Shown piece after piece: positions 1 through 64,000 of a stretch of 64,000 nucleotides of DNA. Source of the stretch: Tachypleus tridentatus (lineage: Eukaryota > Arthropoda > Merostomata > Xiphosura > Limulidae); assembly GCF_004210375.1 (NCBI RefSeq), contig NW_027467782.1, positions 35,701,771 to 35,765,770 of the forward strand. Direction: 5' to 3'. The translations under genes were made by a program, and so were the position numbers. The stretch's first letter is position 1, and each line of letters begins with the position of its first letter. Below the pieces are notes generated by a model. The model had not been told where the DNA came from, did not search any database, and saw nothing but the letters and a program-made list of their open reading frames with translations.

Positions 1-3000
1 TGTTTAGCCCATTTATTGTGTTATAGAATAGGGAAAGTGTGATTCTGAGGGAAGTTTGATATTATAATTAAATTGTAATCATAACACAAATAATAAAAAA
101 AGACATTAAACACGGGTCAGTGTTGTCTGGCAGATTTTAGTGTATTAGTCTATTAATAATTATACCTTGAGTGAAATTATAAGTAAAATATTACAATATA
201 AGACAAACACTGAAATATTTTCTAACATAAAAAAAATAAAATTCATAAGGTTTCTAACTGATTTAGAAATTTAGGGAAAAAAAACTTCATTATAGTATGA
301 ATGTAGACATTTCAAGAAATCACTAGGTAAATTAACATGTTGCTATTGTGGTACATGTAATAGTTCTGTTCTAATTTTCCATTTGATTTAATAGCTAGCT
401 CATAACTGTTTGGTCTCAAGGTAATATATAGATAGTAGAAAATTAACTTGAATCATCTTATAAACTGTTGTTGTGACACAACTGAATTCCTCGTGTTTTC
501 TGAACATAACTTAACAACTAATTGTAAAGTTACATACAGATATTAGAATATAAACAAACCTTGTAGTATAATAAATAGCAGCTATGATAGATCTAAACTG
601 TCTTCTTTATGATTCAACACACTGATATAGTTGTGTTAAGAGAGTCATCTGTATAAACAATATCTGTAAAGATATGTCTTCAAAACAAACACCAAGGGCC
701 TTTATGAGATTTTTAGAATGGTACTTAATACAGTTTCTCAAGTGTGGTCCCAGTTATTACTGGAAGAAACATTTTCATGTGGATGCAAAGTAAAATTGCC
801 AACCTGGTATGTGGTGAAGTAAAATGGTAAGCAGACAATACAGGAAAGAACAGTTAGTATTATGTACAATAATTTAGGTATAGTTGACTGGTATGCTGTA
901 ACATCATGAAGGGTGCTAAGAATACATTGTGTTATAATAATCCATAAATGGTAAAATGATTGTTACTATACCACAACTGCTGCAACCTAATGGCAGACAC
1001 TAGAAAATCACAGTATTATGACAAGGGAATAAAAAATGGTTATGTGCTAATATGGTAATACTCTAATGTAGTGGGAGATGCTAAAAACAAACAAACAGTA
1101 CTACAACCATGAACAAGTGGCTAAATGATTGTCACTGTGCTGTACCTTGATGTTGCTATAAGGTGACTGTTTTGTGGTGCTAAATAATTTGACAAAGTTG
1201 TTTACCAAACTAATGCAGAAGAGCATATGATGTTACTACTATAGAATAATTCAGTTTATTTGTTACATATACAAAACAAATATGTCTGTAGTAATATTAC
1301 ACAGTAGTATAATTTGTTTGTCATTGTATAAACAGACTTTTCATCCTCTACTTACATCAGACACTTAGAGCTGGCAGCTGGTTTTTACTCAATATTAAAC
1401 ATATTTACGAGCTGCGTATCTGAAAGCCAGTGTTCAGTTTATTTTGAAATAAATCTCACATCTCATGCTTGTAAGAAATGTTTGGTAGGATAGTCTACAA
1501 ATGGGAAAAGAACTTTTAAAGATTCTTAAAAAATGGGAATAATGTTTGACATGTTTCTCTAATAATTTGACACTGAAAGAAGTTAGTTGTGCTTAACTTT
1601 TATGAAACATTTAAAGTTGTGCATTTTACTTGTCATATAAGTATGCTACTGGTTGAATTGTAATTGACTAATTAGATAAAATAATTATTAGCTATGTTGT
1701 AAAGTGCATTTTCAGCTCATAATGAATGATACATCATCAGGTTATTATGGTGGTATAGTTTTCAACAGTTTTTGTACTTTACATTAAATAAACCCCACTA
1801 TTTGGTAGATGGTGTAGTTAAATACTTTTCCTTTGCAAAGAGGTTTTAGTGGAATAGTCCATTACAGTTAATAATAAGGTAATATAATTTACATTGTTTG
1901 TATGAATAATACATACTTCATGAAAAATATGTTAAGATCCATTTTTTTTCATAATTACAATCATTAAGTGTTGCTTTTTTTTAATATCATTCATGCTTTT
2001 TCATTTATAAATTTGACTGCTCATGGGAGAGATGTAATTAAACATTAAGGGTTTTTTTTTGTCTCTAGCACTATACTGTTTCTGCTTCTGTTTGTTTAAT
2101 TTGTTTGTTATATGAAATACCAATTTTGAAGATCCCAAACTTGTAGATGTTTACAGCATTGGAACTACTAGTAAACATTTGTTAATGAAGAAGAATTTTT
2201 GTAACATTACTCCTGTTACTGATTGTAAACAGAAGACTTAGTACTCCTGATTTACATATTAATTTATGTTAGTACAAGTATAGTACTATATCATGTTGTT
2301 GTTTTTTTAATTCATGGAATACCTATTGTGAATCATATTAGATACTCAAGAGATTCAGACAAATGAAAAAGGTACAGAGCAATATAAAATTCTCACAAAA
2401 GATAGCCATGTTTAGATAGTGAGTAAAAACTTTTCATGTTTTGTTTTTGTTATTTGTTGGGAAAAAAAGTCAGAGTGGCCTTTTTAACTAATATAAAACA
2501 ATTTGTTAATGATAGTGCAAGTTCCCTTGCACAGGCCTTCAACAGTTACAGAGATTAGTGATAAGGGTTAACATTTTCTGTGACCATTAGTTGTCTTAAG
2601 GGTTCAAAATATTTGTAAGCTAATAACCATCATGAAGGGTGGAAACTTCTGTAAGGTATCAGCCTCTGTGTTTCTTAAATGTTTTCACAAAAACTCTCAG
2701 TTGTTTACAATCCATTTTGTCAGGTTGGACTTCAATGGTCACATCATGATTCAAACTGCTTACTCTTGAATGTTCAACATTTAGTTGTTTCTTGTCCCAG
2801 CCTTTTGTATTACTTTGTTTTGACCATAGGCAATTTTTTTTTCAGAATAGTATGTTACTGTGGACATGAATAATTAGTGTAAATATGTGTATATTGCTTT
2901 GATGTTTTGAACTATGAAGTGCTTCTTTATGCTTAGTTTTACACTTCTGGAAACAGCTAAAACCATTTAACTCAATTGGGATTTTAACACTAGTTAAAAG

Positions 3001-4865
3001 GTTATAAAATTTGATAATATTGTCATGCTTTTGCTTTTGTGTAAATGATAAAAAATTGATCAGAGAAACTAACTTTAAGACATAATATTTATAAGTAGAC
3101 TTCAAATAAAACAAGTCAGAACTATTTTTGTGTGTGTGTGTGTTTGGAAAATATTTTATTAATCATTATAAACTTATAACTGCTACAAAGAAACTGTATA
3201 ACATATTTATTTTTCTGGTTGTGTTAGATGTTGATATTTTTCAGTTTGAAGAAATCAAGTTTTGTGGAATGTTTTTTTGTTCAGTAACTGAGAAAGATAT
3301 TTATCTGTGTTGTACATTGTATGTTTTTTTTGTTTGTGGGTTACATTTGTTTTCCACAAAATAGTTTATTGTAACTTATCTGTTTATACCTTTGTTGCTG
3401 AGTTTTTGGGAGATAGTTTTCAAGTGCCTTTTGTGTGCAAACCAAACAATTTCCATAAAATCAGTTTATAAGTTTTTGGTAAATTTATCCTATTTAATAA
3501 CACCATTTTTTTGCTTGAGTTGTATATAGAGCAATATTTACATGTTTATGTACACAGTATATTTATTACTTGTTTTGGTTTCTGAAAATATTGGATGGAT
3601 GAATGGATAGAATACATTAAAAGTTAATTGTATACTTAGTGTCGTTTTGTTAGCTGGTGTTAATTTTTAATGTTTTAAACAGTAATTTGTATGTATTTAC
3701 GAGTAATATATTATATGAAACTATGTTGTTTTATCCAATAACAAACAAGCATACTTTAATGAGATGTTGGTTGTTTTTTTTTTGAAGTTAAGAAATAATA
3801 ATACAGTTGTTAACAGAATGACTAGTACATAGTTTCCAAAAAATGTTTTGTAGATTGTTTTTTATTATAGGCTGTGTGTGACTTACAGATATTGCTGTAT
3901 AGTCACAGTTCTTTGTAGTAACATTTACTCTGCAACTCTAGATACATATACTTCTCCCTCAAGTACTTTTGTCAGACATCATTTCATTTGTAGGTCATAA
4001 AAACGTGAATATAATCTACAGCCTTTATTACTGTTTGTTTTTAACAACTAAAATAAGAAGACAATTTTTATGATACACTATCAAGATGTTCCTCTCATTT
4101 GATACTTCTGCTTATAATGACGTAAAATTATTTTTATGGAAGTAAACATCACAACTTTATTCAACATACATTATTATTGTGGCATTATATTTTATTTCAT
4201 AACATTCAGTTTGAGTTGTTTTAAGGATAGTTTGGTACAGCTGCAGCAATGTATCCTTGTCTGATAAATTTTTTAGTGTTCCTCTTTCTTTTGTTCATGC
4301 AATCATATGTCCTAATGTGATATTAAGTACAGTGATTGTGAAGGAAAAAGAAAATTTATTTATTTTGAGTAAAGCATAAGGAGATATTGCCTTAAGGGGA
4401 CTTTGCCTTTCCCTTCTGATCATTGGATTGCATAAATTTGGGTCGGTTTACATTTAGGGAACTTGGTCACGAATTGCACTGTTCCTCAGGACTTCTCTTT
4501 ATACCCCAGATTCTGTAAGTGGAGCCAGTGAGTTCTTACCACACCCAGTTTTTATCCAAGTCCCTGAATGTTTTTGTTAGATTTTAGTAGGTGTAGCACT
4601 AACCTACTTGAAATACTGGCTCATATTTGATGTACCTTTATCTGGTTGAGGTATGTATGGCTTTTCTGTTTGATCTATGTAAATTCGGTTTATTGTTCAT
4701 GGAAGAGAGTCCACTGTCTCCTCATAATTTCAAATGCAGAGTTTTTCCATTCTGAGTTTTTGGTTGAGCACAGTTATTCCACTTCCTCCCCATAATTCCA
4801 GGTGCAAGTAGAATGTACCTTTCCCACACAGTTGGGGTAAGAAGATGAATGTTCATAATTACATT
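1..4865. other. AT-rich non-coding DNA
   Basis: I see no gene, RNA or clear mobile element in this stretch. It is rich in poly-T/poly-A runs and short reading frames with no recognisable motif. A short GT repeat lies at about 3129-3142. From about 4370 the base composition becomes less AT-rich and the text looks like an old interspersed repeat leading into the SINE at 4873, but I cannot name it. Confidence 0.6.
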
Positions 4866-4872
4866 AGTAATG

Positions 4873-5142
4873 TCCAGGTGGGTTTGGGTGATCAATTTGG
4901 AGTTTGAAGGTTGTGTGATTGAATCACTGTCACACACCAAACTTGTCTATCCTTTCAACCATGGGGATGTTAGAATATTACAGTCAATCCCACTATTTGT
5001 TCACAAAAGAATAGTCTAAGGGTTAGCAGTGGATAATGCTGACTAGCTACCTTCCCTCTAGTCTTGTGCTGCTAAATTAGGATGGCTAGCACAGATAGCC
5101 TTCATGTAGCTTTGTGCAAAATTCAAAAACAAAAAATCGTTT
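4873..5142 (+). repeat. tRNA-derived SINE, family 1 (diverged copy)
   Basis: A B-box-like stretch (TGATTGAATCACTGTC, near 4915) is followed by the family body: a CCAAAC/TTGTC segment, CCATGGGG, CAATCCCACTATTTGTT, then CTACCTTCCCTCTAGTCTTG, CTAAATTAGGATGGCTAGCA and CAGATAGCC, ending in a TTCAAAAACAAAAA tail. The same body, on the other strand, lies at 28023-28269, and a further copy at 31298-31545. The tRNA-like head is strongly decayed. I associate this family with horseshoe crabs. Confidence 0.8.
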
Positions 5143-5261
5143 TGGGTGTATTTGTCATATTCATACAAAGTAAAAGTTCAACATTGAATAAAAAAGGGTA
5201 ATCAAGTTAGTTTATAATATTTAATTACATTAAATATTATTAAAATACTTTAATTGTGAAA

Positions 5262-5475
5262 TGGGCTTTCTGTGGTATAGTGGTTTGTGTGCTAGGCTGA
5301 GGATCAGAAAGTTTAAGGTTTTAGTCATGATGATATCAAATATGCTTCAGACTTTCAGCTGTGGAGATGCTATAGCATTGATAATCAGCATGGTTACTTG
5401 TTCAGTAGGCTAGACAGTGGGTGTTGCTGACTGGTTGCACTCTGAAAATAGGTTAAAATTACATATACCTTAGGA
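5262..5475 (+). repeat. tRNA-derived SINE, family 1 (very diverged, probable)
   Basis: Order of motifs follows the SINE at 4873-5142: a tRNA-like head around 5265-5330 (TGTGGTATAGTGG resembles an A box), ATCAAATATGCTT, CTTTCAGCTGTGGAGATG, and GTGGGTGTTGCTGACTGG. The 3' half is not recognisable. Identity is by weak similarity only. Confidence 0.45.
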
Positions 5476-6179
5476 ATTTCTGGCTTTTAGGCATCATTGA
5501 TTAAAATACCAATTCAGATATTCTACAATACTGTAATGACTTGTATTTCTGTTATTGTTTTTACAAACTTAACACTACAAATACAGCTGTGTGATATTTT
5601 ATTACATTTAAACAAAATTTATTTTTATTCTGTTATTTGACAATGTGCATGTAGTTCTGATTGGCTATATTTAATGTTATAAAGCACATGTTTTTCATTT
5701 TTAATTACATTTAATATTGCCAAGTGGATGCATGTAGTTTTGATACAGTACCTAATTTGTTTTGCATTGTAGTTTTTTTTGTTTACTGTTATCCTTTATA
5801 TGCAAACCTATGGGTCACCACAAGCATCGAAACTACCCTCCACCTCACGAATAATGTTGTTTGCTGCATATTTACATGTAATTTGTCATGAAACAGTCCT
5901 CCACCAATAGAAGTATGAAGTGCTCTCTTGCATGATGCAGTTTTCTCCCTCTATTTGATTTCACCTAGAAATAATTTCTCATGGGCAGTTTTCTAGCTCA
6001 AAAATTCTGTTTTTCTTGCAATACTTTCTTGTTTAAATTATTATTTTCATTTGCAATTATTGTTAACTGCAGTATATTATTAACTTGTTTCTTTTCTTTT
6101 GGTTTGACATTTTTTTTCAAACCTTTTTTTAAATTCCTAACTTATTCACAGTCAAATATGTATTCAGAAATCATAACAT

Positions 6180-7730
6180 TGTATTCAGATACAGGAGTCT
6201 TAGCTGAGGCTGTCTTAGTTTTTGTTTGTTGGGAGGTTGAACTTCATGTGGATTGCCTCTCTTCTATCTATCCTTATCAGATGCTTCTGATGCCAATAGA
6301 TTCCATTCAGATAATGAAGAGTTTTACAGCTTGTTTCTCTCACTTTATTTGCTGTGCAAGTGTGTGTCTTGTCTCTCCTGAGGAACTGGCCAAGCCCATC
6401 CTATCAGCTATCTTGGATATGATCACTGATTTCTCAGGTATGTTACCTTTTATCTATATCCTGAGTTTCATGTGAACCTACCCCTTCCCTGCTACATCCC
6501 ACCCCATCATGTGAGTACCAAGTGTTTCTTTTCTTGAGATATCAAAGTCCATGATAATCACTTCCTATTTTAATTGAAGACAAATCAACCTGACTTGACA
6601 CCCATAGGTTACCATCATGCTGGCTATTATTTTCCTGGACTCTTAACAGCTGAAGTCTCTTTGCCAATGTGAGTTTATTTCAGGCCCAGTTTTCCCACCT
6701 TTATCTTACGTTTACTTCTTTTCATCAGAATCTTTTATCTTTCCACATCCTTTCTGAGGCTATACACCTTTTTTCTGAAGGATATTTGGGGGGATACCCA
6801 TACCCTAATTTCCTCCATGTTGATACAATTGGCCTCCTATCCCATATCCCCTCACATGTGACTTCTTTGTTGCTATGATTCATGGATAGCAACATTCTTT
6901 TGTTTCAAGTGCTTCTGTCATCCACTTATCTATAACACGTACTGATGGTTCCTTTACTATGTAGATCTATTTTTGAAGATATACCTGAATCTTTGGAGGC
7001 ATCTGGGGTATCTGCAAGACAACATTCAGCCTTTTATTCTTTGTTGCATGTTTGTCTCAACTTGCTCCAATTTCAGCTTCTATTTAGATTTTCTTTCCTT
7101 TGCCCTCCCAACCCTTACATGTTTCCTCCTTCAGAGGTTCTTTCAGTGAGGCATTTTTCTCACCTTTGTACTATCACCATTAACAATTCTTGTGACTATC
7201 CTGTAGGTACTGGCCAAGTGGAATCTCATTTGTCCATATTTGTCCACCTGTAGATGGAATTTACTCCTGCTCTATGGTATACTGGATAATCTCAGATTTT
7301 TTTCTCCAGTTCCTATACCCCACTTTCTCTGTCTCCTCAACCTTTCCCTTCTCTGTTTCTCAGGATCATGTTATGTGACAACTTATTTCTGAGGTGATTC
7401 AGACTCTACTCTTGCAGTGTGCTGTAGTGCTTTTCAGTTTTTCTTTTCCAGGATTTTACTTCAGGCTTTATCTTGTTTCCATGAAAACTGAGGAATAGCA
7501 CTGTATGAACTTTTGTCACTCTTAGGGTTTTTTTTCTCCAGGTATATAGACATATTTGTTTTTTACTTTCCTATTTCAATCTTCCAGTCCAGACACTATC
7601 TTTGATTTATGCACAAAGATGTTTATCATTTTTATGCATTACCTTTCATGCTTGTCCTGACACATTATACCTTTTGTTAGATAATCAGGGCTTTTGCATG
7701 ACTTGTGAACTATCAGTGTGTGCACTTCCC
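6180..7730 (+). other. Unassigned, coding-like block (probable old retroelement)
   Basis: Compared with its surroundings this block is richer in C and T and holds several open frames (for example 5981-6475 and 6945-7253) with no conserved domain that I recognise. It lies directly upstream of a LINE RNase H-region fragment (7845-8074), so it may be more of the same element, for example its first ORF, but I could not match it to the ORF1 remnant at 36.8-38.0 kb. No host function is proposed. Confidence 0.35.
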
Positions 7731-7844
7731 TCGGTATAAATGGATAATAGGTTTCTTTTAGATCTTTACAGACCTTTAACTTCTCACTACACATGTCTGC
7801 TTTTAATAGAAGCAGATCATACAGGTTGGATGTTCTTTCCTTAT

Positions 7845-8074
7845 ACTTTCCCCAATTCAGAGCTTATACGTAGGGTCTTGCAAATCTTTGCACCTCTGCT
7901 GTTTGCAATTGTCTTTACTATATGCTATGAAACTTCATTCTTAACCACAGCATCCCACCTGGTGTTATTTTCCTTCCTAGTGGGCCATACTTTTTCAGAA
8001 CAGATGATCTGCCATTGCTTCTTTTGGCCTTTCATATCCAGGCACAGTTGGATGAATTGGGTCTCAGCACAAGA
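7845..8074 (+). mobile_element. LINE fragment, segment between RT and RNase H
   Basis: The translation resembles the equivalent part of the LINE at 28380-28590: CLYYML, HSIPPGVIF, PYFFRTDDLPL and LAFHIQAQLDELGLS follow the same order there (CLYYML, SIPSRVVF, CFSDQTECH, QSQLDELG-like). Both are from the same family, with RNase H of the I/Jockey type. The fragment is cut off abruptly at its 3' side by the Penelope-like piece that begins at about 8076. Stops in the frame show it is dead. Confidence 0.7.
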
Positions 8075-8075
8075 A

Positions 8076-8545
8076 ACAAAACAAAAACTCAACATACTAG
8101 AAACCAAATAAACACAGCTATAAAACTATGCTCACCACACGTTTTCGAACACTGCAAGTCAAATAAACACAATATAACCATAGAAAACACTCAAATACTA
8201 AATAAAGAAACAAACATAAACAAATGCAAAATTAAAGAAGCCTTACTTATACAACAACTTAAGCCCAAAATAAACCAATACAAAGGAACACCTTTATACC
8301 TATATTAATAAATATAATCCAACATCTAAGCATGCCCTCTACATTCTTACACTCAATTACACAACTTCTTTCAAACATGTAATCAGCTATTGGTCAGTTA
8401 CCTCTTTCTTTGTTTGTGAACCTGACAATGACCGAAGAAGGTCGAAATGTTGTTCGCTCCTCTACATTGTGCATTCTCTACCCATACCAGCCATTTTTGC
8501 ATATATAATTTTCTCTACAAGTGGGTTTTCTCATCACCATGGATT
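8076..8545 (+). mobile_element. Penelope-like element, 3' end with GIY-YIG endonuclease tail
   Basis: The reading frame up to 8308 ends in HCKSNKHNITIENTQI, then ILNKETNINKCKIKEALLI and KPKINQYKGTPLYLY. This is the pattern of the C-terminal part of a GIY-YIG nuclease of Penelope-like retroelements: a conserved Glu in KEALLI and Asn in KPKIN. The following 240 bp of non-coding DNA (GACCGAAGAAGGTCGAAATG and onward to about 8545) look like the 3' end of the same element. Reverse transcriptase and the N-terminal half of the nuclease are absent. It is a fragment. Confidence 0.7.
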
Positions 8546-8569
8546 ATCTGTCCTAACAATCTTGAAATT

Positions 8570-10384
8570 GTGAATGACGTGTTCAGTTCCTGATATGTAC
8601 AGTGGTGAGCATTCACTCTTATCCCAGTCATGATAGATTTGGCCTTTAGTGTTTAAATTTATCTGTCCATTAATTTCTTTACTGCTTCATTTATTACTCT
8701 TATCATCAGTGCTGCCCAGTCTGTCTTAATTATATAATGTTTTTCATATTCCAGCTCATTGTTTTCTGTGTAGTCTTCTATTTTTTTTGTCTGTGATGGT
8801 GTCAGTATTTAGAATATTAACCTGCTCATATAGTTTACTGTTTCCAAATTCTTGATTGGTTATGCCCATAACAACATCAACATCTGCATCAACCTTAGGT
8901 TCAACATGATTGTTAGCATCTTTGTTATTATTTCCTTGATTTCCTAACTCATCACAATTTACAAACGCTTTGGATAAAGCATCCAATATTTTCAGGAATC
9001 TTACACAAGTATCACTGTCTTTTATGATGAATCTTGCAAGAATAACCATTTATTCAATAACAGATTAGTCAGTTGATTAACCATAAACATTAGCACAAAG
9101 TTGTCACTTAATTTTAGTTCATTTAATATTTTTGTTTCAGCAATTTCACTCAAACATTCTAGAAGTTTGTAATGGTGGTGTTTGACACATATGTTGCATT
9201 GTTTCCTTTGCAAGTGTCCTCTTTGATGCAAGCATTCAACACTTCTCCTAGATCAAGCAACATTTCAAAATTTATGGTGTGAGCAAGCTTATTATTGCAT
9301 AAAATACAGACATTAGAAAATTTGAACCATTGCTTCTTTGCTTATTTCTTGTTGTTTCATAATTAAATAATCAATTTTCCAAAGTACTTCAGGTATGATA
9401 GCTTCGACTCAGTGAAATCCTGTGTTCTTTTGTTGTCTCATTACTTTCAATACCCTCCAATCAGATCCTCTAACATCATGTTTTATTCCAAACATCTTGG
9501 CCAAATGGAGTTTTGGCAAAAAGTACAAACATTCTTTCATTGTATACATACTTTAATCACAGTTTATTTTTCCTCCATCTTTGTTCAAAAGCTAATGCAT
9601 ATTTTTGGTTGTTAGTGTTTGTTTTAGGCTTATCTGAGGTTCTTCCCTGGTCTGATATCCAGCAGCTGCGCTTCATTTGTGTTCACAGTGGTGTACAAAG
9701 TTGATTCTACAAAGAATGGGTTGCATATGTTTCTTCCATTTCACTGGTGTCATGCTTTTTTTTTTCTTTCAAAGAATCAAATATGATTTGTTTACTTATT
9801 AGCCATTATTATGACATCCTCATATAAATTGTCTTGGAAAAGTTTCAAATTCCTTCAGAAAGCCAGATAAAACACTTCACATGGGCAGGCATTAAGCAAG
9901 CTTATTGTATAAAGGCAGAGACAAATTTTACTCCAGGCTAAGTTTTATTTTTCTGATTGATCTATCATTAACAGTAGGTAATAGATACAAATTAATCAAA
10001 ATGACATTAAAGAAGATTTTATGCAAAAATTTCATTGGTATACTTTTATATTTTATATATCCCTAAAATTTTGATAATATTTGCATACATTATACAAACT
10101 TTTAGTGGAAAAAAATAGGCTCTGTATGGTATCCACTGTGAATGATGATGTCTGATGAACCATTTAAGTACAAGTGAATTAGCATGGGGTGAGCCATTTG
10201 TTCAGTTTCGTGTATAGGTTTTTCCTTTGTACTTTTCTTAAAAATAATTTTTGTGCAAAGGTATTTATTTCTAACAGGCTTATTGTAAAGTGTACTACAG
10301 AATTGACAAAGAATGTCTTCATGCTTATGGTGAACTTTATTTCAGTGATAATTAATGCCAGGCAACTGTAGTCACATTATATTG
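8570..10384. other. No recognised gene; two unassigned minus-strand frames
   Basis: Minus-strand frames at 9231-9022 and 9049-8756 abut and overlap in different frames. The upstream one reads ICVKHHHYKLLECL and LNELKLSDNFVLMFMVNQL; the downstream one has an acidic, Asn-rich stretch (VEPKVDADVDVVMG). They may be pieces of one former protein-coding element, but I do not recognise a family. The remainder is AT-rich and featureless. Confidence 0.35.
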
Positions 10385-11365
10385 GAGTGCTAGGTGAAAA
10401 TAGTAATTCCTGGGCATCTTTTCCCACTATAGCTACAACCCTTATTGACTTATGGACCCATGAGTAAAACAGAAAGAGATACCTGCTTTTTTCTGCTGTC
10501 CCTTTGATTTAATAAATTGGGCCCAGTCTTCATATCAAAATAGGGACTTTGTGGTTACTCAGTGTACTGTCTCCAGTATTCGCATTCCTCCTGATTTCCT
10601 AATCCATCCCCACCCTCGTTTTGTGGGAAAAGGGAGTCTTTTAACACTTGCCAGTTCGTAGTTGCTGGGGTAGTGGACCATGGAGGCTGCCTCCTGAATG
10701 TGCTCAATTCCATTCTGTTGAGTGTAGGGCAGTGGTTTCCTGAAGGTGTATAGGGCATATGTTCTTCACCAGTCATACACTATATCATGAGTAAATCCAT
10801 TGCAATGCTGCTCACCTCCCTGGTTGAGATCTCTCATTTTACCATCAACTGGATGCCAATTCAAAGAGACTGATTTTGGATTAGAGATGGACCAACTAAC
10901 ATAAGTTTATATACATTTGTTGGTAAGGATTCATTGTTCTACAATTGTCAAGTGCTCCAACTCTGTGTGAGTGAGTCTTGTATGGGGTAGATGTAGTCTC
11001 TCCAGTGCTCCACTTCTGATAAATTCAAACTTGGAGGAGGATGGTGTGCAGACTGGAACCTATCTGATTGGTATTTGAGTGAACCTCCACACTGACGCAT
11101 CTCTTCCTACTGTTATTCAGGTGTTAGGTTCCTGAGTGGCTGGTGTTGGTTCTGGATTTGCACATGCACAACATTTTGACTGATGGCATGAAATTTATTC
11201 TTTCTTTCTTCTGAAGTTGAGGTTTAGATGGTGTGGACTCTCTCTCTGCCATTGGTTGGATGATACATACCAGATGCTGCTTGGCTTTGGAATGAAGATG
11301 ACCAGGCAGGTGTTGTCTGGTGGTGAATGAAAAGTTTTTCATATAAAAAGCAGCATTCAATGCTT
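10385..11365. other. GC-richer block, probably an old interspersed repeat
   Basis: Base composition is clearly less AT-rich than on either side, with edges near 10385 and 11365. No reading frame carries a known motif on either strand. The sharp change in composition and the absence of splice-like structure suggest a transposable-element remnant (for example a LINE 5' region). This is inference only. Confidence 0.35.
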
Positions 11366-11939
11366 AGATCTGTTAGTTAAGAGTGCATGCTTGTTGCAAA
11401 AATATTCTTTGTGCAGGAAAATAACAAATTCTGATATTTGCCTGCACATAATGTTATGTATATAGTTTGTATGTAAGTATATTTAATTTTAAGAAATGTA
11501 TATAATTCTGATATTTTACTACATTTAATGTTATAAAGGCAGAAGAAAAACTAGTCTTCTCTGTGATTCCAATTGTTTTGAAAAGTGTTGAAGGATGTGA
11601 AAGTTTACAAGTTCAAGTAATGTAAGTATGAAAGTTTAGAACTGATACAAAATTTTATTATAACTGTAAAATGTACACAATACCTTCTCTATGTTCTTGA
11701 TTTTTGTTGAAATGTTTGAATAAGACATATTACACAAAAAAAGCAAAAGGATAGTTAGAAATTGTAATATTTTAACTATAATAAGATATATCCACTTCTA
11801 AAATCATACATAGTTTATTTTAATCACTTTATGCACATGTAGATGGCACGTCACCACTAAAATTGAGTTACTGGAGTGGGACTATTTATTGTTTTTCTTG
11901 CATATGATATGTTTTACTTCTAAATTTTAACTGCTAGAG

Positions 11940-12860
11940 TAAGCCTTCCAATCTCTTTTGTGCTGGAAAGTTGAGTTTTAGTCTGTTTAAATTTCATAAT
12001 TTTAGGTGCAAATACAGCTCAGTTACTAAGCTTAATGAATTATAGTGGAATTCAGTGGTTATCAGTATTGTAGTTTTTGAATATTTTGGTTATTCAATAT
12101 ATATTTAAAACCTTTACAAAAATTTTGTTTCATGTTTTCTATGTTTGAAATATCCTAAAGATTAATAAGCTATAACAAGCATCATCCAGGTGGAAAGGTT
12201 GTAGCTGGAAAAGACAATTGCTTTCTTTACTTCTTCATTTCCTGTTTTATGTTTTAAGAAAAATAAGTTTAATAACATGTTTGAAAATGTTAATAAACTA
12301 TGTAGATATATAATGTACAATAATTGCAATGTGGCTGTATTTTACAAAATATTAGGCCGCTAAAACACACAAAAATAGGTCACTTTGTAAAGATTTAAAA
12401 TCAGTTTTATATTATTGGTTTGGGAAACATGAGTGCATGTGCACCACATCATTGTAATTTGTGTTAGCTTGGCATGGCTGAAAGGCAGTATAGTAAAAAT
12501 AATAAAACTGTATAATTGTATAATATAATGAGATTTAATCTATATAATCTGAACATTTATGTTGTGGTGTTATAATCTGTAGTCATTCTTGAGTGAAAAA
12601 AGGCATAATTTATGCTATATTTATTTCCTAATTTTATGTGGTGGTTATGAGATCATCAAACTGACTTGACCCATAGAGAGATTTGGTGAGGAAATAATAT
12701 AAAATATAAAGTTTATTTTTCTTAAGAAATGTGTCATAAAACTATTTGGATGATATAAATATTTTGCATGTGAAATTTGAAAATTTTCTGATGCATAAAA
12801 ATATATTTTTTATCTTAAAATGAAAATTACTTTGCACATTAAATAGGCAATGTGCTAAAA
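11940..12860 (+). repeat. Interspersed non-coding repeat, copy 1 of 3
   Basis: The block shares a long ordered set of motifs with 52330-53165 on the same strand and with 42150-42880 on the opposite strand: GTTACTAAGCTTAATGAATT then TAGTGGAATTC, TTTGGTTATTCAA, TTTTAAGAAAA then GTTTAATAA, ATTACAAAATA...CCACTAAAACACA, and (with the 42-kb copy) GTGAAATTTGAAAATTTTC. No protein is encoded. The copy at 51.8 kb starts next to a TTAA, linking it to the TTAA-flanked family described below. Confidence 0.65.
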
Positions 12861-13269
12861 TAACAAAGGGTATGATAAAACATTGCATAACAAACCTTAA
12901 AACTTAATAGAAATAAAACTAATATTTTGCGTATGATAGCATTGTAATATTTACAAATTTTGTGAACATGCACTTACTAATTTAGAATTAACAGCATGAA
13001 ATCTATAGCAACCACAAAATGGTAACAAAGTTGGTCCAGGGACCTAGGCCCTTCCTGAAAGTGTTTGTACATCTGTCATTGCTCATATATACAGAGGTTG
13101 TATGCATTTCAGTGATGGGTTGTACTTGATAAGTTCATGCATGGTAATGGCTTGATCTGGTTTAAAATTATTATATGCCTGCTATTTAAGTACAGAGTGA
13201 ACCATGATTCATCTTTAAAAAAGGATATGACTCCACATGCTGTGCATTCATTGGATATGTTCTTTACAG

Positions 13270-13391
13270 AATTGCAGAAAGGCTGCTTTGTACCTTGTTT
13301 TGCATTTTACATGGAATCTAACCTTGTGAAAATGTTACAAGGCTTAGCACTGGTTCACAAACACCTTAATCACTGTAGTTCACTTGAAAAA
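13270..13391 (+). pseudogene. ATR: ATR exon, N-terminal HEAT region, frame-broken
   Basis: Borders are CTTTACAG before 13270 and GTAAGAA after 13391. The first part, read from 13271, gives IAERLLCTLFCIL, like human ICEVICSLLFLF. The second part, read in another frame from 13320, gives NLVKMLQGLALVHKHL, like human KELLQLFEDLVYLHRR. Between them about ten residues of the human protein are missing and the frame changes, so an out-of-frame deletion near 13305-13320 is the simplest explanation. Similarity is moderate because each half is short. Confidence 0.6.
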
Positions 13392-13747
13392 GTAAGAATT
13401 CAAACAGTTGTTTCATTAAATATTGTAACATAGACCATGTTCTTCAGTAAGATCTTATAGTAGTGATTTTGTCTTTTTCTGGTTATAATATTTCAACTTT
13501 TGTTTATTCTTAACTGTTCGGTACAGAGTAACTAATGTTTGTGAGATTCAAGCAAAAATTGAAACAGCTTTTCAGTCTAAGAGCTCCATATATTGCTTTC
13601 AATGTATGGACTAATTTTGAAATATATTAAAACTTAAAATGTGATTAGCAACTCAATAAGATAAGGTATTACAATGAAATGTTTCATTTTAAAAGCATCG
13701 TCCAACTGTATAATTTGTACGTGGTTATTCTTTCTTTGCATCTTTAG

Positions 13748-13862
13748 GTTTGTAATGGAGTTACTGGTATTTGACTTACTTCAGTTTACACCAGGAAGTA
13801 AAGAGAAATTGTGGAATATACTATGCAAGCAACTAGAATTAGGAGGAATTGATCTTAAATTG
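13748..13862 (+). pseudogene. ATR: ATR exon, about residues 203-247
   Basis: The exon follows CATCTTTAG and ends before GTATGT. After one leading base it reads MELLVFDLLQF, KEKLWNILCKQLELGG and IDLKL, matching human EVTLLMVLTRII, QELLLWQIGCVLLEYGS and PKIKSL. It ends in phase 0, which fits the next exon. The human exon for residues about 173-202 is not seen in the 356 bp before it, and the phase of its first base does not fit the exon at 13270. Confidence 0.8.
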
Positions 13863-14069
13863 GTATGTATTTAGTTATAAATTGCTTTAATGTACTTAAT
13901 TATAAGTTTATAATGAAATTAAGTACTGATATTTAAAAATTAGTTGTTGATTGTATGACCAGTCACTACACCACTGTGCCAGTAGATTGTGACAACCTTA
14001 ACTGTGAATAATGAAAGTAATCAGGTACTTTGTTGCATTCTTATAATTAGTATGTGTATGTTTTTTTTA

Positions 14070-14172
14070 TAAAAAAGCCACATTGGGCTATCTGTCGAGT
14101 TTACCCATGGGAATCGAACCTCTGATTTTAGCATTGTAAGTCTGTAGATTTATTACTGTACCAGAGTGGAAC
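14070..14172 (-). repeat. tRNA-derived SINE, family 2 (short)
   Basis: On the minus strand the order is A-box-like head, GATTTACAATGCTAAAATCA-like arm, B-box-like GGTTCGATTCC, then ACTCGACAGATAGCCCAATG and a TGGCTTTTTT tail. The + strand copy at 56173-56288 has the same plan. The tRNA part most resembles a tRNA with anticodon TAC (Val), by the TTACAA loop. Confidence 0.75.
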
Positions 14173-14179
14173 TATAATT

Positions 14180-15812
14180 AGTACTGATGAGACTAAAGGT
14201 ATCCATAATTACTTAATTAACCTCTTTGAGTTTGTCACACAAGATGAGGTACCTGTTCTTTGTTTGGGTTTATAAGCTTAAAACAAAGTTTGTGGGTGGA
14301 TACTGTAATAAATAATACAAAAATACTAACTTTTACACAATTTATTTATAATATAACACATTATTACAGCATTAATTATTACCTCAACGAAAGTTTTGTA
14401 TAAACTTTAAAAACTCAATATGTGTATACTTTAGATATGGTATACACTGTGTGATGGTCAGGGTGACCTTGTAGGAAGAAGTAGTGGCATTAGAGATGCT
14501 TACTGTTACCTACTTTCAACACCCCCCTCTGAATGTCCTATTACAATGTTTCATATGATTAATTAATTGACAACCATTGGGCACAGAAGTGGCTTGGAGG
14601 TCAAAATTCAAAGATCATGGTTTGAAGTAGGAAATGGGTATAACTGAAGAAAGGACATTTCACACCAGCATTATGTTGGCTATTGGAGCAGAAGCTTCAG
14701 GCAAGTTTATGTTGTATTGCAATTTTGGCAACCATATTATTTCTTTGAATTCTTCCATAGATAAAGCTAGTGCACTCTCTGAGATATATACACACTGTGT
14801 ATGTGTTGTTCTATTGAAAGTTTAAGTGTTTTTTTTTGTGTATGGATGTGGCACCATATGTGAATGTAGATAATGTTAATTTACATCAAAGATGATAAAT
14901 ACTCAGTAATAGTAATAATGAAGGGGAAGGAATTGTGAACATTCATTAAGTGTCCCTTATTCCAAATTATCATCCCACAAAGTTTGGTTGAGGTTAGCCC
15001 CCCTGCGAGCTAGGAGGTGTAAGATAAGACAAACATAGATTTTTGTCCTTATACAGAGAGAAAATTTTATATTAGATCTGAGTCAATTTTGAATTCAGTT
15101 AATAGCATCTGACTGGCATATCTAGAATATGTAAGTGGCTTATTTAATATTGAGCAAAATATATCCTGCACATGTTTTGAAGATGGGAATTAAAATGATC
15201 TTATTTTTAACCCTTTGGACTGGCTAGTTGATGTTGTGCTGTTGTTGTTTGTTGCCCTCTCCCACTAAAATGTGCAACCTAATTGGATAATATCTATGCT
15301 TGTACTTGAAAAATTATGTAAGTTTGTTTAGTATTTGTGTACTATTTTAGATTATGAATTTTTTTGAAATATAATTGTGAAATGATTTTTAATAGTTTTG
15401 TCACATCTGGTTTTCTTTTTCCCCTGTGTCTTAAATCATGTAAATGTATCCATTAGAGAGATTTTTTTTTGTTAAAGTTTTATTTTGTCTGCATTGTTCC
15501 ATTTATGACATAATCATTTTCTCATCTTCTCATACAGTTTTTCACACATGATTAAATTAGCCATTAAAAATGTGAAAGAAAATAAGACAAATTAATTTGA
15601 TATTATCATTGGTCATAATATTGTGTTTTATATATCAAATGAGCTATACCTAGTTTTAATTTTATCAGTTATTTGTACTTGTCCTTATTTATTGAAGCAG
15701 TTGTATAGTTTCTGAAATAGCATGAAATTGAAGAAAGTAAGAGCACTGACCACAAGATACACAACTTGTATTCTAAACCTGCACTGATACAAGCATTATA
15801 TTACCAGCTTTA
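14180..15812. other. Intron DNA, no gene recognised
   Basis: AT-rich intron of the ATR copy. A TTAACCCTTTGGAC motif at about 15207-15220 looks like the start of a TTAA-flanked element of the kind described at 17252 and 55796, but I could not follow it further. Confidence 0.5.
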
Positions 15813-16300
15813 CAGTACTGTGCAAAAAATGTTAGTCAAACATTAGGTGTCAGGTTACTTTCACAGAACAATAGAAAGTTGGTCACACGTGAAACATCAG
15901 AAGTGTATTAATCTTCATATTCAGTACAAAAGAAACTTGGTGGAAGTGCTAGTTGTCCCATCTTTCATGCATGGTTGTAAAATATTTAATTAAAGTTTCT
16001 TTTAGGATATTGTTCTAAGTGTCTCTAATACACTCCCATAAAGTTTCTTTATATGTAACTTTTGATTTATCTTATTTTGGATCTATCAAATCCCAGCTCT
16101 GCATAGCTGGATTGAGATCAGGGCTCTAGAGGGGGCCATTGCATCATTTGAATGATGCAGCTTCTTTCTTAGCTAAATAATTTTTGCACAGGTTGATGAG
16201 TGTTTTGGTAATAGAATACTTTACTACTAATACGAAAACTGCTAGGTATTGATAACCATGTATGTCCATCCTGAAGAACTGCCATTCTCCACCCAGAGGG
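15813..16300 (-). mobile_element. Tc1-like DNA transposon remnant
   Basis: The left end is a terminal-repeat-like CAGTACTGTGCAAAA preceded by TA, shared with the element at 24457. The interior reads on the minus strand as the C-terminal part of a Tc1 transposase: the codons for SPDLNP (rc of 16100-16135 region) and the preceding AAxWPP-like segment are recognisable. About 330 bp are near-identical in order to 24457-24840. The N-terminal half and the other terminal repeat are missing, and stops break the frame. Confidence 0.75.
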
Positions 16301-16534
16301 TCAATGAATATATTATGTTTATGTTAATAATAAGTTTCATGTTATGTGCACCTCACATTGTAAAATGCTCTGTTGTTACTGATGGATTCCTCTATAATTT
16401 TCTAAGTAAGATAATGTAGTACGTTTGTGTGTTGTTAACAATTACTTGGATTACCTACATAGAACTAAATGTTACTGTGCTATTATTACACTGTTCATGA
16501 CTTAGTACAGTCAAAAACATTTCTTTAGTACCAA

Positions 16535-17251
16535 TGTTCTGGTACATTAGTCTTGTTTTTGTTCTTTAGCTACAGTGGTGTTTATTGATGTTCTGGTACA
16601 TTAGTCTTGTTTCTGTTCCTTACATTAGTCTTGTACAGTGGCATTATTGATGTTCTGGTACATTAGTCTTGTTTCTGTTCCTTAGGTACAGTGGCATTAT
16701 TGATGTTTTGGTACATTAGTCCTGTTTCTGTTCCTTAGGTACAGTGGCATTATTAATGTTCTGGTACATTAGTACTGTTTCTGTTTAGTTAGTATAGTGG
16801 TGTTATTGAGTTTCTGGTATAGTAGTCTTGTTTCTGTTCCTTTATTACAGTGGTGTTATTGATGTTCTGGTACGGTCATCTTGTTTCTGTTCACTTAGTG
16901 CAGTGGTGTTCTGGTATAGTAATCTTGTTTCTGTCCTTTAGGTACAGTGATGTTATTGATATTCTGATATACTATTGTTTCTGTTCCTCTAGAGCAGGGG
17001 TGTTATTAATGTTCTAGTACAATAGTCTTGTTTCTGTTCCTTTAGTATAGTGGTGTTACTGATGTTCTGGTACAGTAGTCATGTTTTTGTTCCATTATTA
17101 CAGTAGTGTTATTGATATTCTGGTATAGTAGACTTGAATTTATTCCTTTATTATAGTGGTGTTTTTGTTTTGTTGGTGTAATGCTCTGGTTTGTATTCCT
17201 TTAGCACAGTAGTTTTGTTGATGTTATAGTACAATTGTCTTATCTTTTCCT
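16535..17251 (+). repeat. Degenerate minisatellite, period about 53 bp (left part)
   Basis: The unit is close to TGTTCTGGTACATTAGTCTT followed by GTTTCTGTTCCTTAGGTACA and GTGGTGTTATTGA. Starts at 16535, 16589, 16651 and 16704 give spacings of 54, 62 and 53, the 62 containing a small internal duplication. Units decay steadily to the right. The array stops exactly at the TTAA of the element at 17252, and weaker copies resume after 18804. Confidence 0.8.
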
Positions 17252-18804
17252 TTAACCCCATCGCACTGGGTGCTGAACATGACACAATGTTTTAGTGTCT
17301 TACCTTGAATATTTTATTAAACAACTTCATGGTTATGGTATGCCAATTAGAATAGCATAAAACCTTTGTTAATAAACCATATTTTAATAACATATAAATA
17401 ATCAGCTCTTAATTTTGCAACGCACTATCTTAAAAAATCCTGAATATTTCCTAGTGTGACACACATGACACATGCTCTCATGGCAGATTTTATCCACCAC
17501 CCATGGAAGAAGTATGAAATTGAATGAAAACTACTTTCTCTAAAATCATCATTGCTCAGATAAACCACATTAAATATAGTCTTCAACATTTTTTTCTACT
17601 GAATAGAAAGTCAGACTCCTGCTGTCACATCCTCTCTTTCAAGTTGTGTTCATAGTTCTCTTTATGCTTAACTGTATGTTACCTATAACTAATAGACAGT
17701 TAAGGTTTTCATTCTATCAAATGATGTATTTCACAATATTTTGTTCTGTATAACCAACGTTCCATTGAGAAATGACTAGCTTGGATTAATTTGTAATGAC
17801 TCTTGTCACAGATCTAGAAAGCTAGTAAATTTTTGAGTGATAAGGAAATTTGTGTAAATTTTGCATGTTATAGTCTATGTTGTTTGTAGCATTATTTAAT
17901 AAAATAAAAATTATAAATTGCGATAATATAAGTAGCATTAAAAGTTATGGTTAACTCTCTTCAACAATCAAGAGAAACAGTGTAGATTGTTCAAGTGTTT
18001 CATTTATTTATTTGTTTATGTTTATTTTTTGTGTATAATTATAAAAGCAACTAAAATGTAAAAAATAAGTAAGGATATTTTTTAAGTTAAGATAAAGTAA
18101 AATCAACAATAAGTATAATTTTTTCACGAGACACTTGAGCTTGTTGTACTAGTTGTAGTAGCTCATGGGTAATGTAATTCGATAGCGTAATGTGAGCTGG
18201 ATGTTTCTTGACTTGATTTTACATCTTATAATGGCTTGACAGTAGTTTGTTGCAGTTTAAATGGTGATAAACCTTAATTATAAATATCAAGTGTTACAAA
18301 CTAAGAGCTACTTAGGATAAATGAATGTAGTTTCTTCTTGCAATATGAAGTCATTCTAGAAAGAAGAAAGTGTAATTCAGGGTTTTTTTAAATTTATTTT
18401 ATTGTTTTTGGTGGTTTCAAGGTCAGTCAAGTTAATCAATCCTGTTTTGAGTTGGGTTAGAAAAATAACATATAAACTATCAAGATTTACTGAAAAAAAT
18501 GTTTGAAATGTATTTATGGAGGTCTTAGGGTTATATACAAAGGAGGTATTTTTAATTTTAACATTAAAATAACTTTTCACACAGATTATTCAAAACAAAT
18601 TATCATAGGGACAAATCTTTATTTTATTTAATTAAATATGATTTTTTGTATGTTAGAGACTTGTAATATTAACTGAAACATTGCCAGATTTTTGAAAATA
18701 TACCACTTTGAAAGTTAGAAGTATTAAATCTAAACAGACTGTAAACAAGCACAAGGTGGTCACATGGTCAGTCATACAGTTCAAGGCTGTGTTGAGAGAG
18801 TTAA
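17252..18804 (+). mobile_element. TTAA-flanked non-autonomous element (piggyBac-like), copy 1
   Basis: The block begins TTAACCCCATCGCACTGGGT and ends GTTGAGAGAGTTAA, so both edges are TTAA, the target site of piggyBac-type transposons, with CCC at the inner left edge. It has no transposase. A second copy lies at 31577-32960 and its 3' part again at 34985-35296 (ending GAGAGGGTTAA). Shared internal motifs include CAGACTCCTGCTGTCACATC, TCTATCAAATGATGTATT, TAACGTGAGCT-like and GACTTGTAATATTAACTGAAA. Copies differ by many substitutions and indels, so they are old. Confidence 0.65.
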
Positions 18805-19540
18805 TACAGTGTTGTTATATATGTTTTTGTACAATGGATTTTTATCTGTTCCTTTATTGCAGTGATCTTTTAGTTATTTTATGTTATCATAACGTTTTGT
18901 TATTCTGGTGTTGTGTTGGGCTTGATGGTTCCCTGAATATATATATATATATACAGTTGTGTTGTCAGTGTGGTAATATTTTTCTCTCTCTCTCTCTTTT
19001 TTTTTTTTGTCATTATCCTGTATACTATTGCATCATGAACAGACAGTATACTAGCTTTATGATGTGCTCTTATTATAATGACTTTGTAGGCATTCTGTTA
19101 CCTTAGATATCTTTTGGCTGTTGTTTCAGCATATTGATCTTGTTAATGCATATTAGTACAGTGAACATATTAACCTGTACACTACAGTTATTCTAGTATA
19201 TTGTTAATTATTGTATCCTTGTTTATGCATTGTCAGTACAATGATCTTTATGTTGCTATATTAGTACAGTGTTCATGTTGATGTTGTGTTACCACAGTTT
19301 TCTTCTGGGAATACTGATACTTCAGGGTACTTGTTGATGATTATTGAGGATGCTTGTTTTTTTACACTGAGGATGGTTTGGTATCTTCTTAACACTATGG
19401 TATGTCCTCTTAGTATGATGTCACATCTATTTAGTACAGTTAAAGTTTTAATAGTACAATAATCTTTTTTGACATTCAGTTATTACAGTGGTTTTGTTGA
19501 TGTAGTAGTTTGTTTCATGGCTGACTGTATATGTAAAAAT
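18805..19540 (+). repeat. Degenerate minisatellite, right part
   Basis: Words such as ACAGTGATCTT, ATGTTGCTATATTAGTACAGTG and TTCTGGTGTTGTGTTG recur at irregular spacing and resemble the units left of the TTAA-flanked element. I read this as the continuation of the 53-bp array. A TA repeat (18936-18952) and a CT repeat (18983-18998) sit inside it. Confidence 0.45.
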
Positions 19541-19808
19541 TAAAACTCCATATTTTTTACAAACACCAGTTTTAATAATCAAAGTATGCTATATTTTCTG
19601 CATAGGTTTTTTTTTTTCCATATAGGATCCACTTCTTGTCATAGGTAATGCTTTGCTTTAAGAATGACTCCCTCTTGTTCCTAACCAGTTTTCTGCTCTT
19701 CTATCAGTTCATGTGGTACCTCTTTGCCCAAATTTTTAACTTTCTGATTGCAGCCAGGTGATGAGAAACAGTTGCACTGGAAACTTCTCAGTCCACTGAA
19801 AGTGCCTG

Positions 19809-20535
19809 AACTGTCATGTGTGGGCTAGCTCATGCAGTAGCACTTAATATGAACTGTCATGTGTGGGCTAGCTTATGCAGTAGCACTTAATATGAACTGT
19901 CATGTGTGGGCTGGCTTATGCAGTAGCACTTAATATGAACTGTCATGTGTGGGCTAGCTTATGCAGTAGCACTTAATATGAACTGTCATGCGTGGGCTAG
20001 CTTATGCAGTAGCACTAAATATGTATGAACTGTCATGTGTGGGCTAGCTTATGCAGTAGCACTTAATATGAACTGTCATGTGTGGGCTAGCTTATGCAGT
20101 AGCATTTAATATGAACTGTCATGCATGGGCTAGCTTATGCAGTAGCACTTAATATGAACTGTCATGTGTGGGCAAGCTTATGCAGTAGCACTTAATATGA
20201 ACTGTCGTGTGGGCAAGCTTATGCAGTAGCACTTAATATGAACTGTCATGTGTGGGCTAGCTTATGCAGTAGCACTTAATATGAACTGTCATGTGTGGGC
20301 TAGCTTATGCAGTAGCACTTAATATGAACTGTCATGTGTGGACTAGCTTATGCAGTAGCACTTAATATGAACTGTCATGAGTGGGCTAGCTTATGCAGTA
20401 GCATTTAATATGAACTGTCATGCGTGGGCTAGCTTATGCAGTAGCACTTAATATGAACTGTCATGTGTGGGCTAGCTTATGCAGTAGCACTTAATATGAA
20501 CTGTCATGTGTGGGCTAGCTTATGCAGTAGCACTT
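19809..20535 (+). repeat. 43-bp satellite, about 17 copies
   Basis: The unit is AACTGTCATGTGTGGGCTAG then CTTATGCAGTAGCACTTAATATG. It is repeated head to tail about 17 times with very few changes (for example GCGTGG for GTGTGG, GGCAAGC for GGCTAGC), one unit with an extra TATG near 20020 and one shortened unit near 20205. Because 43 is not a multiple of three, the open frame at 20463-20708 is a by-product. Confidence 0.95.
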
Positions 20536-21450
20536 ACTGTTTCTTCATTCACAACAGATTGAAACCTTCCTCAGTGTTTATTCTCGAGGTTCCTATTACC
20601 AGAACGAATAGTAGTTTGAGAAGTATTCCCTTGTCCAGTGCCAAATTGATGTTTTTAGCAACCTTGCCTGCATTTTTTTGCCAATTTGAGCTCATATCAA
20701 AAAAGTAGTTTCAGTTCTTTTGAAGAAATCATCTTGTGTAGGGTTCCAAAGAAATACAAAAACAATTATAATACAACTTGACATGACAGGCAAATGTAAA
20801 ACACAGCACTCTCATCAGTATCAAATAGCATACAGTCAAGTTACTGTATTCGGCTTATTCTAATCACAGTCGCTGTTCTACTAAGTGAAAATAAGCCATT
20901 TCATATAAAATGACCTAATAAATGCTCTTCTTAACAATACTTAAATTAGCCAGCTTTGAAAAAATAAAAAGCTTCATTTTCTCTAGTGTAAGTTATAGGA
21001 ATATAGGTTTTTTCATGTGCATTCATTTGATGTTTGTGCTTCAAATTATTTCTACTTAAAACACAAACTTCATTGCCTGTAACTTTAATTGTATTCTTGA
21101 TAAACAACTTTTCGGTAGTTTATATATTCCAGATCAAAAGGTTAATGAAAATATCATAGAAGTCTGTGTTATCAGTAACACATTCAAACAAGAAAAATTC
21201 ATCTTTTTAGATAAATAATTAAAATGAATTAAAGAAATGTCTTAGTGTTTTAATTTTTTTTGTAAGTTTTTTTATGTGTATATCTATACTTCAGTTAGAA
21301 AAATATATCTTTAGCATGCTGAAGCTGGAGGCATATTTTTGTTTTATTTGAATTTGTTTAGAAAGTTTAGTTTCTGTAATGTTTTTTAGGTCTAAAGACT
21401 TGTTATTTTTGTGAGAATGATAACGTAATATGCATTTTGTTTTTTACCAG
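20536..21450. other. Intron DNA, no gene recognised
   Basis: AT-rich sequence between the satellite and the next ATR exon. No reading frame, repeat or terminal inverted repeat that I can support. Confidence 0.5.
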
Positions 21451-21584
21451 GCCACATTAAGTGTGATGCAAAATGTCCTTAGTGCAAGTGGCTAACCAGA
21501 CATTCAAACTACTTTTTGTCAGTTCTTCAGTTGCTTACTTGGATAAGTAAAATTTTGCTGCTCAGAAAAACAATCTAAACACAG
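21451..21584 (+). pseudogene. ATR: ATR exon, about residues 248-287, with two in-frame stops
   Basis: Acceptor TTTTTTACCAG precedes 21451; donor ACAG/GTATAA follows 21584. Phase 0 in from the exon at 13748 and phase 2 out to the exon at 22486 both fit. The frame gives ATLSVMQNVLSASG, a TAA at 21493-21495, PDIQTTFCQFFSCLLG, a TAA at 21544-21546, then VKFCCSEKQSKH. Human has LAISFLTELFQLGG, LPAQPASTFFSSFLELL and KHLVEMD at these places, so homology continues through both stops. This is the clearest disabling change in the gene copy. Confidence 0.8.
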
Positions 21585-22235
21585 GTATAAACACATATCT
21601 TTATATTATAGTATCTAACGTTTTTATTTCATTTGTAATCCAGTTTTATCTGTTAGATAATTCACAATCTTAGTTCTAGGTATTTGTTGCATTTTAAGTT
21701 TATTTTATTAAAGGTTGGAGTTAGATATAAATCATTTTAAAGTTTATTTTATTGCTGATTTCCTTGTTCTTCTTTCTGTTAATTCAAGTAAAAATAATAA
21801 ATGTTGTAAAAAATAAATAACTAAATATTATGTTATTAATTCCAACTGTAATCTGACTTATGAATGACTTACATAATTTAGTTCACATCATTGTAGTTTC
21901 TGCTCATGCAACTGCTGATATAAATAAAGCAAGACAACTACCATGTCAGCCACATCTCACCCAGAATGATGAGCCCTGTTATTGGTGAAAAGCCTCACCA
22001 GCACTGGATATGAGACATTTTGTGTGGTTGACATATTCTTCTTTACTTTCACTCATAACTTCTTAGAATTGTTTATATTAAATTTTTATAATCAAATTGG
22101 AATAACAATAAAATAACATTTACATATTTGATAATACATAAGTCTGACTGATCTCTTTACCAAATAAATTTCAGGTGTAACAAAAATATTTTAGGGTAGT
22201 TTTGGCTAAAGAGATTGTGACAGATTTAAATTTTT

Positions 22236-22354
22236 TTTATGGGCTGCATTTGGCTGCATTTAGAGTGGTTGCTACTTTGGTCTCTGTATTGGGGACTTAC
22301 TAAAGAAACCAAAGTAGCCAATTCTTATGTTCTAGATGTATGCAACCCATAAAA
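22236..22354. mobile_element. Short fold-back element (MITE)
   Basis: Left arm TTTTATGGGCTGCAT...GGTTGCTACTTTGGT (22236-22280) is an imperfect inverted copy of the right arm ACCAAAGTAGCCAATT...ATGCAACCCATAAAA (22308-22354). About 120 bp in all, no coding capacity. It sits 130 bp upstream of the ATR exon at 22486. Confidence 0.75.
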
Positions 22355-22485
22355 GCTTATAAGAATAAGAACAAAAATATTCTGGGAACTTTAAAAAAAA
22401 AAAAAAGTTTCTAGTGTTAAAGCAATTTAATAGTCTTAAAATTTGGATAATAATTGTTTATTTTTTTTCCCTTATTTCTTGAAAG

Positions 22486-22615
22486 CAACATACAGGAATT
22501 AGAAACCCGTCTTAGTTCAGTGTTGGAGAAGACAGTCTGTGTTCTAGGTTATACACCATTGGTATATTCAGTGGATGGAACAATATTGTATTGTTCTACC
22601 ATTCATCTGGTTGAG
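22486..22615 (+). pseudogene. ATR: ATR exon, about residues 288-330
   Basis: The exon follows a long pyrimidine tract and GAAAG, and ends GTTGAG/GTGAGA. With two bases carried from the previous exon it reads NIQELETRLSSVLEKT, then VCVLGYTPLVYSVDG and TILYCSTIHLVE. The first part matches human YEEPLSKLIKTLF well; the rest is weaker. It is open throughout and ends in phase 0. Confidence 0.75.
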
Positions 22616-24456
22616 GTGAGAGCTTCTGGTTAATTTTATCATTGAGCTTTCAATTTATAAATTTTGTGGTGAAAATTGGATCAAGCTTATAGATTGGTAT
22701 CATTTTATTTTTCTGTACATAATTATGATTATTTTAAAGCTTTTAACTAAGATATACAAAAATCTCCACATAGAATATGCTTCATCAAAATCTGGATATC
22801 TTGTAAATATTTTCATATATGATATCTAGTCACTCAGTATATAGTAAGTGCATAATGCTACATGGTTACTGTGTGACCACAGCTGCAATCACTGTGTTGC
22901 TCCCTTTTGCATAATGTAATGGTAATTCCTTAGAACTAACAACTCATAGTCTTGAGGAAAAGTACTCCTTTATCAAAATAAAAAAGGATAGGGAAATTAT
23001 ATTGGCTTCTTTGAGGTCATATGATGGAGGCTTGGCATCTAGATTAATTGGATCAATTTTTACACTTCTGATGAAGAAGGCAATGGCCACCACATAAGGA
23101 AAATAGCTGAAGAGAAATAAGTGTATAAGATAATTCAAATAAAGCTTCTTTATTTTGGCTAGCTTATCATGGTTTTTTTACTATTTTAGCTTTCTAGTAT
23201 AAATTTGTCCAATTACTATGTCAGCACTACCTCATAACGACCTCAGAAGTAATATTTTCACATTAGACATAAACAGTTACATATTTGGCTGTACTTAATC
23301 CTTTCTCAAAGAAACCAAATTCTCTTTCACAGTGGATTGATTGACTAAGAAAGGAATGTTCAAGTAGTCACCTAAAGAACCCCAAGATTCAAGACAAACT
23401 TTTCCACTGCTCCAGAGTTTGTGCATTAGGCACTATTTTCCAAATTTTCAACAATTTTCTTTTTTTCGTGTTCTTGTTTCATAATTATGGCTTCTCAGCT
23501 TCCTTCATAACTGGTTACAGAGCTACCTTATCTGCCACAAACCTCCTTCCTTCCTTTGTTCAAGGACCTCTTCAGCTAATTTTGTCTTCAGTTGTAATAT
23601 CTTTACCCTTGATGCTCCATATACTTTTTTCAGAAGGCCTTATACACATAGCAGGTTTGCTTTTTCCCATCTAATCTGGGGCTGTTCTAATTGCATTGGT
23701 AAATTGGCTTGTGCAGTTGGTCTGAATCTTTACTGTAATGTTCCTGAATAGCTTAACCATATCAGAATAATACTTGTTGTAAACTGCTTTCTGTGCACAT
23801 TACTGAGTTACATTTCAATATTTAATTAAATTGTTTTACTCTCAGTGCATTATAATCACATTATTATTATAAGGTATGCTGCAATTCAAAGTTTTGTATT
23901 ATTTGAGTTTGAATTTCTTTACTTCAAAATAAACCTCTAAAACAATAATTAACAATAGCTTTTGTTGTTATGTGATGCTTCTGTGGTTGTGAATCTCAAC
24001 TTTAACAACTGGTATAGAATGTCTACATTAACATGTTGATTTTCAAAGTACACTTACACAGGTTGCTTATGAGTAATTTGATTACATTCCAAAAACTTGT
24101 CCTGGAGGAAAGTATTATAAAAATGTTCTTAGTTCAAGATAAGCCATGCTCACTTACAAATTAGAAGCTCTATTGCTAAGTGACAGTTTTAACTTGTATG
24201 GTATCCTTATAACCAATAGGAAGAGCAGGTTTGCAGAATCTTTAATGTAAATTATCTTCTATTTAGAACAATGTAAATATTGACTGTATATCAAACATGC
24301 TATTGGTGTCAACATTCTTTATATTCACTATGACAAAAACCTATACACAGATAGTATGGGACTTTTTCTTCATCTGTTCTGTGCATAGGTTTTTTTCACA
24401 GTGAATACAAAGCATGTTGGCACCAACAGTATGTTTGATACTTTCACAATCATATA
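22616..24456. other. Intron DNA, no gene recognised
   Basis: I found no coding similarity or named repeat here. The open frame at 23468-23674 has no recognisable domain. Confidence 0.5.
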
Positions 24457-25360
24457 CAGTACTGTGCAAAACTTTAAGGACAAAGTAAAAAATTAGGCAT
24501 CCAATTACTTTCACAGGACAATAGAAAATTAATCACACGTGAAACATCAGAAGTGTATTAATCTTCATATTCAGTACAACAGAAACTTGGTGGAAGTGCT
24601 AGTTGTCCCATCTTTCATGCATGGCTGTAAAATATTTAATTAAAGTTTCTTGTAGGATATTCTTCTAAGTGTCTCTAATACACTCCCATAAAATTTCTTT
24701 GGAAGAAACTTTTGTTCTGTGAAGTTTTGATTTATCAAATCCCAGATCTACTCAATTGAGTTGAGACTGGGACTCTGTAGGGACCATTGCATCATTTGAA
24801 TGGTTCCAGCAGCTTCTTTCTTAGCTAACTAATTTCTGCATAAGTTGGATGAGTGTTTGAAGTCTTTATCTTCTTGTTAGTAGAATCCATTATCAATAAT
24901 ACATAAACCACTGGGTATACCATGATGGATCAGTATCTGATGATACTTGTACTTAAGTTGGATGAGTGTTTGAAGTCATTATTTTCTTGGTAGTAGAATC
25001 CATTACCAATAATACATAAACCACTGGGTATATCATGATGGATCAGTATCTGATGATACTTGTACTTAAGTTGGATGAGTGTTTGAAGTCATTATCTTCT
25101 TGGTAGTAGAATCCATTACCAATAATACATAAACCACTGGGTATACCATGATGGATCAGTATCTGATGATACTTGTACTGAAGTTGGATGAGTGTTTGAA
25201 GTCATTATCTTCTTGGTAGTAGAATCCATTACCAATAATACATAAACCACTGGGTATATCATGATGGATCAGTATCTTATGATACTTGTACTGGTCCATT
25301 ATTTTCCATCTATTTTGTAAATATCTCTTGTCGCCTCAGCGAGCCACCCCAACCCTAACA
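24457..25360 (-). mobile_element. Tc1-like DNA transposon remnant with tandem expansion
   Basis: Starts with CAGTACTGTGCAAAAC after TA, as at 15813. On the minus strand it reads, from right to left, a WGWLAEATRDIYKI segment, then DNGFYQEDNDFKHSSN (the Tc1 QQDNDPKH region holding the second catalytic Asp), then SPDLN-like codons near 24760. The QDND-coding part has been amplified into four 113-bp copies. It lacks its N-terminal DNA-binding domain and is not functional. Confidence 0.75.
24842..25293. repeat. 113-bp tandem repeat, four copies
   Basis: AAGTTGGATGAGTGTTTGAA recurs at 24842, 24955, 25068 and 25181, exactly 113 bp apart, and the array ends near 25293. The four units differ at only a few positions each. 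Each unit is part of the Tc1 transposase coding region, read on the minus strand. Confidence 0.95.
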
Positions 25361-26689
25361 TATGTATATGATACATACCTTTGCATTTGCCCTCAAAGTA
25401 GTTCAATCTTCTATGCTGGAGCTCTTAGAGATAGTGATGCTTTCTTGAACTTGACAGAGGATGTTATTTGGTGGCTAATGGCACCTCTGCAGGTACCTTT
25501 CCTATCTTATGTAGCCTTCAAAACATTGAAGACAAAACACCGGTCTTATAATTCTATTCAAGATGGGGATCACCATATATCTGTCTTTTATTTATTTTCC
25601 TAACTTTTATTTACACTTCCCATATTACTGTGAAAGAATGGTCAAGCCTATACTTGGCTCTGTTTTATTTTTGTGATGTTCCTTGGGTGCCAACTAACTT
25701 GGCCATTCTTTTCAAATTAAAATAAAAGATCCTTTATTCCCAGGAACATTCCCAGTTTTAGCTACTACTGAGAAATTTCCATTACAAAATTAAGATAGTA
25801 GTTTGCACTCTGACCCCGTTCACATGTGATTGCCACTACTTTTGACCAGACCTGAAAATTTCTGTGGTTCTACAAGTTTTTTTTTCTTAACTCCCATTTA
25901 TACATTTGTATTTATTGTTAATGAGTGCACATGAAGAGGAAGGCACCCTCCAGAAAAGAATATCTTCCAGGTTAGTCTGCTTCACTAAATTCTCTCATGA
26001 TCTTTTACTGTAGTTCAGAATCGTACTTAAACTCTGTTTTATCACTTACTTCATTTGTTAATGCCCAGCTTCTTACCTTCCTAGGAGCTTAAGAGCTCTA
26101 CTTCTCTGGAACCGGTGTTCTGTATGACACACACTGTTCCTCTTCAATGGGATATTTACTCTTAGTGTTTTGGAGGAAAGTTAATTGATTTGAGTTTTAT
26201 ATTGTTAGAATCAAAGTGAATTGCAGATAGTTACATACCTCTATAATATATTCTTATACACAACTGGGAGAAATTCATCATAAATAGCATCTCATTCACT
26301 GTTGTGTCTGTCATATCCCAGATGGACCTATAAGTCCTGGCATTAAACAAGGTCTTACTAGCATGGATGTAGCAGTTGTAATGTGGTTGACATTTGTTAC
26401 ATATTATTTTTACTTTCATTCTTAGAACCACAACAGCAAACAGTTAAGTCTTCTTTATGTTGGGAAAGCAGGGCTTTTTTATGTTTTCTTAGTGTCTGCA
26501 CAATAAGTCATGGAAGGTAAGAACATTGGAGAACTTTTAATAAGTTGATGCATGCTTTTCATTAAGGATATTTGTAACTCAACTGTCACATGGTTGTTGA
26601 CAGCTTGAGATCAACTCTTTGAAACTGATTTGAGTTTTAGAAATGTGCTTAGTGGGTAAGATGCCAAAGCCAAAGGGAATCTTGAATTA
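25361..26689. other. Intron DNA, no gene recognised
   Basis: The open frame at 25286-25603 starts inside the Tc1 remnant and continues into unrecognised sequence (AGALRDSDAFLNLTED). I cannot name it. The rest shows no element with visible ends. Confidence 0.4.
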
Positions 26690-29600
26690 AGTTCATGACT
26701 AGCATATCTTCTACCACCAGTTCTAAAGTCATATATGACAAGGTTCAGAAGGTCAATGGGCAGTATAATTCCATCCCCCTCTCGATCTTGCTCCCTGATG
26801 GTCAGGAAGTAGCTGATACCTGGAGCATTGCTGATACTCTAGGTGAAAACTTTTGTTGGGAATCTAGCACTTCTGCTTCTTCCTCCACCTTTTAGCCATC
26901 AAGACTCAGGAAGAGCAAACACTTCTGTCCTTTTGAGCTGAATATCTCTATGATTCTAATCATCCCTTTACACTGGTGAAGCTCAAACTGGCCCTTCATC
27001 AGTTGGATCTGATGATGTACACTATGAAATGCTGCACCATCTATCTCCTGCTTCTCTTACTATTCTTCTGATTGTTTTTGACCAGGTCTGGCAGGAGAAT
27101 GTTTTTCCTGATGCCTGGTACCAGGCAACTGTCCTACCTTTTTCTTAGCCTGGGAATGATCCCAAGATTCCTTCAAACTACTATCTAGTGAGCTGTCTCT
27201 ATAAAACCTCAGAAAGGATGGTTAATGCTTGTCTTGTTTGGTTCTTGAATGACACAACCTCCTCTCTCCCACCCATTGTGGGTTTCGATGACAGCACTCC
27301 ACCATGGACCACCTGATTCGACTTGAAACGTCAGTCAGAAAAGCCTTTCTCAAACATCTTGTATCAATATTCTTTGACATTGAGAAGGCTTATAATACAA
27401 CATGGAGATATGGCATTTTGTGAGACAGCATAGATATGGGTTACGTGGCCATTTGCCAACATTTATTAAAAATTTGTTAATGGTCACGCAATTCCAAGTT
27501 CATGTGGGTTCAACACTTTACCATTTTTTTCTGTAGAAACTTGGAGTCTCTTGGGGCTGTGTTCTGAATGTCACACTTTTCAGTATAAAAATTAATGCCA
27601 TCACTGAACAACACGCTCTATATCGACGACTTTCACATCTCATGCCAGTCATTGAACATGAGGTATGTTGAGCGGCAGCTACAAACTGCTCTCAATTATT
27701 TACTGAAGTGGATCACAGCAAAGGGCTTTACCTTCTCTCTCACTAAAACAGTTTGCATGCAATTCTGTCACCAATGGGGTATTCGTCCTGATCCTGAACT
27801 TCATAGCGGTGAAGTTGTGCTGCCTGAGGTCTTTGAGACTAAGTTCTTGGAGCTTATCTTTGACCGTAAGCTGACCTTTATACCACAAATCAAGCAGCTA
27901 CAGGTCAAATGTACAAGAGCACTGAACATCCTCCTTGTCCTCTCTTCCATCACTTGTGGAGTGGATCGATGTTCTATGCTAAAGATATATCGTGCTCTTA
28001 TTTGACCGACACTGGACTATGGTTTGCTTGTTTTTGAATTTCGTGCAAAGCTACTCGAGGGCTACCTGTGCTAGCTGTCCCTAATTTAGCAGTGTAAGAC
28101 TAGAGGGAAGGCAGCTAGTCATCACCATCCACTGCCAACTCATGGGCTCCTCTTTTACCCACAAATAGTGTGATTGAATGTAACATTATAATGCCCCCAT
28201 GGCTGAAAGGGTGAGCATGTTTGATGTGATGGGAATTCGAATCTTAACACACTTGGATTATGCTCGGCCACCTCGACTATGAATCACTGGTCTATGGCTC
28301 TGCCAGACCATTGGCCTTAAAGATGCTGGACACTATTCATCATTAAGGACTTCAGCTCTGCACTGGGGGTTTCTGTACTTCCCCAGTTCAGAGCTTATAC
28401 ATAGTCTCATGAACCTTTTTTGCACCTCTGCCATTTACAACTGTCTTTACTATATGCTTTGAAACTTTGTTCCTAACTAAAGCATCCCATCTAGGGTTGT
28501 GTTTTCTTTCCTCGTTGGCTCATGCTTTTCAGACCAGACGGAATGCCATTGCTCCTTTTAGCCTTCATATCCAGTCATAGTTGGATGAATTGGGTATGTC
28601 CTTGGATAACATTGCTGTATCCACTGGTCAGCCCATCCCACCATGGTTTATTACCATCCCCAATTGTGAATTATCTTAAAGCTATCTGAGAAAAGTAGAC
28701 ACTCCTGATTGGAAATACTGCTTGTTATTTGCTGATCATCTTTTGAACCATCTTTCCATTCCTGTTTATACAGATGGTTCAAAATCAGGTGACTGTGTGG
28801 ACTCTACCATGGTTGCACGTAGAATCCCCTCTACAGCTTCTGTGTTTACTACTGAACTGTATGCCATCTCTCTTGCCCTGGATCACATAGAAGCTAAGCA
28901 GTACTCAAACTGCATGATTTATACTGACTCGCTTAGTTCTGTGCTGGCCCTAGAATCGCTTCACATTGGTTCACACCCTGTTGTCACCAATATTCACAAC
29001 TGACTGGCCCATTTCTCTTTATCATCTACTTCTATTCAGTTTTCTGGATACTGGGCCATATTGGTATTCATGGAAGCTAGCTTGCCGACACTGCAGCTAA
29101 GTCTATCTGCTCTGGCACTATCACCGCTGTGCCTGTCTGATACATGGACTATGGTCCTGTATTCAAGGCTTGGCTCTGTGCCATCTCGCAGTCAATTTGG
29201 AGTGAGCAATGCAAAACATGCTTTTCAAATACAACCCTGTATTAGACTTTGGCTGTCCTTGTTACCGTAAGGATCGGAAGGAGGAAGTTGTTCTAACTAG
29301 ACTATGCATTGGTCACAGTTTTTAACTCATTGTTTTCATTTATCTGGAACTGATACACCATTATGTTGTCTGTGTGATACTCAGGTCACTGTATACCACA
29401 TTTTACTTTCTTGCCATCGTTATGACTATCAACGATGGTGCCATTTTCACCATATTCTGTCCTAAGGTTTGTCCATAATGACATTGTCCACCTTGGAAAT
29501 GTTTTTAGTTTTTTTAAAGGCCATCAGTCTTTCTAATGCCATTTAAGTTTCTTTAGACCTTTTTTGATGAGAATCCTTTTGGAGAATCACAGTCTATCTA

Positions 29601-30110
29601 GTTTGATTTGAAATTAGAAAATGACTGTAAAGTCAAGTAACTCAAATAGGACTGGAAAGGTCTACTTAGGTGACTAACGCTGCTGTTTGAACTACCTGTT
29701 AGTCAACCTGGCAAGTTACTATTAAAATTTTGCTACACTTCCTTTAAAACTTTAATTACTTTACTTTTTGAAAATAGCTATAACATCAAATAACTTGGAA
29801 CCAAGACTGGAAAGGCCAGCTACAGGTGACTGATGATGGTTTTCGTACTTATCTCTTTTAATCTTCCTAGCGAGTTATGATAGTTACAGTTATGCTGCAG
29901 AAAGTCCTCTACAACTTGTATTACTGTAGTTTTGTTTTAATGCTTTAGACTAGATGTAAACATTGGTTTATGGTTTTTTTACTTTGTTTTTTTTTTTACC
30001 TTAATTTTCTTTTATTTTACTTTAATTTTATCTTTTTACTGGATGTTTAGCACAGATAGCCCAGCTGCTTTGTGCCATAAAACACCAAATCAACCAACCA
30101 ACCAACTAAG
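26690..30110 (+). mobile_element. LINE (I/Jockey type), 5'-truncated, with RT and RNase H
   Basis: The copy begins inside ORF2, in the linker before the reverse transcriptase (SSTTSSKVIYDKV near 26700). RT motifs follow: FFDIEKAYNTTWRYGIL at about 27368 and the catalytic YIDDFHISC at about 27613. RNase H is marked by VYTDGSKSGD at about 28750 and FTTELYAISLALDHI and YTDSLSSVLALESL after it. A cysteine-rich C-terminal region and a 3' UTR lead to a tail of ACCAACCAACC ending at about 30110. A SINE splits ORF2 at 28023-28269. Stops and frame changes are frequent throughout. The endonuclease and ORF1 are absent, as is usual for 5'-truncated copies. Confidence 0.9.
28023..28269 (-). repeat. tRNA-derived SINE, family 1, inserted in the LINE
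   Basis: Best copy in the window. On the minus strand it has a tRNA-like head (GGCCGAGCATAATCCAAGTG, then a B-box-like GATTCGAATTCCCATC), then CAAACATGCTCACCCTTTCA, the family body (CTGCCTTCCCTCTAGTCTTA, CTAAATTAGGGACAGCTAGC) and a TTCAAAAACAAG tail. A near-match GGACTATG / CGACTATG on the two sides (about 28013-28021 and 28273-28281) looks like the target-site duplication. Confidence 0.9.
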
Positions 30111-30857
30111 GAAGATAATTACTACCTTCAGTGTAACCTAGAAAAATAATTTTTTTTTCTTTACCTCCCACATTTGAGATTGTTTATAAGTAGAACTGGT
30201 TTATTTTTCTTTATTCAGAATAGTATGTAGTTATTCATTCAAACAAGTCAGAAACCTTCCAAGAACTTCTGTTATAATTTGTTTCCAATGTGTTCATGAA
30301 GAAAACATTTGTTTTTAAAGTAGCTATATGTCTTAAGCTAGTTGCATAATTGTTAAACTGATCAAACGTAGGAACAAAACAAAGTAAAATTAGTTCTAAG
30401 TATTCTAAAAGTGTTTGATACCAAACCATAAAGAAATTCAGAATTAAATTTGAATTTTGAAAGTGTGTTTCAGGGCTAACACACAGGTTTTATTTTGGTC
30501 TTTTTTCAGGCAATAAAATGTTTACATTTACAAAAAGTAAACTAAAATAATTTTTTATTTTATAACTTTTTTTTGCTTGTCTACTAGCTAGTTGTAGGTT
30601 TCAAATAAATTAACTATTGCAAACTTTAGATCTGAGAGTTTATATATAAAGGAAAAGAGTATGACAAAAAAGAAAAATAAACTTTACAGATTCTTTATTT
30701 TGAATTATTTTTATAAGATATTGGCACAATGGCTTATGAAAAGAAAATACTTTATCACTAGTACAGTTTTTAAAGTTAAGGTTTATCATTTACATTTCAT
30801 TTCACTTAACCATTTCTGTGAGTCTTTAAATGTATGTGAACTAGTTGATTCTTTCAG

Positions 30858-31037
30858 ATTTTAGATAGGTATGGTTTGTATCAACTTACAACTGAAAAAC
30901 TTGGAGTTGCAATTGTTGACACATTTACTTACCTGATGAGCTACCTTAAAAGTAGAAACTTTTCTGTTTTCAAGAAGTTGATTGAATCTCTGAGTGAAGT
31001 TCTATTAAATCATTGTGGAAAAATGGTGAACTCACAG
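30858..31037 (+). pseudogene. ATR: ATR exon, about residues 330-390
   Basis: Acceptor TTCTTTCAG, donor CACAG/GTAAGA, 180 bp, phase 0 at both ends. It reads ILDRYGLYQLTTEKLG, VAIVDTFTYLMSYLKSRN, FSVFKKLIESLSEVLLNHCG and KMVNSQ. Human ATR has LLKAALCHLLQYFLKFVPAG, then VRKVYVRNICKALLDVLG. Helical HEAT-type pattern, no stops. This exon looks intact. Confidence 0.75.
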
Positions 31038-31297
31038 GTAAGATAAACTGTAGAGTTGAAAGGGTTTTTAAAATATGAAACTTGTATGTATGTATTGGAT
31101 AAAGGTGTTTTGTAGAACTGTAGTGTATTTTTGCATTATAAATTAGACTAGCTAACAAAGTTTTATATGTCTATTACACTTTGAGAAAATGAACAGATAA
31201 GTTTGTGTATACTCATATCATGTTTTTGTTATTTACATTCATATTTTATACTGCTGCACATTATTCTTTTATCTGGAGCTTTTGTAAAATCTTTCAT

Positions 31298-31545
31298 AAT
31301 GGACCATTAGTTTGGTGCAGCCAAGTGAGTAATGTGCTCAAACTGTGAATCTAAGATTTTATTATCTGTGTTTCATTACTGCAAATGTGTGTTCTGTGGG
31401 GCTTGTGGGTGCAATAAGTGTAACTATCAAATCTCACTGGCTGTTCCTTAGCTACCTTCCTTTTAGTCTTATACTTCAGAATTGGAGACAGCTATGCATG
31501 TAAAGCCCTTGGATAGTTTTCCACAAAATTCATAAACAAATCAAA
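31298..31545 (+). repeat. tRNA-derived SINE, family 1 (diverged)
   Basis: Motif order as in the copies at 4873 and 28023: a tRNA-like head (AGTTTGGTGCAGCCAAGTGA), CAAATCTCACTGGCTGTTCC, TAGCTACCTTCCTTTTAGTC, CTTCAGAATTGGAGACAGCT and a CACAAAATTCATAAACAAAT tail. Several internal parts are lost. Confidence 0.65.
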
Positions 31546-31576
31546 AATGAAAGACCAGCATTTTTAAAAGTCTTTG

Positions 31577-32960
31577 GTTAACTAATCTTCTCACCCAAGG
31601 TATCGTTTAGTGTCTTACATTTAAACTTTTATTAAACTATTTTTTCTTTTATGTTATATTATTTAGAAAAGCTTAAAATTTTAGCTAATGATTCGTATCT
31701 TTATAAGTTTTTTAATTCTACGAGGTCATATTTTAAAAAAACTTCCTGAATTTCTCTTAGTATAACACATGACATATTTACTTTAGGTATCTTGTCTTCC
31801 CTATTTAATTCACCACCCTTTCAAAAAAGTACAAAATTAAACTTAAATTACTCAGAATAAAATTGTCATTGCTTAGACAAACCATAATTTTTATAGCCTT
31901 CAATTTTGTTTGGCTACAAAGCTATAAATAAAAAATCAGACCCCATTCCTGCCACATCAAGCTGTCATATCCTTTCTTTCAGGTTTTGGTGATTATTCTC
32001 TCTTAGATTTATTTATATATTATTTATAACCAACAGAAAGTCAAGGTTTTGATCTATCAAATGATGTATTGTATAATGTTGTATTCTGAAAAAATAAACA
32101 TTAGTTTTACTCAGAGAACAACCTTCTTTCTCATGGGAAATTTAATGGCTAGCTTGGACAGATTTGCAACAGCTTTTGTTGCATAGGTAGAAAGGTAGAA
32201 AAATTGAGTGTTAGGAAAAATTATCTGCTTTTTACATATTATCAGTATATGTTCTTTGGTCCGTTATTTAATTAAATGAAAATTATTTAATGCATTACTA
32301 CCATTAGTGTAAAAACAGTAGTATATAGTGTTCTCAACAATCTACAAGTACAATATTTCATATTTGTCTTGTTTCTTCTTTATTTATTATTATTAAAACT
32401 AATCAAAATGTAAAATGTGGATCTCTTTTAGATTAGTTAAGAATAGATTATGTAAAGAAAATAATAATAATATAATAAAATGTTTCACAAGCCACACGTG
32501 CAAGTATCTTGTAGTTAATGTGATTCATTACTGTAACGTGAGCTGTATGTGCCTTGAGTGACACAGATAATAGTTAGACAGGATTCAAAGAGCATATAAA
32601 AAAATAAATTTTTGATTACAAATAGATGTACACTGTTAGGACCTTAAAACTACTTAGGGTAAATGAATGTAGTTTTGTGTTACAATTTAGAGTCATTCCG
32701 AAAATCAGAAAAGGGTAGTTTAGATTGATTTTGTTTTGGTGGTTATGAGGTTGGTTAATATAAACATGGACAAATCTTTATTTTATTTTACTAAAACTAC
32801 TTCACAAAAAAATATTATTCATGATGTTAACTGAAAGTGTGCAAAATTTTGTAAATATGTACACTATTGAAAATTGGAAGTATTTAAAACTATAAAGACC
32901 TTGAATGGGTACAAAGAGGTCATGTGGTTGTTCCAATTGACTGAGCTTAATTGTGTGCAT
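31577..32960 (+). mobile_element. TTAA-flanked non-autonomous element, copy 2
   Basis: Starts at GGTTAACTAATC and shares with 17252-18804, in the same order, TTTAGTGTCTTAC, CAGACCCCATTCCTGCCACATC, TCTATCAAATGATGTATT, GCTAGCTTGGACAGATTTG, TAACGTGAGCTGTATG and GTACAAAGAGGTCATGTGGT. The right end is less clear than in copy 1. No coding capacity. Confidence 0.6.
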
Positions 32961-33149
32961 ATGTACTGTGGTTTAAAGATAAGGTTACATTAATATCAAA
33001 TTTTTTTTTGTTACTTGGGTTTCTTCATTTCAAATATTGCACAGTGTTCTTTCTAAAAAATATAATTTAAGTTTCTGTGATTTATTTTTCTTTCAATTTA
33101 CATATTCTTAATTATTATTGTAATTAAATATGTGTGTGTTTATATATAG

Positions 33150-33316
33150 TGTGTCAAGACTGCATTATTATATATACAAAGAGAAGAGCTCAAGCAGTTG
33201 TCTGCCCATAATCCCACAATTCAAGAAAAACCTGTTCAACATCAAGCATGTACAAGTAGGTTATCCACCAAAAGAAAGAGAGCTAGCGATGACATTAAAG
33301 GAGAAGAACCTTTGAA
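33150..33316 (+). pseudogene. ATR: ATR exon, about residues 390-445
   Basis: Acceptor TATATATAG, donor TTGAA/GTGAGT. It begins in phase 0 and ends in phase 2. It reads CVKTALLYIQREELKQL, SAHNPTIQEKPVQHQAC and STKRKRASDDIKGEEP. The basic KRKRAS cluster lines up with human SPKRRRLSSS and the preceding LLYIQREE with LYAALKMES. The frame is open. It is the last exon before the gap of about 920 residues. Confidence 0.8.
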
Positions 33317-33344
33317 GTGAGTTGTGATTTTCTATATTTGTTAT

Positions 33345-33600
33345 ACACACTACATGGCCAAAAGTATGCGGACATCCTTCTAATTAGTGGGTTTGGCTAT
33401 TTCAGCCACACCCGTTGCTAACAGATGCATAAAGTCAAGCATGCAGCCATGCAATCTCCATAGACAAACATTGGCAGTAGAATGGGTTGTATTGAAGAGC
33501 TCAGTGTCTTTCAACATGGCACTGTCATAGGATATTACTTTTTGAACAAGTGAGTTTGTGCATATCCCGCCTATTCTCGAAATTTGTAGAAGGTGCCTGA
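33345..33600 (+). mobile_element. Tc1-like transposon 5' fragment (second family)
   Basis: The end ACACTACATGGCCAAAAGTA followed by TGGCTATTTCAGCCACACCC is the terminal repeat and leader of a Tc1-type family known from vertebrates and other animals. The start of its transposase is visible as MGRTEELSVFQHGTVIG (codons at 33480-33532 region). It then decays. The matching right terminal repeat is not found in the next 1.7 kb. Confidence 0.7.
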
Positions 33601-33644
33601 GCATAAGAATCAACAATGTACTAGTTATGTATGTCATACTAGTA

Positions 33645-33895
33645 ACTGACTCTATTGTTGCCAAGTGAACTTTGGTGAATATTCTAGGAGTCTTGAGTGA
33701 ATGGTATATCAAAGTAGACATGCTGAGAGACAAATATTATTATTATTGGACAGCTACAGCCCATATGACATAGCACTCGAAAGATATAACTGTGATTAAC
33801 ACCTATTAATCAGAAAACTGCACAACCAGTAATGTTTATAGATTTCAACCATTATAAACCATTGAACTTCAGTGAATTAATTTCAGGTGTTAGTA
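33645..33895 (+). repeat. Arm 1 of an inverted repeat pair
   Basis: This 250-bp stretch (ATTGTTGCCAAGTGAACTTT, then ACAAATATTATTATTATTGG, ACCAGTAATGTTTATAGATT, GAACTTCAGTGAATTAAT) is repeated in inverted orientation at 34690-34968. Each arm is about 80 percent alike by eye, with small indels. Confidence 0.85.
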
Positions 33896-34689
33896 TTTTG
33901 TAATTCATATAAGACCAATCAAGCTAGCTAGCTTAAGTGATATGTGACACTATCAACTCAGAATTAATATGCTTGTCATGGACCTAGATTATCAATAAAA
34001 TATTCAGTTCTAGACCAATTATAAGAATTAGTATTATCTGTAAGTTCTAAAACTTTTGTAGATAAACAATCCTTTGTAATAAACTATTAATAATACCCAT
34101 TATTATAAACTGTACTTTTCTTGTTATTGGAAGAATAATCATGAAACAACTCTGGTACATCAAAACTAAGGCAATTTTCAGTTTGTTTTTATTCTTACCC
34201 AAATCCAAGTCTGAATACTAAGCAAACATTTGATAGTATCTGTGTTAAAAATTTCATAATTTTCATTTTTCTCCACTAATTTTAAAATGATAGAATGTGT
34301 AAAAAAGAATTTTTGGCATAAACACTGTTATCATAGGTAAAATCATGTTATAAATTTTAATAATTCACAATAAACATTCAATAAAACTTACAAAATTTGA
34401 TATATTTCTGTATTTATATTAATATTCATTATTTCAATGCCAGAAATAAATAAAGAGCAAACATCACAACAGAAATTTCTTTCATATATTTTGTGTATTT
34501 TTTTCATTTTTATACTTAAAAGTAAGACAATAAAGCATTGTAATAGAAATGTTTAAATTTACATAGGGAAATACACTATCAAGATTTTAACAATCACAAT
34601 TGAATAATAATGTCCATTATTGACACTCACCAATGAATTATCAGTAGGACAGTTATTTGGAAGATCCCTGTCAGGCCAAAAAAACATCT

Positions 34690-34968
34690 GAGATGAATCT
34701 ATAAAATCGTCCTCTAAACATTAATTCACTGAAGTTGAATCATTTGTAATGGTCTAAATCTATAAACATTACTGGTTCAATGCTGTAGTTTTCCAATTAA
34801 TAGGCAAGTATCACAGTTATAGCTCCTGAGGCCTATAGCACACTGACTGTAGTTGTCCAATAATAATAATATTTGTTTCTCTGCACATTGGGTTTTATAC
34901 ACCAATTACAGGAGACTCTAGAAAATACACCAAAGTTCATTTGGCAACAATGCTGTCAGTAGAGAAAA
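34690..34968 (-). repeat. Arm 2 of an inverted repeat pair
   Basis: Reverse complement of 33645-33895, about 800 bp away. It is slightly longer because of an insertion around 34840-34850. The spacer between the arms (33896-34689) is AT-rich and shows no coding similarity. Confidence 0.85.
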
Positions 34969-34984
34969 TGAAAGGTGAAATATG

Positions 34985-35296
34985 AAGTTTTCTGGGAAAA
35001 ACATTTGAAATGTATTTAAGTGGTTTTATAAATTGCACAAACGAATACTGAAACTTTTTTGGAGGAGAAAAAATATTTTTAATCTTTACACACTGCATCC
35101 TCAAAACAAATACATAATATATTTACAGACAAACCTTTATTGTAGTTTGTTAAAATACTTAAAAAAATATGATTTTGTTGTGTGTGAAAGACTTGTAATG
35201 TTAACTGAAAGACTGCCAAGTTTTGTTAAGACTTGAAATGAGTACAAAGAGGTCATGTGTTTGGTAATTTTAACTGAATTCATGATGAGAGGGTTA
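34985..35296 (+). mobile_element. TTAA-flanked element, 3' fragment (copy 3)
   Basis: Matches the last 300 bp of 17252-18804: ACATTTGAAATGTATTTA, ACAAACCTTTATTG, ATGATTTTGTTG, GACTTGTAATGTTAACTGAA and ACAAAGAGGTCATGTG, and ends GATGAGAGGGTTAA. This copy gives the cleanest right terminus of the family. Confidence 0.65.
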
Positions 35297-35309
35297 AATC
35301 CAAAAGCAC

Positions 35310-35830
35310 TTTAATGAAATCATAACATTACAAGTCCCATTACAACTTTCTGAGCCAAGGAAAGTTCCATGAAGATATAATAATGAAGAGCCTGCTGCTT
35401 CTTTCAAGGGCAATGACCTTTTCATGACTATCTGATATTACAGGTCTTGTTACATCATTTTAGAACCAAAAATAATTTCATGACTATTTGACATTATAGG
35501 TCTTGTTACATCATTTAGAACCAAGAACACTTTCATGACTATTACAGGTCTTTTGCATCGTTTAGAACCAAAACACTTTTATGACTACCTAATATTACAG
35601 GTCTTGTAACATTTAGAGCTGAGAAAACTTTCATGGTGATGCAATGTTACAGGTCTACCAAAGGTGTTCAAAATCAAAATGATTTTCATAAAGATGTAAC
35701 ATTGTGTCCTTTTGAATTTACCACTTTCATAGTAATTTGATGTTGTAGGTTCTTTCATTTTAAGAACACTCTTGATATGTTGCACCTGTAAAGGCCTATT
35801 TACATCCTTCCAAGCCCAGAACACTTTCTG
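35310..35830. repeat. Degenerate minisatellite, period about 50-57 bp
   Basis: Units resemble CATGACTATCTGATATTACA followed by GGTCTTGTTACATCATTTAG and AACCAAAAACACTTT. About seven to nine units are visible, increasingly changed toward both ends. The minus-strand frame at 35585-35917 is a by-product. Confidence 0.8.
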
Positions 35831-36765
35831 GTTGATCCTTTTGCATTTTTTGAAGTGAAGAATATTTATGCTTTTATTTATACAGTGAAGAACAGATACT
35901 ACTAAAGTCGTATTCAATGAATAATATTTGTAAAAATTATTAATTTAAAAGAGTGGAATAGAGATCATCAAAATAGTACAGCCTTGATATTGATGAATCT
36001 TCTGTCCAGCTGAAGGAAGTGATAAAAGACACCAATAAGAACTACGTATAATCACATTCTTTTCTCATTTATAAAATCACACATTTCTCTTCACTAATTC
36101 ACCAACTTGTGACAACTGCTGAAGCCCTTCCAGGTAGCACCTCTGAAGTGGAGTGTGTCTCCTCCAATGTGCACAGCACAGTCACAGACACAAAACACTA
36201 CACCCACCTTAAATGAAGTTGATATGAGGAATAAGAATGACTAGGGCTATTTTTTATAACATTAATCCACAACTGTTTGCAGGACCATGAGCAGTGATTT
36301 CCTGGTTAATAAAAACATGATCAGAAACAAAAAGTTGGATGTGTTTATTGTTATTACTTAGTAAAATCTACATATACATCTATACTAATAATGAAATTAA
36401 CTTTGACATGTGATTCAAAAGCATGCATGTAAAGTCAGATGCATGCCCTAAATCTAATAAGCTACATGTGTGTCACTCTGTCCTTTTTTTGACAGTTGGC
36501 TGGATTTTGTTCCTCTTGCACAAAATAGTAAAAGTGTTTTCTTTTTGCATCCCTCACATTGTTATCTTAAATCAACAAGTAAAGTATAGTGTCCCCTCCC
36601 TAGTGCAAAGAAAATGGCTTCACAGAACAGAAGAACCAAATCTTGTATTGTACTCTTAGACTTTGAGAGAAGGATGAACCCACCATAAATGTTTTCCTAA
36701 CTCATGGATTGTGTATTAAATAATAGATATTATTGTATAAGAAAATTTAAAGGCTGAACACTATG
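35831..36765. other. No gene recognised
   Basis: AT-rich sequence with no domain, ATR similarity or bounded repeat that I can support. Confidence 0.5.
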
Positions 36766-39085
36766 TGCTTGGTGTGATTCTTTTGTGTGGTAAGGGGTCT
36801 TACCAGGAAAGGTTCCATATTTTTAGTTTACTTTCTGTAGATGGGTGGCCTTGTGGTGACCCCTTCCAGGATTAACCTGAGAACCAGTTTTGGACGTTTT
36901 CAACAGGTGTTGTGGACATTGTGTCAGATGTTGGTGTTCGGGTATGATGTTCATGAAACCCTGGTGTAGCTGCAATGCCCTTGTTTAGCATTGTAACGTG
37001 TAGCCTCATAGGACTCCATGGTAGGCAGGGTCAATGGGTAGTAAATCTTCCTCTCACTCTTATGAATTCCGTAATCCTTGAAAATCACCACAACCATCAG
37101 ATCTTGTAACTCAATTTTTAATCCTTCATTCTTTATCTGATTAATCCTTGGGGCATATGTCTCCCTTTTCATTTAAAAGGGATTAGAGTGGAATATTGGC
37201 TTTCCCAAGTCCATCAAGAAGCTATGTTTTGGGGACATCTTTGTGGAAATATCAACCCCAAAACACACTGAACACCTCCTGAATTTTAAGGCAATTTGGG
37301 ATATACCCACTGATGTTACTCCCCCTTGCTATTGTGAATTCTTTACAAGGAGTAATTGTTGAGAGTAATTTGAAGAACATTCCTGAGTTGGAGATTCTTG
37401 CTTGTTTCCCCAACCAAGGAGTTTCTGTTGTGCAGCCATTTCTTCACTTGCAAGGACAGAATTATGCTGCCAACCAGTGTCGTAATTTTGACATTTAAAT
37501 TGTTACATCTGTCTGCCTTGACATCGACCTGAATTGTAAGGTGTGGGTATATTCCTAACCCTCTCTGATTTTTTCAGTGCCAGCAGTTTTGATTTCAAAG
37601 ACATCACATCGTAGTTCTTTGACGTGCACTTTTTGTGGTGGCAAAGACCACAATGCATATGAGTACAAACTGGAACCACATTGCATTAAAAGTAGTGGAG
37701 GAGAAAGAAGTACAGTGTTTTAAAACAGTTGACAACATTTAGCTTGAAACTCAGAAATTATTTTTCCCCAACTCCATTTCAGACATATGCTTCTGCACTA
37801 TGTACCACTGCTGCAGTGCGAGTGCAGAAAGATTTATTTTCCAACAATGTGAAGAGTATTTTGCCCTCTTTGGATAAGTGAATTGGCAAGTCAGTGTCTA
37901 CTCCTCACTCTGTTCCCACCATTCTTTCCAGTGATTGCCCAGGTCCAGGTTTTTCAGCCCTGCTTCTGGCAATATGCTATTAAACTTTAATCCTTACCAC
38001 AGCATTCCCTTGAGGTTCTATCTTCCTCAGTGAGCTGTGCTCTTTTAGAATAGACAGTCTGCCACTCTTCTTTTTAGCCTTCATATTCAGGTGCACTGGT
38101 AGAATTGGGTGTGCCATTGGATGTCATTGCTGTTTCCACTGATCAGCCCATACTGCAATAGCTTATCATTCCCACTTGTTTATCTTTCTTTGAGTCATCT
38201 GAGGAAGGCAGATATTTCCAATTGAATGTACTATCTCTTTACTAAATATCTTTCAAACCATTCTTCTATTCCTATTTATGCATATGGTTTAAAGTACGGT
38301 GTCTCTGTACAACCTGCCAAGGTTTTTCTCCAAATGATTGAGAGGGGGAAGTTGTCCTTACTAGGTTATGCATTGGTCACAGCTTTTTAACTCATTATTT
38401 TCTTTCATCTGCGACTGAGCCACCAATTTGTGGCCTTTGTAACACTCAAGTCACAATAAACCATGTTTTACTGTTATGCCATCATTACAATCATAAGTGA
38501 TGGCACTAAAACTAACTAAACTAACGTGGCAGGGGTTCAGTTTAGAGAAAGAGAAATCAGAAGAGTTCTCTCTCCAACTGGGGTGTTCAGGAACTTTGTA
38601 GTTCCTCTTCATCCCCTTTCGTGGATTATTATTAGGATTAAGTGGTGTTTTGTTTTTTTTATTATTATTTTAATAAATTAATTATCGTTATAGTCATTTC
38701 GTGAACTATATTTAGAAAACAAGAAACACTCGTTAGAGTATATTGTATAGAACATTTTCGCGCTATCATGCTGGGTGATACAATAATAGTGCTGTGCCAA
38801 AATAAGTGATGGCACTATTTTCTATATGCCTTAAGTATGGGTTTACCCTTGACATTGGAAATGGTAACACTGTCCGACTTCCTCATGTCTTTAACTTTTT
38901 ATGAGCCATTTGCCTTTTTAATTCTATTTAGATCTTTTATACAAATTTTGGACATTGTTTTGTTTTAATTTAATTTATTTTTTTGCATTTTATAAGACAT
39001 TCCTTTTCCCTATTTTACTGCTTGTTTGGTGTAGATAGTCTAGTTGGTTTGTGTCAGTAAACACCAACCAACTGAACACAATGTA
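36766..39085 (+). mobile_element. LINE (same family), internally deleted
   Basis: The left part carries ORF1: an ORF1-like stretch NSLQGVIVESNLKNIPEL at about 37325 and a zinc-knuckle start CTFCGGKDHNAYE at about 37630. After the ORF1 C-terminus (STPHSVPTILSSDCPG) the sequence jumps at about 37950 to the segment before RNase H, then to the last part of RNase H and the cysteine-rich tail, and ends with the family 3' end (TGCTTGTTTGGTGTAGATAG, AACACCAACC). Endonuclease and reverse transcriptase are missing. A separate 293-bp insert lies at 38509-38801. Confidence 0.75.
38509..38801. mobile_element. 293-bp insert with 16-bp target-site duplication
   Basis: ATAAGTGATGGCACTA occurs at 38493-38508 and again, identical, at 38802-38817, and removing the insert restores the LINE coding text across the site. 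The insert starts AAACTAACTAAACTAACG and holds CAGGGGTTCAGTTTAG, CAACTGGGGTGTTCAGGAAC, a TTATTATTATT run and ACATTTTCGCGCTATCATGC. A long exact duplication points to target-primed insertion, so a SINE or LINE-driven copy is likely; the (AACT)n-like left edge could be the tail of a minus-strand copy. I do not recognise the family. Confidence 0.75.
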
Positions 39086-39830
39086 GAAATATCAAAGTTG
39101 TTTTGATTAACAAAGTTTCCATTTCTTTGTTAGGTGGAATTGCCATAATAAAATGAGAAAGTGCTTAACAGTTATGAAATACAATTATATAGAAACATCA
39201 CAAAGTCTAAAATAGTGGTTATGTACATAATAATGTGAAGGAAGTTTTCATGACAATATGACTGAATCTACTTTACTGAATTATTTTGGATGGTGATGTA
39301 TTTTATGTTTAAGCAGTCAGTCAGGTTTAAAAGCAATCCTTTGGCAAGTTGAAGTAATGTGTTCAATAAATACAAGTTGATTTTTGTTGCAAACTGCAGG
39401 TAAAGAACAGTATTTAGGGAAAAGATACAAGGCTCATATCACTTGTTATTGCACTGAAATTGAAAAAGTATAATTAAGGGAACATGAAGACTGAAGAATT
39501 CAGTAGTACTTATTCAGTAACCTGTTTCTATTGTGTTTTAGCTGTATTGGACTCACTGCAGTTTATTTATTGTATTCAGTGCAATTATTTTGTTACAAAA
39601 TATAATAAGCTTAGTTTATTGGAGTTCGTGTATCTGTTAAAATCAGTAAAATAGATCCTAGTAAATGACAAGTTTTAGAAAAGATGTTGGAAAGCCCTTC
39701 ATTTTTTTATTTTTTTTTTTACATTAACTTGCATGAATAATTTATGTGCATCTCTAAACAACAGTTCATAAGTTATTTGTAATATATAGGAATACATTTG
39801 TGAAGATGAGAAACACACTTCAAGTAAAAA
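39086..39830. other. No gene recognised
   Basis: AT-rich intron sequence between the LINE and the fold-back element. Nothing supported. Confidence 0.5.
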
Positions 39831-39997
39831 TGTATTCTGAAGACAGCTGGTATGGATATTAGAACTTTAACATAAAGCAGAGTCAGTTGCAAACTCTCTC
39901 TTGTTAACCTGAAGATTACATGAGAAGATCAAAATATTCTTCTGTGCTTTATGTTAATTAAAGTTCTAATATCCATATTAGCTGTCTCAAGAATACA
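39831..39997. mobile_element. Fold-back element (MITE) beside an ATR exon
   Basis: TGTATTCTGAAGACAGCT...GGATATTAGAACTTTAACATAAAGC (39831-39880) is inverted as GCTTTATGTTAATTAAAGTT...CTAATATCCATATTAGCTGTCTC...AAGAATACA (39946-39997). Arms of about 50 bp differ by one 4-bp insertion and a few bases; the spacer is about 65 bp. No coding capacity. Confidence 0.85.
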
Positions 39998-40080
39998 TAT
40001 AGGAATAGAGATTATTTTGAAGTAGAGAAGTTTGAGTTGAAACTTAAATAAATGTTTATCTTCTTTTGTTTTGTTTTTAG

Positions 40081-40216
40081 ATTAGAAATGAGGAGATTGA
40101 GTGAGAACCAAAAGTCTTCATTTTTTTATTTAAGTGTAGAAGATGAAAACTTTGCTTATGATTTGGTTCAAGAGCTAGTTAGGTCTTTCCTAGCAGCTGA
40201 AGACACCAGAATACAA
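40081..40216 (+). pseudogene. ATR: ATR exon, about residues 1369-1414
   Basis: Acceptor TTTTGTTTTTAG, donor ATACAA/GTGAGT. After one leading base it reads LEMRRLSENQKSSFFYL, SVEDENFAYDLVQELVR and SFLAAEDTRIQ. Human ATR has GKDFTFVTGVEDSSFAYG and LLMELTRAYLAYADNSRAQ, a close match. Open frame, phase 0 out. Its single leading base is compatible with the phase-2 end of the exon at 33150 even though about 920 residues are missing between them. Confidence 0.92.
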
Positions 40217-40929
40217 GTGAGTGGTTATTTTATACTGAAGTGTGTCTTTTGACTCTGTGTTATTGGTTTTATTTCACATTGACATACTTATGAGAAATGG
40301 TTAGAATAATTAGACTACCTATACAAAAGTTGCACAGATTTGAAAAATACTTTATTTTCACTTTACTTAAATTTAAGTTTTTCATTTGTTAAAACTTAAT
40401 CATTTATTTTTAAAAAAATTAGTTTAAAATATAATCTTAATTATCTATGAACCTTGCCATTTCTTTCTTTCACTATACATGAGATATTAAATTTTTCAGA
40501 AATCTCAAAACAAATTGTTGATCACAGTAATCACTAGATATTCAGTGAGATATAACATTTAATTTACATTACCCAGTTGCTTTCTTACCCAACAAATGGT
40601 TTGTAACATGATGTTCTGAAATATGGACAAACATGTTTTGAATCTCCTGTGGTCTTCAAAATATGGATACAAATGGGTGAAGAAGTTCAGTGCAACAAAA
40701 CATAAGCCACATTTTAAGGTGTGTTACCAAATCCTGGACTTACGAATGACAGCAGAATGTGCTTTTATATATTTCAAATACTGCATACCATTTTGGATTG
40801 TATATATGCTTTGAACAAAATACAGATTGTGACAATCATAACTCGCCACTGAAACACACTGTAAATGGAGAAAGTTTTAAATCGTCATCAGGTAAATAGA
40901 ATAAATAAACTATCAAAAGATCATTTGTA

Positions 40930-41158
40930 CAGGGTGTTCAGAAAGTCACTGTGCACTTGTATATTTATTAACAGACATGTTTCAATATAGAATACAGGAG
41001 GTAAATATGAATAACAATTATAAACAATATTAAAAGTGACCCCTGTTGGCTTGGATCCTTCTTATTTCGTTTCTAAACACTGCTGTCAGTTGCTGGCTTG
41101 AAATAGACTGAATAGACATATAATTACAAAACTGCACAGTGACTTTCTGAACACCCTG
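40930..41158. mobile_element. 229-bp mariner-type MITE with TA duplication
   Basis: CAGGGTGTTCAGAAAGTCAC...TGTGCAC at the left is mirrored by TGCACAGTGACTTTCTGAAC...ACCCTG at the right, each flanked by TA. On the minus strand the interior reads LTAVFRNEIRRIQANRGHFE, like the C-terminus of Tc1/mariner transposases (LxxVFxNLxRRLxACIxAxGGHFEH). It is therefore a deletion derivative of a full transposon. Confidence 0.88.
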
Positions 41159-42149
41159 TATAACATTTTGTAACTCCGTTAACAACATCACTACAGTTGA
41201 TAAACTTCTGCCAACCTGCATGGAGCCTAAGACAAGACCTTCCAGCTATATGAAGTAGTAAAGGTGTGCCAGGCACCAACAGAAATATTTTTTTTTTTTT
41301 GTTAAAAAAGAGCATGAAGTGAAAACATAAACTAACCATCTTTAGTGGCATAAAATTGAGTGAAACCAGGGAGAAGATACCTCAGTGTTGTCTTTACAAA
41401 TCCACTACTATCACTAGTCAGTAGGAACATTAAGATTGTTCAGGACATAGAATTTTGTGTGGAATCAGCAGATCAGTTTTCTGGAGGGCAAAAAATATAG
41501 AAATGTCACTTCTAAGTGAAATATATTTAGAGAAGAGAAAATACTTCTAAAAGTGAAGGAATTTCTTCACTGAAACAGTGTTAAGCTACATCTGCATAAT
41601 TTTAGGACTAACAGGTTTCACTTTTATAAGCTCATTCATTACTTACAAATAGACTTAATGTGTTGAAATAAAATTATTTGTAGACTGAGAATGTTTGTAT
41701 CCTGTGTTTTGAAGCACCCATTGATAAAGTTGCAATATTGCTTTGGACTTTTCATTATTGTGAGTGAAAGACCTGTTGAGCTTCATGTATTTGTAGATAG
41801 TGAAAAATATTAGACACACTCGAGATTATAGGGTTGTTAATAAAGTGCCAATATCTAAAGTTTGTAACAAGAAGTAATTATTCTTGAGGAGACCTTTTGG
41901 TGTACACATAATTCAAGAACTGTACTGTATAACGAATCTTATGTTGATTGTATATGTGACTTTTTTTTAACACAGGCTTAGTCTCTGGGACTGGCTTTAT
42001 AATCATTTTGTGTTTGATACAATTTTCAAGCTATTACTTTTAAATTAATAAATATATCTTAATGGAACTTGGTATATTATCAATAAATATTACAAGATTT
42101 GTTATGCAAAATATTGTGTTTTTTTTTATGAAGTCGTAAGCTTTTCTTT

Positions 42150-42880
42150 TGCCTTTTTTTCTTTTTTGCATGTTTCTTATCCAACATTTTGAGATGAAAA
42201 ATACTTTCATGCATCAGAAAATTTTCAAATTTCACATACCAAATATAACATTCAAAAACTTATCAAATGTTTATTAAGGAAAAACATTATGTTTTGCCCT
42301 TTATTTTTACTAATGAATCTCTGTGTAGGTTTGGTTGATTTTACTGATTTTGTAACCAAAAAACAAAATATGTGTGTGTGTGTGTGTATATGTATAAATT
42401 TTGCCCTTTTCATTCTGGGATGACAACAGAGTATAACATGAAAACACAAATGTTTAGACTAAATAGCTTAAATCTTATAACATTATACATTCATATATAT
42501 TTATTATTTTTATTATAACAACCTTTCATCCATGCATGCCTAACAATACAGAAGCTACAGTGAAGCAGTGCACATGTGTCATATTACTGTATTAAGTTAT
42601 ATGGAACTAATTTTACTATCCACAGAGTGACCTGTTTTGACTGTGTTGTAGTGGAAAAGGATTGTGCAAAATACAGTCACATTTCAATTATTATACATTA
42701 TATACGTATTTACAATACTGTTATTTACAGGTAACAAATATACAGTTTAAATAAACAAAATAGTCATAAGTTACAATATCAGTACTGTAGAATTCCACTA
42801 TAATTTATCAAGCTTAGTAAGTAAGCTGTATTTAGGTCTAAAAAATATGAAATTCCAACATAATGATTATCTTTTCTCAC
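42150..42880 (-). repeat. Interspersed non-coding repeat, copy 2 of 3 (inverted)
   Basis: Reverse complement shows the same ordered motifs as 11940-12860: GCTTACTTACTAAGCTTGAT, AAATTATAGTGGAATTC, and at the other end ATGTGAAATTTGAAAATTTT then CTGATGCATGAAAG. A GT repeat (42371-42388) lies inside. Confidence 0.65.
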
Positions 42881-45180
42881 ATATGTGAACTTTACACATG
42901 CTACAAACCTTCTGCTCCCCACTTTTGGAATTGTAAGATTTCAATGCGTTTCTCATCCGAATCGTCATGTGACATACTCATTTGACATATGTGGTTCCTT
43001 CTACACTCCTCTACTGAACTATCACTTCTCATTTGACAGTGCTTAGGTTTGGAAGAGCTTTTTCTTTTTTAAGGTTGTATTTACTGCTCACAAGGTTCTA
43101 TCACTTTTGGGGATATGGCATTATTGTTAGCAGCTCGAGATGGTGATTCCTCCTTTTCTTCCATTTTCCATCTTTCCCCTTGACTATCCGTGTAGGCTTC
43201 TGTGCTCAGTGAGAGCTCTTTGTTGACATACTGCTTCCTACCAGGATACGTTTTCTTTATCCTCTGGCAATCCTCCTCTGTTCATGATCTTTTACCTACT
43301 TTTTTTGCCAGTTAGGTCCATCTTTTGTTTCAGTTGGTCTATTTCTCTTGGAATTTGTTCTAGGTATACTCCTATCAGATCTGACAATTTCACTTTTCCC
43401 TTGCTTGCCTTTGTCATCCATTCTAAGTCTTCCATTATATTGCAGTTTCCTCTTTGTTTGGGGTTTTATCTTCCACCTGTAGCCATTCTTCATAATTCTG
43501 TGTGACTGACTGTTAAGTTTCTATTTATACTTTTTTTTTTCTTTTCACAGGTCTTCTTTTCATTCATCATTATTTTGATCCTGTTCTGTGGTCAGACACC
43601 AGGATTTTTTTAAACTTTAAATCCACACTGTACTTCCATGATGTGTTCAATTTATCTTCCATGGCTTCACACATTCACCATTGAGATGGGGTGTTCCACA
43701 AAATCACATATAGGTTCATGATTTTCATGATATTTTGTGTTTCATAACCAAGCCCATCCCAGACTGTATCACCCTTGGACTGAATGGGAAAACAGAAGGG
43801 GTTTGTTGTTCATCCCAATCATTCCTAGAATTAATAACTCAGTATGGTCTGATTTTTCAAAATAAGATTTTGTGGTTATGTGGTGATACTGCTTTGGATT
43901 TCACCACCACATTGTCACCTTCCTTGCTTCAAGTGGAGTATGGGCATCCTTACAACTCCAGTTCCAAATTGCTGAGGTGGTTGACCCTGAAGGCACCCAG
44001 CTGAATGAGTTACTCACAATAACCAATAAATTACAGAATAGGGTGGTGGTATTTTATGGGTGTAGATGATGTGATATTCTTCTCTTTATGATAACCATTG
44101 ACAACAGAATGAGACATCAAGATGTAATTCATCCCTTTTATTGGAAACTGTCATCCTACTCTGAACTAAATGTTGTTACACTATAAGAAGGTTTTGAATT
44201 TAGAGTGAACTCATTTACTTAAGTTCTCACACATATTTCAAGTTAACTATCTTCCTAACTCAATTTCCTCCATCTTGGCTGTGGGTCACAGCAATGATTT
44301 GTGAAATTGTTCTGGTTCTGTCATTGGCTATCTCTTGTTTCTTGTTTTCTCATCTTAATATTAGGGGTATGATATTGTCTATGGATGGTCCTGGCCCATT
44401 TCACAGTTATGGGAGTTGATTACATGCAACAGACATTCTGTTGATACCAATTCAATAGCTCAGATCTAATCCTAGTGTCATACCCAGGAATTAGAGTGGG
44501 TTTCAATTCCCCATTTCATGGGATTGAGGTAAAGAGTGTATGCTCTTTATTCTACACTCACATGGATGTTGGTATCTCATGGGCATGTTTTGAAAGTAGT
44601 TGATTTACTATGTGTAGTCCATTGCATCCAAGCTGCTGTACACCTAGGGGTGTTTCTTTTGTTTACCTGCCTTTCCTATTTTGAGATTGAGTTACAGTAT
44701 TGGTTATGACCACTTTCTTGCCACATTCTCTCTCACTCTGATGTACTCCTCTCATTTTTTTCCCTTATATTTCACACGTTTCATAATCGGATGAAGAGTA
44801 TCCCTGGCTCAGAAATGGTCCACTTCCCCTTTCTATGATCTTCAGATCTGATTCTTTCATTTCCAAGATATCCTTCAGATAATTTTAAAATATTCTTTTG
44901 TCATATCCTCACACTGGTCCCTCCTTGTTATCAATGTAAGATTCTAGCTAATATTGTGAGAGTAGATAATTACCATATCAGAAGTCTTAATTTTCCCTAT
45001 ACTGAAAATGTATTTTCAATGTACTTGCCATCTCTCACAAGATTAACTGTTCTTATTTAGTGTTGCCCTTTGTATGTGAACTTTTTCTTTATGCATACTA
45101 CAAGTCTTCCACTCCCCTTGAATTGGGATTTGTTTATCAAGGAAATCATCATCCGTTATCCTCTCATATTCCTGTTAATA
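42881..45180. other. Unassigned block, partly coding-like
   Basis: From 42900 to about 44950 the composition is richer in C and T on the + strand. The minus strand at 43493-43296 has a very basic frame (KPQTKRKLQYNGRLRM, RTNSKRNRPTETKDG) and further on a Cys cluster, CSMCKVHIC, coded near 42900-42930, reminiscent of a zinc-binding C-terminus of a transposase. I could not join this to a family and make no functional claim. Confidence 0.35.
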
Positions 45181-45185
45181 CTTTA

Positions 45186-46452
45186 GGTCTTTTACAGTAA
45201 ACACAGTCACATGATACCTTATATCTTTCACATTAAACACAGTCACACATAATACCTTATATCTTTCACAGTGAACACAGTCACAACATACTTTATATCT
45301 TTCTTCTATATCTTTCACACTAAACACAGTCTTGCATAATACCTTATATCTTTCACAGTAAACACAGTCACACACGATACCTTATATCTTTCACAGTAAA
45401 CACAGTCACACACGATACCTTATATCTTTCACAGTAAGCACAGTCACACGTGATACCTTATATCTTTCACATTAAACACAGTCACACATAATACCTTATA
45501 TCTTTCACAGTAAACACAGTTGCACATGATACCTTATATCTTTCACAGTGAACACAGTCACAACATACTTTATATCTTTCTTCTATATCTTTCACACTAA
45601 ACACAGTCTTGCATAATACCTTATATCTTTCACACTAAACACAGTCACACGTGATACCTTATATCTTTCACATTAAACACAGTCACACGTTATACCTTAT
45701 ATCTTTCACATTAAATACAGTCACACATGATACCTTATATCTTTCACATTAAACACAGTCACACATAATACCTTATATCTTTCACAGTAAACACAGTCAC
45801 ACACGATACCTTATATCTTTCACAGTAAGCACAGTCACACGTGATACCTTATATCTTTCACATTAAACACAGTCACACGTGATACCTTATATCTTTCACA
45901 TTAAACACAGTCACACATAATACCTTATATCTTTCACAGTAAACACAGTTGCACATGATACCTTATATCTTTCACAGTGAACACAGTCACAACATGATAC
46001 TTTATATCTGTCTTCTATATCTTTCACACTAAACACAGTCTTGCATAATACCTTATATCTTTCACACTAAACACAGTCACACGTGATACCTTATATCTTT
46101 CACATTAAACACAGTCACACATAATACCTTATATCTTTCACATTAAACACAGTCACACATAATACCTTATATCTTTCACATTAAACACAGTCACACATAA
46201 TACCTTATATCTTTCACAGTAAGCACAGTCACATGTGATACCTTATATCTTTCACATTAAACACAGTCTTGCATAATACATTATATCTTTCACATTAAAC
46301 ACAGTCACACATAATACCTTGTATCTTTCACAGTAAACACAGTTGCACATGATACCTTATATCTTTCACAGTAAACACAGTGACACGTTATACCTTATAT
46401 CTTTCACAGTAAACACAGTCACGTATGATACTGTAGGCCTTTCACAGTAAAC
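45186..46452. repeat. 38-bp satellite, about 33 copies, with variant blocks
   Basis: Unit: ATACCTTATATCTTTCACAG then TAAACACAGTCACACACG. Three places carry a rearranged variant unit with TTTCTTCTATATCTTTCAC followed by AAACACAGTCTTGCATAAT (near 45290, 45565 and 45995), each inside a longer shared block, so parts of the array were copied as multi-unit segments. The array ends about 140 bp upstream of the ATR exon at 46590. Confidence 0.95.
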
Positions 46453-46589
46453 ATATGGTATTGTGTGTATTTATTGTTATTTTTATTTCTCCACTTCCTA
46501 ACGTTTTTCTTTCTTTCTGGAACTGAAGTTTTTCATGCTGTGTTTATGACTGTTTTCTTATGTAAAGTACACATTTTTCTTTTTTGTAG

Positions 46590-46737
46590 GACTGTGCATC
46601 TTATGCACTGCAGGAAACCTTACAGATATATACTTGTCAAAGTGGAGAGTTGTCACAAATTGTGAGACCAAGTAATAGTCTTTGGAACAGGTTTTCAGAA
46701 GAGATTCAAGAAATTTTGGTACCTTTGCAGCACTCAG
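46590..46737 (+). pseudogene. ATR: ATR exon, about residues 1415-1460
   Basis: Acceptor TCTTTTTTGTAG, donor CACTCAG/GTATGT. It reads DCASYALQETLQIYTCQSG, SNSLWNRFSEEIQEILVP. Human: DSAAYAIQELLSIYDC and GHQLWRRFPEHVREILEP. Open, phase 0 in, phase 1 out. Among the best-conserved exons here. Confidence 0.93.
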
Positions 46738-47009
46738 GTATGTATTTTATTTTTTATTATAATGAAATTTAGACAGTAATTTTCAGTTATTTTCTTTCTT
46801 ATCAATTTTTTTTCTAACATTGTTCATTGTGTTATGTTTTTCTTTTATCTTTACTGTGTTATAAAACATTACAATTCAACAGTATTTTAGCCTAGTTTAA
46901 ACATTAAAAACTCAATTTTTTTTAAATATTTCACATAAACTGAAAAGTTATTTGAATATTGAAGTTGTTCTGCTTTTTTTAATAAAAGTTAAAAAAAAAA
47001 GTTCATCAG

Positions 47010-47146
47010 GTTTTGTGTTATTATTTGATAGGTACATTATGTCTAGTAACAAGAGGACTTCCTTTCCATGCCCAATATATGGGAGCAAACTAGGAAGCAC
47101 TTTTAAAGATTGGGCCTGTAATTGGGCATCTTGTCTTCTCCAGAAG
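47010..47146 (+). pseudogene. ATR: ATR exon, about residues 1461-1501
   Basis: It reads FVLLFDRYIMSSNKRT, then CPIYGSKLGSTFKDWACN and WASCLLQK, against human RYKSSQKST, KKPIYLSKLGSNFAEWSAS and WAGYLITK. Two acceptors are possible. GATAG before 47032 has the better tract but would break the frame; TTCATCAG before 47010 keeps the phase and adds about six residues, so I chose 47010. Donor CAGAAG/GTAAGA, phase 0. Confidence 0.88.
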
Positions 47147-47813
47147 GTAAGAAGCACTTTTCTGTGATAAAAAGAAATGAGATAATTAGGTTGCTAATCA
47201 ATATTATTGTTATAGGTGATTATTATATTAATTAAAACCATGACAAAATTTGAACTAGAGATCAGACTGTGTAGATAAAAGTATTACTGAAACAGAGGCA
47301 CCTCACAGTTCAGCTAAACATATCTGTTCACACAGTTCTTGTAAGTCTGAGTTTCATTTCCTTTTCTAATTCAGGAGAATGTTAATTTCAACTATTAAGT
47401 AACGTGCACACAGTTCTGTAACATTTGTCACAGTTTTAGCCCATTAGGAGCACATTATTGAAACTTACTCTACAAATATGTTTAGAACATAAAGGTGGTA
47501 TACACTTTTAGAATTTCTTTTGGGGGGGTAGACTACTGTAGTATCAAAGACAAGTACTAGATTATAATCACCACATTACACTTAAAATTCTCTCATTTTG
47601 TCTTTGTATATGTTAATTTTCTGTTTTTAATGGAAAGAAAAGAAATAGTGCAGAATAGTTTTTATAAAACTGCTTTTGAGAACAGATTATGCCATAGAGA
47701 AAAACAACCAAAATCATTTCAATTTAAAACTAACTTTTCCATGCTCATTAGCATGTTTTTAAATGCCCTTAATTTTATAAAATTTATATGGTTTTGTGTA
47801 TTTAATTTCTCAG

Positions 47814-47951
47814 ATAAAGCGAGAGAATACAGCTAGAGTTTTTCAGTCATGCTTCATGATTGTCAAAAACGATGTGAAGACAGCAGTTTTTCTTCTTCCT
47901 CACATCATGGTTAATGTTTTACAAGATGCAAGCAATGAAGAAAAGGAAGAT
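47814..47951 (+). pseudogene. ATR: ATR exon, about residues 1502-1547
   Basis: Acceptor AATTTCTCAG; it reads IKRENTARVFQSCFMIV, KNDVKTAVFLLPHIMVNVL and QDASNEEKED. Human: VRHDLASKIFTCCSIMM, KHDFKVTIYLLPHILVYVL and GCNQEDQQE. The donor GAT/GTTTGT is weak but gives phase 0 into the next exon. Reading through instead meets a stop within six codons. Confidence 0.92.
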
Positions 47952-50140
47952 GTTTGTTTTAAGAAATAATATAAAGTATAGAAGTAAATGTACATAATTC
48001 TTTATATGACATTTTCTTTTTTCAGAAGTAAAGAATATAATACAACTGATAGGCTGTGAGATTTTAAAGACAGAGCTTAGCATTGATAGCCATTTGACAG
48101 ACTTCTGCATCTTCTCTTATCAGATTGGCCAATCATTAATTTTGTTTAGATCTGGTAATAAAATGTTTTAAGGGGTAAGAAAGCAGGGAACAGAAAGAAA
48201 ATACCAGTACCAGTACATCTGCTTTGATGTTTACAGTAAATAGAAAAGATTCTGAATTGGTTAATTATCTATCAGTCAGCCAAAGGTATTCTGACTTTTG
48301 GGACATTTTACTTAACTTTAGTCTTTCAGTCGTTTTTCAGGATGTGAATTCTATTGTGAGAAACTATTTTCAAAATAATATTAAAAGTACTTCCTTTTAT
48401 CAAAAAATTTTCTTTCTTTCTTATTGTTGATTACAAATCCTAGTTCCATCTTACATATCTAGTCAATTTCAACTTGATTGAAAGTAACATTATTTCTTTT
48501 GACAGTTTATTTTGCCAGTTACAACTGTCACTGCCAGAAACAAAGATAAAACTGTCAAAAATGTATGAGTGACCTATGGTCAGATCTTTGAAATTGAGAT
48601 CAACGTTACTTTTGTCAGTCTAATTAACAATATTTTTGCTAAGAGTATTCTTGGACAGCATGAATTTATATCTAATAATGTTTTTTTTTTAATAGATATT
48701 AAATTATTTATGTGTATCTTATGAGTGCTATAAACTTAACAGTAACATTCAAGAAGAAATAGTTTGAATTATTAGAATAATTTGTTTTATTTACCGTACA
48801 TGTTTACTTAGCTTATGTGCACTGAAGTCTTGTCATAACTTTCAACAAATATAATGTAATATGAAAAACATGAATGTTAAAATAAACTATAATCCACTTT
48901 TGCATGTTACACCAAATGTTATAGCATTAAAAATACCAGTTGAACAGTGATTTTGATTTATATAATTATATAAGACAACATTGTTTGTTTTTTGAATGCT
49001 GTGCAGTGTAAGACTACAGTGTTACTGCAATAGTAAATGATGCACAGGCAGATAGGTTTAAAAAACTGCATCTAGGTTGAGTCAGGTGTCTAAAGCTCTG
49101 TTTGGTTGGTTAAACTTGCTCTTAGACTGTGTCAAATGTCTGTAGTTTTTACTTTGGCACTGTAAGTATACAGACTGCTAAAATAGAGACTATACGAGGA
49201 TAGCTTGTATTTCACACACCTACTAAGGTGCATTATGCTCACATATAGCAGGAAATGACTTGCTTCTTATTGTGCCAAGAACATACCAAGTGGACCAACA
49301 ATATAAGAATAGTAATTTTACAAGTGAGCTATGTCTCACCCTGCTACCACATAACAGCTATGTGCTTATTTGATGAGTATCTGAGAGTCAGGTTAAATAC
49401 CATATTCATATGGAGACATTGTACATATGATGGTGATTCAAGTTGGTGTTGACAGCAATGAACATTGGAAGACTTTGTTTTACGATCTTCTGATTGGACT
49501 ACTAATGCCTTAAATTCTATTATCCTGTGTTCTGTCACATAATGAATTATGATTTTCATTCTAACTGTGTAGAAGTAATCAGTACATCGTCTTCAAAAAA
49601 GAGGGGATTGAGTGAAGTGTGTCACCAGTCTTCATATCCATTGTTCATGCATGAGATACTCTTGTGAGCTTCATCACATCCTATGAAATAATTCAGAATA
49701 CTGAAAATGCCCTGAAGGTATTTGTTTTTAATGGAGTGATTACTGATGCCTTAGAACTTAATGAACATTCTGATTTCGAGTATACAGCATCAGTGCTGTA
49801 CTGCCTTTGTTGTTCATGGTGGTTGTCCTACATATTAAGATGAAATCCCCAGAATTGTGGAGGTGTAAAGATGACTGATTTATACCAAAATGAACTGAAA
49901 ATGTGAGCTGAATAATGTGTTCACAGCAGTTTTTGCGTTATCATAGATGTTATAAATTACAAGAATCTATGAAATATTTTGCTGCATATTTTAGTAGTAG
50001 AATTTTAAAAGCAAAATGGAATGTGAAATAATTTTTTTAACGTTGATAATCAAGGTAGATTTTAATCTCACTAAAATTTAGAATTAATATGTGTTATTAT
50101 AAAAAGAAAAGCAAAACTTTTTATGTATTTGGGTCTATAG
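47952..50140. other. ATR intron, nothing recognised
   Basis: AT-rich; no coding similarity and no bounded repeat found on either strand. Confidence 0.5.
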
Positions 50141-50347
50141 ATCTACAGAGAGATTATGGCTGTTCTAAGCCATGTTGACCAAGCTGAACAGAGCAAATTG
50201 AAGTTTCATGAGAAGACTGACCTTTGCCACTTGAGTGCCCAGACTGTGTTTTCAATATTGGATTGTTTAACGGTTTGGTGTCATCAGTATTTTGTGATGT
50301 TGAGATCTAGTAACCAGAATAACCCAAGCCTGCAAATAAAGGGAAAG
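50141..50347 (+). pseudogene. ATR: ATR exon, about residues 1548-1610
   Basis: Acceptor GGGTCTATAG, donor GGAAAG/GTAGTT, 207 bp, phase 0 at both ends. It reads IYREIMAVLSHVDQAEQ, EKTDLCHLSAQTVFSIL and DCLTVWCHQYFVMLRSS. Human: VYAEIMAVLKHDDQH, ASDLCQLSTQTVFSML and DHLTQWARHKFQALKAE. Open and well conserved. Confidence 0.93.
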
Positions 50348-51798
50348 GTAGTTGGAATACTCATTAATTAATCATGAGCTTAAGTTACTGGTATTTTATG
50401 TTCTTTTCTTTGAGAAATTAAAGACTGTAAATATTATAAAACAATTAAAATGCCTGTTCTAGTCATTGATTAACAGCCTTATTTATGTTTTACAACATAA
50501 AATGTCACTTTGCTAGGAAATAAGTAATGATTTATTAGGGTAATAATTTCAAAATTTGAAGCAGAGTTACCAGAATATTTTCTCATGTAAAATAATTGAA
50601 TTTACTACAAGACTTTCATCTGTAGAAGCTAGTGGTGGTAATAACTTTTGGGTAACAAATTTTCTACAGTGTTCTTTAAGAAAAAATTAATTTCATTATT
50701 AGTCTAGCCTGTATTTCTAAAACTGTTGTGTTGCCTTTTAGATTCCTTTAGGTAGAGGAGAAGGTTTGTCCACTTAGTTGTTGTTACTTTCTCATTGTGT
50801 AAAGCATCATTCTTTGGCTACAGGTTGAGATCCAGTCATATATATTTATATACACACACAAAACATTGTGGTCCAATAACCCTAACCACTAACATGAGAT
50901 ACAGGTTTCATGACTGCCTAAATCCAACCTTGGCTACCTGGTTGAGGCTAACCTATACGAATGATTACTTGTATTCTGTTCCACCTTGGATATAAAAATT
51001 AAGTTTCAGGTGAAGAGCATATCTGTTCTGGAGGTAGTTCAGTTCTCCCACTCTTGTACTATTCTTTTCTTGGTATACCCTGTTCTATGAAGACACTTTC
51101 TGTATGGATCATGCCTGCACCAGCCCCTCCACCTTCTTAACATGGGATTCTAGTGTCAGTAGATGGTATATTTCTTAACTGAACATGTATTTTCGATAAT
51201 ACTTACCTTCACTGACACCTCCTGTTCTACCTTCCCACTAAAACCAAATGTATTTCTCAGAAAAAGTGACTGTGTTGTCAGGATGAGATGGTTATATACA
51301 GTACCTAGTTAGAAGGCACATTAAAGTTTGTGGAGCAGTTTGCTAGTTAGAACTTGTCTAAGGTATTTAAGTTGGGTATAAAAGACTGAAGTTAGTATTT
51401 TCAGTGCTTAGATGGGCAAAATATGGAATCCTTAGAAATCATGAAATAGCTGTAATGTCTGCATAGGTAAGTATTATTGGAAGTGCATTTTAGTTTAAGA
51501 AAGCATTAGTTTCCATTTTTGATACATTACCATCTAAACCCTGAGTTTGACTTATAGTTTAATGAAGAGCAATTGAATATTTTAAATGGTAGTGTGTACA
51601 CAAACCTATGTATGTCACTTAGGTCTTTAACATTCAAGAGATGTACAAACAAGTCATCATGTTCTTTCAAGAGCTGTAGTTTGTGACAGGACCTTTTCAT
51701 CCATGTAGCAAGTGTATAGTTATACTGTGACCTAATCTGGTGCATTATATTCAGTACTGTGTGGTCTAACTTTCATGCAGTATTAAGGACTTAACAAT
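50348..51798. other. ATR intron, nothing recognised
   Basis: A stretch around 50990-51260 is richer in C than its surroundings and may be an old repeat, but I cannot name it. Nothing else supported. Confidence 0.45.
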
Positions 51799-53165
51799 GT
51801 TTAATCCTTTTATAATGGGTCATGGATCAAAGGCCATCTTGTTGTGTTTGTTGACTTGCATTCAAGATTGTATTGAACAAATATTTTATGAATTTATGTC
51901 AGTAAGTTTGGAATCAAATTGTAGATTATAATTTTACTATTTAATGTTATGTATGAGTTAATTTCTTAGTTTAAAAATAAGTATTAAAAGAACATAAATA
52001 TTGATTTTAGTGAGTCACATGTTATGTTTAATGCTGCACAGTTTAAAATTAGATGTTTGTGGTGTCAAAATACTAAGTTCACAGTTTCATACAAATTAGG
52101 AACTCAGATTACTAACTTTGACAAGCTAGAATATAAAATAAAAAGGTATGAGGTCTTTAACACAGTGGGCTCTATTCAACTCTTTCCAATTTTTTGAAAC
52201 AGTCCATTATATACTCTTACTACAGTATATGACATGTGAATAACCAATCAGTAGCTTAAGATGTTCCTAAAGTGGTTTTTTAGCTATTTTAATCTTTGAA
52301 AAAGCTAGTGTTCTTTCAATCTAAGTTTTCAAGGAGTTTGGTTGTGTCTTTAGTCTGCTCATAGTTTCATATATTTTAAAATTGATATAAATCTAGTTAC
52401 TAAGTGGAATTCTATGGTATCAGTGTAGTTACTTATGATTTTTTGGTTATTCAACTGTATGTATAAAACCTAAAAAAAAATTGTTTGATATCCTCCACTT
52501 GTGAAATTTCAAAAGGCTTAGCAACTTATGTCCAGCAACAACCAAGTACAGAGATCGTAGAGAGAAGAGATAATTGTTTGCTTTTCCCATTTTTTTTTCT
52601 ATATTTTAAGAAAAGTTTAATAATTTATTTCTAAATAGTCATAATGTATATACATATATATAATGTATAATAATTTAAATGTGTCTGTATATTACAAAAT
52701 ACTAGTCCACTAAAACACAGCCAAGACAGAAAAGACTAAAGGTCAGTTTTATGTTACTGGATATGTAATATGAGAGCACCAGATCAATGCAAGTTGCACA
52801 ATGCTAGCTAGGCATGACTGGAAGGTCAGTAACATAATAAATATATATGTAACATGTAGCATTATGAGACTTAGTCTACTTAAACTAAACATTTGTATTT
52901 TCATATTACAATATGTCATCATCATAGCACTAAAAAAAAAAATTATTTATTTCCTAATTTTTTAATGATAGTTACAAAGCTAGTTAAGTGACAGACCCCA
53001 CAGCTGGAGTGTAGAAAATAACATAATGTATAAAGTTTTACTGAAATCAAACATCTGAAATATATTTGGGAAGTTTTAGAGATTATGCAAATAATATTTG
53101 AGATTTTTGGGATGAAGAACAGTTTTTAACTCGTAACATGAAATCACTTTGCACTCATACTAGTA
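51799..53165 (+). mobile_element. TTAA-edged non-autonomous element plus interspersed repeat copy 3
   Basis: Begins TTAATCCTTTTATAATGGGT then CATGGATCAAAGGCCA, as at 55796 (TTAACCCTTTCCAGATGGGT, CATGGGTCAAAGGCCA). From about 52330 it matches 11940-12860: TTACTAAGTGGAATTC, TTTGGTTATTCAA, CCACTAAAACACAGCC and AATTATTTATTTCCTAATTT. The right terminus is not clear. No coding capacity. Confidence 0.6.
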
Positions 53166-54265
53166 ATGAAACAGACTCAATTTTCACAAACAGATCTTTT
53201 ATAAAAATAGTTCACGAAACATCTGATTTTTGTAAAAAAAAATACTTGTATCTGTACTAATGTCTACCAGATTTTGTGAAGGTACATGTGCTGTGTCAAA
53301 AGTTATAGTACAAATACTTAATGTGTGCAAATGTGTAGATGAACTTGTATATTATACTGAGTCTGTAGCAAAAGGGCAAATTACTGCTAGTTATCATAAT
53401 TTTTTCCTGATCTGTCTCTAGCAAAAGCTATCCTTCATATATAAAATGAAGTAGCATGTATAAACTATCTGTTACACCTTATTCATTGATATTTGTATGT
53501 AACTTCTAAAAATATGTAACCTGTAAACTTTAGAACTACATTGATAATGAAGAGAAATTCATCTTTGTATGTGGCTTATGTACTTGTATTGTATATTGTG
53601 TCTTCAACTTGGTTCACTGATGAAAACTTTGACTGCATTTAACAGAAACAAGATATGTCAGCAGTCTCATTTGAAAAATCTGATAAGCTGACAATTTTAC
53701 AGATTTTGGTTTAAAGTGGAGAAACTATAGAATGATGTGTTGGAGCTTTCATCCTGGAAGGAAGCAAATGTGATGATTGTTATGGTATAAATAAAACCAG
53801 AATTTACAAAATATTCGATTTCTCAAAACAAGCAAAGTAAGTTGCAGTTTAATAATAAAATGATCTTGTGGAAACCACCAAAATGTGTTGCCAACTTGCC
53901 CTTGAAAGTAGAAATTCAGCTAAGAAATGATGGCAGAGTTTCAATGTTGAATTCATTTGCAATTTTTCAGTTTCTGTGCCACATCTCCTTTAGCTCTATA
54001 TATATATATCAACATACTCCATGAAATGCTTCAGTTCATTGTAGAGTCAAATTATTGCAACATCAGTATTTTGGGATTCATCTTTAGTGGTTTTTATTGT
54101 TTTTCTGATAAGCTTCAAAGATCTGAAGTTGTTTACATGTACAATCTGTACTATTATAGTTCATTCAAACTTTGCTGCTTTCAACATCTGTTTTGTAACT
54201 GATATCAACTTCTGTTTAGAACTTTATCGTTAAAATAATAGATAAAATTCCAAATTATTGTGCTG

Positions 54266-54615
54266 TGACCAATTTTCTTTTGACTTGATGGAGGTTGTTA
54301 AGATTTTGTTATTGACAAATAAAAAACCCATAATTACACATTTTTGCAAGGTGACCTGTTTTTCTTGGACCTGACAGAAATTTTTGTGATTCTATTCTTT
54401 ACATAATAAGACATGGTTTGTAATTATTGGTGACCTAATGGAGGTCCTATGGGTTTTGTTCTTGACAGAATAAAAACGATTCTTAGTTGTTGAGATGTAA
54501 TCTGCTACTAGGACCTCAAGATGGCTGTTTTGGTTCTGTTGTTAACAGAATAGAATTATTCTCAGTTATTGAGATGTGACCCATTACTAAGACCTCATGA
54601 TGACTGTTGTGGTTC
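54266..54615. repeat. Degenerate tandem repeat, period about 70-85 bp
   Basis: Four to five units share GTGACC...GACCTNATGGAGG, TTTTGTTCTTGACAGAATAA and ATTCTTAGTTGTTGAGAT. Units differ strongly. Confidence 0.65.
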
Positions 54616-54747
54616 TGTATATTCATAAGCTCATGCATAGAATGAATACACCAACTTTCCTTAATCTATAATAAATGTTTTACATGTAAAGACAATGTAT
54701 TTTTCGTTTTTTGTGATTTGCTTTTGCTAATGCATGAATTGACAAAG

Positions 54748-54934
54748 TTGTTATTTCTCTTGTGGACCCACATAATGATCCCAACTATAAGTCTGTTTAT
54801 GACTTCCTGAAGAGTGTTCCAGAAGACCTTTTAGCTCCTTTGTTTGTCAAGCTTATGCTCGGGCTTTAATGTATTTAGAATTATCAATCAAGAATAACCA
54901 AGAATCATCACGGCTACAGTTGGCTTTCTTGCAG
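54748..54934 (+). pseudogene. ATR: ATR exon, about residues 1615-1677, frameshifted
   Basis: The first part reads VVISLVDPHNDPNYKSV, YDFLKSVPEDLLA (human DSMVSTVDYEDYQSV, TRFLDLIPQDTLA). After GACCTTTTAGCTCC near 54835 the homology moves to another frame: SFVCQAYARALMYLELSI, SSRLQLAFLQ (human SFRSKAYTRAVMHFESFI, HLGFLQK). In the first frame a stop follows 13 codons later. A loss of one base (or four) near 54840 explains this. The acceptor is also poor: the only AG near the start of homology (54746-54747) does not fit the phase of the previous exon. The donor GCAG/GTAAAT is normal. Confidence 0.82.
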
Positions 54935-55653
54935 GTAAATAATTTTGAAATGATATCTCTTGTAATTTTGTATAATGAAATATTAATACTACTAAGATTA
55001 CATCACATGCCAGAATATTCTGTTTGATTTCAAATGACAAAATAATAGTTTAAGGAAAACAATAGATATTGGTAATTTTGCATTGAAACAGATTTTAAGT
55101 GTGAATCTGCAGTGTGTGTTATGTGAAGTTGCAATATTCATGAGATGAATAGAAACCAAACTGTGTAAAGTTTAATACTTACAATCTTTCAATGAGCTAA
55201 TTGTATAATAAAATTCTGGGCTTGTACCTCAAACTCAGATTTGTGCTATAACTTTTACTACTGTCAGACTTACATCTTCTGTAGTACAACTTTACATGCA
55301 CATATACATAAAATTATAGCTCTCAAAGAATATTTTCAGAGTACTCATGTTAAAATGTTTTTATTTTTTTATTGTTTACACCTTTTCTCCTGATAATTTG
55401 GTTCATATCAACAAAATTTCCCATTATTTCAATGGTACTGTCACAGGGCAGACTCAGTGTACCTTATTTCTGATCCTGTGCCTCTCCTTACCTGTTAATG
55501 AACTTCAGAATCACTCTTTATAAGAATAAGGAATCTAAGAATATTCAGTATTCAAATGCAAAAATGTTTTTATATATATATAGGATGAATGCATTGTTTT
55601 TTATTACTACTTTTTTTCAGTTGTGATCAGTATGCATCTATTTTTTGTCTTAG

Positions 55654-55759
55654 AAACTGTACATCCTCCTTGATGAACCAGATGGAGTGGCAGGAGTAGC
55701 AGCATCTCGTCAAGAAGACCCCACACTTCATGATTTGATTCTAGGTCATGAAGCAACTG
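55654..55759 (+). pseudogene. ATR: ATR exon, about residues 1678-1713
   Basis: Acceptor TTTTTTGTCTTAG, donor CAACTG/GTATGT. It reads KLYILLDEPDGVAGVAAS, RQEDPTLHDLILGHEATG. Human: KLYAAMHEPDGVAGVSAI, RKAEPSLKEQILEHESLG. This is the hallmark EPDGVAG motif of the ATR FAT region. Open, phase 0 in, phase 1 out. Confidence 0.95.
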
Positions 55760-55795
55760 GTATGTAAAGTAAATATTTCTTTATGTATGTAACTG

Positions 55796-56150
55796 TTAAC
55801 CCTTTCCAGATGGGTCATGGGTCAAAGGCCACATCATTGCACTTGTCAACTTACATTCAAAATTTTATTGAACTACTATTTTATAACTTCTTAAGTTTGG
55901 TATCAAACTGTATGTTAATATTTAAATTTTCATATTATATGTTATTTAAAAGACACCTAAACATCGATTTTTGTGTGTGATGTGTTCATGATGTGTTTTT
56001 ATCTGATTTTGAGTTATCTGTGAACTTTTAAATTTGGTTGTTTGTTAGTAATTCAAATTAGCATATACTAAGGTAATTAGAGAACTGATTTTGTGGTCTT
56101 TATTTACTGAGTACTAACTTAAACATAATTAAATTTTATCCTGTGTATAG
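55796..56150 (+). mobile_element. TTAA-edged element, 5' fragment
   Basis: TTAACCCTTTCCAGATGGGT, CATGGGTCAAAGGCCACATC and the next 300 bp follow the start of the copy at 51799. It breaks off before the SINE at 56173. Confidence 0.6.
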
Positions 56151-56172
56151 TATTATCTACTAATTGATTTGT

Positions 56173-56288
56173 TCCCAGTTGGTACAGCAGTAAGTTTATA
56201 GATTTACAATGCTAAAATCAGGGTTCAATTCCCCTCGGTAGACTCAGCAGATAGCCAGATGTTTGCTATAAGAAAACACACACACACA
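56173..56288 (+). repeat. tRNA-derived SINE, family 2 (good head)
   Basis: The tRNA-like head has an A-box-like TTGGTACAGCAGTAAG, an anticodon region GATTTACAATGC (TAC, Val-like) and a B box GGTTCAATTCC. It is followed by CGGTAGACTCAGCAGATAGC, TTTGCTATAAGAAAACACAC and a CA-repeat tail. The head would not fold as a good tRNA, so this is a SINE, not a tRNA gene. Confidence 0.88.
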
Positions 56289-58740
56289 TTGATTTTGTTG
56301 TTTTTTATAAACTGGTAAGTCTATAACCTAGTTATTTTTGGTGAATTTCTGTTTTCTCAATCACTATGATTTTCTTTTACACAGATATACTATCCATTTA
56401 TTTTATTAATTCAAGCTATGCTATTTTTATTAATTATTCTATTACATTGTATCCAACATAAAATTTATACAATTATACACTTGTGCTTTTAATGTTTTAA
56501 AAAGTTGTCCAAAGATGATGATAAGTCTTCATGACAACACTGGTATTACTGATGATGATGTTTTTTGCTTCCAGCATCTCTCTCTTCATCCTCAGATAAC
56601 TTAACTCTGGGTGTACAAGCTAAAGAGGCATATTGAAAACTTCTTAAACAGCTTACCTGTTTGCTGTGGATGGACATACTTTGTCAGCATTCAAAACTCT
56701 AGTAAAGTGTAAAAGCAAAATGGGGTACAGTTGATTTCAGATCTTGATAATGCCAATAGAAAGAAATAATTAATTAACATTATTGTTGAAGCCATTCAAG
56801 TTGCAGTACTTTTATGCAATGCTTAGTTGTGGTAGTTACACATGAAAACTGGCTCTAAAATAAACAAACTGATTTTTTGCTAAAGCAGTGAAGCAATGTT
56901 TACAGTTTATTTCTGTTGTTGCCTTACAGAACATTGGGAGCTTTGGCGATGTAGGTACAAGTAATCTAAAGAGGATTATTGGTGATGGACTTAAAGATGA
57001 TGGAAATGTTTTAATTCCATCAAAGAAATATGCTTACATGCTAATTTTAGCTACAGCTTATGAAGTCTCTTCTGACAAATCCTGTTTTTTTTAAATATTG
57101 CCTTTAGAATTAAGAACTTAAAACTTGTATACTGTTATAATATGCATTATTAGCTGAGATGTTTATGCTATTCTAATTGTTATAACAAATTAATTAAATT
57201 TTGATTGTGAGACACTAAGATCTTGTGTCATGCCAAGTAAGTAATACTTTGGCGATCGGTTTATCTTTTTCAGAACAAGCATCATAGTGTGAGAATTGAC
57301 ATTTGCTCAGTAGGTAATACCCTCTTCTCTAACTCATTTTCCATTGCATCAAGAGCTATGAAAGTTAACATAATTTCTTATAATGTTGTAATCACTCACA
57401 CAAAAGCATAACTTTTATAGTCTTCGATCTCATTTGGTTACACATCCAGAAATTGTAAATTTGTAAATCAGACCCAATGTGACATGCCCACATATCACAT
57501 CCTCTTGTTTCAGAAATTGCCAGTAGTTATCTGTGATGTTTAATACCACATTATGTGTAAATAATAGAAAGCCAACATTCTAAGGCTGGTGTAGAATCTC
57601 TAGCATCAGGGAAACATTTGCTGAGGCTTTGTTATCTTAACATCTTTTATATTTTGGTATTTCTGATTTACTTGCTCCTGATTATGATATAGTGACCTAA
57701 TTTTAATTCACTAACTTGACAGGTTCTCTTCTGCCAAAGAAAATCCACAGTCAATTTAATGGACTCCGACAAGGGGATCATTGTGATTATCAAATGGTAC
57801 TTCTGTACGTGAAATCAGAAAACATCGTGTTTAAGTGTGTATCTTTATTAATAACTGTTTATACATACCCCTGTTATTCCATCCTTCATTGTGTGCACTA
57901 AAGAGGGAAAATTTTAACTTTATACAGTACTGCCTGGAAATTGTTATCAGATATTATGTCATGGAACTTTCTATTTGCAGTTCATTGTTTTCCATAAACT
58001 ATAAAACAGCTTGTTGTGTGGCTTCCATCTCTGTTCTTGAACTTCTTGTATAAGACTTTAAGTTTCACAAGAAGAATGTGTTGTTTTGCAAGACAGTAAG
58101 TACCCAGTCGTCTCTCTGTTTAATATAGGGACCATTTGTGAGTGCGATGACAGATCACTGCTTACATTTTAAATAACTGCTGACAAAATTTTTCTGATTC
58201 CCTCTTTGTCTTCTCTCTCTATTTTCTGTTCAGGTTAATTACCACAGATTCCAGTGGTACCAGATGTTTATTTAACATGAGGAACTATGAAACAAGTTGG
58301 TGATCAGTTATCTTAATAGTGACTCTTTAACAAAGGTCCAACCATAACTGTATCTTTAGGTGCCATTTAGGTAGTCTCTTTCTTGATTGGTATCTGTAAA
58401 TCATTGTGGAGCTGTAATTTCCCAACTAAAAAGGACAGTGGTTCAATGATGAACTTTCTAGAAAAGTTTATTTTTTATTATTTTACATTTAACTTTGAAA
58501 AAGTGAAAATTGCTTGATTCTGCAGAACACTTTAAGGCATTATAAACAAGGGAGAAAATACAAAAGATTAATAATTGGTGCAGCTATGTGTATTTTAATA
58601 GTCAATATAGTTTCAGTTAAAAGGTAATAAATGAAGTTCATTCTAAGAATGTGTATATTTTTGCCTGCTAATTGTTCCATGTTACCTGTACCTTAGTACA
58701 GTTTTGTAACTCCATTTTTTATTTATCAAATTTGTAGCAG
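56289..58740. other. ATR intron; expected exon not found
   Basis: Human residues about 1714-1795 (CYDRAIQLEPDQIIHYHG and onward) should lie between the exons at 55654 and 58741, but I found no similarity in any frame. Part of it (about 57195-57600: GCATAACTTTTATAGTCTTC, CAGACCCAATGTGACATGCC, TCACATCCTCTTGTTTCAG) resembles the middle of the TTAA-flanked family. The frames at 56888-57094 and 57716-57901 are unrecognised. Confidence 0.5.
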
Positions 58741-58800
58741 ATTTCTTCTGATAACTGGGAAGTTGCAGTTGGAAAAATTCTTCTTTCTGTTAAAGAAAAG
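58741..58800 (+). pseudogene. ATR: ATR exon, about residues 1796-1815 (last one seen)
   Basis: It follows TTTGTAGCAG (58738 is an equally possible start) and ends GAAAAG/GTATGA. It reads ISSDNWEVAVGKILLSVKEK, against human KSTTWSVRLGQLLLSAKKRD. Short, but the W...G..LLS.K pattern is specific and the position fits. No later ATR exon was found up to 64000. Confidence 0.75.
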
Positions 58801-58896
58801 GTATGAGAAACTTTTAATAACTAATATATAGTCATTTATATAACAAGTTTAATATGTAGTAACTTATGGATGACACTTTTTTGCCAAGTGCCCTTG

Positions 58897-58935
58897 TTTC
58901 TTAATTAGTAATTGTAAAAATTACTAATTAAGAAA
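58897..58935. repeat. Perfect 17-bp inverted repeat, 5-base loop
   Basis: TTTCTTAATTAGTAATT, loop GTAAA, AATTACTAATTAAGAAA. It lies about 95 bp downstream of the last ATR exon. It is AT-only apart from four G/C pairs, and may be no more than a small fold-back. Confidence 0.9.
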
Positions 58936-59529
58936 GTAAATTTTAAAGTTAGCTTATTTACAACAAACAAACATACTTATCTCAAATAATAGGAACGTTT
59001 ATGTTGATCTTTCCAGTGGTGGATTAAAGGTTGTATGTGCTTAGTGGCTAATAATCTTTGAGGGTCCTACAATGGGCCTCCATTAAGACCATAAGCCCTA
59101 GGGCTGAGCCCCTTCTAGCCCCAACCTAAATGACCCATTGGATCTTTCAATTTAAATTATATTGTAGACTTTAAGAAAATGTTTATTGTGTTGCACTCTT
59201 GGTTTCACTTAGTGTCAAGCCTCTGACATATTTGTACCACACACTGCAAAAGTAATTGTTGAGCATTTTAGTCATCCTAAGTGGTGCTCAGCAATAACAT
59301 ATGGTAAATGTACATTTTTATTCTTTAAGTTATGTTACATTTTGAAATTTGAATGACAGTATGATTACTTTCTAACATTTAATGTAGAATATCCTGTTTG
59401 TGAAATAAAATTTGGCATCAACATTATCCATGTCTGTTCTTCTGTAATTTCAAAAGTAAATGTTGAGTTTTGTTTCTTTGTGCAACTTTTCAAACTGGAG
59501 ACAGGCAAATGATTGAACAGAGACCACTA

Positions 59530-60730
59530 TTTGCAATATATGATGTATGGTCAAAAAGTTCTAAGACTTCACTTTTATTGCACAGAACAATGTACATACA
59601 TCAGTATTATATTATATCCCGTTCAAAGTAATCCCCTCCAGCTAATACACACTTGTCCTGATGTTCCTGCCATTTTCGAAAGCCTTCAACTTTTGTGTGA
59701 CTAAGTTCTGCTTTCACACAATTGTGGATGGTTGGAATGTCATCAAATCACCTTCCTTTCAACTTAATTTTGATTTTGGGAACAGAACAAAATCACATGT
59801 GGCAAGATTGGGAGATTACAGGGGGTGTGGTATCACAGGAATGTTTCTTTCTGCCAAACGTTCTTGAACAGATACAGCACTATGTGAAGGTGCATTGTCG
59901 TGACAGAGAAACCAATAATCATTTTCCACAGCTCGCAGCAGTTTCTTCTAATTTCTTCCTTCAAGCAAATTAGGACCTTTTTATAAAATGCTTGGTTAAC
60001 TGTCTGGCCATTAGGCACGCATTCATGATGAACAATACCTTGAACATCAAAAAACACGATCAACATTGTCTTTACATTTGATCAAGACTGTCATGTTTTT
60101 TTGGAAGTGGTGATGATGGAGATTTCCACTGGGGTGACTGAAATTTCGTTTCAGGGTCATAACTGTGTACCCATGACTCAATCACCAGTAATAATGATGT
60201 TGATGAAATTTGGATCAATTTCTAGCCTTCTTTTCAGATCCTCACACACTTGTTGATGGTGAAACTTTTGGTCATCCATCAACAGCCTTGGAAAAAATTT
60301 TGCAGACACTTGACACATGCAGAGTTTTTCAGCTAAAATCACATGACATAATGCAAAGGAAATGTTCAGTTTGTCAGCAATTTCATGAATAGTTAATCTT
60401 TGATGACTTTGACTATTTTCTTTCATCTTAGCAACCATTTCATCAGTGGATGATGTCGGTGATTGCCCAGAATGGTCGTCATCTTTGACTGATTTCTGGA
60501 CATCTTGGAAGTGTTTTATCCACTGATAAACAACAGTTTTACTTAAGCAATCATAATTAAAAGCAGTTCTTAACATTTCAATGATTTCTGTTCCTACTGT
60601 ACCATTTTTCATAAAAAATTTGATGCAAACATGTTGCTTTTATTTTCTGTCCATTTATATTTCAACAGAAGCAAGAGATGCTTCTGTCTTTGAACACGGG
60701 TATAAGGTCTGGATAAGTGGTTTATCCGTG
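59530..60730 (-). mobile_element. mariner transposon, nearly full-length transposase, inactive
   Basis: From 60655 leftward the minus strand encodes a mariner transposase: MKNGTVGTEIIEMLRTAF, VVYQWIKHFQDVQKSV, the helix-turn-helix RLTIHEIADKLNIS, then HHQQVCEDLKRRLE and FINIIITGD with the first catalytic Asp. One extra base at about 60177 shifts the frame directly after ITGD, so ESWVHSYDPE continues in another frame. Further stops follow. The DNAPSH-like second site and SPNLAPCDF-like region survive only in pieces. The left end (59535, GTATGGTCAAAAAGTTCTAA) looks like the terminal repeat; the right one is not clear. About 350 residues would be usual. Confidence 0.88.
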
Positions 60731-62195
60731 AGGTAGATCACTATTTGTACTTTGTACACACCTCAGTAAAGCTTACTGCCTCTGTACTGGCACCTGTAAC
60801 AGAAGAAATCTTTTTGATCAGAACTCATATATAAGATATATCAAGTTGTTTATGAGTTATGTTTGGAATATTATTGTGTGAGTAAACATTCAAATAATAA
60901 ATAATATATATTAAAACAAGAACACTTGAGTTCATGTCCTTTTTAAGTCACACAGTTTGAAAAATTATGAGTTCTCTTACATAGTAAAAGTTGAGCTAAG
61001 ATTGTCCATTTCATTGATTCCATAAACTGTAGTGGAAAACTATTTTGTAATTTTAAAACAAATCGTCTTTTTTTTACTAGTACTTATTAGTCAAGAAAAT
61101 ATAATATCAACAAAAGTATCATATTTTGTAATTGTTATTGTATGTATGTATATATATTATCTACACTGTATGAATATTCAAACTAAATCTACATCATGGG
61201 AAAAGAAAATGGCTCCCTTTAAAGAACTATGTACATCTACTTATTGTAGTTGTTGTATATAGTTGAAATCTAGTCATTTATTTGAAAGGGATGAAAATAA
61301 GTATGTGTATCTGTATCATAGTAATAGTTCTTAGTTTAAATTTAGCTATTTATTTGAAACAGATTAAAATAAGTATGTGCATTTGTTTATCCTAGTTATG
61401 GCTTTTATTTTAAATCTAGCTATTTATTTGGAACAGGTGACATAGAGATTTGCATCTGTTTACCTTGTTTGTTGTCAGGGTGTTTTAGTTTATTGTATAT
61501 ATAAATATATATATGTATATATATATGGCTGGATTCTTTGTAGTTGGTGTCTGGGACTTGGCAACAAATTTCAATAACAAACAAACAGCATACAGTTCTC
61601 TTGTTTCAGGTAATAATGTATTAAAACAATTAAAATGTATAAACAAATGTTTTTTTCATTATTTGCTAGCACAGTTGTATCTAGAGCATTAAATACTTGT
61701 CTTCTTTTCATCAAAATCCACATAGCCTGGTCCAGTTACTTTAGAATCCAATTTACAAAACAAATTAATTCTTGTCTTCTATGTTGTTACAATATAGTTT
61801 GTGATAATTTCAAGTTAGAAATCACCAATATATGCTTTTTATGGCTAAACTCACAATCACACAGGCTAGATCTATCTGTTCAATCAAACTAACCCAAACT
61901 ACATTTTTGACACACATTTATAACCTCACAGAGGTCTTAAACATTCTTCACATTATGAGTTATTGTGATAAAATAATATTCAATCAAAACAATGAGAAAA
62001 ATTTAGAAGTTTCTAATAAAATAATGCAATAGTACAGCAAGTATAAATCACAGTCTGTGATTCATACACAGAAAAGTAATTATAAACTACTGCTACTAAA
62101 ATAACTAAATTGAACACTCTCTCTTATACTACTTAAGTAATAACACTTACATTAAACTTAAACACTTGTGTGGATATAACAATAAGCTTCTCTTT
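60731..62195. other. No gene recognised
   Basis: AT-rich sequence with a TA-rich simple repeat at 61495-61527. No ATR exon, no bounded element. Confidence 0.5.
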
Positions 62196-62199
62196 AAGA

Positions 62200-64000
62200 A
62201 ACGTGTTTACAATTATTTTTTGTACTATATACAAAGACTGTTTCCAGTTCATCCAAAAAATCTACTCATACAGTCTTGCACCAACATTTGCAGTCCTCTT
62301 GTTGGATTCAATGTGGGACCAGAAGTTCTTGGGGTACAATACCTAACTCATGATTATTGCACAGTCAGTTTTATACCTCTGGATCTTTGCAAGTGGTTGA
62401 TGATTCATTTGGATGATGAACTCCTTCCATACAGACTGTTGAAGAAGTTCCAAATGTCAGTATGGTGGCCAAACACTTCTTGAGTCACAGATCTCACTGC
62501 TCAGTGTCTTTCTGAACAGATCCCTGAGTTTCTTCAGATGGTTACATCGTACACAATGTTGGTGGTTTTTTTTGCAACATTTTTCTCATCAAGAAGTTGA
62601 ATGCTGCTGCTGAATTGATTAATCCAGATGGCATCTTTCTTGAATTGGTACCATTCATCAGGTGTCAAAAAGGCTGTCTTCTCTTTAAACTTTGCCAATA
62701 CACTTTTCTGAGATTGACCTTAGTGAAGAACTTGGGCCCATTTATTTTCACTGCAATAGCATCTGGGTTGCCCATAGGTTTGGAGCCAAATTCTGTCATA
62801 AAGTTTATTTTCTGGAAATCTGTACAGATGGTTGTGAGACATTCATGGTCTTCATGATTACCACCAGTGAACAGTAAACTTAATTCAAAGGCCCAGTTAT
62901 TCCAGCTTCTAACATTACTTTAACTTTTAGCTTAATCAGGCTTTTATTATGTAGAACATTTGGTAGGGCTTCACTTTGACTGAGTTCTTGGTCATGGTCA
63001 CAGTCTGTCTGGCTTTATCTGTCTGTGGAGACAGATGCACACTGCTACTTCTTTCTTCAATTTGTCATTAATTTCTTCATTGATGTTGACACTTTTGTAC
63101 ATGTCATCTACACCCAGTGGTCTCAGATTTTCATTTTTTTTGTGTGTGTGAAAATTACTAACCTTCAGATGAGTTTGTTGTGTCTTTAAGGAACAGAAAC
63201 CTTCTTTCTGAAATGTTAATCCTTGGACTTCTTATCATAGAAGCATTTCTGTCTGACATCGGCTGCATACAAACTTGTTTGAGTGAGTTGACAAGTCTTC
63301 TACAGTTGGTTTCTTAGGTCTAACACATATTGGTATATGTGCATCACTTCTGACTCTTCTTCTTCTGTGAACAGTTTTCACAGTATCTGCATTGGACCTC
63401 ATACTGCTCTTCCATGCAGTAACATGAATACTGAAAATCTTATATTTACATACGAGAATTATTAATAAGCAAATACTACTGCCTTGAGGTACTTGTCCTG
63501 GTCACGTGGTCTTTTCTCGAACATTTTCATCATGCTCTTTAGGACGTCATCAACTGTCTTGCAAAGAACTGCTTAGTGCTGATGAGTCTGCACACCTCTT
63601 GAATCAATTTTGAGGTAAACTAGGTCCCTCTGTCACTTGAGACTTCTTTTTAAAACCCTTCTCTGCAGAACACTTATAAGGAAGGTTTCTGCGAGTTTCT
63701 CTGTCTTTGGTAGTGCTATGGCTTCTGGGTAACGTGTTACATAGCTACTATCATCACATACATATTGCTCATGTCAGGTGTTAGTTGTCCAATCAAGTCC
63801 ATGGCAACTGTGTTGGATAGCACTCCTATAAGAGACATTTCATCTCATGGCTCTATGGCTACATTCATTCTAGGTAGAGTCCCTTTATTTTGTATGCCAT
63901 CTTCTTTATTCCTTGGTGTCATTTCACAAGTTACTTGTTGGCCAACTTCTTCATTACTTGAGTCTAGTGCTTTGTTGGTACAATGATCTGTTTAACTTCT
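62200..64000 (-). mobile_element. Ty3/gypsy LTR retrotransposon fossil, integrase and RT parts
   Basis: Read on the minus strand, integrase-core similarity lies at about 63990-63500 (words such as DLIGQLTP and VTRYPEAIALP), the integrase C-terminal region at about 63420-63230 (YQYVLDLRN), and gypsy-type reverse transcriptase at about 62900-62590 (PMGNPDAIAVKING, KTAFLTPD), trailing off near 62200. It is an old, heavily broken copy with many disruptions, and runs off the right edge of the window. LTRs are not seen. The order integrase before reverse transcriptase is notable and resembles Gmr1-like gypsy elements. Confidence 0.78.

Follow-up and report, generated by a model that had tools for sequence, protein, structure and literature searches.

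A decayed copy of the checkpoint kinase gene ATR in the horseshoe crab Tachypleus tridentatus probably belongs to a young, amplified family of partial duplicates

The window, a stretch of 64,000 nucleotides from contig NW_027467782.1 of the T. tridentatus assembly, contains part of a gene for ATR. A tblastn search was made with a human ATR query of which residues 528-2644 matched human ATR in PDB as one stretch (4894 bits). It returned nine stretches between 40.1 and 58.8 kb, all on the forward strand and in residue order. They correspond to exons for human residues 1368-1422 (40079-40240; E 7e-4, and 0.003 in a search of 260 kb), 1415-1456 (46590-46724; E 3.5e-6), 1477-1503 (47072-47152; E 1e-4, with a GT donor after it), 1497-1548 (47799-47954; E 8e-8), 1548-1601 and beyond (50141-50322, matched at 50141-50308), 1614-1677 (54750-54934, one exon hit in two frames at 54750-54836 and 54833-54934) and 1678-1714 (55654-55764; E 1.6e-6, edged by AG and GT). 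A short exon for residues 1797-1814, also with a GT donor after it (58747-58800), matched weakly (E 36 in 260 kb, 0.039 in 11 kb), and its order fits the rest. When the window exons and the first exon beyond the window were compared with PDB, all three matches at E<=0.001 were to ATR (best 8e-72).

Several of these exons are disabled, as the initial annotation had proposed. A 7-bp deletion near 54834 was found in the window copy only and is absent from all four other aligned copies, while a 1-bp deletion near 50323 is present in 2 of 12 aligned sequences, the window and a copy on another scaffold (C4:20446780), and was inherited. With these deletions and a missing middle, the window copy lacks the continuous reading frame over the exons of a functional ATR gene. 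Residues about 1714-1795 had been described as absent. A protein search at 55.8-58.7 kb indeed did not find residues 1715-1796, and loss and divergence are inseparable here because the counterpart on scaffold C3, where another ATR locus lies, is not assembled.

Exon-like segments had also been assigned to ATR between 13.27 and 33.3 kb. At the protein level this part of the claim was not confirmed: human ATR residues 1-460 scored no better against this interval than the reversed query, two of its open reading frames had no ATR match in PDB, and three had no Pfam match at E<=0.01. The absence of Pfam matches says little here because the FAT model PF02259, which matched on scaffolds C6 and C10 only, missed the ATR sequences on both C3 and C19, the scaffold of the window. 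The last exon-like frame before the missing middle (33150-33317, forward strand), previously placed at residue about 445, is open and by eye resembles human residues 424-450; we treat it as putative. The one observation that suggests an ATR origin for the upstream segments is that positions 24225-33559 are colinear, in forward orientation, with C3:67895660-67905036, on a contig that bears middle ATR exons (98.4-99.6% identity in 7/7 sampled C3 pieces, one of them 36 bp long and identical).

The reported gap at residues about 445-1369 is real and consists of two pieces in the comparison with C3. Colinearity extends to 33559, after which C3 has an additional 77-81 kb, including the exons for residues 993-1067 and 1151-1200, and the match resumes at 35353. 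The junction (33560-35352) is bounded by C3 positions 67905036 and, at the latest, 67986000, and it contains part of what was lost, in inverted orientation, with window positions 34129-33789 matching C3 67910159-67910499 at 99.4%. The ATR intron then continues (35353-35981, colinear with C3:67986000-67986632 at 97%) to a second stretch that differs from C3 (35982-39322), 3.3 kb long in the window against 19.4 kb on C3, where it includes the exon for residues 1245-1271. This difference ends at 39323 and represents a further loss of about 16 kb. Within it lies a dispersed repeat (36224-37553) that is also found, at 97% identity, beside the UME exon of an ATR copy at C19:37.935 Mb (L035). A contig join had been offered as the alternative and was rejected as unneeded because the window contains no N and C3 carries the part that is missing from the middle.

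The statement that nothing follows residue about 1815 proved to be an edge effect, since the window stops there. The ATR copy extends for another 29 kb outside the window. It reaches residue about 2166 at window coordinate 91.4 kb and stops at 93,056, a point past which 7/7 other copies compared continue. The kinase half does appear to be absent, for a reason other than the one given: what had been seen was the window edge, and the amplified family ends in the intron ahead of the kinase exons. A query with the kinase end gave 22 matches (33/33 candidates scored), none of them on C19. Nine lie at C3:67823552-67851282 (best E 2.8e-19, 74% identity); the other 13, on C12, C13, C1 and C10 (best E 4.9e-8, 52%), are presumably other PIKK genes. 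Likewise, none of 28 matches to PF00454 was on C19 (53/53 candidates scored). The C19 copies thus appear to lack what a functional ATR gene has at its 3' end, a PI3K-like kinase domain and FATC. The idea that C19 hides the kinase end at some distance downstream was also considered and rejected, with none up to window coordinate 201 kb and no kinase-end match on the scaffold.

The second ATR locus that the initial annotation suggested seeking in the assembly is the one on C3, which carries the kinase end. Including introns, C3 and the window copy are 97.8% identical over 4,514 bp and 98.6% over 899 bp, and other aligned pieces are 95.6-99.6% identical; 7/20, 6/20 and 2/5 pieces per sample could be aligned, the rest lying in stretches lacking from the window, past the 3' end or in N. 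That introns were copied with the exons at such identity, 97.8-98.6% over 5.4 kb, is characteristic of an unprocessed pseudogene, and the alignments indicate that a recent segmental duplication links the two. Substitutions amount to 8 in 558 bp of three downstream exons (1.43%) and 69 in 4,815 bp of intron (1.43%); six of the seven resolved codon changes alter the amino acid, and at three of those six C3 has the human residue. On this basis of 558 bp, the three exons of the window copy appear to diverge at the intron rate, as under relaxed constraint. The C3 gene is itself not complete as assembled, with contig A (reverse) and contig B (forward) in opposed orientations across a gap of 500 N and with no match to the exon for residues 1548-1601, and because of this we can only infer that C3 is the intact parent of the copies.

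Rather than two loci, as had been assumed, the assembly contains 26 sites of the exon for residues 1548-1601, of which 24 are full or nearly full and two frameshifted (33/33 candidates scored; four matches representing two split sites merged to two). Twenty-one are on C19, four on C4 and one on C10, and no match was found on C3 among the 33 candidates. The same 57 residues are encoded at 19 of the 26, window included. Such identity could also reflect constraint instead of a young age. The UME exon was found at 18 sites, 14 of them on C19 (34/34 candidates scored), and all 14 matches to the exon for residues 2063-2133 are without stops, the C3 and window copies included. The tally by exon excluded query residues 224-289 (5 matches), 374-428 (2) and 613-662 (1), and took the exon for residues 1548-1601 from its own search. 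Beyond C19, copies occur on C4, C9, C10 and C14, and exon spacing differs among them. The copy counts are lower bounds, with several searches scoring best candidates only.

C3 differs from six C19 copies at 34 fixed positions in 2,811 columns (six of the seven C19 loci fetched, L035 being excluded for an insertion). Of 47 sites that vary between copies, 46 show the C3 state in one or more of them. The copies compared differ by substitutions of 1.0-1.9% from the parent and of 0.1-1.1% from one another, excluding L035 from the UME set and L104 and L105 from the 3' set; for the UME loci, copies differ from C3 by 2.2-3.0% untrimmed and 1.4-1.9% once the alignment ends are trimmed. The family also has a 3' limit, which falls in a single interval of 1.2 kb in a C3 intron, the next exon detected lying 15 kb further on. 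On one side, C3 67867050-67867329 matches at least 17 further sites (16 on C19, one on C4) at 95-97%, among the best 40 of 7353 candidates and after 8 C3 self-matches and 16 dispersed-repeat matches (query about 841-1120) were set aside; on the other, neither C3 67865550-67865829 nor C3 67864050-67864317 matched elsewhere at more than 89% among the best 40 of 716 candidates. The junction into foreign sequence was located precisely in one copy, C3 67866267 corresponding to C19 31533161, and for 17 sites to the 1.2 kb interval. The end of the window copy, at 93,056, differs from the interval that the 17 sites share. The shared fixed differences and the common 3' limit therefore suggest one truncated founder, followed by amplification.

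Taken together, the sequence comparisons make it very probable that the window holds a decayed copy from a young family of partial ATR segmental duplicates, which has been amplified to at least two dozen copies that are mostly on C19 and apparently all kinase-less. The founder would have been a stretch of ATR with its introns, cut some 15 kb short of the next exon detected and brought to C19 by duplication or translocation, with a breakpoint perhaps in a part of the ATR intron that resembles a transposon. Copies may then have spread by unequal exchange and inverted duplication on a repeat-rich, perhaps poorly recombining chromosome, with non-ATR neighbours amplified alongside. The window copy itself lacks the 77-81 kb and about 16 kb more of its middle, was cut at 93,056 and has exon deletions. 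Most likely no functional ATR is made from the copies, which were simply carried along as the region was amplified. The original proposal was right that a horseshoe crab, whose assembly gave 19 matches to the coagulin family, has an extra ATR sequence in decay; the kinase end lies at another locus, on C3.

The surroundings of the window copy resemble those of ampliconic families, which combine near-identical copies on one chromosome with inverted repeats: 21 of 26 sites are on C19, which at 69.8 Mb makes up 3.2% of the genome, and an inverted repeat of about 27 kb (96.4-98.6%) brackets the copy. All four non-ATR probes (the inverted-repeat arm and pieces at -12500, -2500 and 1500) had further copies on C19. 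In one search 20 of 34 matches were on C19, and in another, which included an ATR probe, at least 30 of the best 40 of 315 candidates; the latter used 4 of 8 drawn pieces. The amplified ATR family may thus mark C19 as an unusual chromosome. A reading that complements the preferred one, and that we hold tentatively as a possibility somewhat short of even, is that C19 could be sex-limited (a W or Y) or supernumerary, with the ATR family as one of its ampliconic families, functional or not. The amplified neighbours, the inverted repeat and the size of C19 relative to C3 (119 Mb), C4 (124 Mb), C6 (170 Mb) and C10 (195 Mb) are consistent with it. Against it, copies occur on C4, C9, C10 and C14 as well, C14 is another small scaffold (35.5 Mb), and the probes all came from one 260 kb region, probe 1500 having a single further site among the matches listed. 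A ZW system has reportedly been described in a 2025 Limulus genome paper. According to one genome paper (PMC7210998), sex-chromosome information was lacking in the horseshoe crab group.

It is unlikely that the C19 copies are an assembly artefact in which contigs of a single ATR locus were duplicated or wrongly scaffolded. The assembly (2.17 Gb) exceeds other T. tridentatus assemblies (1.72 and 1.94 Gb; PMC7815833) in size, so that redundancy could account for some copies; contig B of the C3 locus also looks misoriented, with middle exons missing there, and short indels prevail in some copy-to-copy differences. However, the 34 fixed differences, the subfamily-specific changes, the frameshift common to two copies, the truncation junction into foreign sequence and the differing exon spacings argue against this.

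It is still less probable that the copies act as kinase-less ATR, as dominant-negative or ATRIP-binding decoys, or as a source of ATR-targeting small RNAs. Many exons are open, as at the 14 matches for residues 2063-2133 and the 19 identical sites for residues 1548-1601, but open exons are expected in a young family; moreover, three window exons evolve at the intron rate, and the window copy and others carry frameshifts. A related speculation, to which we give marginally less credence, is that C19 is sex-limited or supernumerary and that kinase-less ATR was amplified on it as a selfish fragment, because truncated products or small RNAs would weaken the ATR-dependent meiotic surveillance or silencing of this chromosome. 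Comparably improbable is a giant mobile element that captured and spreads ATR: copies are spread over several scaffolds, where they run in either direction, and an inverted repeat flanks the window copy, yet positions of the arm sequence are largely unlike those of the ATR copies, the window copy stops where the seven others compared go on, and the open reading frames scanned gave only retrotransposon-type domains and a weak helix-turn-helix, with no recombinase in these few. Finally, the relic of a whole-genome duplication that had been presumed, a second ATR retained and now decaying, agrees with the decay of the window copy and with the duplications that horseshoe crabs underwent, one of about 135 My according to PMC7815833, but it is refuted for this locus by the intron identity, with substitutions of about 1.4%, runs against 26 sites instead of two and a shared truncation interval with shared fixed differences, and is barely credible.

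What was presumed to be a genome-duplication relic is thus better read as a young amplified family that points to an ampliconic scaffold. The family offers a multi-copy marker for C19 in males and females, by PCR or read depth, and annotators should not take ATR exons on C19 and C4 for a whole ATR gene or overlook that the C3 gene looks mis-scaffolded. Among the titles listed in searches for horseshoe crab sex chromosomes and ATR copies, none reports an ATR amplification.

Compared with a single-copy ATR/Mec1 kinase gene, the window copy keeps the exon order and sequence of residues about 1368-2166, whereas the kinase and FATC end and the middle are lost and the frame is broken. Fragments of genes from standard chromosomes are known from B chromosomes, as with the grasshopper CAP-G pseudogene (PMC5732253) and the truncated sbno2-B and simc1-B copies of fish (PMC12758807). 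Both they and the ATR family are truncated copies on a repeat-rich chromosome, but the latter consists of intron-bearing genomic segments rather than retrocopies, and a supernumerary C19 is only putative. Ampliconic gene and pseudogene families on sex-limited chromosomes, such as those of the primate Y (PMC4772468, PMC3403216) and the willow palindromes (PMC7023750), differ in that here the gene is a truncated checkpoint kinase, other scaffolds carry copies too and the sex linkage of C19 is only a candidate. What they share with the ATR family is that one chromosome carries numerous near-identical copies, along with inverted repeats and partial or decayed members.

The window occupies C19:35701771-35765770 in an assembly of 205 contigs, where the coagulin family PF02035 has 19 matches, as would suit a horseshoe crab. 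Positions given without a scaffold are counted from the window start and carry on past its end, 64001 being C19 35765771. Exons of the DNA-damage checkpoint kinase gene ATR were located with a human ATR query whose residues 528-2644 coincide with a PDB chain in one stretch. Using tblastn, ATR exons were found in order from 40079 to 55764, followed by a weak match at 58747, and this portion of the ordered series described in the initial annotation stands. The portion proposed at 13.27-33.3 kb was not confirmed by this comparison, the human N-terminus and its reversal giving similar scores there. The window exons, joined to the first exon beyond them, matched three PDB sequences at E<=0.001, all of them ATR (best 8e-72). 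The copy had been described as ending near residue 1815, but the human comparison placed further exons past the window at 66709 (residues 1824-1853), 75577, 78734, 85271 (a weak match), 87834 (residues 2002-2061), 90867 and 91234-91377, the last of which extends to residue 2166, so that the apparent stop is an edge effect.

The kinase end is on another scaffold, C3, the probable site of the parent gene. With all 33 candidates scored, a kinase-end query yielded 22 rows, none on C19 (the scaffold carrying the window); 9 were ATR-like exons at C3:67823552-67851282 on the minus strand, the remaining 13, on C12, C13, C1 and C10, did not exceed 52% identity (lowest E 4.9e-8) and presumably belong to different PIKK genes. 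C3:67869800-67875200 aligned to 92382-86922 of the window copy at 97.8-98.6% identity, introns included, and C3 pieces sampled up to 67895160 tracked the window copy in reverse, back to 67113. Beyond a 500-N gap (67895160-67895659) C3 is in plus orientation and tracks 24225-33559 at 98.4-99.6%; the opposite-facing contigs are most simply one mis-scaffolded contig. A genome-wide search with the exon for residues 1548-1601 gave no match on C3, and the C3 gene is thus incomplete in this assembly. Both N runs that interrupt it, this gap and another at ~68010000, lie outside the window.

The two sequences part at 33559 (C3 67905036). The C3 stretch that follows contains exons for residues 993-1067 (C3 67974035) and 1151-1200 (C3 67977858) and matches the window copy again at 35353-35981 (C3 67986000-67986632). 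A further 19.4 kb of C3, with the exon for residues 1245-1271, corresponds to only 3.3 kb of the window, and the match resumes at 39323 (C3 68006000). Relative to C3, the window copy is thus missing 77-81 kb from the interval 33559-35353, of which a 341-bp remnant sits inverted at 33789-34129, and a further ~16 kb from 35981-39323. These two absences confirm that the middle of ATR (about residues 445-1369) is missing. Disabled exons were confirmed: a 7-bp deletion at ~54834 is not found in the 4 other aligned copies, whereas one of 1 bp at ~50323 also occurs in the copy at C4:20446780 (2 of 12 rows) and was therefore most likely inherited. Three downstream exons differ from C3 at 8 of 558 bases and introns at 69 of 4,815, the same rate; 6 of 7 resolved codon changes alter the amino acid, C3 retaining the human residue at three of these. 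In this small sample, the exon changes match the expectation for a free-running pseudogene. The window copy terminates at 93056, where C3 and all seven compared copies continue, and ~200 bp at about 92827-93028 are missing in two of the seven.

Searches of the genome revealed many such copies. The UME exon, a middle exon of ATR, occurred at 18 sites (14 on C19, 2 on C4 and one each on C9 and C3) and the exon for residues 1548-1601 at 26, of which 21 were on C19, 4 on C4 and 1 on C10, although C19 makes up 3.2% of the genome. Other ATR exons were similarly distributed among the matches listed. With 45 kb linkage the tallied matches formed 49 clusters, C3 included. In one cluster, at C19:31.465-31.532 Mb, the stretch from residue 993 to 2133 and the 3' intron fit within 67 kb; some clusters are incomplete. 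Where further copies were sampled, their pieces were 96.5-99.4% identical to the window copy.

Probes from a single 260 kb region of C19 indicated that more than ATR is repeated. Those upstream of ATR, at -12500, -2500 and 1500, and the segment at 13270 had further copies at 99-100% identity, one further site for 1500 among the matches listed; 30 of 40 rows for these four pieces were on C19 and 10 on C4, C7, C8 and C9 (best 40 of 315 candidates). Since these probes are also multicopy, the whole neighbourhood has been amplified, with ATR as one passenger among others. An inverted repeat of ~27 kb brackets the window copy (-44226 to -16775 and 143309 to 170373, 96.4-98.6%), and a 2 kb piece of it had at least 34 matches, 20 on C19 including itself (best 40 of 671 candidates). 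Its arms are 160 kb apart, the left one abutting a 500-N gap. The region also contains an array of ~38-bp tandem repeats at 195758-201129, over 5 kb long and reaching the end of the region examined, non-LTR retrotransposon fragments at 27589-29003 (plus strand; weak Pfam matches to reverse transcriptase and RNase H), and at 60178-60639 on the minus strand an open frame resembling a mariner-type transposase N-terminus by eye, for which Pfam gave only a weak helix-turn-helix.

Sequence comparisons suggest that the copies descend from one founder. Across 2,811 columns of the UME-exon region, 34 differences set C3 apart from 6 C19 copies (the C19 copy at 37.935 Mb, which has an insertion, was omitted), and the C3 state was seen in some copy at 46 of 47 sites variable among copies. 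After trimming, divergence was 0.2-1.1% among the copies and 1.4-1.9% relative to C3, the latter being 2.2-3.0% in the untrimmed alignment. In the 3' region, 7 differences in 889 columns were fixed between C3 and 5 of the 7 fetched copies, one on C4. C3 67867050-67867329 had at least 17 further sites, and pieces at C3 67865550 and 67864050 had no other match above 89% among the best 40 of 716 candidates. In the one copy read, homology ends at C3 67866267 (C19 31533161), where C3 resembles a DNA-transposon relic by eye and the C19 copy enters sequence 81-85% related to repeats elsewhere in the region. The next ATR exon detected on C3, at 67851282, is 15 kb from this junction, and the family therefore seems never to have included the kinase end.

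Assembly redundancy could account for some of the copies, given that T. tridentatus assemblies of 1.72 and 1.94 Gb exist (PMC7815833), compared with 2,167,478,450 bases here. No working protein is expected from the copies, and a function as decoy protein or small RNA is very improbable. The initial annotation had recognized a real ATR relic but partly misread it: a remnant of whole-genome duplication is rejected.

The window copy is instead a member of a young ampliconic family of kinase-less ATR pseudogenes. Most likely, a truncated segment moved once from C3 to C19 and then multiplied inside a repeat-rich chromosome through unequal exchange and inverted duplication, with occasional exchange onto C4 and other scaffolds. 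Clusters at C8:158.15-158.59 Mb, C9:124.22-124.34 Mb and C4:20.2-21.2 Mb bear C19-type amplified sequence; they result from exchange with C19 or else are contigs of that scaffold placed wrongly. According to a passage in PMC7210998, sex-chromosome information for horseshoe crabs was lacking. The interest of the family lies mainly in what it may imply about C19, which may be a sex-limited or supernumerary chromosome.
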